A DNA stretch of 64,000 nucleotides from an uncultured Clostridia bacterium (GTDB lineage Bacteria; Bacillota; Clostridia; Oscillospirales; Ruminococcaceae). Each line of letters begins with the position of its first letter. Positions within the stretch are counted from its first letter, which is position 1. Where the stretch lies: the NCBI GenBank assembly GCA_944382845.1, contig CALWNN010000082.1, forward strand, positions 105,731 to 169,730, given 5' to 3'. The translations under genes were made by a program, and so were the position numbers. Below are positions 1 to 64,000 of this stretch, one piece after another. The notes under the pieces are model-generated. The model worked only from the letters and a program-made list of their open reading frames with translations. It searched no databases and was not told the origin of the DNA.

Positions 1-1118
1 ACAGAATTTTTACCCACTGTAATATTTTCAACTATCTCTCCCCGCTTTCCAAGTGACAGCTTTGAAAAATCCGTTCTTATAATCTCATTGACCTTGCGGA
101 TAAGAACTTGCTTTGTTATCCTTGTTCCTTCAAGACAATTGTTTTCGCAAACTGCAAACGGCGTTATTCTCTTTATTTCAGCCCCGCATTTTGCACAAAA
201 AAGAAAACCCGCAAGTGGATTGTTTTCAAGGGAATTTCTGTTTATTGAAACAAGTCTGTTTGCCATTTCAAAAACTTCATCGGAAATTATTTTTTCATGA
301 GCGTTCAAAGTTACAAATCTCATTTCATCGGGAACGTTTTTTGAGCCTTCGGATTTAAACGTAGGCTTTCTTGTTTTTCCCTGAACAAGAACTCCTTTAT
401 AAACAGGATTTTTAATTATTTTTCTGACAGTAGACGCAGACCAACCGTAATTCCTAACCTCTCTTCCCGTTTTATAGCTTCTGTAGTCGAGAGGAGAAAG
501 TTCTCCTGTAAGGTTTAATATCTCGGCGGTTTTTTGCGCCGAGTTTCCCTCGGTCACCTTCTTAAAAATAAATTCCACCACCTGAGCCTTTTCTCCTTTT
601 ACAAGCACGCCGTTTTTACATTCATAGCCGTAAGGAGAAGCGCTTCCCACAAATATACCGCTTTTCATTCTTGAGTAAAGCGCCGAACGTATTTTACGGC
701 TTGTGTCCCTTGCATACATTTCATTAATAACGTTTCGGAATGGGGCAAGGTCGTTCATAGGGCAGTCAGTATCGATTCCGTCGTTTACCGCAATGAATCT
801 CACTCCATTTTCAGGAAAGAATTTTTCTGTGAATTTTCCTGTTTCAATATAATCCCTGCCAAGTCTTGAAAGATCCTTTACGATCACTACATTTATTCTT
901 TCCTTCTTAATATCTTCAACAAGCGCTTTAAAACCGGGTCTGTCAAAATTCGTCCCGGAAAAACCGTCGTCGCAGTATTCCTTTATTATTTCTAAACCGT
1001 TTTCCTTTGCAAAATCCATGATGATTCTCCGCTGATTTTTAATGCTTGCGCTTTCTCCCTCTCCATCGTCCTTTGAAAGTCTTAAGTAACCTGCACAATT
1101 AAGTTGTTTCAAGATCAT
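1..1118 (-). CDS. Large serine recombinase, partial (C-terminus beyond left edge)
   Basis: A frame open from an ATG at 1118 to the window edge encodes at least 372 residues. The N-terminus carries the resolvase catalytic pattern YLRLSKDD, whose serine would be the nucleophile, followed by SIKNQR and later SRLGRDY. The recombinase-domain stretch NDGIDT...APFRNVINEMYARDTSRKIRS comes next, and a zinc-ribbon-like FFCAKCG...VCENNC lies near residue 320. This order (resolvase, recombinase, zinc ribbon) is that of the large serine recombinases which integrate and excise phages and Tn4451/Tn5397-type elements. Those proteins usually run 450-560 residues, so the C-terminal coiled-coil part is probably off the edge. 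A purine-rich AAAAAGGGGCG precedes the ATG. It is divergent from rlmD. Function from motifs is secure; which element it mobilises cannot be seen. Confidence 0.93.
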   Translation of the reverse strand, partial: MILKQLNCAGYLRLSKDDGEGESASIKNQRRIIMDFAKENGLEIIKEYCDDGFSGTNFDRPGFKALVEDIKKERINVVIVKDLSRLGRDYIETGKFTEKFFPENGVRFIAVNDGIDTDCPMNDLAPFRNVINEMYARDTSRKIRSALYSRMKSGIFVGSASPYGYECKNGVLVKGEKAQVVEFIFKKVTEGNSAQKTAEILNLTGELSPLDYRSYKTGREVRNYGWSASTVRKIIKNPVYKGVLVQGKTRKPTFKSEGSKNVPDEMRFVTLNAHEKIISDEVFEMANRLVSINRNSLENNPLAGFLFCAKCGAEIKRITPFAVCENNCLEGTRITKQVLIRKVNEIIRTDFSKLSLGKRGEIVENITVGKNS

Positions 1119-1165
1119 CGCCCCTTTTTGAAATTCTATGACAGTACAGGCTTTTAATATAACTG

Positions 1166-1194
1166 TTGAAATTCGGGTGGATTTGTGTTATCAT
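1166..1194 (+). promoter_or_regulatory. Promoter of rlmD
   Basis: TTGAAA (1166-1171), 17 bp, TATCAT (1189-1194), about 30 bp before the rlmD start and its GAAAGGAAAAATGTT ribosome site. It matches the SigA pattern apart from one base in the -10 box. Confidence 0.6.
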
Positions 1195-1225
1195 TAAATT
1201 ATAATCAACCGAAAGGAAAAATGTT

Positions 1226-2371
1226 ATGGAAGAAAAAAAGTGCAGACTTTTTAAAAGGTGCGGCGGCTGTCAGTTTGATTTTTCCTATTCAGAACAGCTT
1301 GAGTATAAGCAGCAGAAGGTTCGGAGAATGCTCGGAAAGTTTTGCAATGTATCAGAAATAGTCGGTATGAAGCACCCTTATAACTACAGAAACAAGGTGT
1401 CTCACGGTTTTTACACAAACACAAACGGTAGGATTATTTCAGGAATTTATCAGTCGGGAAGCGGTAGGATAGTTCCTTGTGAAAGTTGTAACCTTGAGGA
1501 TAAAAAAGCGACAGAAATAATTTTACAGATAAAAAAGCTTATGGCTTCTTTTAAACTTCATCCATACAATTTTTCAACTCAAAAAGGCTTTATACGTCAT
1601 GTTCTTGTCAAACGCAGTTTTTCCACAAATGAAATTCTTGTCTGCATTGTAACGTCAAAGGAGGGTTTCCCCTCAAAGAAAAATTTTATTACTGCTCTTA
1701 TTTCAGCTTGTCCAGAAATAACAACTGCAGTTCAAAATATTTGTACAAACCCCATGCCATTAACACTTGGAACAAAGGAAAATGTTCTTTTCGGAAAAGG
1801 TTACATTGAGGACAATCTCTGTGGTAAAAAGTTTCGTGTTTCTGCAAGATCCTTTTATCAGGTAAATCCTGTCCAGACGGAAATCTTATACAGAACAGCG
1901 ATTAGCTTTGCAGGTCTTGACAAAAACTCAAAGGTTCTTGACTGCTACTGCGGCACCGGTACGATCGGAATAATCGCCTCAGATGTTTGCAGGTCGGTAA
2001 CAGGCGTTGAGGTAAACAGTCAGGCGATTGCCGACGCAAAAGCAAACGCAAAGGCAAATGTCTGCAATAACGTAAATTTTCTTTGCGGCGACGCAGGAGA
2101 ATTTATGGAGAATATGAATTTGCAAGGCAAAAAGATTGACGCAGCATTTTTGGATCCCCCAAGAAGCGGCTGCAACAAGAGGTTTTTAAGCTCGCTTATT
2201 TCCTGCTCTCCTGAAAGAATAGTTTATATTTCCTGTGGCATAGATTCACTTGAGCGCGACCTGAAGATACTTACAAAGGGCGGATACGCCGTGAAAGCTA
2301 TCCAGCCTGTAGATATGTTTCCTCATACAAGGCATATTGAAAACATTTGTCTTTTAGTACGGAGTAAATAA
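1226..2371 (+). CDS. rlmD: 23S rRNA (uracil-C5)-methyltransferase, RlmD/RumA family
   Basis: 381 residues of the TrmA/RlmD family, which makes 5-methyluridine in 23S rRNA from S-adenosylmethionine. The N-terminus has a cysteine cluster C6-x5-C12-GGC15 plus CESC near residue 85, matching the [4Fe-4S] site of RumA. The SAM site is DCYCGTGTIG (about 244-253). The catalytic signature DPPRSGC (about 312) is followed by YISCG, whose cysteine should be the methylating nucleophile. Most family members have an N-terminal TRAM domain and about 450 residues; here the protein starts directly at the iron-sulfur cluster, so the TRAM domain is missing. It is the only plus-strand gene in the first 58 kb, and its stop lies 7 bp from the truncated end of feoB on the other strand. 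It could have come in with the neighbouring recombinase. Exact target uridine is not decidable. Confidence 0.88.
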   Translation: MEEKKCRLFKRCGGCQFDFSYSEQLEYKQQKVRRMLGKFCNVSEIVGMKHPYNYRNKVSHGFYTNTNGRIISGIYQSGSGRIVPCESCNLEDKKATEIILQIKKLMASFKLHPYNFSTQKGFIRHVLVKRSFSTNEILVCIVTSKEGFPSKKNFITALISACPEITTAVQNICTNPMPLTLGTKENVLFGKGYIEDNLCGKKFRVSARSFYQVNPVQTEILYRTAISFAGLDKNSKVLDCYCGTGTIGIIASDVCRSVTGVEVNSQAIADAKANAKANVCNNVNFLCGDAGEFMENMNLQGKKIDAAFLDPPRSGCNKRFLSSLISCSPERIVYISCGIDSLERDLKILTKGGYAVKAIQPVDMFPHTRHIENICLLVRSK

Positions 2372-2378
2372 ATCCTCA

Positions 2379-3629
2379 TCACATGGTCAGGGATTGTTTG
2401 CCGTGAGCGCCCGATTTATGAAAATATTTATCAAGGTCAAATGCAACTCTCGGCAGGTATCCGAAATCCTCTAAAATTGTAAAAAGCGGAAAGAATATTG
2501 CCATAGGAGGTAACATTACCGCCACCACCCAGCTTAACGTCCTATACATTCCATCAATCAGAATCCCATGCACCCATGCAGGCAGTCCGCTGTCTGAAAT
2601 CATACCCGACAGAGGCTTTTCAATTGCTGAAAACAGTTCCGAAAGCAGTCTTGATGGATAGTTTGCAAGGGAGATTGTTATAAGAAATATCATCCCCAAC
2701 ATAAGTATCATTATTGGAATACCGGTTATTCGTGATGTAAAAATTTTATCTAATAATCTATCTTTTTTATCATAGTCTTTTTTTGTGTATCTTACGCAAA
2801 GGGAGGCTGTTTTTTCAGCCCTTTCGTAATATGCGGCGGAAATTTCTTCGTAAAAGGCGTCCTTGTCGTAAGCTTTATTTTTCAGTCCTTCAAACGTTCT
2901 TATAAGCTCATCTTTCTCTGCAATCATAGACAGAATTTTATTACTGAAATCCTCATCGCCCTCGATTATTTTTATTGCGGTAAAACGAGAACTAACCGAA
3001 AAATCGTATTTTTCAACAATAGCTTCCAAAGCAGATATCTCATTTTCTATCTCCTTGGAAAATGAAGTTTTTCTTCTCGGAGTACAGGTATTCCTTTTGC
3101 AGACATCATTAATAACTCTGCATAGTTTATTGATATCCCGCCTGTTTTTAGCACAAATTCCTATTGTCTCTGCCCCCGTTTGTATGGACAGCTCGTCAAG
3201 GTCAACAATTATCCCTTTTTTATCAGCTTCATCAAGAAGATTAACGCATATCACAACATTCTGCACTGCCTCGCAAACCTGAAAAACAAGGCTTAGATTA
3301 CGTTCAAGGCAGCAGCAATCCACAACAACTACTGCTGCGTCAACATCTGAAAACAATAGATAATCGCTTGCCGCAGCTTCCTCGGCTGAGTTTGATAAGA
3401 TAGAATATGTTCCCGGAAGGTCGGTTATTTTAAAGGATGTATTTTCAAACTCAAATTCTCCCACAGCGTTAGTTACAGTTTTTCCGGTCCAGTTGCCCGT
3501 ATGCTGGTTCATACCTGTCAAAGCATTGAAAACAGTTGATTTGCCTACGTTTGGATTTCCTGCAAGGACGATGTTATAACACTTCATTTCATTGCGGAGC
3601 CTTGATTTATTATACCTCTGCATTATCAT
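2379..3629 (-). pseudogene. feoB: FeoB ferrous iron transporter, C-terminally truncated
   Basis: Full FeoB has about 600-700 residues; this frame gives 416. The GTPase part is intact: G1 GNPNVGKST (about 24-32), G3 DLPGTYS and G4 NLLDEAD, followed by the helical GDI region. Only the first membrane segments follow (IPIMILMLGMIFLITISL and a second near 370). It stops after the conserved AHGKQSLTM, exactly where other FeoB proteins continue with CMGFGCNAAGV, so the rest of the iron channel is lost. The last codons are ATG TGA TGA, and the rlmD stop lies 7 bp beyond. The start at 3629 overlaps the end of feoA by 20 bp and has AGGAG 6 nt ahead, as expected for translational coupling. Iron transport is unlikely from this fragment. 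Either the 3' part was cut off by an insertion or deletion, or this is an assembly junction. Confidence 0.85.
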
Positions 3630-3876
3630 CTTCGGCTCCTTTCAGTTTTTTTACAAGTATTTTTTTTGCGTCCTCTCTTCTAAGAGCAATAATCGCTCCG
3701 CGTATTTTATAAGCAACTGCGCCTCCAGATGGCGAAAAAAGCACAGGGCTTATTTTTGTTCCCTTGACAAATCCCAGACAGACAAGTCGTCTGCGTTTCT
3801 CTCCGCTTGATAAGATTGCAGTTACCTTACATTTTTCACCTATGTTCAATGCAGAAAGCCTTACGATCTCGTACAT
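3610..3876 (-). CDS. feoA: FeoA family ferrous iron transport accessory protein
   Basis: 88 residues with the SH3-like FeoA pattern: LSALNIGEKCKVTAI, then RRRLVCLGFVKGTKI, and a final KIRGAIIALRREDAKKI. FeoA is a small cytoplasmic partner that binds FeoB and supports ferrous iron uptake. The start has a good ribosome site (GGAAGGGTG, 7 nt before ATG). It overlaps the start of feoB, so the two form an operon. A possible promoter lies upstream (TTGTCG, 17 bp, TATAAG near 3920-3950), but I see no clear Fur box. With feoB cut short downstream, feoA probably no longer serves a working transporter unless another feoB exists. Confidence 0.85.
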   Translation of the reverse strand: MYEIVRLSALNIGEKCKVTAILSSGEKRRRLVCLGFVKGTKISPVLFSPSGGAVAYKIRGAIIALRREDAKKILVKKLKGAEDDNAEV

Positions 3877-3964
3877 TTTGTTTCACCCTTCCGGCATATA
3901 ATTGTAAAAAGGCTTTACCCTCTTATATATAATATATGTTTTTTCGACAATACTGTTACATTAA

Positions 3965-3995
3965 AAAACGGCAGACCATTTAAGGCTGCCGTTTT
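3965..3995 (-). terminator. Intrinsic terminator after the THUMP methylase gene
   Basis: Perfect stem AAAACGGCAG / CTGCCGTTTT with an 11-nt loop, starting 5 bp after the stop codon at 4000. On the minus strand it runs into a T tract. Confidence 0.88.
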
Positions 3996-3999
3996 AATT

Positions 4000-5112
4000 C
4001 TATCTGAAATACATATAAAGGTTACATTTAATCATGCCGTTATAGAGTTTTCTTTTTTTGTCAGCTTTCTTTCCGAAAAAGCTTTCAAAGTCCTCATGAG
4101 GAGAAATTATGTAAGCCGGATTATCCTTATCAGGATGAAGCTTGTCTCCCAATATCTTATATAGCTTTTCTGCTTCCCTGACTTCCAACATTCTTTCGCC
4201 ATAAGGAGGATTACAGAAATTAATCGCTCCTTCAATGCGCTTGAAATTTTTTATGTCTTTCATATCAACTGATATTTTGGATCTGACTCCGGCTTTTGCC
4301 GAATTTGATTCAGTAAGCGCACAGGCTGCACCGTCTGCGTCAAAGCCGTACGCCTTGAATTTACCCTCTTTATCAATTATATCAAGAGCGTGATCTCTTG
4401 CTGAAAGCCAGATTCTCTTGTCAAACTGTTCCCAGCCTTCCGCCGCAAATTTTCTTCTGAGTCCGGGCGCAATACCAAGCGCTTTATATGCGGACTCAAT
4501 AAGAAAAGTTCCCGAACCGCACATAGGATCGACCACAACCGAATCTCTTCTTACTCTTGCAAGATCTACAATCCCTGCCGCAAGAGTTTCTTTGATGGGA
4601 GCATCGTTTGAATTTTTTCTGTAACCTCTTTTATGAAGTCCCTCCCCTGTTGTATCAAGGTAGATGACTGCGTTATCCTTGATGATGGAAAACTGAAGTC
4701 GGTGAGCACTTCCCCTTTCTTCAAACCAAATTGTGTTATACTTTTGCGAAAGTCTTTGAACAGCCGCCTTTTTAATAATTTTCTGGCAGTCAGGAACGCT
4801 GTGAAGCTTTGAATCAAGGCAGTGTCCCTTTACCGGAAAAGCGTCGTTTTTACCTATAAATTCTTCAAGGGGAATATTTATTACGCCCTGAAAAAGGTCC
4901 TCAAATGTATACGCCTTAAAGTTTGCAAGCTCAATAAGCACACGCTCGGCGGTGGCAAAAAATATATTGGCAAGAGCCACCGTCTCTTCTGTACCGTCAA
5001 AGCTTACTCTTCCATCGGTAACAGTTATATTTTCACAGCCAAGCTTTTTTGCTTCATAATTTAAAACGCTTTCAAGTCCAAAATGACATGGACAGGCAAT
5101 TCTTAGTTTCAT
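4000..5112 (-). CDS. THUMP-domain class I RNA methyltransferase (RlmL/YpsC-like)
   Basis: 370 residues of the COG0116 family, which makes N2-methylguanosine in 23S rRNA (E. coli RlmL N-terminal half; B. subtilis YpsC). A THUMP RNA-binding domain covers roughly residues 45-155. The Rossmann methyltransferase follows, with the SAM loop VVDPMCGSGTFLIE (about 190) and the catalytic CNPPYGER (about 280), the NPPY motif of exocyclic-amine methylases. The ATG at 5112 was chosen because it has AAAGGA 7 nt upstream and begins the family-typical MKLRIACPCHFGLESVL. An open frame extends 24 codons further but would overlap the penicillin-binding protein gene. It ends in a strong terminator. Confidence 0.86.
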   Translation of the reverse strand: MKLRIACPCHFGLESVLNYEAKKLGCENITVTDGRVSFDGTEETVALANIFFATAERVLIELANFKAYTFEDLFQGVINIPLEEFIGKNDAFPVKGHCLDSKLHSVPDCQKIIKKAAVQRLSQKYNTIWFEERGSAHRLQFSIIKDNAVIYLDTTGEGLHKRGYRKNSNDAPIKETLAAGIVDLARVRRDSVVVDPMCGSGTFLIESAYKALGIAPGLRRKFAAEGWEQFDKRIWLSARDHALDIIDKEGKFKAYGFDADGAACALTESNSAKAGVRSKISVDMKDIKNFKRIEGAINFCNPPYGERMLEVREAEKLYKILGDKLHPDKDNPAYIISPHEDFESFFGKKADKKRKLYNGMIKCNLYMYFR

Positions 5113-5168
5113 ATAATTTCCTTTCGTCAAAAACTGCCTTCGCATTTTACACGAAGGCAGTGTAATTT

Positions 5169-7367
5169 TTAATGTCCCGAACAAGTTTCAGGCATAGCGG
5201 ATTCCTTATAATATCCCGTCGCAGTCGAGCCGCAGCTCCTTGACGCAAGTTTTCCTGTTCTTGTACAGAATTTTGCGGTTACAACGGAATCAGGCGCTTC
5301 AAACTCCTTATTCTCCTCGTCCTGAGCGATATCAACAAAGATATTTCTCCATATCTTTGCGATATTCTGATACTTTTCGGTAGGTATCTGGGTTACATCC
5401 TCAAAACCTATCCAGACTCCGCTTACATAGTCGGGGGTACAGCCTACAAAAGTAAGGTTCTGCCACTCCTGAGAGGTACCGGTCTTTCCGCACACCTCAA
5501 CCCCGTCGATATGAGCCTGACTTCCGGTTGCATTATTTCCGTCGATAACCTCTTTGAGAAGTCGGTTCATTACATATGAAGTAGATTCATCGATAGCGTT
5601 ATCATAAATGTCGTTTGCTTCATATATCACGGTGCCTTCCCTGTCAACAATCCTTGAAACGTACTTAGGCTCATAATATCTTCCGCCGTTTCCGAATATC
5701 TGATATGCAGCAACAAGTTCAGAAAGCTTCATACCCTTTCTCATTCCGCCTACCGTCATTGGAGAGTAATCCTTATCGTAGTCGCTGTCAAGGGTAGAAA
5801 CATGAAGCTTATTTACAAGAAAGTTATAGCAGTATGCCGGCGTCATTGTCTGGACAAGCTGAGCCGGAGCGGTGTTAAGTGAACGCTGGAGCATCTGGTA
5901 TGTGGGGTAATAATTATACGACCAGTTTGTAACGTTTCCTGTTTCGGAATAGTTTCTGGGCCATTCCGTTTCAACCCCATCGACCGTAATCGTAATAGGC
6001 TCATCCTTAAACATTGTAGACCAGTTTATAAGATCCTGGTCAAGAGCAGGAGCATAGGAAGCGATAGGTTTGATTGTAGAACCCGGAGAACGTGTGGACT
6101 GTGTAGCGTTATTCCAGCACATATAGCTTGCTTTTTCTCCCCTGTTTCCTACAACAGCTCTTACATGTCCTTCATAATCCATACAAATAAAAGCGGCCCA
6201 TAGTTCGTCATTTTCAAAGGCATAGCTTTGGAAATTAGAGTCGTCCATAAACTTGTCCTCAATAAGCTTTTGCATTTCAAGGTCAACGTTTGTGGTTATT
6301 GTATAGCCGCCTCCCGCAATACGTTCAGAAGCGGAATTATATGTTATACCGTAAATCTCCTGTAAAATAGAGATCGTTTCTCTGATGGACTCATCAATAT
6401 AGTAAGAGGATACTCCCTGATTTGCAATCTCCTCAGCAACGGAATCTACATCAGATGAGAAATTTATATCGCCTGTAATAACAAGCTCTTCATTCATTGC
6501 TTCATCATATTCTTTTGTTGAAATAGCGCCATTATTGAGCATCACCTTTAAAACGTTTGCACGTCTTTCGTAGTTATTGTCAAGGTGGTCATAAGGGTTA
6601 CGCCATGAGGGGTTTTTTGTAATTGCCGCAAGACTTGCTGCTTCGCCCAAAGTAAGTTCGGACACATCCTTGCTGAAATAGAAATTGGCGGCAGCCTGAA
6701 CTCCTCTTATATTAACCTGATTTGTTCCAAGGAAGATGATATTCAGATATGTTTCAAGTATCTCGTCTTTTGTATACTTCTTTTCAATACTGATTGAACG
6801 AGTTATTTCCCGTATCTTTCTTGTTATGCCTGCACCGCCCTGGGTATCATCGTCGCCGGTGATGTTTTTAACCGTCTGCTGGGTAATAGTCGATCCGCCG
6901 AATTCCTCGTCATAAAAGTGAAGGATAAGGTTTGCGAACGCTGCGATAGTACGTTTAAAATCAACGCCGTCATGAGAGTAAAACCTTTCGTCCTCAGAGT
7001 AAACAAACGCGTCGCGGACGTATTTAGGGATATTTTCAAGATCTGCCCACACCCTTCTTTCACCATTCTGGGCAAGAGTGTAATAAGTAACATACTGTTC
7101 AGACTCTTCGTTTGTTTCGTCGTAATCGGGATTTTCGGCAAGAAATCTCGATGTGAAGTTTAGTTCAACGTTATCAAGAGAAATCGGTGTTGTTGAATCA
7201 ACATAATTCAGAACATATATAGTAAGCGCTGTTGCAAAAATAGAACCTGTTATGATAATTATGAATATCATAGACAGAATAACTGTTCCCGTGACTTTAA
7301 GAACCTTTACAGGGGTGCTTACTTTATTCTTTTTCTTTTTTAAGTCAACACTTCTTTTGTTTGCCAT
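5169..7367 (-). CDS. Class A penicillin-binding protein (PBP1A family)
   Basis: 732 residues; a bifunctional enzyme that polymerises lipid II glycans and cross-links stem peptides outside the membrane. A lysine-rich cytoplasmic start is followed by one membrane anchor (about 25-50). The GT51 glycosyltransferase has the catalytic region VYSEDERFYSHDGVD (glutamate in SED), GGSTITQQ and a downstream KYTKDEILETYLN. The transpeptidase has SxxK in SPGSTIKPI (about 440), SxN in RSLNTAP and the KTG motif in CGKTGTS (about 615). All three are intact. A short cysteine-containing tail ends the protein. The ATG at 7367 has AAAGG 8 nt upstream; a GTG 9 bp earlier is too close to that site. It has its own promoter. 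Confidence 0.93.
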   Translation of the reverse strand: MANKRSVDLKKKKNKVSTPVKVLKVTGTVILSMIFIIIITGSIFATALTIYVLNYVDSTTPISLDNVELNFTSRFLAENPDYDETNEESEQYVTYYTLAQNGERRVWADLENIPKYVRDAFVYSEDERFYSHDGVDFKRTIAAFANLILHFYDEEFGGSTITQQTVKNITGDDDTQGGAGITRKIREITRSISIEKKYTKDEILETYLNIIFLGTNQVNIRGVQAAANFYFSKDVSELTLGEAASLAAITKNPSWRNPYDHLDNNYERRANVLKVMLNNGAISTKEYDEAMNEELVITGDINFSSDVDSVAEEIANQGVSSYYIDESIRETISILQEIYGITYNSASERIAGGGYTITTNVDLEMQKLIEDKFMDDSNFQSYAFENDELWAAFICMDYEGHVRAVVGNRGEKASYMCWNNATQSTRSPGSTIKPIASYAPALDQDLINWSTMFKDEPITITVDGVETEWPRNYSETGNVTNWSYNYYPTYQMLQRSLNTAPAQLVQTMTPAYCYNFLVNKLHVSTLDSDYDKDYSPMTVGGMRKGMKLSELVAAYQIFGNGGRYYEPKYVSRIVDREGTVIYEANDIYDNAIDESTSYVMNRLLKEVIDGNNATGSQAHIDGVEVCGKTGTSQEWQNLTFVGCTPDYVSGVWIGFEDVTQIPTEKYQNIAKIWRNIFVDIAQDEENKEFEAPDSVVTAKFCTRTGKLASRSCGSTATGYYKESAMPETCSGH

Positions 7368-7425
7368 AAGCTTCACCTTTCTGTTATGTCTACACTTTAA
7401 GTATCAAATGAATACATATATGTTT

Positions 7426-7454
7426 ATTATAACACAGAATTTACGATTTTACAA
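7426..7454 (-). promoter_or_regulatory. Promoter of the class A PBP gene
   Basis: Minus strand: TTGTAA (7449-7454), 17 bp, TATAAT (7426-7431). The leader to the ATG is about 55 nt. Confidence 0.7.
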
Positions 7455-7489
7455 GTCTTTTATCTGATTTATCCAAAAAAAGCGAAAAA

Positions 7490-7516
7490 GCGCACACTTA
7501 AAAGCTAAGTATGCGC
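7490..7516 (-). terminator. Terminator after ispH-S1
   Basis: Hairpin arms GCGCATACTTA and TAAGTGTGCGC (one G-T pair) followed on the minus strand by TTTTTCGC. It lies 20 bp past the stop codon at 7537. Confidence 0.82.
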
Positions 7517-7536
7517 CTAAATATTGGTTATAAAAA

Positions 7537-9531
7537 TTATTCAGCAGCCTCTTCAGTTGTTTCCTCTGAAGCTTCAGCTTCTTCAACTGGTTCTTCCGTG
7601 TTTTCCTCTTCGGGAAGAAGCGCTCTCATAGAAAGGCTGATTCTCTTCTGGTCTTCGTCGATATCAATAATCTTAACGTCTACCATATCTCCAACAGAAA
7701 GAATATCAGAAACATTGTTTACTCTCTGGTTTGCAATCTGAGAAATGTGGATAAGTCCGTCTATTCCATCGATGATCTGGGCAAATGCACCGAAAGATGT
7801 AATGGAAACAATCTTTACGTTTACAACATCGCCCTTATGGTATGTTGAGATGAAGATATTCCACGGATTTTCAGAATCCTTCTTACATGTAAGTGAAACC
7901 TTCTGGTTTTCCTTGTCAACGTCTTTAAGAATAACATTTATCTTATCGCCAACGCTGAAAATATCGGAAGGATGCTTAACTCTCTTCCAGCAGATATCAG
8001 GCTTACGGATAAGTCCGTCAACTCCACCGAGATCAACAAACACGCCATAGTCAAGGATAGACTTAACAGTTCCCTCAACCTCCATGCCTGCCTCGGCTGT
8101 TTCAAAGAACTTAGCCTTAGCAGCTGCTCTCTTCTCGTTTGCAACAGCTCTTACAGAACCTACTGCTCTTTGTCCGTTTTCATTTACTTCAATGACCTTG
8201 AATTCAACATTCTTTTTAAGAAGGTCATCAAGCTTATCATCGCGTCTTGCGGTTGCGAGTGACGCAGGAATAAATACCTTTACACCGTTAGTTGAAACAA
8301 GAATTCCGCCCTTAACGACATTTGTAACAACGCCTGAAAGAACAGTTCCTTCCTCTTTTGCCTTAACGATCTCCTCAAATCCCTTCATAGCGTCAACTTT
8401 TTTCTTTGAAAGGGTAACTATTCCGTCTTGATCGCTTATTTTGAGGACGATAGCTTCAATCTCGTCTCCAACCTTGACTATGTCTTCTGCCTTTGCGTTC
8501 GGATCATTGGAAAGCTCAGAAGCGGGAATTATACCTGTATGCTTGGTTCCGATATCAACAGTAACTTCGCTGTTATTAACAGTGGTTATGTAACCGGTAA
8601 CCTTTGCTCCTGTATATATTTTCTTGAAAGACTGCTCCAACGCCTCCTCAAAATTAAATTCTTCTTCATTGTTGAGTATTTCGCTCATGGTCTCTTGTAC
8701 CTCCTTGATTATATATGCAGGCGTCGATGCGCCGGCAGAAATCCCTATGAAATGAGAACCGGAAAAATCTATGGAACTTAGTTCTTCCTTGCCCTCTACA
8801 TGATAACACCTGCAAAATTTTTCGCAGACATTTTTAAGCTTTATGGTGTTTGAGCTGTTTCTTCCCCCGACTATTATCATTACATCGGCTTTTCTTGCAA
8901 GTTCCTCCGCTTCACGCTGTCTTTCGGCAGTTGCGTTACAGATCGTATTATAAATCCTTGCTTTTACGCCTTTTTCTGATACAGCCTTTTCACACTCATT
9001 CCAGATACTCACATTAAACGTAGTCTGGGACACTATCGTTACTTCCTTACCCTCAATCTTTTCAAGCAATCCATCAAGTTGTTCTCTGTCAGAAAAAACA
9101 TAACATTCGCCTTTGCAATGTCCTTTTATACCCACTACCTCAGGATGGACAGGGTCGCCGGCAATAAGCACAACCTTATTTTCACCGGAATTTTCATAAG
9201 CGATCTTATGTATCCTTTCAACAAAAGGGCAGGTAGCGTCGATAATATCAGCGCCCTTCTCTTCAAGCGCCTTTATTGTTGATATATCCACTCCGTGGCT
9301 TCTTATCACAACATGTTGACCTTTATTAATACAGGTCACGTCATCGACAGCCCTGACTCCCTTGGCTTCAAGATCGGAAACTACATTCTTATTATGAATG
9401 ATAGGTCCAAGCGTTACCAGATCATCATAGTCATTTAATTTATTATACACTATTTTTACGGCTCTGTCTACACCAAAACAAAAACCCGCAGATTTTGCAA
9501 CGATAATTTTACAATTTCTTAACATTTTCAT
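7537..9531 (-). CDS. ispH: IspH (HMBPP reductase) fused to ribosomal S1-type RNA-binding domains
   Basis: 664 residues in two parts. Residues 1 to about 288 are IspH/LytB, the iron-sulfur enzyme that makes IPP and DMAPP in the last step of the MEP pathway. The three cluster cysteines are present in AGFCFGV, DATCPFV and NTICNAT. After a linker come four S1 (OB-fold) domains at about 305-375, 390-460, 478-548 and 563-637, then an acidic tail rich in E and A. The third contains WKRVKHPSD, typical of ribosomal protein S1. This IspH-RpsA fusion is known in Clostridia. The start overlaps the end of cmk-plsC by 23 bp, so translation is probably coupled; an ATG 6 bp further in is an equally possible start. 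The pathway genes dxr and ispG are also in this window. Confidence 0.94.
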   Translation of the reverse strand: MKMLRNCKIIVAKSAGFCFGVDRAVKIVYNKLNDYDDLVTLGPIIHNKNVVSDLEAKGVRAVDDVTCINKGQHVVIRSHGVDISTIKALEEKGADIIDATCPFVERIHKIAYENSGENKVVLIAGDPVHPEVVGIKGHCKGECYVFSDREQLDGLLEKIEGKEVTIVSQTTFNVSIWNECEKAVSEKGVKARIYNTICNATAERQREAEELARKADVMIIVGGRNSSNTIKLKNVCEKFCRCYHVEGKEELSSIDFSGSHFIGISAGASTPAYIIKEVQETMSEILNNEEEFNFEEALEQSFKKIYTGAKVTGYITTVNNSEVTVDIGTKHTGIIPASELSNDPNAKAEDIVKVGDEIEAIVLKISDQDGIVTLSKKKVDAMKGFEEIVKAKEEGTVLSGVVTNVVKGGILVSTNGVKVFIPASLATARRDDKLDDLLKKNVEFKVIEVNENGQRAVGSVRAVANEKRAAAKAKFFETAEAGMEVEGTVKSILDYGVFVDLGGVDGLIRKPDICWKRVKHPSDIFSVGDKINVILKDVDKENQKVSLTCKKDSENPWNIFISTYHKGDVVNVKIVSITSFGAFAQIIDGIDGLIHISQIANQRVNNVSDILSVGDMVDVKIIDIDEDQKRISLSMRALLPEEENTEEPVEEAEASEETTEEAAE

Positions 9532-10870
9532 TTACCAGATTATTAAGCTCCTGTGAAATTTTATTCTTGATAAGTTTCAGGCAGCGTGGAGAAGTAGAAT
9601 CTGCGCCAAGCTCTGCGGGAGTAAAGGATTTTCCGAAAGCAACGATTATCCTGCTTCTGAATTTAAGCTTTCTGCCCTCAAAGCAAATCGCCACCGGAAC
9701 GATATTTGTCTGGCTTACAGCGCCTATAAGAGCCGCACCGGACCGTATCTTTCCTACCTTTCCGTCACGTGATCTTGTTCCTTCCGGAAAAATAAGAAAA
9801 TTTCTTCCTTTTTTCATTGTTCTAATGGATTTTTCGATTGCTTCGGTATCTCCGTTTCCGCGTTTTATAGGAAATGCGCCCAGCGCAATTATAAGCCACT
9901 TGAAAAAAATATTACCTTTAAAAAGTTCTTCCTTTGCCATAAATCTGAAAGGACCTCTTACAGGAATTGAAACAAGCACAGGGTCTGCGTAGCTTCTATG
10001 AGTGCAGACATACATATTTCCGCCGCCTTTAGGGCAGTTTTCCGTACCTACATACTCAACCTTATACCATATCTTATATGCAATCCAGACAAGAAATCGG
10101 AAAAGCTGATGAACTATCCAGAGAAAACAGTTTACGTTTTTTCCCGGTTCAACCGGATCTATGGGCATCAGTTCATGTTCCTTTTTTTTTTGAAGCTTTT
10201 CCTCCGCTGTCTTTTCCTTTATTACTGAAATTATTTTTTCCACCGACCGGTCAAAGTCCATATCGGACGTATCAACCAAAACAGCATCTTCCGCTTGTTT
10301 CAGCGGTGCGGTTTCACGGTGAGCATCGTTATAGTCACGCTGGATAATATCCTTTAAAACCTCTTCATAGGTTGACTTATCGCCTTTTTCCTGAAGCTCC
10401 TTGAATCTTCTTTTTGCTCTTTCTTCAGCAGAGGCTGTAAGAAAGATTTTTACCTGAGCGTTTGGAAGCACAACAGTTCCGATATCTCTTCCGTCCATGA
10501 TTATATTATTTTCTCTGGCAATATTTCTTTGAAGGTCCAAAAGAAAAGTCCTTACCTCAGGAATTGCTGAAACAGCGGAAGCAGCCATTGATATTTCAGG
10601 AGTTCTTATAAGTTCCGACACGTCCTCACCGTTTAAGACAACGACCTGCGTCTTATCCTTATATTCAAGTTTTACGTCGATTTCAGAAAGCTTAGCCGAA
10701 ACCTCCTCCTTATTTTTTATATCAACATTATTTCTCAGCATAAAAAGAGCCACAGATCTGTAAATCGCCCCGGTATCTACATAGATATATCCAAGGCTTG
10801 CTGCTGCCTTTTTAGCTATAGAGGATTTTCCCGCTCCCGACGGTCCGTCAAGCGCAACATTTATACCCAT
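9509..10870 (-). CDS. cmk: Cytidylate kinase fused to PlsC-type acyltransferase
   Basis: 453 residues. Residues 1 to about 220 are cytidylate kinase: P-loop GPSGAGKSS (9-17), YVDTGAIYR, and the MDGRDIGTVVLPNA segment; it phosphorylates CMP and dCMP. Residues about 240-453 are a 1-acylglycerol-3-phosphate acyltransferase with the HX4D motif in CTHRSYADPVL and FPEGTRSRDG, linked by a hydrophobic stretch (LFRFLVWIAYKIW) that should hold it at the membrane. In many Clostridia cmk, plsC and ispH-rpsA are separate neighbouring genes in this order; here the first two form one frame with no stop between. The ribosome site is GAAAGGAAG, and the gene has its own promoter. Both halves keep their active-site residues. 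Confidence 0.92.
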   Translation of the reverse strand: MGINVALDGPSGAGKSSIAKKAAASLGYIYVDTGAIYRSVALFMLRNNVDIKNKEEVSAKLSEIDVKLEYKDKTQVVVLNGEDVSELIRTPEISMAASAVSAIPEVRTFLLDLQRNIARENNIIMDGRDIGTVVLPNAQVKIFLTASAEERAKRRFKELQEKGDKSTYEEVLKDIIQRDYNDAHRETAPLKQAEDAVLVDTSDMDFDRSVEKIISVIKEKTAEEKLQKKKEHELMPIDPVEPGKNVNCFLWIVHQLFRFLVWIAYKIWYKVEYVGTENCPKGGGNMYVCTHRSYADPVLVSIPVRGPFRFMAKEELFKGNIFFKWLIIALGAFPIKRGNGDTEAIEKSIRTMKKGRNFLIFPEGTRSRDGKVGKIRSGAALIGAVSQTNIVPVAICFEGRKLKFRSRIIVAFGKSFTPAELGADSTSPRCLKLIKNKISQELNNLVNENVKKL

Positions 10871-10907
10871 TCAAAATCTTCCTTTCGGATATATTAAACA
10901 CGTTGTT

Positions 10908-10936
10908 ATTTTACCACACAAAAAAGCATCTGTCCA
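10908..10936 (-). promoter_or_regulatory. Promoter of cmk-plsC/ispH operon
   Basis: Minus strand: TGGACA (10931-10936), 17 bp, TAAAAT (10908-10913), about 40 bp before the cmk start. Confidence 0.65.
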
Positions 10937-11039
10937 CATTTTCCATGTAAAAATCAAAAAAAATTTAAATACAAACTGTTACTTTAATATTATAGCACAT
11001 TTTCTCCCTTATGTAAAGAAAAATTTTTTAACAAAACAA

Positions 11040-11078
11040 ACGGACAGCGTTTTATGTCGTAATGGAAAAGCTGTCCGT
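11040..11078 (-). terminator. Terminator after the sirtuin gene
   Basis: Stem ACGGACAGC / GCTGTCCGT around a 21-nt loop, followed by TTGTTTTGTT on the minus strand. It closes the long spoIIIE-to-sirtuin gene run. Confidence 0.85.
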
Positions 11079-11085
11079 TATATTT

Positions 11086-11835
11086 TTATATTTTGGAAAA
11101 AACTTCGCCCAGTCCGCAGTTTATCAGAATATCCGCACAACTGTCATAGGAAGTTGGCGACTTATTTATCAGCACAAGATGCTCGCCTTTAAATCTTCCC
11201 ACAAATCCGGCCGCCGGATAAACGACAAGAGATGTTCCCCCTACTATCAGCATATCAGCATTATATATTGCTTCAACTGCCTTTTCGGTAACACTGTTAT
11301 CAAGGGGTTCTTCATAAAGAACAACATCGGGCTTTACTATTCCTCCGCAGTCGCAAAGCGGAATATGTTCCTCCGACTTTTTGTATAAACCTATCATTTC
11401 CTCCATTGAGTAAAATTCACCGCATTTTGTACAATGATTTCTATGAACAGAACCGTGAAGCTCATAAACATTTTCGCTTCCAGCCATCTGGTGAAGTCCA
11501 TCAATATTCTGGGTTATAACGGCTTTTACCTTTCCTTTTTTCTCAAGTTCAGCAAGCTTTAAATGAGTTAGATTTGGCTTTGCGTTTTTCACAATCATTT
11601 TATCGAAATAGAACCTGAAAAACTCCTTTGGATTTTCCTCAAAGAAGGTATGACTCAGTATGGTTTCCGGGGGATAATCATACTTTGTGTTGTAAAGTCC
11701 GTCTGTACCGCGAAAATCAGGAATACCGCTCTCCGTGGAAACGCCCGCTCCTCCGAAAAACACTACGTTTTCACTTTCTTTAAGAGCATCAAGAAATGCC
11801 TTGATATTTTTTTCGTTGTCAATTACATTATTCAT
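11086..11835 (-). CDS. cobB: Sir2-family NAD-dependent protein deacylase
   Basis: 249 residues. The NAD-binding GGAGVSTESGIPDFRG (about 29-44), TQNIDGLH, the catalytic histidine in ELHGSVHRNH and a four-cysteine zinc site (CTKC and CDCG) are all present, as in bacterial sirtuins such as CobB and SrtN that remove acyl groups from lysines. It starts about 30 bp after the flavoprotein gene and is the last gene before a terminator. The protein substrate cannot be inferred. Confidence 0.92.
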   Translation of the reverse strand: MNNVIDNEKNIKAFLDALKESENVVFFGGAGVSTESGIPDFRGTDGLYNTKYDYPPETILSHTFFEENPKEFFRFYFDKMIVKNAKPNLTHLKLAELEKKGKVKAVITQNIDGLHQMAGSENVYELHGSVHRNHCTKCGEFYSMEEMIGLYKKSEEHIPLCDCGGIVKPDVVLYEEPLDNSVTEKAVEAIYNADMLIVGGTSLVVYPAAGFVGRFKGEHLVLINKSPTSYDSCADILINCGLGEVFSKI

Positions 11836-11866
11836 ACTATCAATCCTTTAAAAATTTCAGCCAAGC

Positions 11867-13087
11867 TTATAAATTCGAGGCAAAAGCATATGCTGTAGAA
11901 AATGCAATCTGAAGATTAAATCCTCCTGTGTAAGCGTCAACGTCAATAACTTCCCCTGCAAAATAGAGATTTGAAACAAGCTTTGACTCCATGGTCTTTG
12001 GGTCTATCTCCTTAACGCTTACTCCTCCGCCGGTAATTATTCCTTCTTCAACAGGTCTGAAACCTTTGACCGTAAATGTAAGATTTTTTATAAGTTCAAC
12101 AAGTCTGCGCCGTTCTTCCCTTGTAATCTCATTTACCTTTTTTGTTCCGTCGATTCCGCTTAAGCTAACGACAACAGGTATCATTTTTGCGGGAAGGAGT
12201 CTGCCGAGAGAATTCTGAAAATCACGGTTTTTAGCTTCTGTAAAGTCACGAAGTATACGCTTGTCAAGCTGATTTATATCAAGGGCGGGTTTCATATCGA
12301 TGACAATTTTATACTGCTCCTTTGAAATTTTCCTCATTCGTGAGCTTGCGGAAAGAACCAGCGGTCCCGACACGCCGAAGTGAGTAAAGAGCATTTCTCC
12401 CTGCTCCTTGAACACAGGCTTTTTAGCGTTTCCGTAGACCGAAAGGGTAACGTTTTTAAGTGAAAGCCCCATCATCTGAGAAGCTTCCTTTTCTTCTATT
12501 TCAAGAGGTACAAGCGAGGGTCTGATTGGCATTATGGTATGCCCTGCGCTTTTTGCAAAAATATATCCGTCCCCTGTTGATCCGGTCTTTGGATAAGACA
12601 TTCCCCCTGTTGCAATAAGAACCTTTTGGGCGCTGTAAGTATCCTTTTCACCTTTGGCTCCCACAGCCGAATGGTTTTCAATTATTAGGGAGGTGATATT
12701 ATCATGAATTATTTTTACTCCCGCTTTTTTGCATGCTTCAACAAGTGTGTCAACAATATCCGACGACTTATCGCTTTGAGGAAAAACCCGGTTTCCCCTT
12801 TCGGTTTTGAGTTTTACTCCCTGCTCCTCAAAAAATTCAATTGTATCGGCAGGTGAAAAGCCGTCAAGAGCAGAAAACATAAATCTCGGATTTGTAGGAA
12901 TGTTTTTCATAACGGTTTCGCTGTCGCAGTTATTTGTTACGTTACATCTTCCCTTTCCGGTTATAAGAAGTTTTTTCCCAAGGATATTATTTTTTTCAAC
13001 TATCACGGTATTAAATCCTTTTCTTGCGGCAAATATTGCCGCAAAAAGTCCGGACGCTCCGCCGCCGATCACAAGAAGGTCATACAT
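11867..13087 (-). CDS. BaiN/RdsA (HI0933/YhiN)-family flavoprotein oxidoreductase
   Basis: 406 residues from the ATG at 13087. The N-terminus is a dinucleotide-binding fold, LLVIGGGASGLFAAIFAARKG, followed by GKKLLITGKGRCNVTN, the hallmark of the HI0933-like FAD family. The C-terminus has GGVSVKEIDPKTMESK and YFAGEVIDVDAYTGGFNLQ, the flavin-closing segment. Some gut Clostridial members (BaiN, RdsA) act on bile acid or other enone rings, but most have no known substrate, so no reaction is assigned. The chosen start overlaps the stop of the RpiR regulator (ATGTATGA), suggesting coupled translation; another ATG lies 9 bp upstream. Confidence 0.82.
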   Translation of the reverse strand: MYDLLVIGGGASGLFAAIFAARKGFNTVIVEKNNILGKKLLITGKGRCNVTNNCDSETVMKNIPTNPRFMFSALDGFSPADTIEFFEEQGVKLKTERGNRVFPQSDKSSDIVDTLVEACKKAGVKIIHDNITSLIIENHSAVGAKGEKDTYSAQKVLIATGGMSYPKTGSTGDGYIFAKSAGHTIMPIRPSLVPLEIEEKEASQMMGLSLKNVTLSVYGNAKKPVFKEQGEMLFTHFGVSGPLVLSASSRMRKISKEQYKIVIDMKPALDINQLDKRILRDFTEAKNRDFQNSLGRLLPAKMIPVVVSLSGIDGTKKVNEITREERRRLVELIKNLTFTVKGFRPVEEGIITGGGVSVKEIDPKTMESKLVSNLYFAGEVIDVDAYTGGFNLQIAFSTAYAFASNL

Positions 13088-13970
13088 CGTTTTCATCACC
13101 GCCGTTATCGCTGTCGAGTTTTGAGTAGACCTCGTACTCGTCCCAAATCTTTTCAAGGTTTTCAAAGGTCTTTTTTACTTTTTCCCTTGATCTAATAGAA
13201 ACTGCAACGATAAGTGCATTTATCAGTGACATAGGTGCTACAAGGGAGTCCACAAACGAAGCCATATCACTTTTTGCAATAAGAACATTATCCGAATAAG
13301 GCACAAGAGGAGACGAACCGCTGTCGGTAATGGCTATAACATTTGCGCCCTTTGCTTTTGCGTATTTTAAAGCATTCACAGTCTGGTTTGAATATCTTGG
13401 AAAAGAAATACCGATCATAAGGTCGTTTTCTCCGATCCTCATTATCTGCTCAAAAACCTCGCTTGGAGTTGAAGCGGAAACAAGTCTTACATCAGGAAGG
13501 ATAAGATTGAAGTAATACTTTATGAATTGTGCAAGAGAAGCAGCGCTTCTTGCTCCGAAAATATATATAGTCCTGCTGTTCATAATCTTTTCAACACACT
13601 GATTGAAATCATCTTTTGAGCATTTTTCAAGGGTCTTTCTTATACGCTCAATATCAAGGTTCAGAACCTTTTCCATGACATCGCTTTCCCCTATCCTGTC
13701 TGATGTAACATCAATTCTCTGAACAGCGGTAAGCTTATTTTGTATAACGTCCTGAAGTGCGCTCTGAAGCGCCGGATATCCGTCAAAACCAAGCTCTGAC
13801 GCAAATCTTACAATAGTTGATTCGCTTACTCCCACCGCATTTCCAAGCTTTGCGGCCGTCATATAAGCCGCCTTGTCGTAATGCTCAAGTATATACCCTG
13901 CTATAAGTTTATGTCCCTTTGACATTGAGGGTATATTTTTTCTTATTTCGGAAAACAGATCCATTGCCAT
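13080..13970 (-). CDS. MurR/RpiR-family transcriptional regulator
   Basis: 296 residues. The N-terminal HTH_6 domain has the typical ALGNAVGVSESTIVRF-like recognition helix (here KLGNAVGVSESTIVRFASELGF, about 40-60). A sugar isomerase (SIS) domain follows from about residue 115, with YIFGARSAASLAQF and GISFPRYSNQT; it normally senses a phosphosugar. The ATG at 13970 has AAAGGA 9 nt upstream; the frame runs 12 codons further to a TTG but without a better site. No sugar genes lie beside it, so its targets are unknown. Downstream it overlaps the flavoprotein gene. Confidence 0.87.
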   Translation of the reverse strand: MAMDLFSEIRKNIPSMSKGHKLIAGYILEHYDKAAYMTAAKLGNAVGVSESTIVRFASELGFDGYPALQSALQDVIQNKLTAVQRIDVTSDRIGESDVMEKVLNLDIERIRKTLEKCSKDDFNQCVEKIMNSRTIYIFGARSAASLAQFIKYYFNLILPDVRLVSASTPSEVFEQIMRIGENDLMIGISFPRYSNQTVNALKYAKAKGANVIAITDSGSSPLVPYSDNVLIAKSDMASFVDSLVAPMSLINALIVAVSIRSREKVKKTFENLEKIWDEYEVYSKLDSDNGGDENDV

Positions 13971-13996
13971 AATCCCATTTCCTTTCGGTTTAAGGT

Positions 13997-14218
13997 TTAA
14001 TCCCAAAGACTGTTCTGAAGTCTTGTTATCTTTTCACGGCGAAGCCTTGTTTCTTCTTCATCGACAACATATTTTTCTCCCTCTCTCGCAAGAACATCTC
14101 CTGCCTTTGCCCCTTGCGGAAGCTTTTTAATATCGAGAATTATCTGAGTCTCTTCGTTCTTTGATACTACAAGCTCGCACACAGCGAAATCTTCTTCTAT
14201 CCTGTCGATTATAAGCAT
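13997..14218 (-). CDS. DUF3006 domain protein
   Basis: 73 residues with the DUF3006 pattern: IDRIEEDFAVCEL near the start, the middle PQGAKAGDVL, and a charged tail of EETRLRREKI. It is predicted to be a small beta-rich cytoplasmic protein of unknown function. It starts 12 bp after the metallohydrolase gene; that pairing recurs in Firmicutes, which suggests related work, but nothing more specific can be said. Confidence 0.8.
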   Translation of the reverse strand: MLIIDRIEEDFAVCELVVSKNEETQIILDIKKLPQGAKAGDVLAREGEKYVVDEEETRLRREKITRLQNSLWD

Positions 14219-14230
14219 ATTGATTCTCCT

Positions 14231-15178
14231 TTATTCAAGCAGGTTTTTCCCTGTCTGGTCAACAACGTTAAGTCCTTCTCCGTCCGATTCAAAAATAATC
14301 GTTCCCTGAATATCTGTGCGGAAGATATAGTCTGCATACTTTTCAACACGTTCCAATGTTTCCTCGTTGGGATGTCCGTATTTATTTCCCGAACCGCAGG
14401 AAATAACCGCATATCTTGGATTTACAGCGTCAAGAAGGGTCACGGACGAAGCGGTCTTGCTTCCATGGTGTCCAAGCTTCAAGACTTTTGCTTCAAGACT
14501 GTTTCTTGCCCTTTTTACAAGATTCTCCTCAGCCTCTTCCTCAGTATCTCCGGTAATAAGAAAACTATTTTCGCCGTGAATCACTTTTATACATACCGAA
14601 TAATCATTAAGATCTGAATAATCGCCAACAGGCTCAAAAAACTCAATACTGCTTGTACCAAGTTCCATTACCTCGTCTCTTGCGGCGTGCAGCTTAAGTC
14701 CCTTTGCACTTACAGCTTCAAGAAGGTCTTCATATGTCTGGGTGGTAGGGGTCATATCATCAGGAACTTTTGGAAGTATGACAGTTTCAACATCGTAATT
14801 TTCAACTATATAGGAAAGTCCTCCTATATGGTCGCTGTGAGGGTGAGTTCCCACAACAAATTTAAGCTTTGTTATTCCAAGAGAGTCAAGATAATCCGCT
14901 ACGATAAGTCCACAGTCCTTTTCGCCTGCGTCAATAAGCATAGCTTCCCCGTCCGAATAAACAAGGGTGCAGTCTCCCTGACCGACATCAATAAAATGCA
15001 CGGTTGTTTCAACCGCTACCGCAGCCTTGTCGCTTCCCTTGAAAATATCCTTGAAAAAGTCTGAACTTATATTTCCTTTTCCAACAAAGTAAGCCACAAC
15101 TGCAATTATCACTACGGTGATAAAATACAGCAAATTTTTAGGGCTTACTTTCTGCCCCTTGGTTTTTTGTCTTGCCAT
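14231..15178 (-). CDS. ComEC/Rec2-like metallo-beta-lactamase-fold hydrolase
   Basis: 315 residues. After a basic start and one membrane segment (about 15-35) comes a metallo-beta-lactamase fold of the ComEC C-terminal type: VHFIDVGQGDCTLV, the metal-binding GTHPHSDHIGGL (about 110), SFLITGDTEEEAEE and LKLGHHGSKTASS. The metal ligands are intact. Without the ComEC channel domain it should be a membrane-anchored, probably extracellular, phosphodiesterase or nuclease; the substrate is unknown. The ATG has AAAGGAAAGACAAA ahead and overlaps the 3' end of ygiQ by 34 bp. Confidence 0.88.
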   Translation of the reverse strand: MARQKTKGQKVSPKNLLYFITVVIIAVVAYFVGKGNISSDFFKDIFKGSDKAAVAVETTVHFIDVGQGDCTLVYSDGEAMLIDAGEKDCGLIVADYLDSLGITKLKFVVGTHPHSDHIGGLSYIVENYDVETVILPKVPDDMTPTTQTYEDLLEAVSAKGLKLHAARDEVMELGTSSIEFFEPVGDYSDLNDYSVCIKVIHGENSFLITGDTEEEAEENLVKRARNSLEAKVLKLGHHGSKTASSVTLLDAVNPRYAVISCGSGNKYGHPNEETLERVEKYADYIFRTDIQGTIIFESDGEGLNVVDQTGKNLLE

Positions 15179-17037
15179 TTTGTCTTTCCTTTATTTAAAC
15201 TTTTTGAAGGAGTATTTTTGTTCTTAGCGTTGATTATTGTTTTGTCTTTTGGGTCAGGAGTTACAAGACAGCCCTTCGTGTTTCCGATAAGGTCTGTTCT
15301 TCCCGCCTTTTTAAGTGCGTCAATTATCTTCCGCCTGTTCTGGGGCTTGTAATATTGAAGCAACGCCCTCTGAAGAGCTTTTTCCTCCTTATCCTTAGCA
15401 ACATACACAGGCTCTAAGGTATAGGGGTCAAGTCCTGTATAGAACATTGCGGTTGATATCGTTCCCGGAGTTGGGTAAAAGTCCTGTACCTGCTCAGGAT
15501 GGATATTATTTTCCTTTAAAAATACGGCAAGTTCCACCGCGTCTTTCATTGTGCTTCCCGGATGTGAAGACATAAGGTAAGGGACAAGATACTGTTCCTT
15601 GCCTTTTTTCTTTGTTATCTCATAGAATTTCTTCTGGAATTTCTTATAGGCTTCTATATGAGGTTTTCCCATTTTATCAAGAACTACCGCCGAGCAGTGT
15701 TCCGGAGCGACCTTCAATTGTCCGCTGACATGATACTCAATAAGCTCGTTCATAAAGCTTTCGTCCTTATCCTCAATAAGATAGTCGTATCTTATACCGG
15801 AGCGGATAAACACCTTTTTGACGCCGGGAACATTTCTCAGCTTTCTCAGCATATGAAGATATTCAGTATGGTCAACATGAAGATTTTTACACGGGGTAGG
15901 AGCCAGACATTTTTTGCCCTTGCAAAGACCGCTTTCAAGCTGCTTTTCACAGGAAGGGTAACGAAAATTAGCCGTAGCACCTCCCACGTCGTGGATATAG
16001 CCTTTAAAATCAGGCAATTTTGTAAGCTTTTCAGCCTCAGCTAAAACAGACTCCTCGCTTCTTGTCTGAATTCTTCTGCCCTGATGCAGTGCAATGGAGC
16101 AAAAGTTACAAAATCCGAAGCACCCTCTGTTATGGGTTATTGAAAATCTTACTTCTTCAATACCGGGTACCCCGCCGTCCTTTTCATACATAGGGTGATA
16201 TGTGCGCTCATAAGGCAGGCTGTAAACAAGGTCAAGCTCCTCGGTAGTTAGAGAAGTCGGCGGCGGATTCTGCACAAGCATAAGCTCACCCTGACGCTGA
16301 ATAACAGTCTTTCCGTAAATTTCATCCTGCTGATCGTACTGTATTCTTGTAGCCTTGGCATAAAGCTTTTTATTTTCTCTTACCTGTGCAAGAGAGGGAC
16401 ATTCCGCAGAGCCGAAAGGAGTATTTTCAGGCTTTGTCAGGTAACAGGTCCCTCGTACGTCGGTTATATCCTTTACGTTTTCCCCTCTATTCAATCTGTC
16501 TGCAAGCTCAATAATTGAATGTTCTCCCATTCCGTACATTAAAATGTCAGCCTTGCTGTCAACTAAAATTGACGGCATAACAGAATCGCTCCAATAATCG
16601 TAGTGAGCAAATCTTCTGAGGGACGCCTCAAGTCCTCCCGTTAAAACAGGTATTTCAGGGTGAAGTTCTTTAAGCCTTCTGCAATATACAGTTACAGCTC
16701 TGTCAGGGCGTTTTCCTGCTTTCCCTCCGGGAGTGTATGCGTCGTCTGTTCTCAGCCTTTTTGCAACTGTATAATGCGCAACCATTGAATCTATATTCCC
16801 GGCAGTTACGAGATAAGCAAGTCTTGGAGTTCCGAGTTTTTCAAAATCCTTATTGCTTCTCCAGTCAGGCTGAGCGATTATTCCTACAGTATAGCCGTGA
16901 TATTCAAGCCATCTTGAAATTATAGAAACTCCGAAGCTTGGGTGGTCAACATAAGCGTCTCCCGATATATATACAAAGTCGAGCTTATCAATTCCACGCT
17001 CTTTCATATCCTCTTTTGATACGGGCAAAAATGCCAT
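15145..17037 (-). CDS. ygiQ: YgiQ-family radical SAM protein
   Basis: 631 residues. The N-terminus MAFLPVSKEDM and the long region with FVYISGDAYVDHPSFG are those of the UPF0313/YgiQ family. The radical SAM cluster is NRGCFGFCNFCSIALHQGR (about 305-320), a CxxxCxxC motif binding [4Fe-4S]. The C-terminus is basic and lysine-rich. The family is widespread but its reaction is unknown. The ATG at 17037 has AAGGAGGAGTCTT directly before it, an excellent site, so the 10-codon upstream extension was rejected. Its 3' end overlaps the metallohydrolase gene. Confidence 0.93.
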   Translation of the reverse strand: MAFLPVSKEDMKERGIDKLDFVYISGDAYVDHPSFGVSIISRWLEYHGYTVGIIAQPDWRSNKDFEKLGTPRLAYLVTAGNIDSMVAHYTVAKRLRTDDAYTPGGKAGKRPDRAVTVYCRRLKELHPEIPVLTGGLEASLRRFAHYDYWSDSVMPSILVDSKADILMYGMGEHSIIELADRLNRGENVKDITDVRGTCYLTKPENTPFGSAECPSLAQVRENKKLYAKATRIQYDQQDEIYGKTVIQRQGELMLVQNPPPTSLTTEELDLVYSLPYERTYHPMYEKDGGVPGIEEVRFSITHNRGCFGFCNFCSIALHQGRRIQTRSEESVLAEAEKLTKLPDFKGYIHDVGGATANFRYPSCEKQLESGLCKGKKCLAPTPCKNLHVDHTEYLHMLRKLRNVPGVKKVFIRSGIRYDYLIEDKDESFMNELIEYHVSGQLKVAPEHCSAVVLDKMGKPHIEAYKKFQKKFYEITKKKGKEQYLVPYLMSSHPGSTMKDAVELAVFLKENNIHPEQVQDFYPTPGTISTAMFYTGLDPYTLEPVYVAKDKEEKALQRALLQYYKPQNRRKIIDALKKAGRTDLIGNTKGCLVTPDPKDKTIINAKNKNTPSKSLNKGKTKWQDKKPRGRK

Positions 17038-17078
17038 AAGACTCCTCCTTGCTGCTGAGTGGAGCATGAATCGGCTAT

Positions 17079-19676
17079 TCAGTTCATAGCCTGTCTTTCA
17101 AGCCACTGATCCTTTGTAATAAGCACCTTTCTTGGCTTTGAGCCATCGGGAGGACCTATTACTCCCATTCGTTCCATTTCGTCCATTACTCTTGCGGCTC
17201 TTCCGTAACCGAGTTTTAATCTTCTCTGCAGATACGAAGTTGAAGCCTGTCCATTTTCGATAACAGCTTCAACCGCCTCTTCAAACATGGGATCAAATTC
17301 CTCTTGTGCGTCGTTATCAGACAACTGCGCCGCAGACTTTTCACCCTTAATGGCAGGAAGATTATTTTCGATCTCCTCAATAACGCTTTCATCATATTCG
17401 GCTGTAATCTGATTTTTAAGGAAGTTCACAACATCTCTTACCTCGTTTGTCGCAACAAAGCTTCCCTGAATACGAAGCGGCTTGTCCATTCCAACAGGCA
17501 TATAAAGCATATCTCCGTAACCTAAAAGCTTTTCGGCTCCGCCCGAATCAAGTATAACTCGCGAGTCTGTAAAGTTTGAAACCTTAAGAGCAACACGGCT
17601 TGGGATATTTGATTTTATAAGACCTGTGATAACATCGACTCTCGGCGACTGAGTAGCGATAATAAGGTGCATACCTGCGGCTCTTGCCTTTTGAGCTATA
17701 CGAAGAACAGACTGTTCTACTTCTTTCGAGGCAACCATCATAAGGTCTGCAAACTCGTCGATTATAACAACTATCTGGGGCATCTTCGCAAAGCCCTCTT
17801 TTTCCTCACAAAGCTTATTGTATTCTTTAAGATCCCTTACCCCCGTCTCCGCAAAGGTCGTATATCGCTTTTCCATTTCAATCACGGCCCAGTTTAAAGC
17901 TCCCGCGGCTTTTCTCGGGTCTGTTACAACAGGGATAAGAAGATGAGGTATTCCGTTATATATCGGAAATTCAACTTGTTTTGGGTCGATAAGTATAAGC
18001 TTTACATCATCAGGTGAAGCGTGGTAAAGAATATTTATGATAATCGAGTTTGTAAACACTGATTTACCTGAGCCTGTGGTACCTGCAACAAGAAGGTGAG
18101 GCATTGTCGCAATATTTCCCACAACTATCTTTCCCTCGATATCACGGCCAACAGCAAAAGTAAGCTTACCGTCAGAGCTTTTGTATTCATCGCTTTCGAT
18201 AAGTTCTCTTATAGAAACGGTATCTCTTGTTTTATTTGGGATTTCAACTCCGACTGCGGCTTTTCCGGGGATAGGAGCTTCCATTCTTACTCCCTTAGCG
18301 GCAAGATTCAGAGCAATATCATCGGAAAGCCCGGTGATACGGCTTACTTTAACTCCTGCGGCAGGCTGAAGCTCATATCTTGTAACGGAAGGACCTCTTG
18401 ATATACCGACTATCCTGCACTGTATGCCAAAGCTTTGAAGAGTTGAAACAAGTGTGTCGGATTTACTTTGTATCTCGTGCTGAATTTCTTTAGGATCTGA
18501 ATTATTTTTGGCATAGTTTAAAAGTGTGACCGGCGGAGCTTTATAAACCGCCGTTGAGGAATCCTTGTCAAAAAATGTTGTCTGACCGTCGCTTTCAACA
18601 TATATCGGATTTATAGAAGGTTCATGTTTCTTTTCGGCAACGGCAGTCTTTATTATTTCGGCAAGCGCCTTATCTTCCTTTTTCTTTTCAAGAGGAACGG
18701 TTTCTCTGTTTTTGGCGGAAGCGTCATTATTGTTTTCCTTCTTACCGGGAGTGTTCAGTGTAGTTTTTCCCGAAAGAACTATATCCAGTTCCGGATCGTG
18801 TTTAACTCTGTCAACAGTATGAGTGTCAGCAATATTGTCATCATCATGTTCCTCACCGGCGTCATCGTCGTTCTGAATATATTTTGCGACGTCGATACGT
18901 TTATTTTTTCTTTCCTCTCTGGAAATCGTTTCGGGAGGTATTCTGGATCCTTTCGGCTTTGATCTTTCAGTCTTAGCCGCCTTGGCTTCTTCCTTTTCCT
19001 GCTCCTCACGCAAAAGCTCTCTCTGATGAGCCTTTTCGGCAGCGGCGGCAGAACGTTCTTCTCCGTCCTGTCTCATAGCCTTATATCCCTTTCTGAACGG
19101 CGAGGATAAAAACCTGAAAAAGTCGATAAGGGTTAAGTTTGTAAGGAGCATTATAAATGTAAAAGCAAGAAGAACAATAATTATTGTAGCTCCCGTGCGT
19201 TTAAACAAAGCAAGCAGCGGCCAGCCTATAACAGCTGAAAAAAATCCGCCTCCTCTAAGCTTTGTGCCGTCGGAATACAGTCCGGCAAGCTTTTTAAAAA
19301 AGCTTCCTCCGACAACTTCACCTACGCCGAGTATCTGGAAAAATCCGCAGAGCAAAAACAACAGAACTATCCCCTGAATCACCTTTGAAATAACAGCGTT
19401 TGAAGACTTATCAAGGGCAATCATAATTGAAACATATATAATAAGCGGACCCACGAAAAAGGACGACATTCCGAAAAGTCCTCTGAATGCAAGATAAAGA
19501 TCATTCCAGAGTCCTCCGCCCTCGATAAAAGTTATAAACAACACAAGAATGCCCACAGAAAAAAGTATGTACGACCAGAATCTCCTGCTTTCATTGCTGC
19601 GACATTGCTGAGCTTTTGCTGCCGGTTTTCTTGTAGTTGTTCTTTTGTCAGCTGTTTTTTTCTTTGCAGCAGGCAT
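17079..19676 (-). CDS. spoIIIE: FtsK/SpoIIIE DNA translocase
   Basis: 865 residues. Four to five membrane helices (about 30-190) are followed by a charged linker rich in E, K and D (about 200-380). The motor has Walker A GTTGSGKSVFTNS (about 540), Walker B VVIIDEFADLMM (about 645) and IIATQSPRVDVITGLIK. A winged-helix gamma domain ends it (GYGRAARVMDEMERMGVIGP), which in SpoIIIE/FtsK reads oriented chromosome sequences. It pumps DNA through the division or sporulation septum. As in Bacillus subtilis, a tepA-like gene lies close by, which favours the name spoIIIE. The start has GGGAGGAAAGGCA. It follows uppP after 27 bp. Confidence 0.95.
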   Translation of the reverse strand: MPAAKKKTADKRTTTRKPAAKAQQCRSNESRRFWSYILFSVGILVLFITFIEGGGLWNDLYLAFRGLFGMSSFFVGPLIIYVSIMIALDKSSNAVISKVIQGIVLLFLLCGFFQILGVGEVVGGSFFKKLAGLYSDGTKLRGGGFFSAVIGWPLLALFKRTGATIIIVLLAFTFIMLLTNLTLIDFFRFLSSPFRKGYKAMRQDGEERSAAAAEKAHQRELLREEQEKEEAKAAKTERSKPKGSRIPPETISREERKNKRIDVAKYIQNDDDAGEEHDDDNIADTHTVDRVKHDPELDIVLSGKTTLNTPGKKENNNDASAKNRETVPLEKKKEDKALAEIIKTAVAEKKHEPSINPIYVESDGQTTFFDKDSSTAVYKAPPVTLLNYAKNNSDPKEIQHEIQSKSDTLVSTLQSFGIQCRIVGISRGPSVTRYELQPAAGVKVSRITGLSDDIALNLAAKGVRMEAPIPGKAAVGVEIPNKTRDTVSIRELIESDEYKSSDGKLTFAVGRDIEGKIVVGNIATMPHLLVAGTTGSGKSVFTNSIIINILYHASPDDVKLILIDPKQVEFPIYNGIPHLLIPVVTDPRKAAGALNWAVIEMEKRYTTFAETGVRDLKEYNKLCEEKEGFAKMPQIVVIIDEFADLMMVASKEVEQSVLRIAQKARAAGMHLIIATQSPRVDVITGLIKSNIPSRVALKVSNFTDSRVILDSGGAEKLLGYGDMLYMPVGMDKPLRIQGSFVATNEVRDVVNFLKNQITAEYDESVIEEIENNLPAIKGEKSAAQLSDNDAQEEFDPMFEEAVEAVIENGQASTSYLQRRLKLGYGRAARVMDEMERMGVIGPPDGSKPRKVLITKDQWLERQAMN

Positions 19677-19703
19677 TGCCTTTCCTCCCAGTTTTAAGTC
19701 AGA

Positions 19704-20564
19704 TTAAAAAGTTATCGGATGTCCTATTATTTTTTCTATAATTGAAATGATTATTACAACAACTCCGAGAATTGCGGTATAGTATGCAAAAATCTTGAAT
19801 TTATCGGACTTTACAAGCCAGTTTACCATTTTTATAGCGCAGACGCCGACTATTGCGGCAACAACAAATCCTATTATGTACGGTGCAGGTTCAAAGGTAA
19901 GTCCCGTAGCGGCTGCGTCCTTTACTTCAAGTATACAGCCTGCAAAAATTGCAGGGATACCAAGAATGAATGAATATCTTACTGCGGTCTCTCTTGAAAA
20001 TCCGGTAAAAAGTCCGCTTGAGATAGTTGATCCGGATCTCGAAACGCCCGGAAGGAGAGCGACTGCCTGGAAAAATCCAACTGTAAGAGCGTCGTTTACA
20101 GTAATATCTCCAGCCTTTTTATTTCCCTTTTTGCACATATCCGAAAGCATAAGGATAATTGCCGTATAGATAAAACAAACACCCTCAGCCATGATAGATG
20201 AGTCTTCTGCAAAGCCCTCAAAGAAATCTTTGAAAAAGTAAAACGGAATAAGCACTGCGCAGGAAATTATAAGCATAAATATCATGTTTCTTTCGCTGTT
20301 TCTTTCCTTCCACTTGAACTTCCCTGTGAAAATATCTTTAACAAGCGCAAAAAACTCCTTGATAAGCGCCCAGATGGTGTCATGAAATGCTATAAACACT
20401 GCAACTAAAGTTCCAAGGTGTAAAATCGCTGAAAATGTCAGCGCACCGTCTCCGTAATTTTCCGTGAAATGCTGATAAAGTGAAAGATGACCCGAACTTG
20501 AAACCGGCAGAAATTCTGTCAGTCCTTGAATGATTGCCTGAAATACTGCGTCAATGATCTTCAT
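19704..20564 (-). CDS. uppP: Undecaprenyl-diphosphatase
   Basis: 286 residues with the two UppP/BacA signatures: QGLTEFLPVSSSGHLSL (about 14-30) and LPGVSRSGSTISSGL (about 170). About eight membrane helices are visible. It dephosphorylates undecaprenyl diphosphate to recycle the lipid carrier for peptidoglycan and confers bacitracin tolerance. The lipid is made by UppS, also in this window. It lies between tepA and spoIIIE, all on one strand, and has an AAGGGAGGAAAACTGAT ribosome site. Confidence 0.95.
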   Translation of the reverse strand: MKIIDAVFQAIIQGLTEFLPVSSSGHLSLYQHFTENYGDGALTFSAILHLGTLVAVFIAFHDTIWALIKEFFALVKDIFTGKFKWKERNSERNMIFMLIISCAVLIPFYFFKDFFEGFAEDSSIMAEGVCFIYTAIILMLSDMCKKGNKKAGDITVNDALTVGFFQAVALLPGVSRSGSTISSGLFTGFSRETAVRYSFILGIPAIFAGCILEVKDAAATGLTFEPAPYIIGFVVAAIVGVCAIKMVNWLVKSDKFKIFAYYTAILGVVVIIISIIEKIIGHPITF

Positions 20565-20648
20565 ATCAGTTTTCCTCCCTTATGTTTATTTAGCTTTTTA
20601 AGATTCTTTAATACGGGTATGGACAACCCTCTTAAACGGTGCAGAGCT

Positions 20649-21413
20649 TCAATTATGCAGAGTTTTGCTTCCCTCCGGTTTTTCCTTAAGGCTATGGTTT
20701 TCTATCATGTCGTAAAGGCATTCCATTGCGTCGCTCAGTCCTCCAAGCCGATCGATTATTCCCTCTTTGACAGCCGTTTCACCGTCAATTACCGTTCCAA
20801 CGTCCATAATAAGCTCTCCCGTGCGCATCATAAGTTCTTTGAACCGTTTTGCTGTTATATCAGAATTTTGGGTAACAAACCTTATGATCCTTTCCTGCAT
20901 TTTTTCAAAGTAGGAAAGAGTCTGAGGAACTCCAAGTACAAGCCCGTTCATTCTCACCGGGTGTATCGTCATGGTTGCAGAAGGAACAATAAATGACTTT
21001 TTTGCGCACACTGCCAAAGGGACGCCGATAGAATGACCGCCTCCGACAACAAGTGAGACAGTAGGGGTTTTCATTCCGGCAATGACTTCCGCAATGGCAA
21101 GTCCGGCTTCAACATCTCCTCCAACAGTATTCAGTATTATCACAAGGCCCTCGATGGAGCGATCCTGTTCGATTGCAACAAGAGCAGGTATAATATGTTC
21201 ATACTTTGTAGTTTTGTTTTGTGGCGGAAGAATATAATGACCTTCAACCTGACCGATTATATTTAAGCAGTGAATGACGTGTCTTGCGTCAGGAACGGTT
21301 ATCTGTCCGAAACTTTCAATAAGTCGGGCGTTGTTTTCATTTAACAAAGAATAATCTTGCCGAGTTTCGTTTTCATTTTCATTTTCAGGTCGTGTGTGAG
21401 TATCAGGGTTCAT
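20649..21413 (-). CDS. tepA: ClpP-fold protease, TepA/YmfB-like
   Basis: 254 residues of the ClpP/crotonase fold. Conserved stretches are LVIILNTVGGDVEAGLAIAE and SLVVGGGHSIGVPLAVCA, where the serine in GGHS corresponds to the nucleophile, and a histidine follows in MTIHPVRM. An asparagine- and glutamate-rich N-terminal tail of about 35 residues precedes it. B. subtilis TepA (YmfB) lies close to spoIIIE, as here. The family has been linked to secretion and spore germination, but the substrate is unclear. The ribosome site is CCGGAGGCGCCT. The upstream region holds a strong promoter and a structured RNA that may be this gene's leader. Confidence 0.85.
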   Translation of the reverse strand: MNPDTHTRPENENENETRQDYSLLNENNARLIESFGQITVPDARHVIHCLNIIGQVEGHYILPPQNKTTKYEHIIPALVAIEQDRSIEGLVIILNTVGGDVEAGLAIAEVIAGMKTPTVSLVVGGGHSIGVPLAVCAKKSFIVPSATMTIHPVRMNGLVLGVPQTLSYFEKMQERIIRFVTQNSDITAKRFKELMMRTGELIMDVGTVIDGETAVKEGIIDRLGGLSDAMECLYDMIENHSLKEKPEGSKTLHN

Positions 21414-21501
21414 AGGCGCCTCCGGTTTTATTGTTATTATACCGAAAAGATTCTCTCAATATACCTTTCAAATGTCAAATGAAAAACACAATTATCCATA
21501 C

Positions 21502-21607
21502 TAAAAATTTTATACCATAGCGCCAAAGCGATATGGTATAATTGCCCATCAAAAGGCGTTTGCCTCTTTAAAGACGAGCCGTCGGGCATAAAAATTAATA
21601 AACGCAC
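21502..21607 (-). ncRNA. Candidate structured RNA: small RNA or tepA leader
   Basis: Starting just after a consensus promoter, the minus strand can fold into a closing stem TGCCC/GGGCA (4 bp, GCCC/GGGC, at 21544-21547 with 21584-21587) enclosing two hairpins: GACG-GCT-CGTC (21573-21583) and AAGAGGC-AAAC-GCCTTTT (21551-21568). A 13-bp hairpin follows with one mismatch (21511-21540) and then AAAATTTTTAG, resembling a weak terminator. The RNA would be about 105 nt. tepA starts about 90 nt further down, so this could be a leader with an attenuator or a separate RNA. No riboswitch or sRNA class known to me matches it. The fold was found by eye. Confidence 0.5.
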
Positions 21608-21613
21608 ACGATT

Positions 21614-21643
21614 ATTATACCACATCAAGACAATGCAAGTCAA
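21614..21643 (-). promoter_or_regulatory. Promoter of the structured RNA / tepA
   Basis: Minus strand: TTGACT (21638-21643), 18 bp, TATAAT (21614-21619). It is the strongest promoter-like signal between hisE and tepA. Confidence 0.75.
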
Positions 21644-21699
21644 TAGATTTTACCGCTAAACAACACGTCACTTTATCCACGAAGCACTCAGAAAAGCAC

Positions 21700-21724
21700 A
21701 AAAAAGTGCGGATTTAAGCCGCAC
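21700..21724 (-). terminator. Terminator after hisE
   Basis: Stem GTGCGG / CCGCAC with loop CTTAAAT, followed by TTTTTT on the minus strand, 10 bp past the hisE stop. Confidence 0.88.
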
Positions 21725-21733
21725 CTTTGCACA

Positions 21734-22072
21734 TTATGTGTTTTTATCAACTTGATGAAATTTTTTAAGGTTTCCTATTTTTTCGTTTCTTTGTTCAAGA
21801 ACCTCCTCCACCTCGCTCCATTCAAGGCCCTGATTAGCACAAAGGACCATAACATGATAAAGCAGGTCGTTTATTTCATTTTTAAGTTCTTCGTTATCGC
21901 CGTTTTTTGCAGCGATGACCGTTTCTGTTGCTTCCTCGCCTATTTTTTTGCATATCTTGTCAACGCCCTTGTCGAACAAATAACAAGTATAGGAATTCTC
22001 TTCTGCTGTACCATTTTCATACTGTGATTTTCTGTGTTTTATAACTTCAAATATTTCTTCATAAACTGTCAT
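21734..22072 (-). CDS. hisE: Phosphoribosyl-ATP diphosphatase
   Basis: 112 residues, all-alpha MazG-like fold, with KICKKIGEEATETVIAAK (about 36-53) and the acidic NDLLYHVMVL helix that binds the metal. It hydrolyses PR-ATP to PR-AMP, the second step of histidine synthesis. It starts 2 bp after the hisI stop, so the two are coupled; in many bacteria they are one fused protein. A strong terminator follows. Confidence 0.95.
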   Translation of the reverse strand: MTVYEEIFEVIKHRKSQYENGTAEENSYTCYLFDKGVDKICKKIGEEATETVIAAKNGDNEELKNEINDLLYHVMVLCANQGLEWSEVEEVLEQRNEKIGNLKKFHQVDKNT

Positions 22073-22074
22073 AA

Positions 22075-22428
22075 TCAGTTCTCCTCGTCATTATAGATTT
22101 CATTGAAAAAGCAGCTGTAAGACCCTGTATGGCAGGCGGCCCCCGTTTGCTTGACATTTATAAGCAATGTATCATCGTCGCAGTCGGAATAAATTGAAAC
22201 TACCTTCTGAAGGTGCCCGCTTGTCGCCCCCTTGTTCCAAAGCTCCTGTCGTGAACGGCTGTAGTACCATGTAAAGCCTGTCTCAAGGGTTTTCTTAAGG
22301 CTTTCCTTGTTCATGTAAGCAAGCATCAGCACTGTTTTTGTATCGGCTTCAAAAGCTATAGCCGGTATAAGTTCCGACTTTTTAAAATATTTGTCCAGAT
22401 TATTCACATCAATCTTTATTTTACTCAT
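22075..22428 (-). CDS. hisI: Phosphoribosyl-AMP cyclohydrolase
   Basis: 117 residues. [35 protein letters not shown] and the zinc-site cysteines in [21 protein letters not shown] are characteristic. It opens the purine ring of PR-AMP, step three of the pathway. Ribosome site AAGGAGATTTTT. It is separated from hisF by yeiH and a decayed gene, so the his operon has been interrupted here. Confidence 0.95.
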
Positions 22429-22454
22429 AAAAATCTCCTTCTTTAATAAAAAAG

Positions 22455-22813
22455 CTACTCATCAATTACTGCAACCTGATACTCGTCCTCATAAATAATT
22501 TTCCCGATATAATCGGAAAAACAACATCGTAAGGATTTTATACTTATCAAGCAAAGAAGAAAGAACTTCCCTTTTTATCTCAATGCCTCAAAGCTTTCAG
22601 CTTTAAAATAAGTAATTGCACCGTGAGGATTTTCACTATTTTCTCTGTAAAATAGTGGTTAGGACAAATTTTCTTTAAACCGTTTTTCGGTTTTTCGTAA
22701 AGTTCAGCGTAATCTTTACTGCAAATGCCATCTTGTATCCTACGTCAGTTTAGAATAAACAATCCCATCGGTTTTGCGGTTCTGTAGAAATTTTCTCTCC
22801 CTTGTATCCTCAT
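22455..22813 (-). pseudogene. Decayed gene between yeiH and hisI
   Basis: The stretch reads as one protein broken by mutations. Starting at an ATG at 22813, 12 bp after the yeiH stop and behind GATAGGAGTTTGGT, it begins MRIQGRENFYRTAKPMG, meets an in-frame TGA about 22 codons in, and continues with GICSKDYAELYEKPKNGL and CPNHYFTEKIVK. A shift of frame then gives NPHGAITYFKAESFEALR and a stop, and another shift gives [20 protein letters not shown] and the final stop at 22455. The total length (359 bp) fits a gene of about 120 codons with one net base gained or lost. I do not recognise the family. Chance open segments cannot be excluded, but the sustained protein-like composition in adjacent frames supports decay. 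Confidence 0.5.
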
Positions 22814-22823
22814 ATATTTATCA

Positions 22824-23879
22824 TTACCAAACTCCTATCATATGCTGCATAATAAGACTTACGGCGGCAATTGCTACCCAGCAGCAAAATCCCATGAATA
22901 TTGGTTTTCCGCCTGTTTTTACAAGTTTGACAATATTTGTGTTTATGCCTATTGCAGCCATTGCCATTATGATAAAGAATTTACTCAGATCCTTTAAAAA
23001 TCCGAATACACTGTTTGCACCGTCAAGCACAGTTAAATTTCCGGCAAAAACAGTCGTCACTACGGTAGTTATTATTGAAGCGACAATAAAATAAATTATA
23101 AACATTGGAAAAATCTTTTTGAAATCTATTTTTTTCTCTGATCCTGTGCTATCAGAGCTTTTCTTTTCTCTTCTCATTCTTACAAAAGCAAGAACAAGGG
23201 TAATGGGGATTATTGCAAGAGTTCTTGTGAGCTTGACAATGGTGGCTGTGTCAAGGGTATTGCTATTATGTATACCGTCCCACGCAGAGGCTGCCGCTGT
23301 TACTGAAGAAGTATCGTTTACGGCTGTTCCCGCAAAAAGTCCAAAGCCTTCGTTTGAAAGTCCCAGAGCGCCTCCAAGAGTTGGAAAAATCAGAGCCGCA
23401 ACAACATTAAACAGGAAAATTACTGAAATGGACTGAGCAATTTCTTCGTCGTCCGCTTCAATAACAGGTGCAGTTGCAGCAATTGCAGAACCTCCGCAGA
23501 TACTTGAACCCACTCCGATAAGAGTTGATATTTTAGAAGGTATCTTCATCAGCTTGCAAAGTGCAAAAGCAACTATAAGGGATGTTGCTATGGTTGAAAC
23601 AATTACGGGAAGAGATTGTTTTCCGGTTTTTAAAATAGTTGCAAGATTCAATCCGAAACCAAGAAGTATTACCGCATACTGAAGGACTTTTTTTGATGTA
23701 AAGGTTATTCCCGATGAAAACCTGCTTTTGTCTTTTATTAAAAGAGTAATTATCATTCCCGCAATAATGGCAAAAACCGGTCCTCCAACTACAGGAACAA
23801 GCTTACCCAGAAACCAAGCAGGAACGGCAATGCAAAGGCAAAGGGCGATTCCTGCGTAATTCTTTTTTACAAATTCCAT
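22824..23879 (-). CDS. yeiH: YeiH/UPF0324 family membrane protein (putative sulfate exporter)
   Basis: 351 residues with about ten membrane helices. The pattern ILLGFGLNLATILKTG, GVGSSICGGSAIAATAPVI (about 128-146) and LFAGTAVNDTSSVTAAA is that of the UPF0324/YeiH family, annotated as putative sulfate exporters without firm biochemical proof. It sits inside the histidine cluster, between hisF and hisI, with a dispersed repeat on its upstream side. No functional link to histidine is evident. Confidence 0.88.
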   Translation of the reverse strand: MEFVKKNYAGIALCLCIAVPAWFLGKLVPVVGGPVFAIIAGMIITLLIKDKSRFSSGITFTSKKVLQYAVILLGFGLNLATILKTGKQSLPVIVSTIATSLIVAFALCKLMKIPSKISTLIGVGSSICGGSAIAATAPVIEADDEEIAQSISVIFLFNVVAALIFPTLGGALGLSNEGFGLFAGTAVNDTSSVTAAASAWDGIHNSNTLDTATIVKLTRTLAIIPITLVLAFVRMRREKKSSDSTGSEKKIDFKKIFPMFIIYFIVASIITTVVTTVFAGNLTVLDGANSVFGFLKDLSKFFIIMAMAAIGINTNIVKLVKTGGKPIFMGFCCWVAIAAVSLIMQHMIGVW

Positions 23880-23906
23880 TTATTCACATCCTGACTTATA
23901 TTTTTT

Positions 23907-24093
23907 AAATTGGCGCAAACTCCGGCGATTGCAACTCGTCGCAGTTTGCTCCTCAGTGGGCAAGTTGGGATTCCTGCCTAATGCCTCAACTGAAAAACTG
24001 AATGGAACCCTGCCTCCCATAGGAGGCGGACCCGCCTAATATGAGGCAGACCTGCCGAACATTCGGCAGGGGGACATCGGCGACTTGGTTATC
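23907..24093 (+). repeat. Dispersed palindromic repeat, copy A
   Basis: About 187 bp. Left end TAAATTGGCGCAAACT, an inverted pair GCAAACT/AGTTTGC, then small palindromes CTGCCTCC/GGAGGCGG, GCCT/AGGC and CTGCCGAA/TTCGGCAG, and the right end GGGGGACATCGGCGACTTGG. It fills the hisF-yeiH gap, and its last bases (GGTTAT) provide the complement of the hisF stop codon TAA. Orientation is defined by the right end pointing to higher coordinates. Confidence 0.85.
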
Positions 24094-24844
24094 TCATGGC
24101 AATTCCCTTTTTACGACAGTCGGCTTTTACTTCGTCAACTGTAAGTTCCTTAAAGTGGAAAAGACTTGCGGCAAGAGCAGCAGAACAATCAGTTCTCAAA
24201 AATGCGTCGGCAAAGTCCGAAAGTTTTCCCGCACCGCCGCTTGCGATAACAGGAATTTTAACGGCGTTTACCACCTCTTTAAGCATAGGGATATCAAAGC
24301 CACCTCTTACTCCGTCAGTGTCTATAGAGTTTAAGCATATTTCCCCTGCTCCGAGCTGTTCGACCTTTTTAACCCATTCGATAAGGTCAAGACCCATGTC
24401 TACTCTTCCGCCGTTAATATAAACTGTCCATTTATTTTCAGCAGTTTTTTTGGCGTCAATACCAACGCATATGCACTGGCAGCCGAAAATATCCGCCCCC
24501 TCTTTTATAAGCTGAGGATTAAGCACTGCCTGTGAGTTTACCGATACCTTATCGGCGCCTGCTCTTAAAGTTTCTCTTATGTCGTCAACGGTTTTGATAC
24601 CTCCACCCACAGTCAGTGGAACAAAGACCTTTTTTGCAGTTTCTCTTACCACATCCAGCATAACTCCCCTTCCTTCGTAGGAAGCGGTTATATCGTAAAA
24701 CACGATTTCGTCTGCGCCCTGTCTGTTGTATTCCTCGGCGCAAAGCACAGGATCGCCGACTTCTTTTATTCCTTCAAAATTGACCCCTTTTACTACCTTA
24801 CCGTCACGGACGTCAAGGCAGGGTATGATTCTCTTAGCAAGCAT
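24089..24844 (-). CDS. hisF: Imidazole glycerol phosphate synthase, cyclase subunit
   Basis: 251 residues, TIM barrel. The catalytic aspartates appear in [14 protein letters not shown] (residue about 11) and [11 protein letters not shown] (about 130), and the phosphate loops are VGGGI and ASGGAG. With HisH it turns PRFAR and ammonia into IGP and AICAR. Its start overlaps the last base of the hisH stop (TGATG-type junction), so the two subunits are made together. The stop codon lies within the edge of a dispersed repeat. Confidence 0.96.
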
Positions 24845-25461
24845 CAGTATACCTCCCCGGATAGTCTGACAAAGTTCTTAAGAATTTTAAGCCCCGTATT
24901 TCCGCTTTTTTCCGGGTGAAACTGTGCGCCAAAAACGAACTTTCCATCTGTAACCAGTGCGGGAATCTTATTTCCGTATGTGCAGTATGCAACGACATTT
25001 TCATCATTGCAAAAAGCTTTATACGAGTGAACAAAATATACATATTCCTCTTCACCAAGTCCCTCAAGGAGCGGGCAATCCTTGATATTGTATTCAAGTC
25101 TGTTCCATCCCATATGCGGAATAACAAGATCCGGTTCGATTATTTTATCAACCTTTCCTTTGACAAGTCCCAATCCATCGCACTCTTCAAACTCATAGCC
25201 CTTTTCAAAAATAAGCTGCATACCAAGGCAAATGCCGAGAAAATATTTTTTCTTTGCCTGCTCTTTTATCGTTTCAACAAGACCGCTTTCCCGAAGCATT
25301 TTCATAGCCCACGAAAAAGCTCCTACGCCGGGAAGGATTATCCCTTTTGCATTTTCAATATCATCTTTTGATTTTGTAAGTTTATTTTCAATTCCAAGAT
25401 AATCAAGAGCGTTTTTTACTGAAAATATATTGCCTGCGCCGTAGTCGATTATTGCTATCAT
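24844..25461 (-). CDS. hisH: Imidazole glycerol phosphate synthase, glutaminase subunit
   Basis: 205 residues, class I glutamine amidotransferase. The triad is visible: cysteine in [12 protein letters not shown] (about 80), histidine and glutamate in [11 protein letters not shown] (about 183-185). GYGAGN-like start [11 protein letters not shown] is typical. It feeds ammonia through the HisF barrel. Starts immediately after hisB with AAAGGGAGTGTTGTAA ahead. Confidence 0.96.
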
Positions 25462-26046
25462 TTACAACACTCCCTTTGTTGAAAGTACTTCTCCTGTTTC
25501 ATTCTTTTTCACAGCCGCCTTGACTGCATGAGCGCAAGCCTTGAAAAGCGCCTCTGCAATATGGTGGTCGTTTTTGCCGTAGCATGATTTAAGGTGCAAA
25601 GTTATGCCTGCGTTAAATGCAAAAGCCCTGAAAAATTCCTCTGCAAGGCAAGTATCAAACTGACCTATCCTCTCATCACAAAATTCAGCGTCAAATACCA
25701 GAAAGGGTCTGCCGCTTACATCAACCGAACAAAAGCCAAGAGCTTCGTCCATGGGTATAAAAGCCGTACCATATCGGCATATCCCCGACTTATCCCCCAA
25801 AGCCTTGTTAAAAGCCTGCCCGAGAACTATTCCGGTATCTTCAACTGTGTGATGTCCATCAACATACAGGTCGCCTGTTACATTTACTTCAAGGTCAATG
25901 CCGCTGTGGACTGCAAAGGCAGTCAGCATATGGTCGAAAAATCCTATGCCTGTATTGATTTTAACGCTTCCGCTACAGTTATCAAGAGAAAGTTTTACCA
26001 GAATATTTGTTTCTTTTGTTGTTCGTTTTATTTCGGCGTTTCTCAT
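25462..26046 (-). CDS. hisB: Imidazoleglycerol-phosphate dehydratase
   Basis: 194 residues, the monofunctional form. Two manganese-binding repeats are visible: DLYVDGHHTVEDTGIVLGQAF (HHxxED) and CYGKNDHHIAEALFKA. It dehydrates IGP to imidazole acetol phosphate. There is no HAD phosphatase domain, so histidinol phosphatase must be a separate protein; a PHP-type candidate lies at 57565-58419. It follows hisC after 14 bp. Confidence 0.96.
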   Translation of the reverse strand: MRNAEIKRTTKETNILVKLSLDNCSGSVKINTGIGFFDHMLTAFAVHSGIDLEVNVTGDLYVDGHHTVEDTGIVLGQAFNKALGDKSGICRYGTAFIPMDEALGFCSVDVSGRPFLVFDAEFCDERIGQFDTCLAEEFFRAFAFNAGITLHLKSCYGKNDHHIAEALFKACAHAVKAAVKKNETGEVLSTKGVL

Positions 26047-26060
26047 AAATGTTATTCCTT

Positions 26061-27113
26061 TCAGAGTATTTCTTTGAGAGCATTGATTATCCGTGCATTT
26101 TCTTCCTCTGTTCCCGTTGAAATTCTTATAAAGCCGTTGAATTTTCTTATAGCAATACTCTTTTCAAGCATTTTTTCATAAATTTCCGTGGCATAGTCGG
26201 TTTTCACAAAAACGAAGTTAGTCACAGTTTTATACACCTCTGAGATCTTGTCGCTTGACTGTGCAAGGAAAGAAATTGCAACATAAAGGTCATTTCTTCC
26301 TGCAATTATTTTAGCAAGTCTTTCAGAAAGCATTTCCTTTTCCTTTAAAACAATCTCCCCTATCGTCTGGGAAACGGTATCGGTGTTATATGGTGATTTT
26401 ACAGCACGGAGAGCCGTTGTTATTTTCTTTCCGGCAACGGCAAACCCAAGTCTTATCCCTGCAAGTCCCAATGCTTTTGAGCAGGTCTTTAAAATAATAA
26501 GATTATCATATTCCTCAACGTCCTCAAGCATGGATTCGCTCCAAAAATCCATATATGCCTCGTCAAGAACAACAAGGCAGCTGCTGTCAATACATCTTAA
26601 AAGCTTTTCAACATCGTCTCTGTCAAGACCAAGGGAAGTCGGGTTGCATGGATTTGAGAAGATAAGCATTTTCGCCTTACTTTCATTGCAGAATCGTATA
26701 AGCTTGTTTACATCTATTGTAAGGTCCTCTTCCTTCTCAAATACAAGCGCCTCGGTCTCATAGATGCTTCCGTAAAAAGCGTACATTGAAAAGTCGTGAG
26801 AAAGAGTAACTACCCTATCGCCTGTCTCCAGAAATGTACTTGAAATTATGCTTATAAGCTCGTCCGAGCCGTTTGAAGCAGTTACAAAATCGGGATTTAC
26901 CGCATAAAGGTCTGCAAATGCCTTTATTGCCCCCTTTGCCATAGGGTCCGGGTAGCGGTTGAACAATATGTTATCAAGAGCGGACTTTATTTTATCTTTT
27001 GTACCTTCATCAAGATCATAAGGCGACTCGTTTGCGTCAACTCTGACATCATAATTTCCCGTAATCGGATCATATGGAATCAGGTCTTTGAGTTTTTTGT
27101 TAAGTTCGTACAT
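26061..27113 (-). CDS. hisC: Histidinol-phosphate aminotransferase
   Basis: 350 residues, fold-type I PLP enzyme. ASNGSDELISI (cofactor phosphate site), IFSNPCNPTSLG, VVLDEAYMDFW with the PLP-binding aspartate/tyrosine, and LKTCSKALGLAGIRLGF containing the Schiff-base lysine (about 212). The N-terminal DANESPYDL is typical of HisC. It lies between hisD and hisB with GGAAGGCTTTTGT ahead. Confidence 0.95.
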   Translation of the reverse strand: MYELNKKLKDLIPYDPITGNYDVRVDANESPYDLDEGTKDKIKSALDNILFNRYPDPMAKGAIKAFADLYAVNPDFVTASNGSDELISIISSTFLETGDRVVTLSHDFSMYAFYGSIYETEALVFEKEEDLTIDVNKLIRFCNESKAKMLIFSNPCNPTSLGLDRDDVEKLLRCIDSSCLVVLDEAYMDFWSESMLEDVEEYDNLIILKTCSKALGLAGIRLGFAVAGKKITTALRAVKSPYNTDTVSQTIGEIVLKEKEMLSERLAKIIAGRNDLYVAISFLAQSSDKISEVYKTVTNFVFVKTDYATEIYEKMLEKSIAIRKFNGFIRISTGTEEENARIINALKEIL

Positions 27114-27130
27114 ACAAAAGCCTTCCTCTC

Positions 27131-28420
27131 TCAGAATCTCACTTTAATGGAATTTGCATGAGCGGTAAGTCCTTCTCTCTTCGCAATAAGCATAATATCG
27201 TCCTTAGCTTCTCTTAAAGCGTCCTCGGTATAGTAAATAAAGCTTGAACGCTTTTCAAAGCTGTTTACAGAAAGAGGAGAGAAAAATCTTGCGGTACCGC
27301 TTGTAGGAAGGACGTGGTTAGGTCCTGCGTAATAATCTCCCAAAGGCTCAGGTGCATAATTTCCAAGGAAAACACTTCCTGCGTTATCAAGTCTGCCGAT
27401 GTATTCCATTGGATTTTCAAAAAGCACTTCAAGGTGTTCGGGAGCAATCCTGTTTGCAATCTCACAGGCATTATCCTTGTTGTCGCAGATTATTATTGCT
27501 CCGTAATTTGAAAGAGATTTTAAAATTATGCTTGCTCTTGAAAGAGTGGGAAGCTGTTTTTCGAGTTCTGAAACAGTTTCTTCTGCAATTCTTTCGCTTG
27601 TTGTAATCAGAACGGCAGACGCAAGAGGATCATGTTCAGCCTGCGACATAAGGTCCGCCGCAATATATCTTGGATTTGCCTTATGGTCTGCAAGTATAAG
27701 GATCTCGCTGGGACCTGCTATCATATCGATGTCGACAGTTCCGTAAAGAAGCTTTTTAGCAGTTGCAACATAAATATTTCCCGGACCTACTATCTTATCC
27801 ACTTTTGGTATCTGTTCTGTTCCGTAAGCCAGAGCGGCAACAGCCTGTGCCCCGCCTGCAAGAAAGACTCTGTCCACTCCGCAGATAGCGGCGGCAACAA
27901 GAATATCCTTGTTGGGAAGTCCGTTCTTAAGCGGAGGAGTCACCATAATAATCTCCTTTACCCCTGCAATTTTTGCAGGAACGGCATTCATTATCACAGA
28001 GGAAGGGTAAGCGGCTGTCCCTCCCGGAACATAAAGACCAACCTTGTCAAGTCCTCTTACACGCTGACCTAAAATAACCCCGTTTTCCTTCGGATCTATA
28101 AAGCTTCTTGACTTCTGTTTTGAATGAAATTCAGTTATGTTTTCCATTGCGCTTAAAAGTGCGTCAACAAACTTCTGATCCGCTTCTGTGAGAGCGTCGT
28201 TTATTATCTCTCTCGGCACTTCGTAATACTTTGATTTAACGCCGTCAAATTGTTTTGTATAGTCGATTACAGCCTTATCGCCGCCGTTTTTAACATTTTC
28301 CAGAATCTCAGAAACAACGGCTGTCACTTTTTTATCAGTCTCGCCGCTTCGTTTCTGCATCTGGCTGAAAAATTCCTCTTCCGCAGTTCCGTCTGCATAA
28401 ATGGTTTTGATGATTGACAT
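27131..28420 (-). CDS. hisD: Histidinol dehydrogenase
   Basis: 429 residues. VPGGTAAYPSSVIMNAVPA, GPGNIYVATAKKLLYG, IDMIAGPSEILILAD and QAEHDPLASAVLIT are HisD signatures, including the zinc ligands (histidine in AEHD and near the C-terminus in NHVLPTSG). It oxidises histidinol to histidine with two NAD. Ribosome site GGGAGGTTAATAT. Confidence 0.96.
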   Translation of the reverse strand: MSIIKTIYADGTAEEEFFSQMQKRSGETDKKVTAVVSEILENVKNGGDKAVIDYTKQFDGVKSKYYEVPREIINDALTEADQKFVDALLSAMENITEFHSKQKSRSFIDPKENGVILGQRVRGLDKVGLYVPGGTAAYPSSVIMNAVPAKIAGVKEIIMVTPPLKNGLPNKDILVAAAICGVDRVFLAGGAQAVAALAYGTEQIPKVDKIVGPGNIYVATAKKLLYGTVDIDMIAGPSEILILADHKANPRYIAADLMSQAEHDPLASAVLITTSERIAEETVSELEKQLPTLSRASIILKSLSNYGAIIICDNKDNACEIANRIAPEHLEVLFENPMEYIGRLDNAGSVFLGNYAPEPLGDYYAGPNHVLPTSGTARFFSPLSVNSFEKRSSFIYYTEDALREAKDDIMLIAKREGLTAHANSIKVRF

Positions 28421-28423
28421 ATA

Positions 28424-28615
28424 TTAACCTCCCTGAGTCTCATTGCTTAATTCGCTTCTGATTTTTTTGTAACTTAAAACCCTTTGTACTGTTTTTCCGA
28501 GAGAAAAAGCCGCAGCAAGGATTATTCCCAAAATAAAATTTTCTCCATCGCATAAAATGAGAATTATCACAACAAGCGCAATTGTAATAATCACATCAAG
28601 CGCATATTCAAACAA
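28424..28615 (-). CDS. Small two-helix membrane protein in the his operon
   Basis: 63 residues if translation begins at the TTG at 28615 (AAAAGAGAAT before it, a weak site). The frame stays open about 22 codons further upstream without an ATG, so the start is uncertain. Two hydrophobic segments are visible, VIITIALVVIILILC (about 8-22) and FILGIILAAAF (about 27-38), followed by a basic KTVQRVLSYKKIRSE. It fills the space between hisG and hisD and ends 3 bp before hisD, so it looks like a real operon member. No family recognised. Confidence 0.5.
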   Translation of the reverse strand: MFEYALDVIITIALVVIILILCDGENFILGIILAAAFSLGKTVQRVLSYKKIRSELSNETQGG

Positions 28616-28687
28616 ATTCTCTTTTATATGCTTTTTCAGAAGGAAATTTTTCCTTTCAGCCTGTGTAAAAGCTTTCCTCTAAATAAT

Positions 28688-29323
28688 TTACTCCCCTATA
28701 TTTTCCTCGACAAGTCTTACAAGATTCTCGATTTCCTTTTGTCTCAGTTTCATGCTTACGACGTTGACTATAAGTCGGGCGGAAATATCTGCAATATATT
28801 CTATAACTTCAAGTCCGTTTTCTTTAAGGGTAGTTCCCGTTTCAACGATATCCACGATCCCATCTGAAAGTTCAAGAAGAGGAGCAAGTTCGACCGAGCC
28901 TTCTATCTTTACGATTTCAACGTCCATTCCCTTACTTTCAAAATAGTTTCTTGCCACATTGGGGTACTTTGTGGCAATTGTCTTAACGTCATAGCCGCCG
29001 TAAAATTTTGAGCCTTTCTTTGCCGCAAGTGCAAATCTGCACCTTCCGAATCCCAGATCGCACAGCTCATAGAATTTTCCTTCCATCTCCATTATGGTGT
29101 CCTTACCTACAACGCCGATATCGCACACTCCATGTTCAACATAGGTTATAACATCGTTTGCCTTTGCAAGAACAACTTCCAGATTTCCGTCGGAAACAGG
29201 AAGAATGAGCTTTCTTCCCTTTTCTCTTACAGCGGTACAATCATAACCAATCTTTTCAAAAAGTCCTATTGTATCCTTTTCAAGCCTGCCTTTAGTAAGT
29301 GCGATTCTCAAAGGTTTATTCAT
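28688..29323 (-). CDS. hisG: ATP phosphoribosyltransferase, short form catalytic subunit
   Basis: 211 residues, the short HisG form without the C-terminal regulatory domain, so it depends on HisZ. Signatures: RIALTKGRLEKDTI near the start, DIGVVGKDTIME (about 75) and the PRPP loop DGIVDIVETGTTLKENGL (about 154-171). It catalyses the committed step, ATP plus PRPP to PR-ATP, and is the expected target of histidine feedback. The ATG at 29323 has AAAGGAGG 9 nt upstream, inside the 3' end of hisZ. Confidence 0.95.
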   Translation of the reverse strand: MNKPLRIALTKGRLEKDTIGLFEKIGYDCTAVREKGRKLILPVSDGNLEVVLAKANDVITYVEHGVCDIGVVGKDTIMEMEGKFYELCDLGFGRCRFALAAKKGSKFYGGYDVKTIATKYPNVARNYFESKGMDVEIVKIEGSVELAPLLELSDGIVDIVETGTTLKENGLEVIEYIADISARLIVNVVSMKLRQKEIENLVRLVEENIGE

Positions 29324-30521
29324 CACAGCGGACCTCCTTTACCTCGGTATCTATAACTATCACCTTTGGGATTTTACATTCCCTTGCGTACTGGATAGTT
29401 TCTTCAGCAGTGTCGAAAAGTCCGTTTTCAACTACAAGTCCTTCCTTTGCAAGCTTTTCGGCGTAGCTTATTGCTTCCACAACAAAGCCTTTCTTTCCGA
29501 AAACAATAGCGTCCGGAGTTTTCACCTTTGGAGACATACCCCTTTTTCTCAGGTAGTTTGCCACCGCGTCAACCGTAATCCCAAAGCCTACTGCGTTTGC
29601 TTCTCTGCCGAATTCTCCTAAAAGTCCGTCATATCTTCCGCCCTTTAAAACAGAATGTCCAACTCCGGAAATATATCCCTTGAATACCACTCCTGTATAA
29701 TAGTCGGTATGACTTACAATGCCAAGGTCCACCGACAGCTTATCCTCAAATCCTAAGCTTGAAAGGCGGTTATAGACTTCTCTTAAATGAACAAGTATGC
29801 CGTCTATCTTTTCATCGGTATAAAGTTCAGATGCCTTGTCAAATACCTCAACTCCGCCGAAAAGCCGAGGAAGCTGCTTTAAAGTTCTTATTATCTTGTT
29901 ATCCCCGAAGCTGTCAAGAAGGTCGTTTAACGCAGGATAGTTCTTTGCGGAAATCAACATTCTTATTTCTTCTCTTACGTCTTGGTCAACGTTAAGTCTT
30001 GCAACGAGTTCCTTGAAATAACCTATATGACCTATCTCAAGACGGAAATTGTCCCTGTCAAATTCTTTAAGCGCTGATACGGCAAGGCACAGAACCTCAT
30101 AATCCGAACGCTTTATGGACGAACCTCCGATAAGCTCTACACCCGCCTGAACAACTTCGTCTGATCTTCCCTTTAAAAGAGAATTATTTTTATATACGCT
30201 CTGATTATAAAATAATCTCAGAGGCAGTCTCGAATCCTTGAGTCTTGTTGCAACAAGTCTTGCAATTGGAATTGTAGAGTCGGGTCTTATTACAATAAGT
30301 CTGCCCTTTGAATCCGTAAGCTTATAAAGGCTTTCCTGAGAAAACCCCCTAGAGCTTCCGCTGAAAACATCATAAAACTCTATTCCCGGAGTTACGACTT
30401 CGCTGTAGCCGAATCCGGTAAACAGCTTTTCAAGCTTTCTTTCAACTTCCCTTCTGGCAAGGCTTTCTTCAAATAGAAGGTCTCTTGTGCCTTCGGGAGT
30501 TATAAGGTCGTATCTTTTCAT
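29316..30521 (-). CDS. hisZ: ATP phosphoribosyltransferase regulatory subunit
   Basis: 402 residues, a histidyl-tRNA synthetase paralogue. It has the class II catalytic-like core: TPEGTRDLLFEES, RPDSTIPIARLVATRL and GGRYDGLLGEFG. It lacks a proper anticodon-binding role and pairs with short HisG to form the hetero-octameric enzyme. The ATG at 30521 follows GGGGGATAAT; upstream in-frame codons overlap the promoter. It is the first gene of the histidine operon and overlaps hisG by 8 bp. Confidence 0.93.
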   Translation of the reverse strand: MKRYDLITPEGTRDLLFEESLARREVERKLEKLFTGFGYSEVVTPGIEFYDVFSGSSRGFSQESLYKLTDSKGRLIVIRPDSTIPIARLVATRLKDSRLPLRLFYNQSVYKNNSLLKGRSDEVVQAGVELIGGSSIKRSDYEVLCLAVSALKEFDRDNFRLEIGHIGYFKELVARLNVDQDVREEIRMLISAKNYPALNDLLDSFGDNKIIRTLKQLPRLFGGVEVFDKASELYTDEKIDGILVHLREVYNRLSSLGFEDKLSVDLGIVSHTDYYTGVVFKGYISGVGHSVLKGGRYDGLLGEFGREANAVGFGITVDAVANYLRKRGMSPKVKTPDAIVFGKKGFVVEAISYAEKLAKEGLVVENGLFDTAEETIQYARECKIPKVIVIDTEVKEVRCDE

Positions 30522-30551
30522 ATTATCCCCCATATGTATAAATTGTTTTAG

Positions 30552-30567
30552 TGTAGTAAAGTAGTAG
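30552..30567. promoter_or_regulatory. Possible operator of the his operon
   Basis: TGTAGTAAAGTAGTAG, with GTAGT repeated 8 bp apart, lies between the hisZ -10 box and the ATG, where a repressor would block transcription. A TrpR-like histidine regulator is a possible ligand, but this is inference from position only. Confidence 0.3.
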
Positions 30568-30576
30568 CATATTACT

Positions 30577-30605
30577 ATAATATCATAACAAACAATCTCT
30601 GTCAA
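30577..30605 (-). promoter_or_regulatory. Promoter of the his operon
   Basis: Minus strand: TTGACA (30600-30605), 17 bp, TATTAT (30577-30582). The leader to hisZ is only about 50 nt, too short for a T-box. Confidence 0.82.
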
Positions 30606-30623
30606 TTATATATTTGCTACAAA

Positions 30624-33600
30624 TCAGAAAAATCCAAGCTGGCTTGTTTCGGGCAAATCGCCGAACACTCCAAGATCTGAAAGGACTTCAATAACTGATT
30701 TTGTAGCGCCGCTTTCCTTCTGAAATTCCTCTATAGAAAGGAAATCTCCCTTTTGCGCGGCTTTATAAAGGTCCTTTGCAGCGTTTTCCCCGACTCCGCT
30801 TATTGATACAAAAGGCAGTCTCAGCTTTCCGTCCTCAACCTTATAAACAAAAGCATGAGACTTATAAATATCGATTGGCAGGAATTCAAATCCTCTGCAA
30901 AGCATTTCATAGATAAGCTGAAGCGTTTCAAGCACCCCGCTTTCCTTTGCGGTACGGTCGTTGCCCTTTAATTTAAGTTCATCAATTTTACTTTTAGTGT
31001 AAGCCTTGCCCTTAATAGCCGACTCAGCGTCAAAGTCCTCGCCGCGGACGGTAAACAGTGCGGCGTAAAATTCGAGCGGTCTGTATACCTTGAACCAGCA
31101 GAGTTTAATTGCCGAAGTTACATAAGCCGCAGCATGAGCCTTAGGGAACATATACTTTATTTTAAGACAGCTGTCAATATACCATTGTGGAACGTTATGC
31201 TCAAGCATATCCTGTTTCATTTCATCGGTAAGAAGTTTTGGAGCGTTTCCTTTTCGGGTTATTTCCATTATCTTAAATGAAAGCTTGGGATCAAGCCCGT
31301 GATAAATAAGGTAAGTCATAATACTGTCACGGGTGCCTATTACTTGCGAAATGGTACAGGTGCCGTTTTTAATAAGCTCCTGAGCGTTTCCAAGCCACAC
31401 GTCGGTTCCGTGGGACAGTCCTGATATCTGAAGCAGGTCGCTGAAGTTTTTAGGCTTGGAATCAATAAGCATCTGCCTTACAAATGGAGTTCCCATTTCC
31501 GGTATACCAAGAGTACCCGTGTTACAGTCGATCTCCTCCGCAGTAATACCCAGAGCTTCCGGAGAGGTAAACAGAGAATACACCTTTTCGTCTGACATAG
31601 GGATATTTAAAATATCAAGACCCGTCATGTCCTCAAGATACTTATAAAGCGTAGGAACATCGTGTCCGAGCTCGTCAAGCTTTAAAATCGTATCATGAAG
31701 CGAATTAAAGTCAAAGTGAGTTGTAACAATTCCCGAGCTTGCCTTTTCCGCAGGATGCTGAACCGGAGTAAAGTCATATACCACATAGTTATTTGGCACA
31801 ACAACCATTCCGCCGGGGTGCTGACCCGTAGTCCTTTTAACGTCTATACATCCGTTTACAAGCCTTTGGGTTTCCGCCGGATTGAAATTAAGCTCGATTC
31901 CCTTTTCATGCTTTTCCTCAACATATTTTTTCACATATCCGTAAGCTGTTTTTTCAGCGACTCCGCCTATTGTTCCCGCTTTGAAAACGTGATCAGAACC
32001 AAAAAGTTCTTCAGTGTATCTGTGGGCTTTGTTCTGATAGTCTCCGGAGAAATTAAGGTCGATATCGGGAGCTTTATCTCCGTCAAATCCAAGGAAAGTT
32101 TCAAAAGGTATATCATGTCCGTCACGATGCATTTCCTCGCCGCATACAGGACAGTTTTTCGGCGGCAGGTCGTAGCCTGAACCAACTGAGCCGTCGGTAA
32201 TAAATTCGCTGTGTTTGCACTTGCGGCAGACATAGTGGGGCATAAGCGGATTGACCTCGGAAATTCCGGACATTGAAGCAACAAATGATGATCCCACCGA
32301 ACCTCTCGATCCTACCTGATATCCGTTTGCTACAGAGTTTGCCACAAGTTTCTGAGAAATCATGTACAGCACGGCGAATCCATGTTTTATAATTGATGAA
32401 AGCTCTCTGTCAAGCCTGTTATATACAATTTCGGGAATATGATTCTTAAAGGGCAGATTTATTCCATGGTCGCCATCTGGAATCTCAATATCATCCGGGT
32501 CGCAGTCGCCGTAAACAGAGCAGGCTTTTTTCCAGCATATCACCTGAAGCTCTCTTACAGCCCCATCAATAAACGGGGTATACGTTCCCTTGGGGAATGG
32601 TCTGATATCCTCGTCAATCATATCGGCAATTCTGTTTGGATTTGTAACGACGACTTCATATGCTTTTTCTTTTCCAAGGTAAGAAAATTCTTCAAGCATT
32701 TCATCTGTGGTCTTAAAATAAAGCGGTGCTTGGTAGTCAGCGTCGTCAAAGCCTTTTGACGCTTGCAGGATAGTTCTGTACATAGCGTCTGTGGGGTCCA
32801 TAAAATGAACGTCGCCTGTTGCGCAAACGGGTATCCCAAGCTCATCTCCAAGTTCGACTATCTTTCTGTTAAAATCTCTCAGCTCCTCTTCGCTTTTCAC
32901 ATCGCCGTTTCTAAGCATATATGAGTTGTTACCGATAGGCTGTATCTCAAGATAGTCGTAAAAGCTTGCAATATTAACAAGTTCGCTATGAGGTCTGCCT
33001 GCAAAAACCGCTCTGAAAAGTTCTCCGGCTTCGCAAGCGCTTCCTACAATAAGTCCCTCACGGTGCTTAACAAGCTCCGATTTCGGTATTCTCGGATTTC
33101 TGTAGAAATATTTCAGGTTTGAGTATGAAACAAGCTTATAGAGATTTTTAAGACCTGTTTTATTTTTGGCCAGAATTATCTGGTGAAATGATTTTTTTAT
33201 GGAGTTTACATTATCAACTCCAAACATTGAGTTTACATCTGCAAACGTAATTTTTTTATCAGGATACTTCATGCAAAGCTTTTTTGCAAGGTCAATAAAA
33301 ATAAGTCCGCATATTTTAGCGTCGTCGCAGGCTCTGTGGTGTTCAAAATCGCCTAAATTAAGCGCCTTTGCAACAATATCAAGCTTATGCTTTTTAAGTT
33401 CCGGAAGCATTACCCTTGAAAATTCAACTGTATCGAAGGAGGTAAATTCAAATTTCTTTCCCACCCTTTCGGCGCAGGCTGAAATAAAAGCCGTGTCAAA
33501 ATCGGCATTATGGGCAACCAGAACCGGCTTCTCGCCACAGAACTCCATAAACATTTCAAGAGCCTTTTTTTCTTTTGGAGCTCCTGCCACCATAGCGTCG

Positions 33601-35075
33601 GTTATTCCGGTAATCTCAATGCTTTTTGCAGAAATAGGCATTTCGGGATCAACAAAGGTATTGAATGTATCAACAACTTCAAAGTTTCTTATTTTCACTG
33701 CTCCTATCTCGATAATTCTTTCGGTAGATGCAGAAAGACCTGTTGTTTCAAGGTCAAAGGCGATTAATTCCTTTGATAGTACTCCACGGTCTCCGCCCTT
33801 TACGATTTTAGTTTCATCGTTTACCTGATAGGCTTCGACTCCGAAAATAACTTTGAAATCGCCTCCGTTTTTTCTTATTCCGTCTACAGCCTTCTGAGCG
33901 TCCGGGTAACCTTGGCAAACGCCGTGATCGGTTATTGCAATAGCTTTATGTCCCCAGCCGAAAGCCCTTTCAACAAGCTTCCCCGCAGGAGATAATGCGT
34001 CCATTGCCGACATATTTGTATGACAGTGTAGCTCTACGCGCTTGACATCGGCATTATCCTTTTTAATATTGCGCTTAACGGTCATAATATCTGTGGGGAT
34101 TATGTATGAAGCATGGTCATACATATCCTCTTCAACGCGTCCTTTTAATACAACTGACGCACCCTTTTTAAGAAGACTTAAAGCGTTTTTGAGCTTGTCC
34201 GCAGAAAATTTATTGAATTTGCTTTTTTTGCCTGAAGCAAATATTTTAACGGCATATGAGCCTGTATAATCGGTAATGTAGAAAATACATATAACAGAAC
34301 CGTTTTTTACTTCTCTTGTTTCTATCTGAAAAATATCACCCCAGCAAACTATTTCTTCTGTGTTTTCATTAATATCCTTAAGCTCTGTAAAAGTATAGTC
34401 GGGGCTTATCTGATATCCCATTATGACAGTTGAATTTTCACCGTTAAGGTGGAGTCTTGAAAAATCAAGGCTCACTGTCTTGAAATCTTCCTCGGGTGAA
34501 GAATTTACGCTTTCTTTGGGTGAAGGCTGAACAACACCGGAAATATCAGGTACGGGCATATTTGCAAGCCACTCTGTAACCTCTTGTTCGTGTTCGTAAA
34601 TGTTTGTTTCTGTAACTCCTTCAAAACGTATTTTGCAGGTGACGGAAAACATATTGTAAACAAGCTCAGAAAATCTTACAGGGACATTTCCCTTTAAAAG
34701 CAGGGCAAGTCCGCCGTTTTTTAAGTTGACGACAAACTCATCGTTTTTGTATCCAACGTCAACGTCATCGAGAAATCCGTTAATAAGTGCTGTTTTTTCA
34801 CGAAGATAATTTACCAACTCCGGAAAAAAGTCAACCGTTAAAAGATCGGGTGGATACTTGCACAAAACCTCAAAATGAGAAACCTTGAGAGTCTTTGTCA
34901 TTTCTCGTTCAAAGTATCTTACCGTGTCATATTTTACCGTATGTCCGAAAGCAACGATTATACTGACTGTATTTTTTAATTTATCTATAGTCATTTTAAG
35001 CAGCTTTCCGTCCTCCATCTCTCTCGGTAGAATTTCAGAAAAGTTGCTGAAAACCTCGCTTAATCTGCTCTGCAT
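30624..35075 (-). CDS. polC: DNA polymerase III alpha subunit, PolC type
   Basis: 1483 residues, the normal PolC length. An N-terminal domain (to about 240) is followed by an OB fold (about 245-335), then a PHP domain [17 protein letters not shown] split by an inserted DEDD proofreading exonuclease [20 protein letters not shown] (about 430-600). The polymerase core has [16 protein letters not shown] (about 980), with a preceding zinc site CRKCKH...CPVCGEEM, and helix-hairpin-helix and fingers regions after it. PolC is the leading-strand replicase of low-GC Firmicutes. AAAGGATATTAAA precedes the ATG. It is the last gene of the pyrH-to-polC run. Confidence 0.96.
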
Positions 35076-35106
35076 TTTAATATCCTTTCATAAACGTCAA
35101 AAGACA

Positions 35107-36147
35107 TCAAAGCTTATTTATCTCATCTATAAGGGCATTCAATGCGTTTTCTTCGGAAACCTTATAAAGCTTCTGTCCGTTTTTGAATATAACTGCACAT
35201 CCGTCGCCCCCTGCAATTCCTATATCGGCTTCACCTGCTTCGCCTATGCCGTTTACAACACAGCCCATAACAGCAACAGTGATATTCTTGTCAAGGCAAG
35301 CTGTCATCTCTTCCACCTTTTTAGCAAGTGAAATAAGATCGATCTTAGTTCTTCCGCAGGTAGGGCAGGAAACGATCCTTACTCCGCCGTATTTTCCGAC
35401 AGCCTTTAAAATATCCCTTGCTGCTGCAATTTCTTTTACCGGCGTATCGGTAAGTGAAACTCTTATAGTTTCACCGATCCCATCAACTAAAAGACTTCCT
35501 ATACCCACAGCGGATTTTATTATTCCCATGCGTTCCGTTCCGGCTTCGGTAACTCCCAGATGAAGGGGATAATCACACTTTGAAGCAAGAAGTCTGTAGG
35601 CTTTTATCATCGTGTTTACATCTGAGGATTTGATAGAAATAACTATATCCTCAAAGTCGCATCTTTCTAATATTCCGACATGACCCATTGCGCTTTCAAC
35701 AAGAGCCTCAGCAGTCGGAGAACCATACTTCTTCAAAATATCCTTCTCAAGGGATCCCGAATTAACTCCGATCCTTATAGGGATATTTCTGTTTTTACAA
35801 GCTTTTACCACAGCCTTTACCCTGTCGATCGAGCCGATGTTGCCGGGGTTTATCCTTATTTTATCTATTCCTGCTTCACAGGCTGCGATTGCAAGTCGGT
35901 AATCAAAATGGATATCCGCAACAAGAGGAATAGAAATCTTCTCCTTTATTGCAGGGATAAGCTTTACCGCATTCATATCGGGAATAGCAGCCCTTACTAT
36001 TTCGCAGCCTGCCTTTTCAAGTTCAATTGCCTGTTTTACGCTGTTTTCCACATCCGCCGCAGGAACATTGAGCATTGACTGAATATATATTTTCTTTCCG
36101 TCAAGAGTAAGATCTCCCACCTTTACCGGTCTGACTTTTCTATCCAT
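35107..36147 (-). CDS. ispG: 4-hydroxy-3-methylbut-2-enyl diphosphate synthase
   Basis: 346 residues. A TIM barrel (VADIHFDYRLAIAAC, KIRINPGNIG) is followed by the iron-sulfur part with CPTCGRTKIDL and GCVVNGIGEAGEADIGIAGG, holding the three cluster cysteines. It makes HMBPP in the MEP pathway, the substrate of IspH. The best Shine-Dalgarno, AAAGGAGG (36170-36177), is 22 nt from the ATG; a 5-bp hairpin CGTCT/AGACG lies between, or a weaker GGTGAT nearer the start is used. An in-frame stop upstream fixes this ATG. Confidence 0.95.
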   Translation of the reverse strand: MDRKVRPVKVGDLTLDGKKIYIQSMLNVPAADVENSVKQAIELEKAGCEIVRAAIPDMNAVKLIPAIKEKISIPLVADIHFDYRLAIAACEAGIDKIRINPGNIGSIDRVKAVVKACKNRNIPIRIGVNSGSLEKDILKKYGSPTAEALVESAMGHVGILERCDFEDIVISIKSSDVNTMIKAYRLLASKCDYPLHLGVTEAGTERMGIIKSAVGIGSLLVDGIGETIRVSLTDTPVKEIAAARDILKAVGKYGGVRIVSCPTCGRTKIDLISLAKKVEEMTACLDKNITVAVMGCVVNGIGEAGEADIGIAGGDGCAVIFKNGQKLYKVSEENALNALIDEINKL

Positions 36148-36184
36148 AAAATCACCGTCTTAAAGACGTCCTCCTTTTTATCTT

Positions 36185-37228
36185 TTAACGTTTTATAATT
36201 CTAATAATATCGTTTGAAGTTATAATAAGCATTAGGAACATCAACAATGCAAGTCCGATAAAATGAACCATTCCCTCGTGTTCGGGCTTGACAGGCTTTC
36301 TTCTTATTCCTTCAACGATAAGAAACATAAGCCTTCCTCCGTCAAGTGCAGGCAGCGGAAGCAGATTGAATATTCCAACGTTTATTGTCATGAAAGCGGA
36401 AAGATACAGCAACTTATCCATAAGTGCGCCCCAGTCTATTCCTCCGTCCTCTCCGGTTTCGCTTTCAACTACCTGACCCAGCGTATCAACTATTCCCACA
36501 GGCCCTGAAAGGTCGTTTATTTTATATTGTCCGGTGACTAAATCTCCTAATGAAATCCATATAAGTCTTGCATAAGAAGCAGTTGATCTGAATGACATTT
36601 TAAGAACTGACAGCGGAGTTACCTTCTCCGGTCTTACCTTAAAATCAATATGAAGGCTTCCGTCGGACATCTGGAATCTGACATCGGAAAGCTTGACTTT
36701 TTCACCGTTGCGCTTAACCACCATATCAAAAATTCCGTCCTTATCACTTGAAAATTGATAGGAGATATCCAGGTCGGTGAAAATTCTCATTCCGTTTATT
36801 TCGATTATCTCGTCGCCTTTTTCAAGTCCTGTAGAATGGGACATTGCGTTATCCTCAAACCATGAAATTTCAGTTGTAGTAAGAGCGTCGTCAACAGAGT
36901 GCATTATCACAATAAGAACAAATCCCAGTATCATATTCATTGCGGCGCCTGCAACAACGATAAATATTCTTTTCCAGACAGGTTTTTTACAAAACGCCCT
37001 TTCGTCAGTGCTCTGAGAGTCCTCACCCTCCATGGCGCAAAATCCGCCTATAGGAAAAAGGCGCAGGGAGTAGGTTGTCTCGCCTTTTTTGAAATGTATA
37101 AGCTGTGGTCCCATTCCAAGGGCAAATTCATTCACCCTTACTCCGCAAGCTTTTGCCACAAGAAAATGCCCAAGCTCATGAATAAAAATAATAAGTCCGA
37201 AGATCAGTATTGCAATAACTATGCTCAT
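36185..37228 (-). CDS. rseP: RIP metalloprotease RseP/RasP (site-2 protease)
   Basis: 347 residues. The zinc site HELGHFLVAKACGVRVNEF sits in the first membrane helix, the second catalytic motif is NLLPLPALDGGRL near residue 290, and a PDZ domain (about 110-190, GLEKGDEIIEINGMRI) lies between. About four membrane helices. It cleaves membrane-embedded anti-sigma factors or signal peptides. It is placed between dxr and ispG, as in most Firmicutes. Confidence 0.94.
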   Translation of the reverse strand: MSIVIAILIFGLIIFIHELGHFLVAKACGVRVNEFALGMGPQLIHFKKGETTYSLRLFPIGGFCAMEGEDSQSTDERAFCKKPVWKRIFIVVAGAAMNMILGFVLIVIMHSVDDALTTTEISWFEDNAMSHSTGLEKGDEIIEINGMRIFTDLDISYQFSSDKDGIFDMVVKRNGEKVKLSDVRFQMSDGSLHIDFKVRPEKVTPLSVLKMSFRSTASYARLIWISLGDLVTGQYKINDLSGPVGIVDTLGQVVESETGEDGGIDWGALMDKLLYLSAFMTINVGIFNLLPLPALDGGRLMFLIVEGIRRKPVKPEHEGMVHFIGLALLMFLMLIITSNDIIRIIKR

Positions 37229-37247
37229 AAACTCTTTCCTTTGCTCT

Positions 37248-38399
37248 TTAATTTATTTTGGTCTTTGCAAACTCTCTTGCCACATTGTCAGCTTCAAAAA
37301 CGTCCATAAGGCAGGTAATTTCTTTATTTTTCAATTCCTCGAGAACGCTCAGAGCAATCCTTCCTATTTGAGAAAATCCTATTTTCCCCGCTAAAAAAGC
37401 GCTGACAGCAACTTCGTTTGCGCCATTTACCATAGCCGGCATCGTTCCGCCCATTTTTACCGCTTCAATACAAGCCCTTAGGCAGTCAAATGTTTCAAGG
37501 TCCGGTCTTGCAAAGCTGAGAGTTCCGATATCTGTTAAACTCAAAGGCTTTGTTGGGCAGTCAACTCTGTCAGGATAAAGCACAGCGTACTGGATAGGAA
37601 TTTTCATATCAGGCACACCCATCTGGGCAATTACCGAACAGTCATTATATTCCACTGCGGAATGAACGACGCTCTCTCTGTGAACAACTATTTCTATCTG
37701 TTCCGGCTCAAGATCAAAAAGTCTTATGGCTTCAATAAATTCAAGTCCCTTGTTCATAAGCGTTGCAGAGTCAACGGTGATTTTTTGGCCCATTGACCAG
37801 TTAGGGTGGTTAAGTGCCTGTTCAATTGTGACGTTTTCAAGCTCTGCTTTAGTTTTGCCGAAAAAAGGTCCGCCTGATGCAGTAAGAATTATTTTTTTTA
37901 GCTGCTCTCTTTTATTTCCCTGCAAGCATTGAAAAACAGCGGAATGTTCGCTGTCAACAGGATATATGGGAATATTTTTTCCCTTGGAAAGAGCCATAAC
38001 TATTTCCCCGCCTGCAACAAGGGTCTCTTTGTTGGCAAGAGCAATCCTGAAATCCATTGTATGCTCAGCCTCAAGGGCGGCGACTGTAGGCTTGAGTCCA
38101 ACCATTCCCACAACTGAATTCAAAAATATATTCACGTCCATTGAAGCAATCTCACAAAGTCCGTCCATTCCGGTGAGAATTTCTATATTTGTATTTTCAA
38201 GAAGCCTTTCAAGCTCCCTGATTTTTGCTTCGTTAAAAATGCAGACTTTTTTTACCCCGAACTTTACAGCTTGTTCTGCCAAGACCTTAGCATTTGAATT
38301 TGCCGCAAGCCCCGTTATACTAATATTATGCTTTTTTGCAACCTCTAATGCCTGCGTGCCTATTGACCCGGTAGAGCCGATAATTGTCATTGTTTTCAT
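37248..38399 (-). CDS. dxr: 1-deoxy-D-xylulose 5-phosphate reductoisomerase
   Basis: 383 residues. NADPH-binding IIGSTGSIGTQALEVA at the start, ALANKETLVAGGEIV, PVDSEHSAVFQCLQG with the metal-binding acids, and ASGGPFF. It converts DXP to MEP, the committed MEP-pathway step and the fosmidomycin target. It lies between cdsA and rseP, with GAAAGGGTAAATTATT ahead. Confidence 0.96.
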   Translation of the reverse strand: MKTMTIIGSTGSIGTQALEVAKKHNISITGLAANSNAKVLAEQAVKFGVKKVCIFNEAKIRELERLLENTNIEILTGMDGLCEIASMDVNIFLNSVVGMVGLKPTVAALEAEHTMDFRIALANKETLVAGGEIVMALSKGKNIPIYPVDSEHSAVFQCLQGNKREQLKKIILTASGGPFFGKTKAELENVTIEQALNHPNWSMGQKITVDSATLMNKGLEFIEAIRLFDLEPEQIEIVVHRESVVHSAVEYNDCSVIAQMGVPDMKIPIQYAVLYPDRVDCPTKPLSLTDIGTLSFARPDLETFDCLRACIEAVKMGGTMPAMVNGANEVAVSAFLAGKIGFSQIGRIALSVLEELKNKEITCLMDVFEADNVAREFAKTKIN

Positions 38400-38484
38400 A
38401 ATAATTTACCCTTTCGGTGGTTTTTTAAAGGTTTAAAAAGGGCGAACTTCTCCTTATTGCAGAAGATCCGCCCATTTTTGTATT

Positions 38485-39300
38485 CTATCCGAATATGGGG
38501 AAATATGAAAGGACTGCATACATAAAAGGAGCCACAAAAAGGACGCTGTCAAACCTGTCCATAATTCCTCCATGTCCGGGCATTATATTTCCATAGTCCT
38601 TAATTTCGTATTGTCTTTTCACAAGAGAAGCTGAAAGGTCGCCTAAGAGTCCTATTACCGAGCAAGCCATTCCGTAAATAAACAAAAGAAAGTAATCAAG
38701 TGTAACATCTGTTACAATAAGTTTTGAATATACAACTGCAATAATCAAAAAGATAAGTCCATTTGTAATAGTTCCGCCGATAAACCCTTCAACGGTCTTT
38801 TTAGGACTGATATTTGGACATAGCTTATGTTTGCCAAAGAATGTTCCGGCAAAATAAGCTCCCGAATCTGCAAGCCATGCACCGCAGAGAGTCAGAACTA
38901 TAAGGAAAAGCCCATGATCCTCCGTAAGGTTATGGATAGAAATAAGACTGTTCATAGAAGCGGTTATAAAAACGGTAAAAAACATTATTACCGCAAACTT
39001 ATCAAACTTTATGGTCTTGAACTGATAAAGCAGAGTTGCAAAGCACAACATTGCCCAGCAGAGTGTAACAAGTCCGGACCATTTTCCCATAAACTGAAAG
39101 AACGGAACCGTAAACCCGTATGCATAACAAATAATTGTTGTGGGAAGGTACCTAAGGCATTTTGTTGCTCTGAACAGTTCAAAAAGCATACTCACAATAA
39201 GAAGTGCAATTGCAATCTCAAGGACGATAGTCTTGTGCAGGAAAAGCACTATCAAGGCAATAACAATAGCTACTGAAGCTGAAATAATTCTGATTTTCAT
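38485..39300 (-). CDS. cdsA: Phosphatidate cytidylyltransferase
   Basis: 271 residues with about seven membrane helices. The C-terminal family signature appears as SVIGLLGDLSASLVKRQYEIKDYGNIMPGHGGIMDRFDS. It makes CDP-diacylglycerol for phospholipids. The ATG at 39300 has GGAG 6 nt upstream; the frame extends 19 codons further but into the uppS end, so it was rejected. Confidence 0.93.
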   Translation of the reverse strand: MKIRIISASVAIVIALIVLFLHKTIVLEIAIALLIVSMLFELFRATKCLRYLPTTIICYAYGFTVPFFQFMGKWSGLVTLCWAMLCFATLLYQFKTIKFDKFAVIMFFTVFITASMNSLISIHNLTEDHGLFLIVLTLCGAWLADSGAYFAGTFFGKHKLCPNISPKKTVEGFIGGTITNGLIFLIIAVVYSKLIVTDVTLDYFLLFIYGMACSVIGLLGDLSASLVKRQYEIKDYGNIMPGHGGIMDRFDSVLFVAPFMYAVLSYFPIFG

Positions 39301-39322
39301 AAAAAACTCCAATCCGGAAATT

Positions 39323-40039
39323 TTAAACTCCGCCAAACCGGCGGTTTCTCTCACCATAAGCCTTTACAGCCTCACGAAGGTCTTTCGGCTTGAAATCAGG
39401 CCATAAAATATCTGTAAAATAATATTCAGCATAAGCCGACTGCCATATGAGGAAGTTTGAAAGTCTCTGTTCCCCGCTGGGTCTGATAATAAGATCAACA
39501 GGCGGAGCTTCGGCGGTGTACAGGTTTTTTTCAATGAGCTTTTCATCGATTTGCTCCGAATCGATTTCTCCGTTTTTCACCATCTCCGCAATACTTTTTA
39601 CAGCATGGCATATCTCATCTCTTCCGCCGTAATTTATTGCAAGAAAGCAGTCCATCCCATCAAAACCGGCAGACTCTTTTTCCACCTCGTCCATTTTTTT
39701 CACAAGACTTTCATTAAGTCTTGATCTATCGCCGATAAATCGCAGCCTTATATTTTCATCTGCAAAATCCTTTACTTCATCAAGGTACTTTTCAAAAAGA
39801 TCCATGATAGCGTCTACTTCGTCCTTAGGCCTCGACCAGTTTTCAGTTGAAAATGCGTAATAGGTAACATATTTAACGCCTATCTTTTTACATTCCCTTG
39901 TTATTGTACGAAAGGTCTTTGCTCCCTCCCTGTGACCAAGTTTTCTTGGAAGTCCACGTTTTTTTGCCCATCTTCCGTTTCCGTCCATAATTATTCCCAC
40001 ATGGCATGGAACAGAAAGCTCATTGTTTTTATCAGCCAA
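39323..40039 (-). CDS. uppS: Isoprenyl (undecaprenyl) diphosphate synthase
   Basis: 238 residues. IIMDGNGRWAKKRGLPRKLGHREGA near the start has the catalytic aspartate; TYYAFSTENWSRP and RPSGEQRLSNFLIWQSAYAEYYF complete the Z-prenyltransferase pattern. It makes the undecaprenyl diphosphate lipid carrier that UppP recycles. The start is a TTG at 40039 behind GTAAGGAGCATCTGAT, no ATG being available upstream of the conserved core. Confidence 0.95.
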   Translation of the reverse strand: MADKNNELSVPCHVGIIMDGNGRWAKKRGLPRKLGHREGAKTFRTITRECKKIGVKYVTYYAFSTENWSRPKDEVDAIMDLFEKYLDEVKDFADENIRLRFIGDRSRLNESLVKKMDEVEKESAGFDGMDCFLAINYGGRDEICHAVKSIAEMVKNGEIDSEQIDEKLIEKNLYTAEAPPVDLIIRPSGEQRLSNFLIWQSAYAEYYFTDILWPDFKPKDLREAVKAYGERNRRFGGV

Positions 40040-40065
40040 ATCAGATGCTCCTTACTTTAAGTTTA

Positions 40066-40620
40066 TCAGATAGACATAACCTCGGTTTCCTTAGCGGAAA
40101 CGAGTTCGTCAACGCTCCTGACATACTTGTCGGTAATGTTCTGAACGTCCTTTTCACAGTCTTTAAGGTCGTCCTCTGTTATTTCATTATTTTTCTTCAT
40201 GGCCTTATACTTATCCATTATATCTCTTCTTATTGAGCGAAGGGCTACCTTTGATTCCTCCCCCATTTTCTTTATTTCTTTGACAAGCTCCTTACGTCTT
40301 TCTTCTGTAAGCTGAGGGAAGGCAAGTCTTAAAACATTTCCGTCGTTTATAGGATTTATACCGATATCAGAAGCCTGAATAGCTTTTTCGATCGGTTTAA
40401 GAGTTGACTTATCCCAAGGAGCGATAACAAGGATTCTTGCGTCTGAAACAGATACCGAAGCCATCTGATTTACAGGCGTAGGAACGCCGTAATAATCAAC
40501 AGTAACTCTGTCAAGAACAGCCGGATTGGCTCTTCCTGCCCTTACAGTGGCAAGATCAGACTCAAGAACATGTATAGTTTTCTCCATTTTTTTCTTTAAA
40601 GTTTCCATAAGTTCTTTCAT
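40066..40620 (-). CDS. frr: Ribosome recycling factor
   Basis: 184 residues, three-helix bundle plus a small domain. VRAGRANPAVLDRVTVDYYGVPTPVNQMASV and LTEERRKELVKEIKKMGEESKVALRSIRRD are characteristic. With EF-G it splits the post-termination ribosome. It lies 28 bp after pyrH. Confidence 0.96.
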   Translation of the reverse strand: MKELMETLKKKMEKTIHVLESDLATVRAGRANPAVLDRVTVDYYGVPTPVNQMASVSVSDARILVIAPWDKSTLKPIEKAIQASDIGINPINDGNVLRLAFPQLTEERRKELVKEIKKMGEESKVALRSIRRDIMDKYKAMKKNNEITEDDLKDCEKDVQNITDKYVRSVDELVSAKETEVMSI

Positions 40621-40647
40621 AATAATAACCCCTTATCCATATATAAA

Positions 40648-41358
40648 TTAGTCATTGACAACAATCGTTCCTATATTTTCTCCCATACAAGCCTTATAGA
40701 TGTTATCCGGCTGAGCAAGGTCGAAAACAAGGATCGGAATATTATTATCGCCGCAAAGAGAAGCGGCAGAAGCGTCCATAACAGCAAGTCCTTTTGAAAG
40801 GATCTCGCCATAAGTAAGCTTATCATATTTAACAGCGTCGGAATATTTATGAGGATCTTTATCGTAAACGCCATCTACCATGGTAGCTTTAAGCATTACG
40901 TCAGCTTCGATTTCAGCAGCTCTCAAAGCAGCCGCAGTATCAGTTGAGAAAAATGGATTTCCTGTTCCGCATCCGAAAATAACTACTCGTCCCTTTTCAA
41001 GGTGTCTTATAGCTCTGTTTCTGATATACGGTTCAGCCACTTCTCTCATCGAGATAGCAGTCTGTACTCTTACCTCGCAGCCGCAGTCCTCAAGGACATC
41101 GGCAACAGCAAGGGCGTTCATGGCAGTTGCAAGCATACCGATATGATCGGCTCTTGTTCTGTCCATTGCGCCGCTTGATCTTCCTCTCCAGAAGTTTCCG
41201 CCTCCGACCACAATTCCTACCTGTACTCCTGCATCAACGCATTTTTTCACAGCCTCGCCGTAACCTTTCATTGTAGGAAAATCAAGTCCGATCTTATTTT
41301 CTCCTGCAAGAGCCTCACCGCTGAGTTTAAGCAAAATCCTTTTGTATTTAGGTTCCAT
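40648..41358 (-). CDS. pyrH: UMP kinase
   Basis: 236 residues of the amino-acid kinase fold. [38 protein letters not shown] and [23 protein letters not shown] are PyrH signatures. It phosphorylates UMP. It leads the run that continues through frr, uppS, cdsA, dxr, rseP, ispG and polC; the rpsB and tsf genes often found upstream are not here. Confidence 0.96.
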
Positions 41359-41401
41359 AAATAATCCTCACAATCTGAATTTTTTTAATACTTACCCTTA
41401 T

Positions 41402-41430
41402 ATTTTACTATAATTTATTACTTTTGTAAA
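41402..41430 (-). promoter_or_regulatory. Promoter of the pyrH-polC run
   Basis: Minus strand: TTTACA (41425-41430), 17 bp, TAAAAT (41402-41407). Confidence 0.7.
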
Positions 41431-41532
41431 GCGGTTTTTTCTATTTTTAAATTTTTTATCACAAAAAAACACAATTGCCGCAAGCAAAAGGGTGGGTGAG
41501 CGGTGGCTTGCGCTGCGCAGATGCACAAAAAA

Positions 41533-41560
41533 GCAGCGAGGCGAAAATGCACCTCACTGC
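41533..41560 (-). terminator. Terminator after gpsA
   Basis: Stem GCAGTGAGG / CCTCGCTGC (one G-T pair), 10-nt loop, then TTTTTTG on the minus strand. A further CGCAAGC/GCTTGCG inverted pair lies at about 41475-41512; the rest of this 240-bp gap shows nothing recognisable. Confidence 0.82.
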
Positions 41561-41599
41561 GGTATGTCTGCACTCCGTAAAGAAGAGCAATAATATTTA

Positions 41600-42610
41600 T
41601 TAATTTCCAGACAGAAATGAATCCTCGTTTTCGTTTTTGCTCGGTCTGTTCATAAGCTCAAAAAGAGCCTCTTTCGGGTCTTTTCCGTTAAACAGCACCT
41701 GTCCCAGAGCCTGAGTTATAGGCATTTCTATCCCTGTTTTTTTACAAAGCTCACAAGCGGTCTTAGTGCAGAAATATCCCTCGACAGTTCCTACCTTGCG
41801 GACTGCATTTTCAGGAGTTTCTCCCTGACCGATAAGGATGCCCGCCCGTCTGTTTCTTGAATGCATACTTGTACAGGTAACTATAAGATCTCCGACTCCG
41901 GTAAGTCCTCCGAATGTTTCGCGTTTTCCTCCGAGAGCCGCCCCAAGATTTGCTATCTCGTGCATTCCTCTTGTCATAAGAGCCGCCTTTGTGTTATCGC
42001 CGCAGCCCATTCCGTCAATTATTCCGCAAGCCAGCGCAATAATATTTTTGAATGACCCGCCTATTTCACAGCCGATCACATCGTCGTTTACATATATCCT
42101 GAAATTGCTTCCTGATATAACCTTCTGAACATAAACTGCGCTTTCGTGAGAATATCCCGAAACTACTACTGTCGTTGGTATTCCTCTTCCGACTTCTTCG
42201 GCATGGGACGGTCCGGTAAGGACCACTACCTCATTATCCGGAAATACTTCAGTAACAACCTGACTCATTCTCTTAAGAGTTCCCTCTTCGAGTCCTTTCG
42301 AAGTGTTTACAATCGTAGTATTCTTTGTCATAAAGGGTTTTGCTTTAAGACAAACCTCGCGGACAAATTTTGACGGTATTCCGATAATTACAATATCAGC
42401 TCCGGTTACTGCCGAGATTTCTCCTGTGAGTCTAACGCTTTCAGGAATGAAAACTCCCGGAAGCTTTGCTTTAAGCTCACCTGTTCGCTTTATGGCTTCA
42501 AGCTCATCGTTAAACGCAGACCATACGGTTACCTCGTGACCGTTTGAATTGCAAAGCACGGCAAGAGCAAGCCCGAATCCGCCGGAACCAAGAATAGTTA
42601 TTTTCGACAT
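41600..42610 (-). CDS. gpsA: Glycerol-3-phosphate dehydrogenase (NAD(P)+)
   Basis: 336 residues. Dinucleotide site ILGSGGFGLALAVLCNSNGHEVTVW, TSKGLEEGTLKRMS, LTGPSHAEEV and the substrate lysine region CEIGGSFKNIIALACGI are all GpsA marks. It makes sn-glycerol 3-phosphate for lipids, the acceptor for PlsY next door. The ATG at 42610 has AAGGAG 8 nt before it; a 36-codon upstream extension runs over plsY and was rejected. Confidence 0.95.
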   Translation of the reverse strand: MSKITILGSGGFGLALAVLCNSNGHEVTVWSAFNDELEAIKRTGELKAKLPGVFIPESVRLTGEISAVTGADIVIIGIPSKFVREVCLKAKPFMTKNTTIVNTSKGLEEGTLKRMSQVVTEVFPDNEVVVLTGPSHAEEVGRGIPTTVVVSGYSHESAVYVQKVISGSNFRIYVNDDVIGCEIGGSFKNIIALACGIIDGMGCGDNTKAALMTRGMHEIANLGAALGGKRETFGGLTGVGDLIVTCTSMHSRNRRAGILIGQGETPENAVRKVGTVEGYFCTKTACELCKKTGIEMPITQALGQVLFNGKDPKEALFELMNRPSKNENEDSFLSGN

Positions 42611-42614
42611 ATCA

Positions 42615-43292
42615 TCACTCCTTTTTTCCCTTATGCGAGCCGAAACTAAATTTGTTTTCAACTCCGTTATTGAGCCTTTCAATGTTAGGCTTATGTTTAT
42701 AAACAATAAGCAGCGCAAGGCAGTAAAGCATCAGCGCATTTACAGCGTAGCTGTCTATCCCCCTTGCAGCCTGAGTTATAATGGTAAAAACAGGAGCTGA
42801 AAGGCAGCTGAACATCGAAGCAAGAGAAACATATTTTGTAAAGTACAAAATCACAGCAAAAACTATAAGAGCAAATACACAGCTTAAAGGATCAAGTGCA
42901 AGAAGGGTGGTAGCCGCTACCAGAACGCCTTTTCCGCCTTTGAATCCATAATATATAGGATAAATATGTCCGAGCATTGTAAAAAAGGCAGCAACATAGC
43001 AAACAAAAAGTTCATCGCCTAATACAGTTACTCCCATAAGAGCGCCCACCACAAGCCTTGCAAACAAAACTGCTACTATGCCCTTGGCAAGATCGCATAT
43101 TAGGGTTACAAGCGCAAGTTTTTTTCCGTAAACACGAAGAACATTTGTAAGTCCGGCATTTTTGCTTCCGAACTCTCTTATATCCTCTCCTTTTGATAGT
43201 CTGCAAACCAAGATGGCCGAGTTAAGGCTTCCGAGAAAATATCCGAATGCCGCAGACATTAAAAGACCCAGAACAATTTTAACTATTTCCAT
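42615..43292 (-). CDS. plsY: Glycerol-3-phosphate acyltransferase PlsY
   Basis: 225 residues with about five membrane helices. The three PlsY motifs are visible: GSLNSAILVCRLSKGEDIREFGSKNAGLTNVLR, GHIYPIYYGFKGGKGV, and HKPNIERL. It transfers acyl from acyl phosphate to glycerol 3-phosphate. The ATG at 43292 is 8 nt behind AAAGGG; a GTG 9 bp earlier abuts that site. It lies between der and gpsA, 4 bp from gpsA. Confidence 0.94.
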   Translation of the reverse strand: MEIVKIVLGLLMSAAFGYFLGSLNSAILVCRLSKGEDIREFGSKNAGLTNVLRVYGKKLALVTLICDLAKGIVAVLFARLVVGALMGVTVLGDELFVCYVAAFFTMLGHIYPIYYGFKGGKGVLVAATTLLALDPLSCVFALIVFAVILYFTKYVSLASMFSCLSAPVFTIITQAARGIDSYAVNALMLYCLALLIVYKHKPNIERLNNGVENKFSFGSHKGKKE

Positions 43293-43304
43293 AACAATCA
43301 CCCT

Positions 43305-44636
43305 TTACTTTGTATCTTCGGTATCCCTTTCTCTTATAACAAATTTAACCGGAGTTCCGTCAAGTCCGAATGTCTCACGGATCTGATTTTCAATATAACG
43401 CTGATAAGAAAAATGAAAAAGGTCGGCCCTGTTTACGAACAGAACAAATGTAGGCGGCTTTGTTGAAGCCTGAGTCATGTAGTAAATTTTAAGCCGTCTG
43501 CCCTTATCAGAAGGAGGCTGCACCCTGGAGGTTGCATAAGAAAGCACATCGTTGAGACGTCCGGTAGGAATACGAATAGCGTTTTGCTCGGCAGCAAATT
43601 TGATAAGCTCAAATAGTTTGTTTATACGCTGTCCTGTGACCGCTGAAATAAACACAAAGGGAGCGTACGACATAAACGAAAAATCCTTTCTGAGCTTTTC
43701 GGTAAACTCATTCATTGTGTTTGTATCCTTTTCAACAGCGTCCCACTTGTTTACAGCAATAACGCAGCCTTTTCCCTTTTCATTAGCATATCCCGCCACC
43801 TTGCTGTCCTGTTCTGTAAAGCCTACTGTTGCGTCGATTACGATAACTGCAACGTCTGCTCTGTCAACAGCCATATAGCTTCGCATAACGCTATATCTTT
43901 CAATATTTTCAAAAACCTTTGATTTTTTTCTTATTCCCGCCGTATCGATAAGAACGAATTTCCCCGTTTCGTTTTCAAAAACAGTATCGGTAGCGTCACG
44001 GGTAGTTCCTGCAATATCTGAAACGATAACTCTCTCCTCGCCGCAGATCTTATTTATAATTGAAGATTTTCCAACGTTAGGCTTTCCGATAAGAGCTACC
44101 TTTATATAATCGTCGTCATAGTCATCTTCTGCATTTTCGGGAAGGTGTTTTAACACCTCGTCAAGAAGATCTCCTGTTCCGTGACCATGAACGGAGGAAA
44201 CTGCAATAGGCTCGCCCAGTCCCAGGTTATAAAATTCGTAAAATTCAAGAGGGGGTTCGCCCAGACTATCGCACTTATTTACGCATAGAATAACAGGTTT
44301 TCCGGACTTCTGAAGCATTGAAGCTACTTCATAGTCATTTGCGGTAACTCCGCACCTCAGGTCGGTAACGAGTATGATAACGTCAGCCTTTTCAATGGCA
44401 AGCTCAGCCTGCCTTCTCATCTGAGAAAGTATGACATCGTCGCTGTCAGGTTCGATACCTCCCGTATCCACAAGCATGAATTCTCGTCCAAGCCACTCAC
44501 ATTTTGCATATATCCTATCTCTTGTAACTCCCGGAGTATCTTCAACAATTGAAAATTTCTGTCCCACAAGCTTATTAAACAGTGTGGATTTTCCAACATT
44601 AGGTCTGCCCACAACTGCAACAAGAGGCAACGCCAT
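43305..44636 (-). CDS. der: Ribosome biogenesis GTPase Der (EngA)
   Basis: 443 residues with two tandem GTPase domains: AVVGRPNVGKSTLFN (about 8-22) with VDTGG and NKCD, and ALIGKPNVGKSSIINK (about 180) with IDTAGIRKKS and NKWD, then a KH-like domain (about 350-443). It is needed for 50S assembly. The ATG at 44636 has AAAGGAG 7 nt ahead. The frame runs 24 codons further upstream, but those codons come from a dispersed repeat (copy B), so they are not part of the gene. Confidence 0.95.
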   Translation of the reverse strand: MALPLVAVVGRPNVGKSTLFNKLVGQKFSIVEDTPGVTRDRIYAKCEWLGREFMLVDTGGIEPDSDDVILSQMRRQAELAIEKADVIILVTDLRCGVTANDYEVASMLQKSGKPVILCVNKCDSLGEPPLEFYEFYNLGLGEPIAVSSVHGHGTGDLLDEVLKHLPENAEDDYDDDYIKVALIGKPNVGKSSIINKICGEERVIVSDIAGTTRDATDTVFENETGKFVLIDTAGIRKKSKVFENIERYSVMRSYMAVDRADVAVIVIDATVGFTEQDSKVAGYANEKGKGCVIAVNKWDAVEKDTNTMNEFTEKLRKDFSFMSYAPFVFISAVTGQRINKLFELIKFAAEQNAIRIPTGRLNDVLSYATSRVQPPSDKGRRLKIYYMTQASTKPPTFVLFVNRADLFHFSYQRYIENQIRETFGLDGTPVKFVIRERDTEDTK

Positions 44637-44654
44637 ACAAATTCTCCTTTCCTT

Positions 44655-44742
44655 TATAGCCAAGTCGTCGATGTTCCCATGCCAAATAATCGGCAGGTCT
44701 GCCGACAATCAGACTTCATTATCACGCTTTGCTCCGATTTGA
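44655..44742 (-). repeat. Dispersed palindromic repeat, copy B (short, reversed)
   Basis: About 88 bp in the opposite orientation to the other copies. On the minus strand it starts AAATCGGAGCAAAGC, has the palindrome CGGCAGACCTGCCG, and ends CATCGACGACTTGGCTATA, directly before the der ribosome site. The middle of the full element is missing. It starts 5 bp past the stop codon of the DUF512 gene. Confidence 0.8.
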
Positions 44743-44747
44743 AAATC

Positions 44748-46046
44748 TTAGTCGCTTATCATCGCCATAAGCAGGTTCTGTCCTTCGTTTTCAGTTGAAA
44801 TAAGCCTTACATCAAGAGCTTTTTCAACATCATCGACAGTGTAGTCGTCAAGAAAAACAGGCTCATCCGCTTTAAGCATTACTTTAGGGATTAAAAGTCT
44901 CTCGCCCAAAGTCTTTCCTTTAAGCTGGCTCATCATATCTCCTGCGGTGACAAGTCCAGCGACGGTAATAGTTTCACCAAAATAATAATTTATTATTTCA
45001 TAAACATTTATCTTCACCTGTGGAAATTTTTCCATAGCTTTTCCGGCAAGGGTTTTCATAAGAGGGTATGCAAGCCTTCCTGTCGCCATGGAAATTTCCT
45101 TTGGTCTGACTTCAACATCACATTCCTCAAGAGCCTTTAAAAAGCCGTCGTGAAGATATCTCACAAGTCCTACTCCGTTTTCGTACTGAGGATAATCCTC
45201 ATAGCTTTCAGCTTCGGGAAGCTCCCTTTTTGCATTGATATAAAATTCATCGGAAGCAAAGACCATTCTTGTTCCGTACTTTTCAAGGCAGCGTTTCTGA
45301 ACTCTTTCTATCCGGTCGATTGTTTTTGCAGATTCTTCGGGAGTAAACGTCCTGAGAGGAAAAAGGCCCTCTCTGAATTTTGTAAGTCCAACAGGAACAA
45401 CAGCTACCGACTGGATATTAGGCATAAGGCTTTCAAGGTCGTTAAGTGTCCTGTCAAGCTCTTCCCCATCGTTAAGTCCCGGGCACAGAACTATCTGACA
45501 GTTCATTGATAGTCCGTTTTCCGCCATTATTTTTAGATAATTAAGCTTTTCGCCTGCAAAACGGTTGTTCATCATTTTACAGCGAAGCTCAGGATTAGTC
45601 GTATGAACTGAAACGTTTATATTCAGACGCATTTTAATTATTCTGTCAATATCCTTATCAGACATATTGGTCAGAGTGACGTAATTACCCTGCAAAAATG
45701 AAAGTCTTGCGTCATCGTCCTTAAAATAAAGAGTTTCACGCATACCCGGAGGCATCTGGTCGATAAAGCAAAACACGCACTTATTATGGCAGGACATTTT
45801 GTCATCCATAAGAAAGCTTTTAAATTCAAGCCCCAGATCGTCATAATCAGATTTTACAATTATTTTTTTATGGATTTTTCCCTTATGTTCATGCTCAACT
45901 TCAAGCTTATCATAAGCTGAGTAATACATATAATCAAGCACGTCGTTAATTTTATTTCCATTTATAGAAATAAGAGTATCTCCGCTTTTTATCCTTGCCC
46001 TATGAGCAGGTGAATGTTTTAATACATTTGTTATTTCAACTGGCAT
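44748..46046 (-). CDS. DUF512 radical SAM protein with PDZ domain
   Basis: 432 residues. An N-terminal PDZ-like domain (HSPAHRARIKSGDTLISINGNKI, to about 75) is followed by a radical SAM-like cluster CHNKCVFCFIDQMPPGMR (CxxxCxxC, about 90-100) and the C-terminal DUF512 region, which includes TGRLAYPLMK and TVAGLVTAGDMM. The family is conserved in Clostridia and cyanobacteria and is thought to be an iron-sulfur enzyme, but its reaction is unknown. It follows rpmF after a terminator. Confidence 0.88.
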   Translation of the reverse strand: MPVEITNVLKHSPAHRARIKSGDTLISINGNKINDVLDYMYYSAYDKLEVEHEHKGKIHKKIIVKSDYDDLGLEFKSFLMDDKMSCHNKCVFCFIDQMPPGMRETLYFKDDDARLSFLQGNYVTLTNMSDKDIDRIIKMRLNINVSVHTTNPELRCKMMNNRFAGEKLNYLKIMAENGLSMNCQIVLCPGLNDGEELDRTLNDLESLMPNIQSVAVVPVGLTKFREGLFPLRTFTPEESAKTIDRIERVQKRCLEKYGTRMVFASDEFYINAKRELPEAESYEDYPQYENGVGLVRYLHDGFLKALEECDVEVRPKEISMATGRLAYPLMKTLAGKAMEKFPQVKINVYEIINYYFGETITVAGLVTAGDMMSQLKGKTLGERLLIPKVMLKADEPVFLDDYTVDDVEKALDVRLISTENEGQNLLMAMISD

Positions 46047-46077
46047 AATTTCTCCATTAATTTAATTCCAAGAAAAA

Positions 46078-46106
46078 AAGCGAAGGAGTATAATGCTCCT
46101 CCGCTT
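46078..46106 (-). terminator. Terminator after rpmF
   Basis: Stem AAGCGGAGGAG / CTCCTTCGCTT (one mismatch) followed by TTTTTTCTT on the minus strand. Confidence 0.8.
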
Positions 46107-46138
46107 CTTGCGTTTCAGGAAACGTCGTCAGCAAGCCA

Positions 46139-46321
46139 TTATTCACCCTTGCTGATAACTTCAACACCCTTATAGTATCCGCAATTCTTGCATACTCTAT
46201 GCGGAGAAGTAAGCTCACCGCAGTTTGAGCACTTGCTAAGTGCCGGCGCATCTAACTTCCATACAGCCGAACGTCTTTTATCACGTCTTGCTTTTGATAC
46301 CTTTCTCTTTGGTACAGCCAT
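46139..46321 (-). CDS. rpmF: Ribosomal protein L32
   Basis: 60 residues: MAVPKRKVSKARRDKRR and a zinc ribbon CSNCGEL...CKNCGYY (four cysteines). The ATG at 46321 follows GAGGAGGTGCCAAGA. It lies 30 bp after yceD, the standard yceD-rpmF pair of bacteria. Confidence 0.97.
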   Translation of the reverse strand: MAVPKRKVSKARRDKRRSAVWKLDAPALSKCSNCGELTSPHRVCKNCGYYKGVEVISKGE

Positions 46322-46351
46322 TCTTGGCACCTCCTCGCAGTAATAACTTCT

Positions 46352-46819
46352 TTATGATATGATGCTGCTGTCAGATCTTGTATGCTCACAATCCCCTTCG
46401 TTAAGGTCGGCGCCGCATACACAGCACAATCCTCTGCAATCCTGTCTGCAAAGAGTTTTTGTAGGCAGATTCAGAAGTATATCAGAAACAGCAAGTTCAT
46501 TTAAGTCAAGAGTATTGTTCAGGCAGACAACATACTCGTCGTTGTCGTTATTCAGTCTTCTTACAAGAATATGCTCAAAGCTGTAACCATACTCCCTCTT
46601 AAATTCTTTCAAACATCTGTCGCAGGTCTGGTCAAGAGTAAATTCGCAGTCATATTCAAGAGTCACTACCCCTGCACGGTTAAATACCCTGCCCCTTACC
46701 TTTACAGGTTCAGAAAAATCGTAGGAATTTACTTCTGCAAGATAGCTCAATGGTATCTCACAGGAAATATCCCTGCTCTCGCCGTCAATCTCAAAAAGCT
46801 CCTTTAATTGCAATATCAT
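46352..46819 (-). CDS. yceD: YceD/DUF177 family protein
   Basis: 155 residues. The DUF177 core is CDRCLKEFKREYGYSFEHILV (about 86-106), and a four-cysteine C-terminal part is CRQDCRGLCCVCGADLNEGDCEH. YceD is required in plants and bacteria for 23S rRNA accumulation, and is nearly always upstream of rpmF as here. GGAGGTGCGAAA precedes the ATG. Confidence 0.92.
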   Translation of the reverse strand: MILQLKELFEIDGESRDISCEIPLSYLAEVNSYDFSEPVKVRGRVFNRAGVVTLEYDCEFTLDQTCDRCLKEFKREYGYSFEHILVRRLNNDNDEYVVCLNNTLDLNELAVSDILLNLPTKTLCRQDCRGLCCVCGADLNEGDCEHTRSDSSIIS

Positions 46820-46993
46820 TTTCGCACCTCCGGACTTTTTGCATTTTAAAATATCCCGGATATCCGCAGCTTCTCCTTACATATTGCAGAAAAACAGACA
46901 TCATCCGCCACATCGGATATTATATTACATGAGGCAGTCAGCGCTTATAAGCCGCCCCACAACATTCCGCACCCTGTTGACATCACAAATTTC
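46820..46993 (-). other. Leader of the yceD-rpmF mRNA
   Basis: About 175 nt between the promoter and the yceD start, long for a housekeeping gene. It contains a hairpin ATCCG/CGGAT (about 46897-46917) and an overlapping inverted pair around GATATCCGGGATATT (about 46850-46865). No known riboswitch or ribosomal-protein leader was recognised. Confidence 0.4.
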
Positions 46994-47022
46994 ATTATAC
47001 CTGTTTTTAAAAAGATTGTCAA
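46994..47022 (-). promoter_or_regulatory. Promoter of yceD-rpmF
   Basis: Minus strand: TTGACA (47017-47022), 17 bp, TATAAT (46994-46999), a perfect match to the SigA consensus. Confidence 0.88.
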
Positions 47023-47057
47023 GTAGTTTTTGCGGATTTTTTTATGAGTGTAGTTTT

Positions 47058-47459
47058 TTACATGAATGCCTTTACTGTCTGAGGAAGAACCTCGTCGTCA
47101 GCAGATACGGTAAATGTGATCTTAACGTCCTTAGCGATCATTGCAAGCTTTTCAAGCATTGCGCCGAGAGCATTGTAATCTCTTCCGCCGATCTTTAAGA
47201 TACCGTCTACAAAAACCTCCTGGATGTCGTAGTTTCCTGCGAGCATTCCAGCAACAAAGCCGTAGAATGAATCAAAGCTTGTGATTCCGTATTCTTCTGC
47301 GTCAACAAGTCTTACCTTGTGGGGAATGTCGTATGTGAGCTTCATTCCTCTTTCAATGCACACAACGTTTCCTGTTGCCTTTTCAGCAGACTCCTTGATC
47401 ATATCAACAAGGACCTTGGTTTTTCCTGTTCCTCTTTTTCCTGTAATAAGATTGATCAT
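47058..47459 (-). CDS. Small P-loop ATP-binding protein
   Basis: 133 residues. A Walker A motif LITGKRGTGKTKVLVDM starts at residue 3. A plausible Walker B strand is IQEVFVDGI (about 78-86), and a sensor-like TFTVSAD follows near 117. There is no membrane segment. Small proteins of this kind occur in Clostridia and are sometimes labelled PilT-like or simply ATP-binding; I assign no function. It follows pgi by 68 bp on the same strand. Confidence 0.65.
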   Translation of the reverse strand: MINLITGKRGTGKTKVLVDMIKESAEKATGNVVCIERGMKLTYDIPHKVRLVDAEEYGITSFDSFYGFVAGMLAGNYDIQEVFVDGILKIGGRDYNALGAMLEKLAMIAKDVKITFTVSADDEVLPQTVKAFM

Positions 47460-47526
47460 AAATTTAACACTCCATTCTATTTTTAGCGTATCTACGCTTT
47501 GGGGTCTTTTGTTTTATCAAAGGATA

Positions 47527-48858
47527 TCAGTGAAGCTTTGCTTCAAGTTCAGCCTTTCTGTTCTCATATCCCGGTTTGCCAAGAAGAGCAAACATATTCT
47601 TCTTATAGCTTTCAACTCCGGGCTGGTTAAACGGATTTACTCCAAGCATATAGCCTGAGATAGCGCAAGCCTTTTCAAAGAAATAAATAAGTTCTCCAAG
47701 ATTTTCTTCATCAGGAGTATCCATTTCAAGAACGATATTAGGAACGCCGCCCTCTGTATGAGCAAGGACAGTTCCCTCAAAAGCCTTTCGGTTTACAACT
47801 GACATATTCTGATTTGTAAGGAAGTTGAGTCCGTCAAGATTTTCAGCATCGTTTTCAAGGAAAAGATCCTGCTTTGGATTTTTAATATCAACAACAGTTT
47901 CAAACATTACTCTTGAACCGTCCTGAATAAACTGACCAAGTGAATGAAGGTCGGTAGAGAAGGTTGCAGATGCCGGGAAAATACCCTTATTGTCCTTGCC
48001 TTCGCTTTCACCGTAAAGCTGCTTCCACCACTCAGCCATCATCGTAAAGCTCGGATCATAGCTTATTAGCATTTCAACAGACTTACCCTTTCTGTAAAGG
48101 ATATTTCTTAACGCTGCGTATGTATAGCAGTCGTTACCGTCGTCATTCATATAATTTTCTCTTGCCTTTGCGGCGCCGGCCATGAGCTTGTCGATATCGC
48201 ATCCCGCAACAGCAATAGGAAGAAGTCCTACCGCAGTAAGAACGGAAAATCTTCCGCCTACATCATCGGGAATAACAAATGTTTCATAGCCCTCTGCGTC
48301 TGAAAGCTCTTTAAGAGTTCCCTTAGCCTTGTCTGTCGTGGCAAAAATTCTGTCCTTTGCGCCGTCTTTGCCGTACTTGTCTTCAAGAAGCTTCTTGAAA
48401 ATTCTGAAAGCAAGGGCAGGCTCTGTAGTTGTTCCCGATTTAGAAATAACATTTACGCAAACATCCTTTCCCTCGCATATGGAAAGTATCTCATTTAAAT
48501 ATGTGGGGCTGATATTGTTTCCCGCAAAATAAATGTCGGGAGTATCCTTTTTAAGGTTGTTGTAAAACGGAGATCTTAAAAGCTCGATAGCAGCCCTTGC
48601 ACCAAGATAAGATCCTCCTATTCCGATAACAACAAGAATATCGCAGGTCTTTTTGATTTTCTCGGCAGCAGTCTTGATTCTTTCAAATTCTTCCTTGTCG
48701 TAATTTACAAGAAGATCTACCCAGCCTAAAAAGTCGTTTCCGAGACCCGTTCCGGACATAAGCTCATTATGAGCGGCAGTGATCTGGGCTTTAGTTCCCT
48801 CAAGCTCATGAGGTGCAACAAAATTTTCAAGATAGTTAGTGTTAAGTTTAAGTGACAA
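47527..48858 (-). CDS. pgi: Glucose-6-phosphate isomerase
   Basis: 443 residues, the Firmicute-length form. [50 protein letters not shown] and the catalytic [16 protein letters not shown] (glutamate) are PGI signatures. It interconverts glucose 6-phosphate and fructose 6-phosphate. The start appears to be a TTG at 48858, 12 nt after AAAGG; no in-frame ATG lies nearby upstream. Confidence 0.95.
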
Positions 48859-48910
48859 TGCAATTCATTTCCTTTCCAATCGGCTGAATCCCGCCGGTCT
48901 ATCTTAATTC

Positions 48911-48939
48911 ATTTTACTATATTCCCCGATTTTTTTCAA
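48911..48939 (-). promoter_or_regulatory. Promoter of pgi
   Basis: Minus strand: TTGAAA (48934-48939), 17 bp, TAAAAT (48911-48916). Confidence 0.68.
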
Positions 48940-48986
48940 GTCGTTTTATATGACTTGATAACTTTTGTTTATTTTATACAATTTCG

Positions 48987-50186
48987 TCACCCTAATTTCA
49001 GTAAATTTAACAACAATCTTTTTAGGGCAATACCCCACGACATTTTATCTACATCGTTTTTTGCATAAAGATCTGTTTCAAAAAGAACTCCGTCGGCGTT
49101 TACATATCTGACCAAACCGACTTTTTCTCCCTTTTTAACAGGTGCGGTAAGGTATTCTTTTCTTTCAAATGATTGTGAAACGTTTGAGGAAGAGCCTTTT
49201 GGTATAAGCATGAGAGGAATCTTTCCCGCTGCGACTCCGACATCCGAATATTCGCCGTTTTTCACTTGAACACTTTTCGTGATCTCTTTTGATATTTCAG
49301 GCTTATAAAGCTCAAACGAATTGAATCCGTAGTCTAAAAAGTCTCTTCCTTCGGAAAATCTTGTGTCCATGGTTTCGCTTTGAATAATTACGGCTATCAT
49401 ATCCATTCCGTTTCTGTTTGCAGCAGCCGCCAGGCAGTTTCCGTTTACATCAGAAGCGCAGGCTTTCATTCCTCTGATGCCGTTATAGCTTTTAATAAGG
49501 CGGTTTGTATTAACAAGCTGAGTTTTGCCGCCTCTTACTTCGTCTATCCATGTCACAAAGTATTCCTGAAGAAAATCATATTCCAAAAGCTTTCCGCAAA
49601 GCTTTGCGATATCTTTTGCGCAGGTAACGGAGTTTTTGTTCATTCCTGTAATATCCTCAAAATGAGTGGCTTTAAGATCAAGGCTGACCGCTGCACTATT
49701 TGCGGCTTCCACATAAGATTTCTCATCTCCGCATATTCCCTCTGCAAGAGCAACACAGCCATCATTTGCGTTGCCTATTATGACAGATTTCAAAAGTTCC
49801 GAAACAGGAATCTCCTCTCCTGCGTCAAGCCATATAACCGTTCCCGTCTGCGAGTTTGCCTTTTGGGAAGCTTTAATCGTATCTTCAAGTGTAAGTTCTC
49901 CCGAATTGATTTTTTCCGCAGTCAGATAAACAGTCATCAGCTTTGCAAAATGTCCCATGGAAACGCTCTTTTCACTTTCGCACTCCAGTATGAAGCTTTC
50001 AGTATTTGCCTCGTATAATACTGCCGCCTCAGCCGAGCACCGGGACGCAAGGGCGTCTGCCGTTACTGCTTGCCTCTCTGTTAAAACTCCTCCATCGGCA
50101 CAAGCTGCGGAAGAGTAATTTAAAGATAAAATTCCTGCTGCAAGCAGGATCGCGGCTTTGCTGAGTAGTTTTTTTGAAAACAACAT
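48987..50186 (-). CDS. D-alanyl-D-alanine carboxypeptidase family protein, active-site motifs lost
   Basis: 399 residues with a signal peptide (KKLLSKAAILLAAGILSL, cleavage near ACADGG), a peptidase S11 domain (about 30-270), a PBP5-type C-terminal beta domain and a hydrophobic amphipathic end, as in DacF/DacA. However, the three catalytic motifs are changed: SxxK is H79-F-A-K82, SxN is N139-A-N141, and KTG is K241-A-C243. The surroundings align well (KLMTVYLTAE, NDGCVALAEGI, CLAAAANRNG). Without the nucleophile serine it cannot be a normal D,D-carboxypeptidase, so it is predicted to bind peptidoglycan or a partner instead. The ATG at 50186 has GGGAGG 5 nt ahead. The neighbours are pgi and an HPr-like gene. 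Confidence 0.85.
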   Translation of the reverse strand: MLFSKKLLSKAAILLAAGILSLNYSSAACADGGVLTERQAVTADALASRCSAEAAVLYEANTESFILECESEKSVSMGHFAKLMTVYLTAEKINSGELTLEDTIKASQKANSQTGTVIWLDAGEEIPVSELLKSVIIGNANDGCVALAEGICGDEKSYVEAANSAAVSLDLKATHFEDITGMNKNSVTCAKDIAKLCGKLLEYDFLQEYFVTWIDEVRGGKTQLVNTNRLIKSYNGIRGMKACASDVNGNCLAAAANRNGMDMIAVIIQSETMDTRFSEGRDFLDYGFNSFELYKPEISKEITKSVQVKNGEYSDVGVAAGKIPLMLIPKGSSSNVSQSFERKEYLTAPVKKGEKVGLVRYVNADGVLFETDLYAKNDVDKMSWGIALKRLLLNLLKLG

Positions 50187-50287
50187 AAAAATCCTCCCTG
50201 AATAATCAATTTGTACTTTGTACATTGTATTTTTAAAATTCGCTGTTTATTCGGTCCGGATTCTTAAAAAGGCAAGAAAAAGAAAAA

Positions 50288-50314
50288 GGCCCGCACCGTC
50301 TAACGGAACAGACC
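50288..50314 (-). terminator. Terminator after the HPr-like gene
   Basis: Minus strand: GGTCTGTTCCG, loop TTAGA, CGGTGCGGGCC with G-T pairs and one mismatch, then TTTTTC. Confidence 0.75.
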
Positions 50315-50350
50315 CATCCCTTATTTTTCTCTGAAGCAAAGTATTTCTGA

Positions 50351-50584
50351 TTATTCTTCAACTATAAACCTTGAAACCTCTTTCATAAAGTCTTCGCAAT
50401 CTTCGCTGCGAACTACCATTTTGATCTTCTTTGAAAGATCGAGGCTGAAAATACCCATGATGGACTTTGCGTCTACTGCGTATCTTCCCGACTCAAGGTC
50501 TACGTCAAAGTCATACTTTGAAACGATAGTTACAAAATCCTTTACGTCTGCAATTGAATCAATTTTGATATAAGCTGTTTTCAT
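50351..50584 (-). CDS. HPr-like protein lacking the active-site histidine
   Basis: 77 residues with the HPr fold pattern: SKYDFDVDLE, then the regulatory-serine segment DAKSIMGIFSLDL, where S41 matches Ser46 of HPr, and a final helix. The loop that should carry phosphoryl-accepting His15 (GIHARPAT in B. subtilis HPr) reads DSIADVKDFVT, with no histidine. It therefore cannot pass phosphate in the sugar phosphotransferase system, but could still be phosphorylated on serine and act in regulation, as Crh does. This is a standalone gene with its own promoter, a leader hairpin CAGGC/GCCTG and a terminator. Similar histidine-less HPr proteins are common in Clostridia. Confidence 0.82.
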   Translation of the reverse strand: MKTAYIKIDSIADVKDFVTIVSKYDFDVDLESGRYAVDAKSIMGIFSLDLSKKIKMVVRSEDCEDFMKEVSRFIVEE

Positions 50585-50676
50585 TTGAATATCCTCCTTC
50601 TCACTACATTAAAGGACAGGCATATGCGCCTGATTGTCTGACAAGATACTTTATTTTATTATCTTATCTTAATTAC

Positions 50677-50705
50677 AATATATCAAGATTTTTCCCAATT
50701 GTCAA
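50677..50705 (-). promoter_or_regulatory. Promoter of the HPr-like gene
   Basis: Minus strand: TTGACA (50700-50705), 17 bp, TATATT (50677-50682). It is divergent from another promoter 8 bp away. Confidence 0.8.
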
Positions 50706-50712
50706 CTACTAA

Positions 50713-50741
50713 TTGAAAAAAAAAATAAAATATAGTATAAT
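50713..50741 (+). promoter_or_regulatory. Plus-strand promoter without an obvious gene
   Basis: TTGAAA (50713-50718), 17 bp of mostly A/T, TATAAT (50736-50741). Its transcript would run through repeat copy C to the hairpin at 51131. Of 629 bp between the HPr-like gene and the transporter, no convincing protein-coding frame was found. Confidence 0.6.
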
Positions 50742-50830
50742 CATTAAAGTGAGAAAATTTAAAATTTAGTTTTTGTGCAGTTTTACCATATTATATATGC
50801 TTTTATTGTGCATAGGTTACAGAAAATCTG

Positions 50831-51013
50831 TTTAAATCGGAGCAAAGTGTTGATAACTACATCTCACTCAGAGCTATACATCTCATTCGGAGCTAACATC
50901 TCTTTCAGAGCTGTGCTTAATCACGTTGCGACGAAAAGCAACCTGTCGCTGACTGTAGCAAACTGAATGGAACCCTTCCGTTTAGGCAGGGGGACATCGG
51001 CGATGCGGTTATA
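50831..51013 (+). repeat. Dispersed palindromic repeat, copy C
   Basis: Left end TTTAAATCGGAGCAAAG and right end GGCAGGGGGACATCGGCGAT with GGTTATA. The palindromic middle is reduced and replaced in part by three tandem units of about 19 bp (separate entry). Confidence 0.8.
50860..50914 (+). repeat. Three imperfect 19-bp tandem units inside copy C
   Basis: CATCTCACTCAGAGCTATA, CATCTCATTCGGAGCTAA and CATCTCTTTCAGAGCTGTG follow one another directly. Their shared core is CATCTC-N-TTC-R-GAGCT. Confidence 0.8.
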
Positions 51014-51024
51014 TCATTTTTCAT

Positions 51025-51106
51025 CAAAAATAACCTCCTTATGTTTTCGATAGTAATGCGGTCGCCAAACCTTTACTATTTTATCATACGGAGGTTATTT
51101 ATTTCA
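51025..51106 (-). repeat. Long inverted repeat enclosing a Shine-Dalgarno
   Basis: Arms AAATAACCTCC (near 51027-51038) and GGAGGTTATTT (near 51091-51101), with an inner pair ATAGTAA/TTTACTAT and a loop with GGTTTGGCGACC. On the minus strand the AAGGAGGTTATT arm would be a strong ribosome site 7 nt before an ATG at 51024 and be masked by the other arm. Confidence 0.6.
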
Positions 51107-51130
51107 ATCGCTTGCTTAAGCTTTTTTATT

Positions 51131-51157
51131 CCCCCGGTACAACCGGGGGTTTATTTT
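51131..51157 (+). terminator. Strong plus-strand terminator
   Basis: Perfect stem CCCCCGGT / ACCGGGGG with loop ACA, then TTTATTTT. It would end the transcript from the promoter at 50713. Confidence 0.8.
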
Positions 51158-51176
51158 CGCTAAAGCTACAATAAAA

Positions 51177-51203
51177 AACTGCACAGCATAAACCGTGCAG
51201 TTT
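51177..51203 (-). terminator. Terminator after the ABC transporter
   Basis: Stem AAACTGCAC / GTGCAGTTT with a 9-nt loop, then TTTATTG on the minus strand, 11 bp past the stop. Confidence 0.82.
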
Positions 51204-51213
51204 AAAATTTTGC

Positions 51214-54200
51214 TTATTCTGTTCGCAATGCCACAACAGGGTCTTTCTTTGCCGCACTTCTTGACGGGATAAGTCCGGAAATAAGCGTAAGTCCGACACT
51301 TATAAGAATAAGAATAATTCCTGCCGCAAACGGGAGCCTTGCATTAAGTGTGTTAATGTCCGTAACGGCATGTATAATAATATTTATTGGTATACACAGG
51401 AGAACCGTTACCATAACGCCGATAAAGCCTGCCGCAAATCCGATTATCATGGTTTCCGCATTAAACATACTCGATACATCCTTTTTTGACGCTCCAATCG
51501 CACGGAGTATTCCTATCTCCTTTGTTCTTTCCTGAACTGAAATCAGCGTAATAACTCCAATCATTATTGAAGAAACAATAAGCGAAATTGCAACAAAGGC
51601 AATAAGGACATAGGTTATTGCATTAATTATTGTCGTAACCGATGAAAGCATAAGTCCGATATAGTCTGTGTACTTGATCTCCTTTGTTTCATCGTCAACA
51701 CCCGCATTATACTTGTCTATTTCTTCTTTTATAACGTCCTTGTTCTCAAAGCTTGAGGCATAGATATTGATTGTTGCAGGTGATTCAAGATCGATATATC
51801 CCATATCTATAAGATTCTGCTCGTAGGTGGATTCTGAAAACTCAAGGACATCATCATAATACGTTGCGCACTGCCGGTCAGTAAATCCCTGGATTTCTCC
51901 ATCAAGAGCTGCGGCAAGCTGTTCATCACTCATAGATGACATTTGCGCTTCAACCTCCTGAGCATACTGCGTTTTTACCTGTTCCGCAACCATTGCAGAA
52001 TAAAGCTCCGTAAGATCCTCGTCGCTCATTGAAGAAAGATAGTTTGCAAGTTCTTCTTCGCTAAGACTCATTTCCTGAGAAATAGCACCGGAAATATTCT
52101 GCTCCATTTGTTCTCTTGTAACTTCAGCCATGACCTGAGATACTTGATCGGAAATAAATTTGTCGTCTGGGATACTCTTTATTTTAACATACGCCTCGGC
52201 CTTTTGAGCTGTAGTCATAGCTGAAACATAGTTCTTAAATTCCTCCGCCTTTTGCACGTCATCAAGAGTTCCTGTTGAATTTTCAAAAGGAAGTCCACTC
52301 AGAACGTCCTTGTCCGGAGAAGCAAGCTGAGCTTCGATGACATCAGCTCCTTCAGCGCTGTCAATAAGGTATTCTGTAAGCTTGGAAGTGTATCCGATAG
52401 TTCCCGTAAGCATATGAGAGCCTGATTCTTCATCCGGTCTGATAATTCCCGTTACCTTCAGATCGATTCCGTTATCATAAAGATAACGAAGTCCCGCTTC
52501 TGTTTCTCTCAGATCTGTATAAGTTCCTGTTTTTTCATCGTAGTTATAGCAGGATGAATTTAGAATAGTTCTGTAGGTTGTTCCGCAAACCTCTTCAAAA
52601 GTCCATTTTTTGCTTTCAAATTCAAGTTCCTCGCCGTTAAATGCAGCCTCCATCACCTTGTCGATCTCCTCTTTCGGAAGAAGTCCCAGAGCGTAAAGCG
52701 TAAGATCGTCAAGCTCGTTATTCTTATCAACAACAAGGACAATTTCATTATACTCATTGGGCCATGCTCCATAAATAAGGTCGTACTGACTGTAGATAAG
52801 GTCGTTTATAATTTCGCCGTTTTTACCCGGAAGCATTTCCTGCCAGAGGCTTGGCACCATTGACATAGAATCAATTGATGAAAGCGCAGAGGATGAGTTT
52901 GCAAAAGGATTCATACCCACAGTGCTTGCGTCAATGTTCATATATTCCGCAAGGAATCCCTGCATAAGCTGCTGGGTGTCGGATTTAATGATTTCACCAT
53001 CGGAATTTTTGGTGTAGACCTCCATATTCAGATCATAACTGTACTGAAGTCCGTTTACAGCGTCGTTAAAGGTTGAATCTGATTTATCAAGTTCGCTTTC
53101 AAGAAATTCTTTAAAAGATTTCAGGTCGTTTTCCGTTGTTTCAAGGTTGTTCATTGCGTCAACAATATCGAAAACAGCGCTCTTTTTATAAACACCGTCA
53201 AGATCATGATTTCGCTCTGAGTTATTTACATTCATGAAAGTCATCATAAGGCTTGAAAGATCAACGGAGCTTGATTCAATAGTGATCGGGTATGATGCAA
53301 GAGCGTTTTCCTGTACCTCGTCAATATAAGTTGTGGTTCCGTTTGAAATTGAAAGAATAAGAGCGATTCCGATTATTCCGATACTTCCCGCAAAAGCTGT
53401 AAGAAGTGTTCTTCCCTTTTTGGTAAACAGATTTTTAAGGGAGAGCATAAATGAAGTTCCAAAGGACATTGAAGGTTTTTTATCCTTTTGGGATCTGTTT
53501 TTCTTAGCCTCCTCGTCCTGCCGCCTTGCAGCTTCAACCTCCTCGTCTGAAAGAGGCATAGAGTCGTCAATGATTTCTCCGTCAAGCATTTTGATAATCC
53601 TTGAAGAGTACCGGCTTGCAAGCTCAGGATTATGGGTTACCATAATTATAAGTCTGTCCTTTGATATTTCCTTCAGTATCTCCATAACCTGAACGCTTGT
53701 TTCGGTATCAAGCGCACCGGTAGGTTCGTCGGCAAGAATTATATCCGGGTTATTTACAAGAGCTCTCGCAATTGCAACTCTCTGCATCTGCCCACCTGAC
53801 ATCTGGTTAGGCTTTTTGTTAATCTGATTTCCAAGCCCCACCTGTTCGAGAGCTTGTTTGGCTCTTTGCCGTCTTTCTGATTTTGAAACCCCCGACAGTG
53901 TCAGTGCAAGTTCAACATTCTGCAGCACAGTCTGATGAGGAATAAGGTTATAACTCTGGAAAACAAATCCTATAGAATGGTTTCTGTAAGAATCCCAGTC
54001 CCTGTCCTTAAAGTCCTTTGTAGAAGTGCCGTTTATAATAAGATCTCCGCTTGTATACTGGTCAAGGCCGCCAATGATATTAAGCATTGTGGTCTTTCCG
54101 CAGCCTGACGGACCTAATATAGACACAAACTCGCTCTTTCGGAATTGAAGGTCTATTCCCTTAAGAGCAACAATTTTGCCGTCTCCCGCCGGATATTCCT

Positions 54201-54225
54201 TGACAGCATTTTTAAGCTCAAGCAT
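51214..54225 (-). CDS. MacB/FtsX-like ABC transporter, ATPase and permease fused
   Basis: 1003 residues. Residues 1 to about 225 are the ATPase: Walker [10 protein letters not shown] (about 38), signature [15 protein letters not shown] and Walker [15 protein letters not shown] linker and one membrane helix (about 278-298, [19 protein letters not shown]) lead to a very large outer domain (about 300-860). The last part has three helices around [32 protein letters not shown] and [19 protein letters not shown], the FtsX/MacB type permease. Such proteins move the outer domain mechanically, exporting peptides or lipoproteins or sensing cell-wall antibiotics. The outer part contains helices with repeated LSEEEL and MSDEDL/MSDEQL patterns (about 745-810). 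The MarR regulator upstream is 37 bp away, so it likely shares the promoter. Confidence 0.9.
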
Positions 54226-54261
54226 ATAACAAATACCTCCGTTTAAATTATTATGCTATTT

Positions 54262-54708
54262 TCAAATCAGGTTTTGCGTTTTTTTAAGTTCAATAACGTT
54301 ATTTTTTATAGTTTCAAGATACAGCATTATTTTTTTCTTGTCTTCCTGTCCAAGGTCTTTAAGCAGATAGTCATGTATCTTTTCTTTTAACTCAAGTCCT
54401 TTATTTATAACAGGCTCCGCCTTTTTTGTCGGGACCAGTTTTATTTTTCTTCTGTCATTTTCCACAGAACGTCTTTCAAGATATCCCATCGACACAAGCT
54501 TATCAACATTAAAAGAAACGATATTCGGCTTAATACAACGGCTGCTGCATATATCCCTTGCAGTTTTGCAATCAGGGTCGGACCCCAAAAGCAGCAATAT
54601 CCCAAGTGCAGAATAACTCACCCCGGCCTCTTTACACAAAGGATGAAAAAGCTCCTGATATATTCCCATTACACTTTGAAGTATCTCAATACAAACAAAC
54701 TCGTTCAT
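54262..54708 (-). CDS. MarR-family transcriptional regulator
   Basis: 148 residues. A winged helix is visible, with helix 3 as DCKTARDICSSRCIKPNIVSFNVDKLVSMGYLERRSVENDRRKIKLVPT, the MarR DNA-binding and wing part (about 47-95). It probably represses its own operon with the ABC transporter; the palindrome TTCAATATTGAA sits next to its promoter. The ATG at 54708 is 8 nt behind GGGGAG; a GTG 9 bp earlier overlaps that site. The inducer is unknown. Confidence 0.88.
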   Translation of the reverse strand: MNEFVCIEILQSVMGIYQELFHPLCKEAGVSYSALGILLLLGSDPDCKTARDICSSRCIKPNIVSFNVDKLVSMGYLERRSVENDRRKIKLVPTKKAEPVINKGLELKEKIHDYLLKDLGQEDKKKIMLYLETIKNNVIELKKTQNLI

Positions 54709-54731
54709 TTTATTCACTCCCCTTAAATTTG

Positions 54732-54743
54732 TTCAATATTGAA
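54732..54743. promoter_or_regulatory. Candidate MarR operator
   Basis: Perfect 12-bp palindrome TTCAATATTGAA located just downstream of the -10 box, where binding would block transcription of marR and the transporter. Confidence 0.55.
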
Positions 54744-54752
54744 ACTTCCTAA

Positions 54753-54781
54753 ATTGTAACACATATATTTCCCCCTGTCAA
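54753..54781 (-). promoter_or_regulatory. Promoter of marR-ABC operon
   Basis: Minus strand: TTGACA (54776-54781), 17 bp, TACAAT (54753-54758). Confidence 0.82.
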
Positions 54782-54956
54782 CATTTTCACCGACTTTTCA
54801 TCTTTTCCACATATAAGCCATTGGCGTCCGCAAGGGCGGAAGGCAGCTTCAGAAAAATGCGATGGGAACGGTGCATTTTATCGCACTGCACAGCATAGCC
54901 GTGGCGGCGTTGTCGCCGAAGTCGCAGACTACTTGCTATATTTACTCAACAAAAAA

Positions 54957-54981
54957 CCACACAGAAAACAATTCTGCGTGG
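54957..54981 (-). terminator. Terminator after the GH5 gene
   Basis: Stem CCACGCAGAA / TTCTGTGTGG (one G-T pair) followed by TTTTTTG on the minus strand. The 170 bp between this and the marR promoter hold several GC-rich small inverted pairs (such as GGCGGC...GTCGCC) but nothing assignable. Confidence 0.8.
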
Positions 54982-54990
54982 TTAAAAAAA

Positions 54991-56013
54991 TCAAAGATAT
55001 TTAATTATTTCATCAATGGCTCCGACAAGTTCCTTATCGCAAAGGCCGTAATCAACTTCCTTATAACTCCATGCGGCTCTTGCAATACCTGCTTTTCTGA
55101 ATGCCGCATTTATGTCCTTATACCAGTTGATAAGAGAGGTCTTGTCAGCAAGTTTTATTGTTCCGTACTCGCCACAGTAAAGAGGCACATTTTTCTCTTC
55201 TGCAACTTTTACCGCAACTTCAAATCTGCCTTCAAAAAACTCCGATGAAAAGCTTCCCTTTTCACCTGTGTAATATGGCAGAAAATCAAATTGGAATTTA
55301 TCCTTTGCATTGTTGTATTCTTTGAAATCTCCCGGATAGTCGATCCTGAAATCAGACGGCATATTATCTACCCAATATGCTCCCTGATGGGTAAAAAGAA
55401 GCGGGTCATAACAATGGAACGTATACACTATTCCGTCGTCAATCGGTATATCGATATCCTTTAATGCGTCAATTGAATTGTTCCAGTAACTTCCCACAAC
55501 GATGCGCTTATCCTTTGATTTGCTCCTTATTATTCCAATTGCTTTTGAAGCAATCTCATTCCATGCGTCTATATACGACGGGTCTGTGACCTCGTTTAAA
55601 AGTTCAAATACAACGTCATCGCCTGTTTTTCCGTATCTTTCTGTAAACTCTCTCCACAAGTCATAGAATCTTTCCTGAAGCTTTTCGCTTTCAAAAAATC
55701 CCGCTTCCTTCTGAGCCTTATCAAAGAAAAATCCTGCGGTTTTATGAAGATCCAGAATTACCCCAAGCTTACATTTTTCAGCCCATTCAAATGCCCAGTC
55801 AAGATATCTGAATCCTCTCTCTGTAGTTTTTCCATTTTCGTCCTGAAAAATATTATAGTCAACAGGAATTCTTACATGGTCAACTCCCCAGCTTTTTACC
55901 GTTTTAAAATCATTTTCAGTTATAAAATTATCAAGTCTTTCATCAGAATAATCACACTGTGAAAGCCATCCTCCTAAGTTTACTCCTTTTTCAAAGCCTG
56001 CAAATTTTCGCAT
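54991..56013 (-). CDS. Glycoside hydrolase family 5 enzyme, no signal peptide
   Basis: 340 residues. GH5 marks: KGVNLGGWLSQ (start), VDHVRIPVDYNIF, GVILDLHKTAG with the conserved HK, FELLNEVTDPS carrying the acid/base glutamate (about 141), YTFHCYDPLLFTHQG and the nucleophile in YCGEYGT (about 283). It should cleave beta-linked glucans or related oligosaccharides. There is no N-terminal signal sequence, and no dockerin or carbohydrate-binding module, so it should act inside the cell on imported oligosaccharides. Ribosome site AAAGGGAGTGTTTTA. It has no sugar-transport neighbours here. Confidence 0.9.
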   Translation of the reverse strand: MRKFAGFEKGVNLGGWLSQCDYSDERLDNFITENDFKTVKSWGVDHVRIPVDYNIFQDENGKTTERGFRYLDWAFEWAEKCKLGVILDLHKTAGFFFDKAQKEAGFFESEKLQERFYDLWREFTERYGKTGDDVVFELLNEVTDPSYIDAWNEIASKAIGIIRSKSKDKRIVVGSYWNNSIDALKDIDIPIDDGIVYTFHCYDPLLFTHQGAYWVDNMPSDFRIDYPGDFKEYNNAKDKFQFDFLPYYTGEKGSFSSEFFEGRFEVAVKVAEEKNVPLYCGEYGTIKLADKTSLINWYKDINAAFRKAGIARAAWSYKEVDYGLCDKELVGAIDEIIKYL

Positions 56014-56149
56014 TAAAACACTCCCTTTATATAATTATTTTCTTTATTTTTATTATACAAAGCCGAGCTTTTTTGTTATACTAAAAAATAAATATAAATT
56101 GTGAACATTTAATCTATTATTATCCGTAAATCTTGTACCAGCAATTATA

Positions 56150-56279
56150 ACTCTCACTGAAAAAATGAATGAAACCCCGTCTCCAATAGGAGGTGTATCA
56201 TCCCACAGGAGGCAGACCCGGCTAATATGAGGCAGACCTACCGAATATTCGGCAGGGGGACATCAGTGACTTGGCTATA
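56150..56279 (+). repeat. Dispersed palindromic repeat, copy D
   Basis: About 130 bp, lacking the usual left end. It contains GTCTCCAATAGGAGG, TAATATGAGGCAGACC, CCGAATATTCGG and the right end GGGGGACATCAGTGACTTGG. It overlaps the 3' end of the LytTR gene and supplies the last 13 or so codons and its stop. Confidence 0.82.
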
Positions 56280-56981
56280 TCTCGACTTATATTCCGATAA
56301 CTGCTGATAAAAAAAGTCTTTTTTATTCCTGCTTATAGGAAGAATAGTTCCTGTATCGGTTACAACTTTAGACCTTGTGTACGACTTGATATGATTTATA
56401 TTTACTGCAAAGCTTCTGTGGATCATAATAAAAGGATAATCGGAGCAGAAATCTGCAATTGCGTCATAACAATAATAATGGTTGTCTACTGTAAAAATAT
56501 TGACCTTTCTGAGCGCTTGTTCGCAGTATACTATGCTGTTTACAGGAATACTTATGCACTCGCGGTTTTGAATAAACTCAACAAATCCGAGTGAATTTAC
56601 AACGTTTGCTTTTGAGAGAGATATTTTCTTCAATGTGTTATTTAATTCGTCGAATTTTGCCGGTTTCTGAAGGATAGAAAAAGTTTGCTTATAAAGATTT
56701 TCAAACAGTATCCTCTGAGATCGACTAATCTTAAAATTCGTATAGAATATTATTTTAAGCTCCGGATAATCCAATACAAGCTTCTCTGCAAAAAGAATAT
56801 TCTTCTCATCTTTCAGACTGATATCCGCTATAATACAGTCAGCCTTTTCATAACACTCCTTCGGTATATCAGCCAGCTCAGTAAATATCTCCGCCTGAAA
56901 TTCAACACCGCTTTCAACAGCTATTTTTCTTATATTTTCTGCCGAATTATAGTCCTTGTCGCAAATTACAAGTTTAAGCAA
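56238..56981 (-). CDS. LytTR-family response regulator
   Basis: 247 residues. An N-terminal receiver domain (1-120) has CDKD (acidic pocket), the likely phosphorylated aspartate in IIADISLKD (about 54), YTN and the lysine in LQKPAKF. A LytTR DNA-binding domain covers about 140-235, with YCEQALRKVNIFT, MIHRSFAVNINHI and ISRNKKDFFYQQL. Family members control quorum, bacteriocin or autolysis genes. There is no histidine kinase, agr-like or peptide gene beside it. The final residues SQVTDVPLPNIR come from repeat copy D, so the original C-terminus has been replaced. Confidence 0.87.
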   Translation of the reverse strand: MLKLVICDKDYNSAENIRKIAVESGVEFQAEIFTELADIPKECYEKADCIIADISLKDEKNILFAEKLVLDYPELKIIFYTNFKISRSQRILFENLYKQTFSILQKPAKFDELNNTLKKISLSKANVVNSLGFVEFIQNRECISIPVNSIVYCEQALRKVNIFTVDNHYYCYDAIADFCSDYPFIMIHRSFAVNINHIKSYTRSKVVTDTGTILPISRNKKDFFYQQLSEYKSRYSQVTDVPLPNIR

Positions 56982-57098
56982 CTTTTCAATCCCCCCGTTT
57001 TAATTAGCTTTTCCCTTACAGTAATATTATAACATAAATCTATAATTATGCAATACGTGTTATTTATTACAACATGAGTGCTATTTCTTACATATAGA

Positions 57099-57127
57099 TT
57101 GATTTGTTGTGTGGAAATTGATATAAT
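57099..57127 (+). promoter_or_regulatory. Plus-strand promoter in the 57 kb gap
   Basis: TTGATT (57099-57104), 17 bp, TATAAT (57122-57127), divergent from the LytTR gene. A transcript of about 265 nt would end at the terminator at 57333. In 56982-57564 I see no convincing gene: the one longer frame (57177-57416) has no ribosome site and runs through the terminator. Confidence 0.5.
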
Positions 57128-57332
57128 AAAAATATAATAGCTGTTTGATACTTTAATTTTCTGTTAATTAGTTCGATTGCGAAACGTCTTTAGATCTGCT
57201 GATCACAAACATTTATATCAAATCATTTCATTAGTGATAATTTACAAACACTATTATCACACAGTTCCTCTTATTTTCTTTCCGGCATTTTACAATATTG
57301 CAAAGACCCACTTGCAAACTAAAATGCCAGTG

Positions 57333-57399
57333 ACAAGACCATGCCTTTTTTACAGGGCATGGTCTTGTGCCTTTTTTACAGGGCATGGTCTTGTTTTTT
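57333..57399 (+). terminator. Terminator with a 26-bp tandem duplication
   Basis: ACAAGACCATGCC pairs with GGCATGGTCTTGT. The 26-bp unit 57342-57367 (TGCCTTTTTTACAGGGCATG followed by GTCTTG) is repeated exactly at 57368-57393, then TTTTTTA. Either copy can form the 3' arm. Confidence 0.72.
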
Positions 57400-57512
57400 A
57401 TAGATTTAATTTTTAGATATCGGAATCGTCAGCCTATTCCATCGGACTTACTTAGATGAATTAAAACGCCTAAGATAACGGGTATCTATTCCAAAGATTT
57501 TTTCAGCAAATA

Positions 57513-57555
57513 AAAGCCTGTCCTCAGTTTATTGAAATAACCAAGGACAGGCTTT
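57513..57555 (-). terminator. Terminator after hisK
   Basis: Perfect 12-bp stem AAAGCCTGTCCT / AGGACAGGCTTT with a 19-nt loop, 10 bp past the stop; it should work in both directions. Confidence 0.83.
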
Positions 57556-57564
57556 ATTTATCAC

Positions 57565-58419
57565 TTACAGTTTTATAAAAACCGGTTTGTGTTCCTTAAA
57601 GTATGCGACGTATTTAAAGCCTGATTTTTTAGCAATCTCCGCACCCTGTTCGATTCCCTTTCCAATATCCTGAACGCAGTGGGAGTCAGAACCAAGGCTC
57701 AAAATTTCTCCTCCAAGCTCCCGATAGCGTTTCACATAAAGCTCATCAGGAAAAGTCTTTCCGTATTTCTGTCTCAGTCCAGATGTGTTTATTTCAATTC
57801 CCTTGCCGTTATATATCACAGTTTTAAATATTTCGTCTATTATGTCATCATATTTTTTTAGGTCTACTTTTATCCCCGCATTTCCTTCAATGTAGCGAAG
57901 AGTATAAGTGAGATGCCCTAAAACATCAAATTTACCTAACTTCGCAAGTTCCAGCACCTCAACAAAATACCTGTCAAGAAGCCCCATAACTTCATCATGT
58001 GTATACATACTGTAATCTATAAGAGCAAAATCTTCAGTTTCATAAAGCTGATGAAGAGAGCCGATGATAAAATCAACTCGCCTATCGTCAACAACTATCT
58101 GTGCAAGATCAGGTTCTTGATTTGCCTGACCAAGCTCAACTCCGCAGATAAGCTCTATTTTATCGGAATACTTTTCCTTAAGCTTTGTTATTTCGGCAAC
58201 AGAATTCAGATAATCCTGCCCGAAATCAAAATACAGATAAGTTGTGGGGTTAATGTAATGCTCCCGTCCGTACCACCGATTGCACTCGCAGTGGTCGGTT
58301 ATGGCATAGGCAGAAAGCCCAAGGTCTATCGCTCGTTCTATCATTTCGTTTATGTCAGCTTCCGAATCAACCGAAAACCCTGTGTGTGTGTGGCAGTCAA
58401 TAAGTCCTTTAACGTCCAT
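57565..58419 (-). CDS. hisK: Histidinol-phosphatase, PHP family
   Basis: 284 residues. PHP metal-binding motifs: IDCHTHTGFSVDSEAD (about 7), AITDHCECNRW, GVELGQ, GSLH and SLGSDSHC. The HisJ/HisK subfamily removes phosphate from histidinol phosphate, the step not covered by the monofunctional HisB in the main cluster. The ATG at 58419 has AAAGGAGAGATTAC before it. Substrate inferred from family and the otherwise missing step. Its promoter region is repeat copy E. Confidence 0.88.
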   Translation of the reverse strand: MDVKGLIDCHTHTGFSVDSEADINEMIERAIDLGLSAYAITDHCECNRWYGREHYINPTTYLYFDFGQDYLNSVAEITKLKEKYSDKIELICGVELGQANQEPDLAQIVVDDRRVDFIIGSLHQLYETEDFALIDYSMYTHDEVMGLLDRYFVEVLELAKLGKFDVLGHLTYTLRYIEGNAGIKVDLKKYDDIIDEIFKTVIYNGKGIEINTSGLRQKYGKTFPDELYVKRYRELGGEILSLGSDSHCVQDIGKGIEQGAEIAKKSGFKYVAYFKEHKPVFIKL

Positions 58420-58443
58420 GTAATCTCTCCTTTTCCTATTTGA

Positions 58444-58626
58444 TTTAAATCGGAGCAAACTTCAACCTGTGCAACTCTTCGCAGTTTGCTTCTCAGTCTT
58501 TCAGTGGAGGATTATAACCCCCACTGAAAGACTGAACGGCCCCTGCCTCCAATAGAAGGCAGACCCACCTAATATGAGGCAGACCTGCCGAATATTCGGC
58601 AGGGGGACATCGGCGACTTGATTATA
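58444..58626 (+). repeat. Dispersed palindromic repeat, copy E
   Basis: About 183 bp, full length. Left end TTAAATCGGAGCAAACTT, inverted pairs GCAACT..AGTTTGC and CTTTCAGTGG/CCACTGAAAG, palindromes CTGCCTCC/GAAGGCAG, AATATGAGGCAGACCTGCCG and CCGAATATTCGG, right end GGGGGACATCGGCGACTTG. It fills the hisK-ACT divergent gap. Read on the minus strand, its right tip gives CCTATAATC, a possible -10 for hisK with TTTACT 16 bp ahead. Confidence 0.85.
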
Positions 58627-58678
58627 GGATAACATATATCGCAGTAAAATTTGTAACAAAATTGTTGTAATATAATAT

Positions 58679-58707
58679 TTGATTTTTTTAATAATTTGTG
58701 ATATACT
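58679..58707 (+). promoter_or_regulatory. Promoter of the UPF0237/UPF0210 pair
   Basis: TTGATT (58679-58684), 17 bp, TATACT (58702-58707), about 35 bp before the ATG. Confidence 0.66.
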
Positions 58708-58745
58708 GTATCATGTATTTTTATAATTGATTTGGAGGAAATAAA

Positions 58746-59015
58746 ATGAGAGCAGTTATAACCGTTATCGGACATGACGCAGTAGGTATCCTTGCAAAGG
58801 TTTCAAATCGCTGCGCTGAATTTAACGCAAATGTTATAGAGGTAACACAGTCGGTTCTTCAGGATATGTTCGCTATGATAATGCTTGTTGACATTTCAAA
58901 AATAAACAAGCCTTTTGCTGAGCTTTCCGACAACATGACCGAACTTGGTCAGAGCATGGGGCTTTCAATACATACCATGCATGAAGATATTTTTAATTGT
59001 ATGCACCATATTTAA
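58746..59015 (+). CDS. ACT domain protein (UPF0237)
   Basis: 89 residues, one ACT domain: VITVIGHDAVGILAKVSNRCAEFNANVIEVTQSVLQDMFAM. ACT domains bind small ligands, often amino acids. UPF0237 is nearly always followed by UPF0210, as here, so the two proteins probably work together. Ribosome site TTTGGAGGAAATAAA. Ligand and role unknown. Confidence 0.92.
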   Translation: MRAVITVIGHDAVGILAKVSNRCAEFNANVIEVTQSVLQDMFAMIMLVDISKINKPFAELSDNMTELGQSMGLSIHTMHEDIFNCMHHI

Positions 59016-59069
59016 AGTTTACCTGAAGAAAGGAGGACACGCTTCATTTTTGGAGCGTCCGTACTTAAT

Positions 59070-60425
59070 ATGCTTAATGCTTATGACATACTTGAAACTA
59101 TAAGAATGATACAGGACGAATGTCTTGACATAAGAACTATTACAATGGGCATTTCCCTTCTTGACTGTATCGACTGCGATATCGACGTTGCCTGCGAAAA
59201 GGTTTATAACAAAATAACAAGGTGTGCCAAGGACCTTGTCAGGGTCGCAGATGACATTTCAAAGGAATACGGTATTCCGATTATAAACAAGAGAATTTCC
59301 GTAACGCCTATCGCCATTGTTTCTGCCGCCTGCAAATGCTCGCCTGTGAAATTTGCCCTTGCAATGGATAAAGCCGCTAAAGCAGTAGGAGTCGACCTTA
59401 TCGGCGGATATTCGGCTCTTGTTCCAAAAGGCTTTTCCGCAGGCGACATAGAACTTATCAATTCAATTCCGGAAGCGCTTAAACTCACTGACAAAGTATG
59501 CTCGTCTGTAAATATCGGTTCGACTAAAACAGGAATCAACCTTGACGCCTGCAAAATGATGGGACGTATTGTAAAAGAATGTGCGGAAGCTACTGTTGAC
59601 AAAGCTTGTTTCGGTGCGGCAAAGCTTGTTGTGTTCTGCAATGCAGTTGAAGACAACCCGTTCATGGCCGGCGCTTTCCACGGCGTAGGCGAGCCTGATG
59701 TTATGATAAATGTCGGAGTTTCCGGACCGGGAGTCGTACGTTCGGCTCTCTCAAAATACCCGGACGCAAATATTACCGAAATATCAGATATCATAAAGAA
59801 AACCTCGTACAAGATAACAAGGATCGGTCAGCTTGTGGGAGTTACCGCATCAGAACGTCTTGGGGTTCCTTTTGGAATAGTTGACCTTTCACTTGCGCCT
59901 ACTCCTGCAGTGGGAGATTCGGTTGCGCACATTTTAGAGGAAATCGGACTTGAAAGATGCGGAACTCACGGAACTACCGCGGCTCTTGCCCTATTAAACG
60001 ACGCAGTTAAAAAAGGCGGCGTTATGGCTTGCTCAAGGATAGGCGGACTTTCCGGAGCGTTTATCCCTGTTTCGGAGGATTCGGGAATGATAGACGCCGC
60101 TAAATCAGGCTGCCTTACAATTGAAAAGCTGGAAGCAATGACTGCTGTTTGCTCAGTGGGACTTGATATGATAGTTGTTCCGGGAGATACAGAGGCTGAT
60201 ACGATTTCTGCTATAATCGCTGATGAAGCCGCTATCGGCATGGTAAATACCAAAACCACTGCTGTAAGAATTATCCCTGCAATCGGCAAGAATGTCGGTG
60301 ATGAACTTGACTGGGGCGGACTTTTCGGCTGCGGACCTGTTATGCCTCTCAAAAAGGAATCACCGTCAAAATTCATTAACAGAGGCGGTCAGATACCCGC
60401 TCCTCTTCACAGCCTTAAAAACTGA
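59070..60425 (+). CDS. UPF0210 (PFL family, DUF711) protein
   Basis: 451 residues. Family marks include [18 protein letters not shown] near the start, ARVGGYSAL-like [25 protein letters not shown] and [12 protein letters not shown], with a C-terminal [11 protein letters not shown]-type end (here [13 protein letters not shown]). The fold resembles glycyl-radical enzymes' PFL but there is no glycyl radical loop; its function is unknown. The strong Shine-Dalgarno AAAGGAGG (59029-59036) lies 33 nt before the ATG, with a hairpin GGA-CGCT/AGCG-TCC between. An in-frame ATT at 59046 sits 9 nt after the Shine-Dalgarno and could be a non-standard start. Confidence 0.9.
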
Positions 60426-60433
60426 TATCTTTT

Positions 60434-60467
60434 AAAACCGCTGAAACTCAATTTCTGCGGTTTTTTT
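60434..60467 (+). terminator. Terminator after the UPF0210 gene
   Basis: Stem AAAACCGC / GCGGTTTT with inner GAAA/TTTC pairing, then TTTTTTTG, 9 bp past the stop. Confidence 0.87.
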
Positions 60468-60523
60468 GTATTTGTTCTACTAAAAATATTAATCCGTAAG
60501 TTTAAAATTTGTAGGTAATTTTA

Positions 60524-60552
60524 TTGAAATTTAACGTAAATCATGTTAAAAT
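60524..60552 (+). promoter_or_regulatory. Promoter of the lipoprotein gene
   Basis: TTGAAA (60524-60529), 17 bp, TAAAAT (60547-60552). The leader of about 115 nt contains repeat copy F. Confidence 0.68.
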
Positions 60553-60568
60553 ATATTTATCGGATTTA

Positions 60569-60635
60569 AACCATCGCCTATAGGAGGCAGCCCTGTCACA
60601 TACTCGGCGGGGGACACCGGCGACTTGGTTATAGC
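60569..60635 (+). repeat. Dispersed palindromic repeat, copy F (short)
   Basis: About 67 bp: CGCCTATAGGAGGCAGCCCTG, ACTCGGCGGGGGACACCGGC and GACTTGGTTATAGCA. It lies in the 5' leader of the lipoprotein mRNA, between promoter and ribosome site. Confidence 0.75.
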
Positions 60636-60675
60636 ATTTTTCTCTCCGATCAATTTATCACGAAAGGAAATAATT

Positions 60676-61503
60676 ATGAAAAAGTTATTAGCAATTTGTC
60701 TTGCACTTGTTATGACATGCTCGGTTATGACAGCCTGCAACGAAAAGGACGCTGAAAGCCAAAACAGTAATAACAGCTCTGTTTCTGACAGTTCATCAAC
60801 CAACAACGATTCTTCAAAAGACAATTCCTCCAAAGACGATGACTCAACCACTCCGGATGTTGAGGTATCTCTCAGCGGAAATGCTGAAACTCCACTTGGC
60901 GAAACTGTAGGAGATGAAATTGAAGTTGATACTTCCGCATTTGACGATATTGTAAATCTTAATACCGCAGAAGCATTTACGTTCGATGTTTTTCTTTCTT
61001 TAAACGCTGACGGGATTTCAATGGAAATGCCAATGGTAATTTCAACAGACGGAAACAGTACATATACCAACGTAAATATGCTCGGAATAAATGTTGTATC
61101 ACTTATGACGGACGGAAAGACGTATTACATTGACGATACAAACAAGGTTTACTACGTTGAGGACGGAATTGAAGAAGGTGCAACAGATGGCATTCTGGAT
61201 TCAATGGACATGAGCTCATTTACCGACATCAGCGATTCTATCAAAAGTGCAAACAAGGTAACTATTGACGGGGCTGAGTTTGAAAGATATTTAGCCACAG
61301 CAGAGGAAGGCGATGTTTGCATTTATGTTGCTAATGGAAAGCTTGTATACTTTGCTGACGAAACTACACTTCTTACCATTAACGAAATTTCAGACAAACC
61401 AAGAACCGACCTTTTTGAAATTCCCAGCGACTATAAAGAAGTAAGCGAAGAGGAGTACAGTGAACTTATGTACGGAGATTTGGGACTCGACGTAACCGAA
61501 TAA
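60676..61503 (+). CDS. Secreted lipoprotein of unknown function
   Basis: 275 residues. Signal peptide MKKLLAICLALVMTCSVM ends in the lipobox VMTAC, so the cysteine near residue 21 should be lipidated. A Ser/Asn/Asp/Lys-rich low-complexity linker (about 25-65) follows, then a folded domain of alternating strands (VFLSLNADGISMEMPM, TDGKTYYIDDTNKVYYV, VNGKLVYFADETT-like). The arrangement resembles LolA/DUF6612-like lipoproteins of Clostridia, but I cannot assign it. The ATG at 60676 follows GAAAGGAAATAATT; the 17-codon upstream extension lacks a site. Confidence 0.8.
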   Translation: MKKLLAICLALVMTCSVMTACNEKDAESQNSNNSSVSDSSSTNNDSSKDNSSKDDDSTTPDVEVSLSGNAETPLGETVGDEIEVDTSAFDDIVNLNTAEAFTFDVFLSLNADGISMEMPMVISTDGNSTYTNVNMLGINVVSLMTDGKTYYIDDTNKVYYVEDGIEEGATDGILDSMDMSSFTDISDSIKSANKVTIDGAEFERYLATAEEGDVCIYVANGKLVYFADETTLLTINEISDKPRTDLFEIPSDYKEVSEEEYSELMYGDLGLDVTE

Positions 61504-61520
61504 TCTAAAAGCTTAAATAC

Positions 61521-61556
61521 AAAAAAGCACAGGCTTAAAACAGTCTGTGCTTTTTT
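61521..61556 (+). terminator. Terminator after the lipoprotein gene
   Basis: Stem AAAAAAGCACAG / CTGTGCTTTTTT with a 12-nt loop, then ATTC. Confidence 0.87.
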
Positions 61557-61603
61557 ATTCCGGCAAGAGAAATCACATAAAAATACAGGCTAAAAGGCAA
61601 TAA

Positions 61604-61633
61604 AAAAGAGACTGAATTCAATCAGTCTCTTTT
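61604..61633 (-). terminator. Terminator after the surface protein gene
   Basis: Stem AAAAGAGACTGA / TCAGTCTCTTTT with a 6-nt loop; on the minus strand it continues TTATTG. It lies 18 bp past the stop. Confidence 0.85.
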
Positions 61634-61651
61634 AATATGTAATCAGATCAA

Positions 61652-62377
61652 TTACTTTCTTTTCTTAGATGCAACAGCAGCAGCACCGGAAAGTGCAAGT
61701 CCTACGAGAGCAACTCCGGCAAGACCTGTTGAAGGAGCTTCTGTTGAAGGTTCTTCGGTTGAAGGAGCTTCTTCTTTTGAAGGTTCTTCAGTAGTTGTTG
61801 AACCGCCGCCAAATCCTGAAACAGTAAATGTTACTTCTATTTCGCTTGTTGGGAATACTCCAACATCATCAAGGTCATTAGGAGCTTCTGTATTGTAAAT
61901 ATTTACAAGTTCAAGCTTCATTTCCTGACCCTGAGCATAGTAAAGAGCCTTTGAATAATCATAATCGATTGCAGTTCCGTCAAACTTAATCTCATCGATC
62001 TTGATCTGGTAAGGCTGAGTAGACATATCTTCAGCGTCTGCCACAACTCCTGCTTCTGCCATCGCATCCTCAGAAGACCATCCCATGTAAAGGCCGGCAA
62101 CAGTCCATGTAAATGGATCAGCTCCTTCGCCAAGAGTAACCTTTGTTGTGTACTGTCCGTCACCGGTAATAGGAGTAGCCTCAACTACTGTTCCTGAAGG
62201 AGCGTTAGTTTCAGCGGAAGCACCAGTCGCATAATCCCACCAAAATGTTACTGCCCAATCATCAAGTCCGCCGCCAAAGTAAACAATAGGGTCTTCAGCA
62301 GCAAAAGCAGAAACAGCCATAGTCGAAAGTGCAACAGCGCCAGCAGCAAATCCTGCAATAAGCTTTTTAAGTTTCAT
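61652..62377 (-). CDS. Secreted protein with C-terminal surface anchor
   Basis: 241 residues. Signal peptide MKLKKLIAGFAAGAVALSTM with cleavage near AFAAED. One globular domain (about 30-195) rich in W, Y and D starts IVYFGGGLDDWAVTFWWDY. A Thr/Glu/Pro/Ser linker (EEPSKEEAPSTEEPSTEAPS) leads to STG, a hydrophobic helix LAGVALVGLALSGAAAVAS and KKRK. The end has the layout of a sortase signal, with APSTG in place of LPXTG, so it may be cell-wall linked. No known domain recognised. It has its own promoter and terminator, and AAAGGAAG 11 nt before the ATG. Confidence 0.82.
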   Translation of the reverse strand: MKLKKLIAGFAAGAVALSTMAVSAFAAEDPIVYFGGGLDDWAVTFWWDYATGASAETNAPSGTVVEATPITGDGQYTTKVTLGEGADPFTWTVAGLYMGWSSEDAMAEAGVVADAEDMSTQPYQIKIDEIKFDGTAIDYDYSKALYYAQGQEMKLELVNIYNTEAPNDLDDVGVFPTSEIEVTFTVSGFGGGSTTTEEPSKEEAPSTEEPSTEAPSTGLAGVALVGLALSGAAAVASKKRK

Positions 62378-62411
62378 AACTAAAACTTCCTTTCATAATT
62401 ATTATATTATA

Positions 62412-62440
62412 ATTTTATCTCATATCCACTTTATTTTCAA
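62412..62440 (-). promoter_or_regulatory. Promoter of the surface protein gene
   Basis: Minus strand: TTGAAA (62435-62440), 17 bp, TAAAAT (62412-62417). Confidence 0.68.
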
Positions 62441-62592
62441 TTCACCGTTTGAACAAAATTGTATACGTTTTCTTATGCATTTTGTACAAAAACGATAACA
62501 AAAAATTTATGTTTTGATATAAATATTATTGTTTTTGTGGTAATACGATGAAATTAAACAATGATGGATTGGATTTATATAATAATATGAAA

Positions 62593-63351
62593 TTAAATCA
62601 GAGTTTTTTTCTTTTGTATCTCCCCTGCTATTATTGACGTCGCTTTTCTCGGAATGAAACGCTGACCTATGATGGCAGCTTTCATTGTAAAAGTGGGAAC
62701 AATGACTGTTTTTCTCTCTGCCATTTTTTTAAGGGCATAATCAACGCACTCTCTTGCCGAAATGCTTTTCACCCCGAATTTAACTCCCGCAACATCGTTA
62801 AATTCCGTGTCAACAGGTCCGGGGCAAAGAACGCCTGCGTATACATTGCTGTTTTCTTCAGAAAGCTCCGTTGCTATGGCAGTTGTAAGACTTGTTACAT
62901 AGGCTTTTGAAGCATAGTATGCTGACATATAAGGACCTGATGGCATAAGTCCCGCCGAAGACGAAACATTTAAGATATAACCCTTGTTTTTCGCTCTGAA
63001 ATCCTTCAAAAAAAGTTTTGTCAAAATGTGGACTGCCGTAATGTTTAAATTTATTAGATCCAGCTCACGGTCAAGATCCGTTGTTTCAAATTTTCCGAAA
63101 ACACCGAAGCCTGCGCAGTTTATCACTATAGAGACATTTTTACTTCTGACTTCATGATATAGTCTAAAGCACTCTTCCCTCTTTGTCAGATCACAGGGAA
63201 AAATCTCACAGCTTTCAAGGTTTTGAGAAAGTTCAACAAGCCTGTCTTTACGTCTTGCGACTGCAATAATGTGAAATCCTTTTTTTGAAAGGGCAATAGC
63301 AAATTCTCTGCCTATTCCCGAACTTGCTCCTGTTACAATTGCAGTTTTCAT
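62593..63351 (-). CDS. Short-chain dehydrogenase/reductase
   Basis: 252 residues, classical SDR. NAD(P) site VTGASSGIGREFA (about 6-18), ARRKDR suggesting NADPH, INCAGFG, the catalytic serine in NVSSSAGL, and YYASK (about 150) with the active tyrosine and lysine. PGPVDTEF follows. The group resembles the DltE/YqjQ-like SDRs. Substrate unknown. It stands alone, with GGGAGGCTTATT before the ATG. Confidence 0.9.
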   Translation of the reverse strand: MKTAIVTGASSGIGREFAIALSKKGFHIIAVARRKDRLVELSQNLESCEIFPCDLTKREECFRLYHEVRSKNVSIVINCAGFGVFGKFETTDLDRELDLINLNITAVHILTKLFLKDFRAKNKGYILNVSSSAGLMPSGPYMSAYYASKAYVTSLTTAIATELSEENSNVYAGVLCPGPVDTEFNDVAGVKFGVKSISARECVDYALKKMAERKTVIVPTFTMKAAIIGQRFIPRKATSIIAGEIQKKKTLI

Positions 63352-63489
63352 AATAAGCCTCCCTTTTAATTTCCATTAAAGATATGATACCACATTTTTT
63401 TAAGGTTATCAACCTATATATTTATAGACTTATGAATAATGCAACATAAATACCCCGTCGTTATCAAGTAATTGCGTAATATCCATTAA

Positions 63490-63730
63490 AAAATGAAGAT
63501 TTGATTTCCCGCTTCAAGCGTATGTGAAAAAACAGACACACGGACTTAGTGGGATTCCGAATAAGGCTAAGACAGAAAGGCTTACACGCTCTATCACATT
63601 ATTTTTTCTATAAGTCCGCATAATAGGGATTCTACAACCTACTATGTTAAGACTTTCTTAACTACCGGTGAAATTTCCAAAGTCCTTCGTAACGCATCAT
63701 TGACAAACCCACAAATTAACCATTTTTCTT
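63490..63730 (+). other. Gap with possible remnant of a gene
   Basis: Between the SDR gene and tRNA-Pro (63352-63801) no intact gene is seen. The plus strand reads coherently in pieces, THGLSGIPNKAKTERLTRSI near 63535-63600 and TYYVKTFLTTGEISKVLRNA at about 63637-63700, in different frames with stops between. This may be decayed coding DNA beside the tRNA, but short open stretches by chance are equally possible. Confidence 0.25.
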
Positions 63731-63740
63731 GAAAAAATAC

Positions 63741-63769
63741 TTGACAAAGCAATTATGATATGATACAAT
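63741..63769 (+). promoter_or_regulatory. Promoter of tRNA-Pro
   Basis: TTGACA (63741-63746), 17 bp, TACAAT (63764-63769), 32 bp before the mature tRNA. Confidence 0.83.
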
Positions 63770-63801
63770 AGAAACGTTGAAAAATTCCATTCAGTAAGAG
63801 T

Positions 63802-63878
63802 CGGGGTGTGGCGCAGATTGGTAGCGCGCTACCTTGGGGTGGTAGAGGCCGTGGGTTCAAGTCCCGTCACTCCGACCA
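63802..63878 (+). tRNA. tRNA-Pro, anticodon GGG
   Basis: 77 nt including the encoded CCA. Acceptor stem CGGGGTG/CACTCCG (one G-T pair), D arm GCGC...GCGC, anticodon stem CTACC/GGTAG with loop TTGGGGT (anticodon GGG, reading CCC and CCU), and T arm GTGGG-TTCAAGT-CCCGT. Confidence 0.95.
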
Positions 63879-63907
63879 TAAGAGGGCACTAAAAAAGATG
63901 CCCAAGC

Positions 63908-63935
63908 GAAAAGCCTTGATTTATCAAGGCTTTTC
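63908..63935 (+). terminator. Terminator after tRNA-Pro
   Basis: Perfect 13-bp stem GAAAAGCCTTGAT / ATCAAGGCTTTTC with a 2-nt loop region (TT), followed by GGCATTTTC. The last 65 bp of the window show no further gene. Confidence 0.78.
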
Positions 63936-64000
63936 GGCATTTTCAGGGCAAGTTTTTCAGCATAGATTCTATAGATGCCAAACGGCAAAAATCCTATACT

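Follow-up and report, generated by a model that had tools for sequence, protein, structure and literature searches.

What kind of sequence are the six palindromic repeats that lie dispersed between genes in the window, the 64,000-nucleotide stretch of DNA analyzed here, and what could have placed them beside genes? The host is an uncultured Ruminococcus relative with a genome of 2.14 Mb, called the own genome in the counts below. All six copies reported by the first-pass annotation were confirmed. The search pattern for right ends, a 22-mer at up to 3 mismatches, matched 6 times in the window and not once in any of 100 dinucleotide-preserving shuffles. The left-end 16-mer alone (up to 3 mismatches) matched 4 times in the window, which is not above chance: shuffles average 1.92 matches, and 8 of 100 reach 4 or more. 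The repeat is therefore best recognized by its right end. The copies are listed on their proper strand, the one with the target ATAA upstream.

23904..24088, minus strand: copy 1, full (23907–24093 in the first-pass annotation), between a PF03601 gene (22824–23879, minus strand) and hisF
24089..24092, minus strand: presumed target ATAA of copy 1; the hisF ORF 24089–24844 (protein end GIAMR, then stop) terminates at its TAA
44655..44743, plus strand: copy 2, short, including its TATAG; orientation opposite to the other five
50831..51013, minus strand: copy 3, full, including its TATAA; three ACATCTC..GAGCT units in the left module
56150..56279, minus strand: copy 4, left end lost, including its TATAG
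58444..58626, minus strand: copy 5, full, including its TATAA; the search query
60565..60633, minus strand: copy 6, short, with both ends (TTTAAACC ... GACTTGGTTATA), including its TATAA

The copies lie close to gene ends, as had been noted. Copy 2 precedes the probable ribosome-binding site of an EngA-like GTPase gene, the LytTR response-regulator ORF (56238–56981, minus strand) runs into copy 4 and terminates within it, and copy 5 is probably in the leader of a PHP-domain gene. As single-stranded DNA, copy 5 forms a strong fold (z −7.4); two matches of the window to a terminator-like consensus fall inside it, without a real T run. The earlier description of the short copies needs two corrections: the one at 56150 has no left end, and the one placed at 60569 has both ends, with its left TTTAAACC at 60565.

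A patchy family with sharp ends

The genome-wide count called for earlier gives 141 right ends in the own genome (76 forward, 65 reverse; up to 3 mismatches), well over a hundred copies, and 0 for the reversed control pattern. The metagenome-assembled genome G397 harbors 119 right ends and a third genome 14. The repeat is absent from four congeners and from 394 of 397 family genomes (up to 2 mismatches), and other sampled genomes of the order never have more than 2 matches each; the 11 with 1–2 matches were treated as near chance, the reversed control giving 1 match in each of two genomes. Plasmids and phages had no match in distant mode, and viral contigs no exact match. No Rfam family reached its gathering score in the window and 20 of the repeat loci, and among the open-licence papers listed no title or abstract opening names such a repeat for Ruminococcus relatives. 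The proposal of a dispersed family with common boundaries and REP- or MITE-like hairpins is upheld, and neither outcome named earlier as speaking against it, a total of six copies lacking common boundaries or a match to a known family, was observed. The repeat resembles a mobile element rather than a fixed RNA; it carries no gene, and the enzymes that may move its copies are candidates by analogy.

The ends are best seen on the strand opposite to that of the first-pass annotation. There, (T)ATAA is directly followed by CCAAGTCGCCGATGTCCCC, then by palindromes and finally by GATTTAAA. Conservation is 1.2–2.0 bits per base inside the repeat and at most 0.35 outside both ends, and the ATAA, on one side of the repeat, is conserved at 98–99% per base. 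Full copies have fixed ends and measure 77–328 nt; their interior is a mosaic of hairpin modules, with about 62 module strings in 74 full copies. Of 114 copies, 85 have a palindrome next to the 5′ end, versus a shuffle mean of 7.25, and a GGAGC..GCTCC palindrome was seen, uncounted, at the 3′ end of some copies. The hairpin evidence includes a C-G/T-A exchange. By eye, the majority 3′ end has no terminal inverted repeat. In a minority of copies the 3′ end, TTTAAATCGTCGCCGAGG on the originally annotated strand, partly matches the 5′ end in inverted form, with GTCGCCGA as the common part.

A classical MITE with target duplication is not supported. No duplication of 2–12 nt was found in 74 full copies (z between −2.4 and +0.9), a test that a TA within the near-invariant bases would escape, and the two ends resemble each other only partially. 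Of the earlier interpretation, the family, its boundaries, its hairpins and the proximity to gene ends are supported. Since TA is near-invariant at both ends, testing for a TA duplication is uninformative. The best of 1848 pairs in a position-pair test on 88 copies reached z 3.0. Among the sites compared, no empty site aligned base-exactly. The insertion within an ORF at C46:22251 was rejected as proof of an empty site, the one similar frame in G232 looking non-genic with sub-cutoff Pfam matches only; at the locus pair L069/L033 one member has a copy that is absent from the other, and the two are too diverged for base-exact alignment.

The ATAA beside the repeat is often the stop codon of the neighboring gene. 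Seventeen ORFs of the own genome and 11 of G397 stop exactly at its TAA. These are 28 of the 41 ORFs that reach the junction when 80 nt are looked at (expected one third, p = 5e-6), and 28 of 52 when 200 nt are looked at (p = 0.002). The other side of the repeat shows no excess (6/16 at 80 nt, 6/28 at 200 nt). Nine such ORFs have an orthologue, and in 7 of them the native stop lies within 3 codons. The hisF orthologues in G002, G003, G166 and G232 stop at the same codon as in the host, that of G397 one codon later, and the hisF end in G232 reads AGATAA as in the own genome. The stop-codon counts and the hisF orthologues suggest, at the level of sequence, that the ATAA existed before the insertion.

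Orientation and the replication strand

GC skew served as a proxy for replication direction. The proper orientation falls on the G-rich strand in 86 of 114 copies of the own genome (p = 5e-8), and in 71 of 85 where |skew| is at least 0.05. With skew randomized by contig, p is 0.00045; 25 of 33 contigs are in agreement and 8 against, and 19 of 21 contigs agree under strong skew. Copies also tend to be oriented along the majority coding strand (78/114, p = 1e-4). When copies are stratified by the strands of the flanking genes, the odds ratio for skew is 6.2 (p = 4.5e-4, n = 98), and 34 under strong skew (p = 1.6e-5, n = 72); with skew accounted for, gene direction has p = 0.75 (tandem pairs only). 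Orientation therefore tracks replication, not transcription, once both are considered. The RNA-level function suggested earlier is a candidate role. Convergent (13/20), divergent (16/24) and counter-skew tandem gaps (7/9) of the own genome are not significant singly. Intergenic TATAA is about equally frequent on the two strands (491/474), and the G-rich strand has slightly more of the four-letter ATAA (1539/1397).

The bias in G397 has the same direction: 44 of 71 copies (p = 0.057), 31 of 51 at |skew| of at least 0.05 (p = 0.16), p = 0.24 by contig, and p = 0.043 after stratification by genes (strong skew, p = 0.25). The lagging-strand orientation bias is present in the own genome and weak in G397.

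Mode of movement and rival explanations

We favor, with a probability of about 0.57, a non-autonomous, transposase-less element of the PATE type (IS200/IS605-like) that inserts as single-stranded DNA 3′ of (T)ATAA and has BOX-like modularity. The common boundaries, copy number, modularity, absence of a 2–12 nt duplication, skew-strand bias of the own genome and stop-codon coincidence were all observed. We infer that skew marks the replication strand, that the intermediate is single-stranded, that an HUH enzyme acts, and that the ATAA is a target and not an element end. Passage of the fork would leave the lagging-strand template single-stranded, on which the palindromes of the repeat could fold. 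An HUH-type transposase specific for single strands, provided in trans, would excise the repeat as single-stranded DNA. No target duplication would arise when it inserts the repeat into the lagging-strand template, 3′ of a further ATAA. Hairpin modules gained, lost and repeated may then give rise to the mosaic family. Since the stop codon TAA is part of ATAA, a gene remains intact after an insertion directly past its stop, and such a landing site would explain how more than 100 copies accumulated beside genes with the genes unbroken.

The own genome has no intact Y1 gene and one Y1 relic (on C31), and the 14-copy carrier has no intact Y1 gene. Neither the relic, whose locus was checked by eye, nor the two IS605 elements of G397 (two intact tnpA) qualified as a source; a pattern search found neither repeat end at the G397 loci. 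TnpB (PF07282) was found in G397 only. No Y2 transposase matched, and the controls were silent too. An autonomous long copy was also rejected: 24 of 103 left ends in the own genome lack a right end in the next 400 nt, 5 of these 24 having one at 0.4–4 kb. The first 300 nt of the 24, viewed by eye, look like copies that are truncated or diverged, or like chance matches, and no transposase was recognized in them. As no resident Y1 transposase gene was found whose ends match, the claim is that the repeat works like IS200/IS605, not that it descends from it.

RUP is a MITE of the IS630/Tc1-like kind that depends on a DDE transposase. Such an element, whose terminal inverted repeats would be imperfect and whose 2-bp TA duplication would be concealed in the near-invariant TATAA and TTTAAA, is a disfavored and unlikely explanation here. 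It would account for the TA at both ends and for the 3′ ends that resemble the inverted 5′ end, and two head-to-head pairs, in which one TTATAA is common to both partners, fit a TA duplication equally well. However, the single tandem junction, GATTTAAA followed directly by TCAAG, has one A more than a TA duplication predicts, its partner being just a 15-nt remnant. No IS630-type DDE_3 (PF13358 only) matched in the own genome, G397, G166 or G232, external duplications of 2–12 nt are absent, and following the skew strand independently of genes is not expected of such elements. It is doubtful, too, that the repeats form a class of their own, mobile hairpin elements that are single-stranded and coupled to replication, have stop codons (ATAA) as safe harbors, exchange modules while single-stranded and are moved by something other than a recognizable Y1 or IS630 enzyme, possibly encoded by the host.

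Also improbable is a repeat of the REP/BIME type that owes its movement or copying to a TnpA-REP (RAYT) enzyme since lost from the genome. A portion of PMC3733652 ascribes to REPs palindromes, a stop codon from one end and proximity to 3′ gene ends, and TnpA-REP proteins are HUH enzymes according to a passage of PMC6006769; but no GTAG/CGTC tag was seen by eye at the hairpin foot, the units have fixed ends at 77–328 nt instead of 20–40 nt, and the relic is the only Y1 gene of the own genome. A host-selected polar DNA or RNA element, such as a chromosome-organizing motif, an mRNA 3′ stabilizer or a terminator with mobility secondary, would explain the strand polarity, the retained hairpins and the proximity to stop codons. 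It is very improbable given the absence from four congeners and most family genomes, the maximum of 2 matches in other sampled genomes of the order, the freely varying modules, the presence of copies in tandem, convergent and divergent gaps alike, and the lack of an Rfam family at gathering score.

Relation to known systems

The PATE-type reading draws on the PATEs of Haloquadratum, which, in the relevant part of PMC3119063, are likewise too short for a transposase gene, have near-terminal palindromes and a conserved terminal oligonucleotide as target, the presumed role of the ATAA here, make no target duplication, occur in core-deleted short versions and reach many copies though most transposase genes are broken. 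A PATE-like element is mentioned for Halanaerobium in a section of PMC7290912. Unlike PATEs, the present repeat has no sequence link found to a resident IS605 element, and it has a shuffled hairpin-module interior, a target that is often a stop codon, and a Ruminococcus-relative host. IS200/IS605 elements, as portrayed in parts of PMC7290912 and PMC6006769, insert 3′ of a 4–5 nt target, as the repeat presumably does, and share lack of duplication and subterminal hairpins; the same parts report a lagging-strand preference, like that of the repeat, for IS608 and ISDra2. The IS605 of Halanaerobium shows no strand preference there (10/22 leading; PMC7290912), so the bias is not universal in the family. 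In contrast to IS200/IS605, we recognized no tnpA/tnpB or guide sequence in the repeat (by eye, no tetranucleotide complementary to ATAA at the hairpin foot), and a minority of copies have partial inverted similarity of the ends.

The small mobile repeats (SMRs) of Haloquadratum are similar to the present repeat in that they measure about 80–110 bp and are said in the part of PMC3119063 that treats them to make no target duplication, to have no related transposon and to move in an unknown mode; their inverted terminal repeats are prominent, whereas ours has a partial one in a minority at most. Pneumococcal BOX, compared by its description in part of PMC3049150, is modular and hairpin-forming, with a variable number of internal units and a similar abundance, some 125 copies in a genome of about 2 Mb. 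It differs in its TIR and target duplication, and its 60.8% leading-strand share is said there to mirror coding bias, whereas our repeat follows skew after gene stratification. REP/BIME/REPIN sequences with RAYT, as outlined in parts of PMC3733652 and PMC3116915, share palindromes near 3′ gene ends and a stop codon provided by one end; the present units are longer, both of their ends are fixed, the stop is TAA where REPs have TAG, and no GTAG/CGTC tag was seen by eye. A strand bias that follows skew after gene stratification offers a genome-only test of single-strand transposition, applicable to other orphan repeats. The repeat unites the duplication-free insertion of PATEs with the modularity of BOX, two features that the papers cited here describe separately.

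Anatomy and copy number of the repeat

The first-pass annotation had claimed six copies in the window. This was borne out, with the right-end 22-mer (the end on that annotation's strand) found six times at ≤3 mismatches and never in 100 shuffles. The genome-wide count it had called for gave 141 right ends by the same pattern and threshold (76 forward, 65 reverse; reversed pattern, 0) in 2,135,633 bases on 93 contigs, 99.8% complete. Blastn with copy 5 (58444-58626, minus strand) gave at least 63 genome matches, with 40 of 183 candidates scored. The repeat is real, dispersed, modular and patchy.

On contigs C7, C8, C22, C50, C80 and C84 of this genome, repeat matches begin 61-268 nt from the contig start. 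As several contigs start near a copy, the assembly was probably broken there by the repeat; these starts further suggest that the contigs lack some copies or else an autonomous form.

The anatomy was read from 797,398 bases of the genome, namely the window and stretches or loci picked around known copies, which hold 114 right ends at ≤4 mismatches. On the annotation's strand a full copy starts with TTTAAATCGGAGCAAAG or TTTAAATCGTCGCCGAGGAG and ends with CGGCGACTTGGTTAT(A). On the opposite, "proper" strand it reads (T)ATAA followed directly by CCAAGTCGCCGATGTCCCC, then one or more palindromes and further sequence, and finally GATTTAAA. Conservation per base is 1.2-2.0 bits within the repeat versus at most 0.35 beyond its ends. 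In the adjoining TATAA the first T is present in 100/114 and the remaining four bases each in 112-113/114.

Modules of the repeat
17-nt unit, 0-7 copies per element
GTCTGC..GCAGAC hairpin
CAGTGGGGG..CCCCCACTG hairpin
ATAGGAGGCGGATCATCC unit
Terminal CTGCCGAATATTCGGCAG palindrome

The 74 full copies are 77-328 nt long (median 190) and show about 62 module strings, approximate because the module finder is fuzzy, including an empty string in six copies. Identity between full-length copies reaches 94.5% in the closest pair, with a median of 80% over 67 comparable pairs. At least one copy (locus L089, 19203, forward strand, 0-based start) has the GATTTAAA end at both sides, inverted, with a single module in the middle and without the ATAA end. 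In G166, a genome of the same family, right ends occur that carry CGACAAGGTTATA in place of CGACTTGGTTATA, perhaps a subfamily.

As a single strand, copy 5 is predicted to fold as DNA much more strongly than shuffles (z -7.4). In 85/114 copies a palindrome with five or more uninterrupted pairs begins 20-31 nt from the TATAA start; 20 mononucleotide shuffles gave a mean of 7.25 and a maximum of 12. When all 114 copies are set in one fixed register, 52 have C-G at pair 4 and 13 have T-A there, and against 1000 permutations five of the eight pairs lie at or near the maximum, two at the mean and one below it. The earlier statement that no known family fits held for Rfam: at gathering score only tRNA matched over the window, and nothing matched in the window copies or over 20 repeat loci. 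The best sub-gathering match on copy 5, a microRNA family (31.3 of 60 bits, E 9e-5), is taken as a generic hairpin.

Proposed target site and orientation by GC skew

The target duplication proposed as a check was looked for, and none of 2-12 nt was found. At C3:8678 one copy lies exactly between TATAA and the apparent first 15 bases of a second element (GATTTAAA|TCAAGTCGCC). This junction is as predicted for insertion 3' of ATAA; under a TA duplication it should have one A fewer. Two head-to-head pairs, recognised by reading (C44:7713 and C84:13136), have one TTATAA in common, which fits both ATAA-3' insertion and TA duplication.

The proper orientation follows GC skew in 86/114 copies (p=5e-8), and in 71/85 at |skew|≥0.05. 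Copies that share a contig cannot be treated as independent, so the skew sign was randomised by contig, giving p=0.00045, with the majority agreeing in 25 of 33 contigs and opposing in 8; among 21 strong-skew contigs the split was 19 to 2, and 0/20,000 randomisations were as extreme. Intergenic TATAA is about equal on the two strands (491/474), and ATAA is slightly commoner on the G-rich strand (1539/1397). The bias persists after removal of copies that coincide with a stop codon (70/93).

Copies in skew orientation by type of intergenic gap
Tandem with skew: 38/45, the sole type significant alone
Tandem against skew: 7/9, not significant alone
Convergent: 13/20, not significant alone
Divergent: 16/24, not significant alone

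Orientation also matches the majority coding strand in 78/114 copies (p=1e-4). Stratified by both flanking-gene strands, the skew effect remains (OR 6.2, p=4.5e-4, n=98; strong skew, OR 34, p=1.6e-5, n=72), and gene direction given skew had no effect in tandem pairs (p=0.75). G397, an uncultured Clostridia MAG (CAMMVF01), shows a weak bias in that same direction: 44/71 (p=0.057), 31/51 at |skew|≥0.05 (p=0.16), by contig p=0.24, and 18/29 (p=0.26) in an earlier, partly overlapping sample. Stratification there gives OR 4.3 (p=0.043) over n=66 and p=0.25 where skew is strong. Pooled over both genomes, the stratified OR is 5.5 (p=2e-5, n=164).

As is established, the leading strand is the G-rich one, and GC skew serves here as a proxy for replication direction. 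If ATAA is the target, the orientation found is the one that insertion into the lagging-strand template would predict. Most likely the repeat is a mobile element whose single-stranded form inserts into the lagging-strand template, 3' of ATAA.

Stop codons at the ATAA side

The count took in ORFs with at least 60 open codons that run in the direction of the ATAA side, leaving out in the first two counts those open through the whole stretch examined. Among 92 ORFs at 110 copies in the window's genome, 17 stop exactly at the TAA of ATAA and 7 inside the element within 80 nt, while 17 do so at a distance of 1-20 nt and 51 beyond that; for 58 ORFs at 68 copies in G397 the numbers are 11, 1 (inside the element), 13 and 33. 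With through-running ORFs included, 28/41 ORFs reaching the junction end at the TAA over 80 nt (expected one third, p=5e-6), and 28/52 over 200 nt (p=0.002), a stretch that extends past the element in short copies. The opposite side showed no stop excess in this genome (6/16 and 6/28).

Orthologues in the compared DNA were available for 9/31 junction-stop ORFs, and in 7/9 the native stop lies at most three codons away.

Native stop offsets of junction-stop ORFs
hisF: 0 in G002, G003, G166 and G232; +1 in G397
C15:5058 ORF: 0
C64:25616 ORF: -1
C64:33380 ORF: +1
Three G397 ORFs: +1, -3, +2
C38:39807 ORF: +3 and +10 (outside the seven)
C7:25331 ORF: -28, weak alignment (outside the seven)

The hisF copy has G instead of T before ATAA, giving the arginine codon AGA; the hisF orthologues shown end in arginine, and in G397 in arginine-lysine. 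Because native orthologues stop near the junction and hisF has this arginine codon, the ATAA is probably older than the insertion. Part of the pattern could also come from selection against longer C-terminal tails. In the window, a LytTR response-regulator ORF (56238-56981) runs with its C-terminus into copy 4 (56150-56279, minus strand) and stops inside it; its native tail may have been replaced by the copy.

Distribution, candidate enzymes and known elements

No right ends were found in four congeners, two of them about 80% complete. Three of 397 genomes in the family survey (own included, ≤2 mismatches) had matches: the window's genome 122, G166, of the same family, 6, and G232 1. In the order survey (394 genomes, own included, drawn without G166 and G232; related 18-mer, ≤1 mismatch) 12 matched, the window's genome among them, the other 11 with 1-2 hits each. 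By a 19-mer at ≤3 mismatches, G397 carries 119 right ends (reversed control 1) and G398, an uncultured Ruminococcus MAG (CALXIQ01), 14 (control 0). The G166 matches fall on the same contigs and positions as those of G398. The plasmids and phages searched gave no match, and viral contigs no exact match. Such a patchy distribution favours mobility or fast loss over a function essential to the host.

The sole match to the Y1 transposase domain (PF01797) in the window's genome is a degraded IS200-type tnpA relic (L124 251-484, near the end of C31). G397 has two intact genes, both within IS605-like elements, and a pattern search found neither end of the repeat at these two loci; G166/G398, G232 and the four congeners had no PF01797 match. 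At L136 1-100 in G397, a tnpA/tnpB-divergent IS605-like element adjoins the apparent GATTTAAA side of a copy. PF13358 had no match in the window's genome, G397, G166 or G232 and one sub-cutoff match in G003; PF07282 matched in G397 only. Excerpts of PMC3119063 report strain-specific insertions in Haloquadratum despite tnpA being disrupted in 15/15 and 16/17 cases.

The IS200/IS605 features used for comparison come from parts of PMC7290912 and PMC6006769. The IS605 copies described in that part of PMC7290912 show no strand preference (10/22), so strand bias is no universal mark. The contiguity of repeat and stop codon has a known precedent in REPs, some of which provide a TAG stop codon, as a section of PMC3733652 states. 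By modularity the nearest element is BOX, which, in the portion of PMC3049150 used, has terminal inverted repeats and target-site duplications. By mechanism the nearest kind, as far as the same excerpts of PMC3119063 describe them, are PATEs. The domains searched revealed no resident cognate transposase, so descent from IS200/IS605 is not claimed; the comparison suggests that the repeat works like a PATE.
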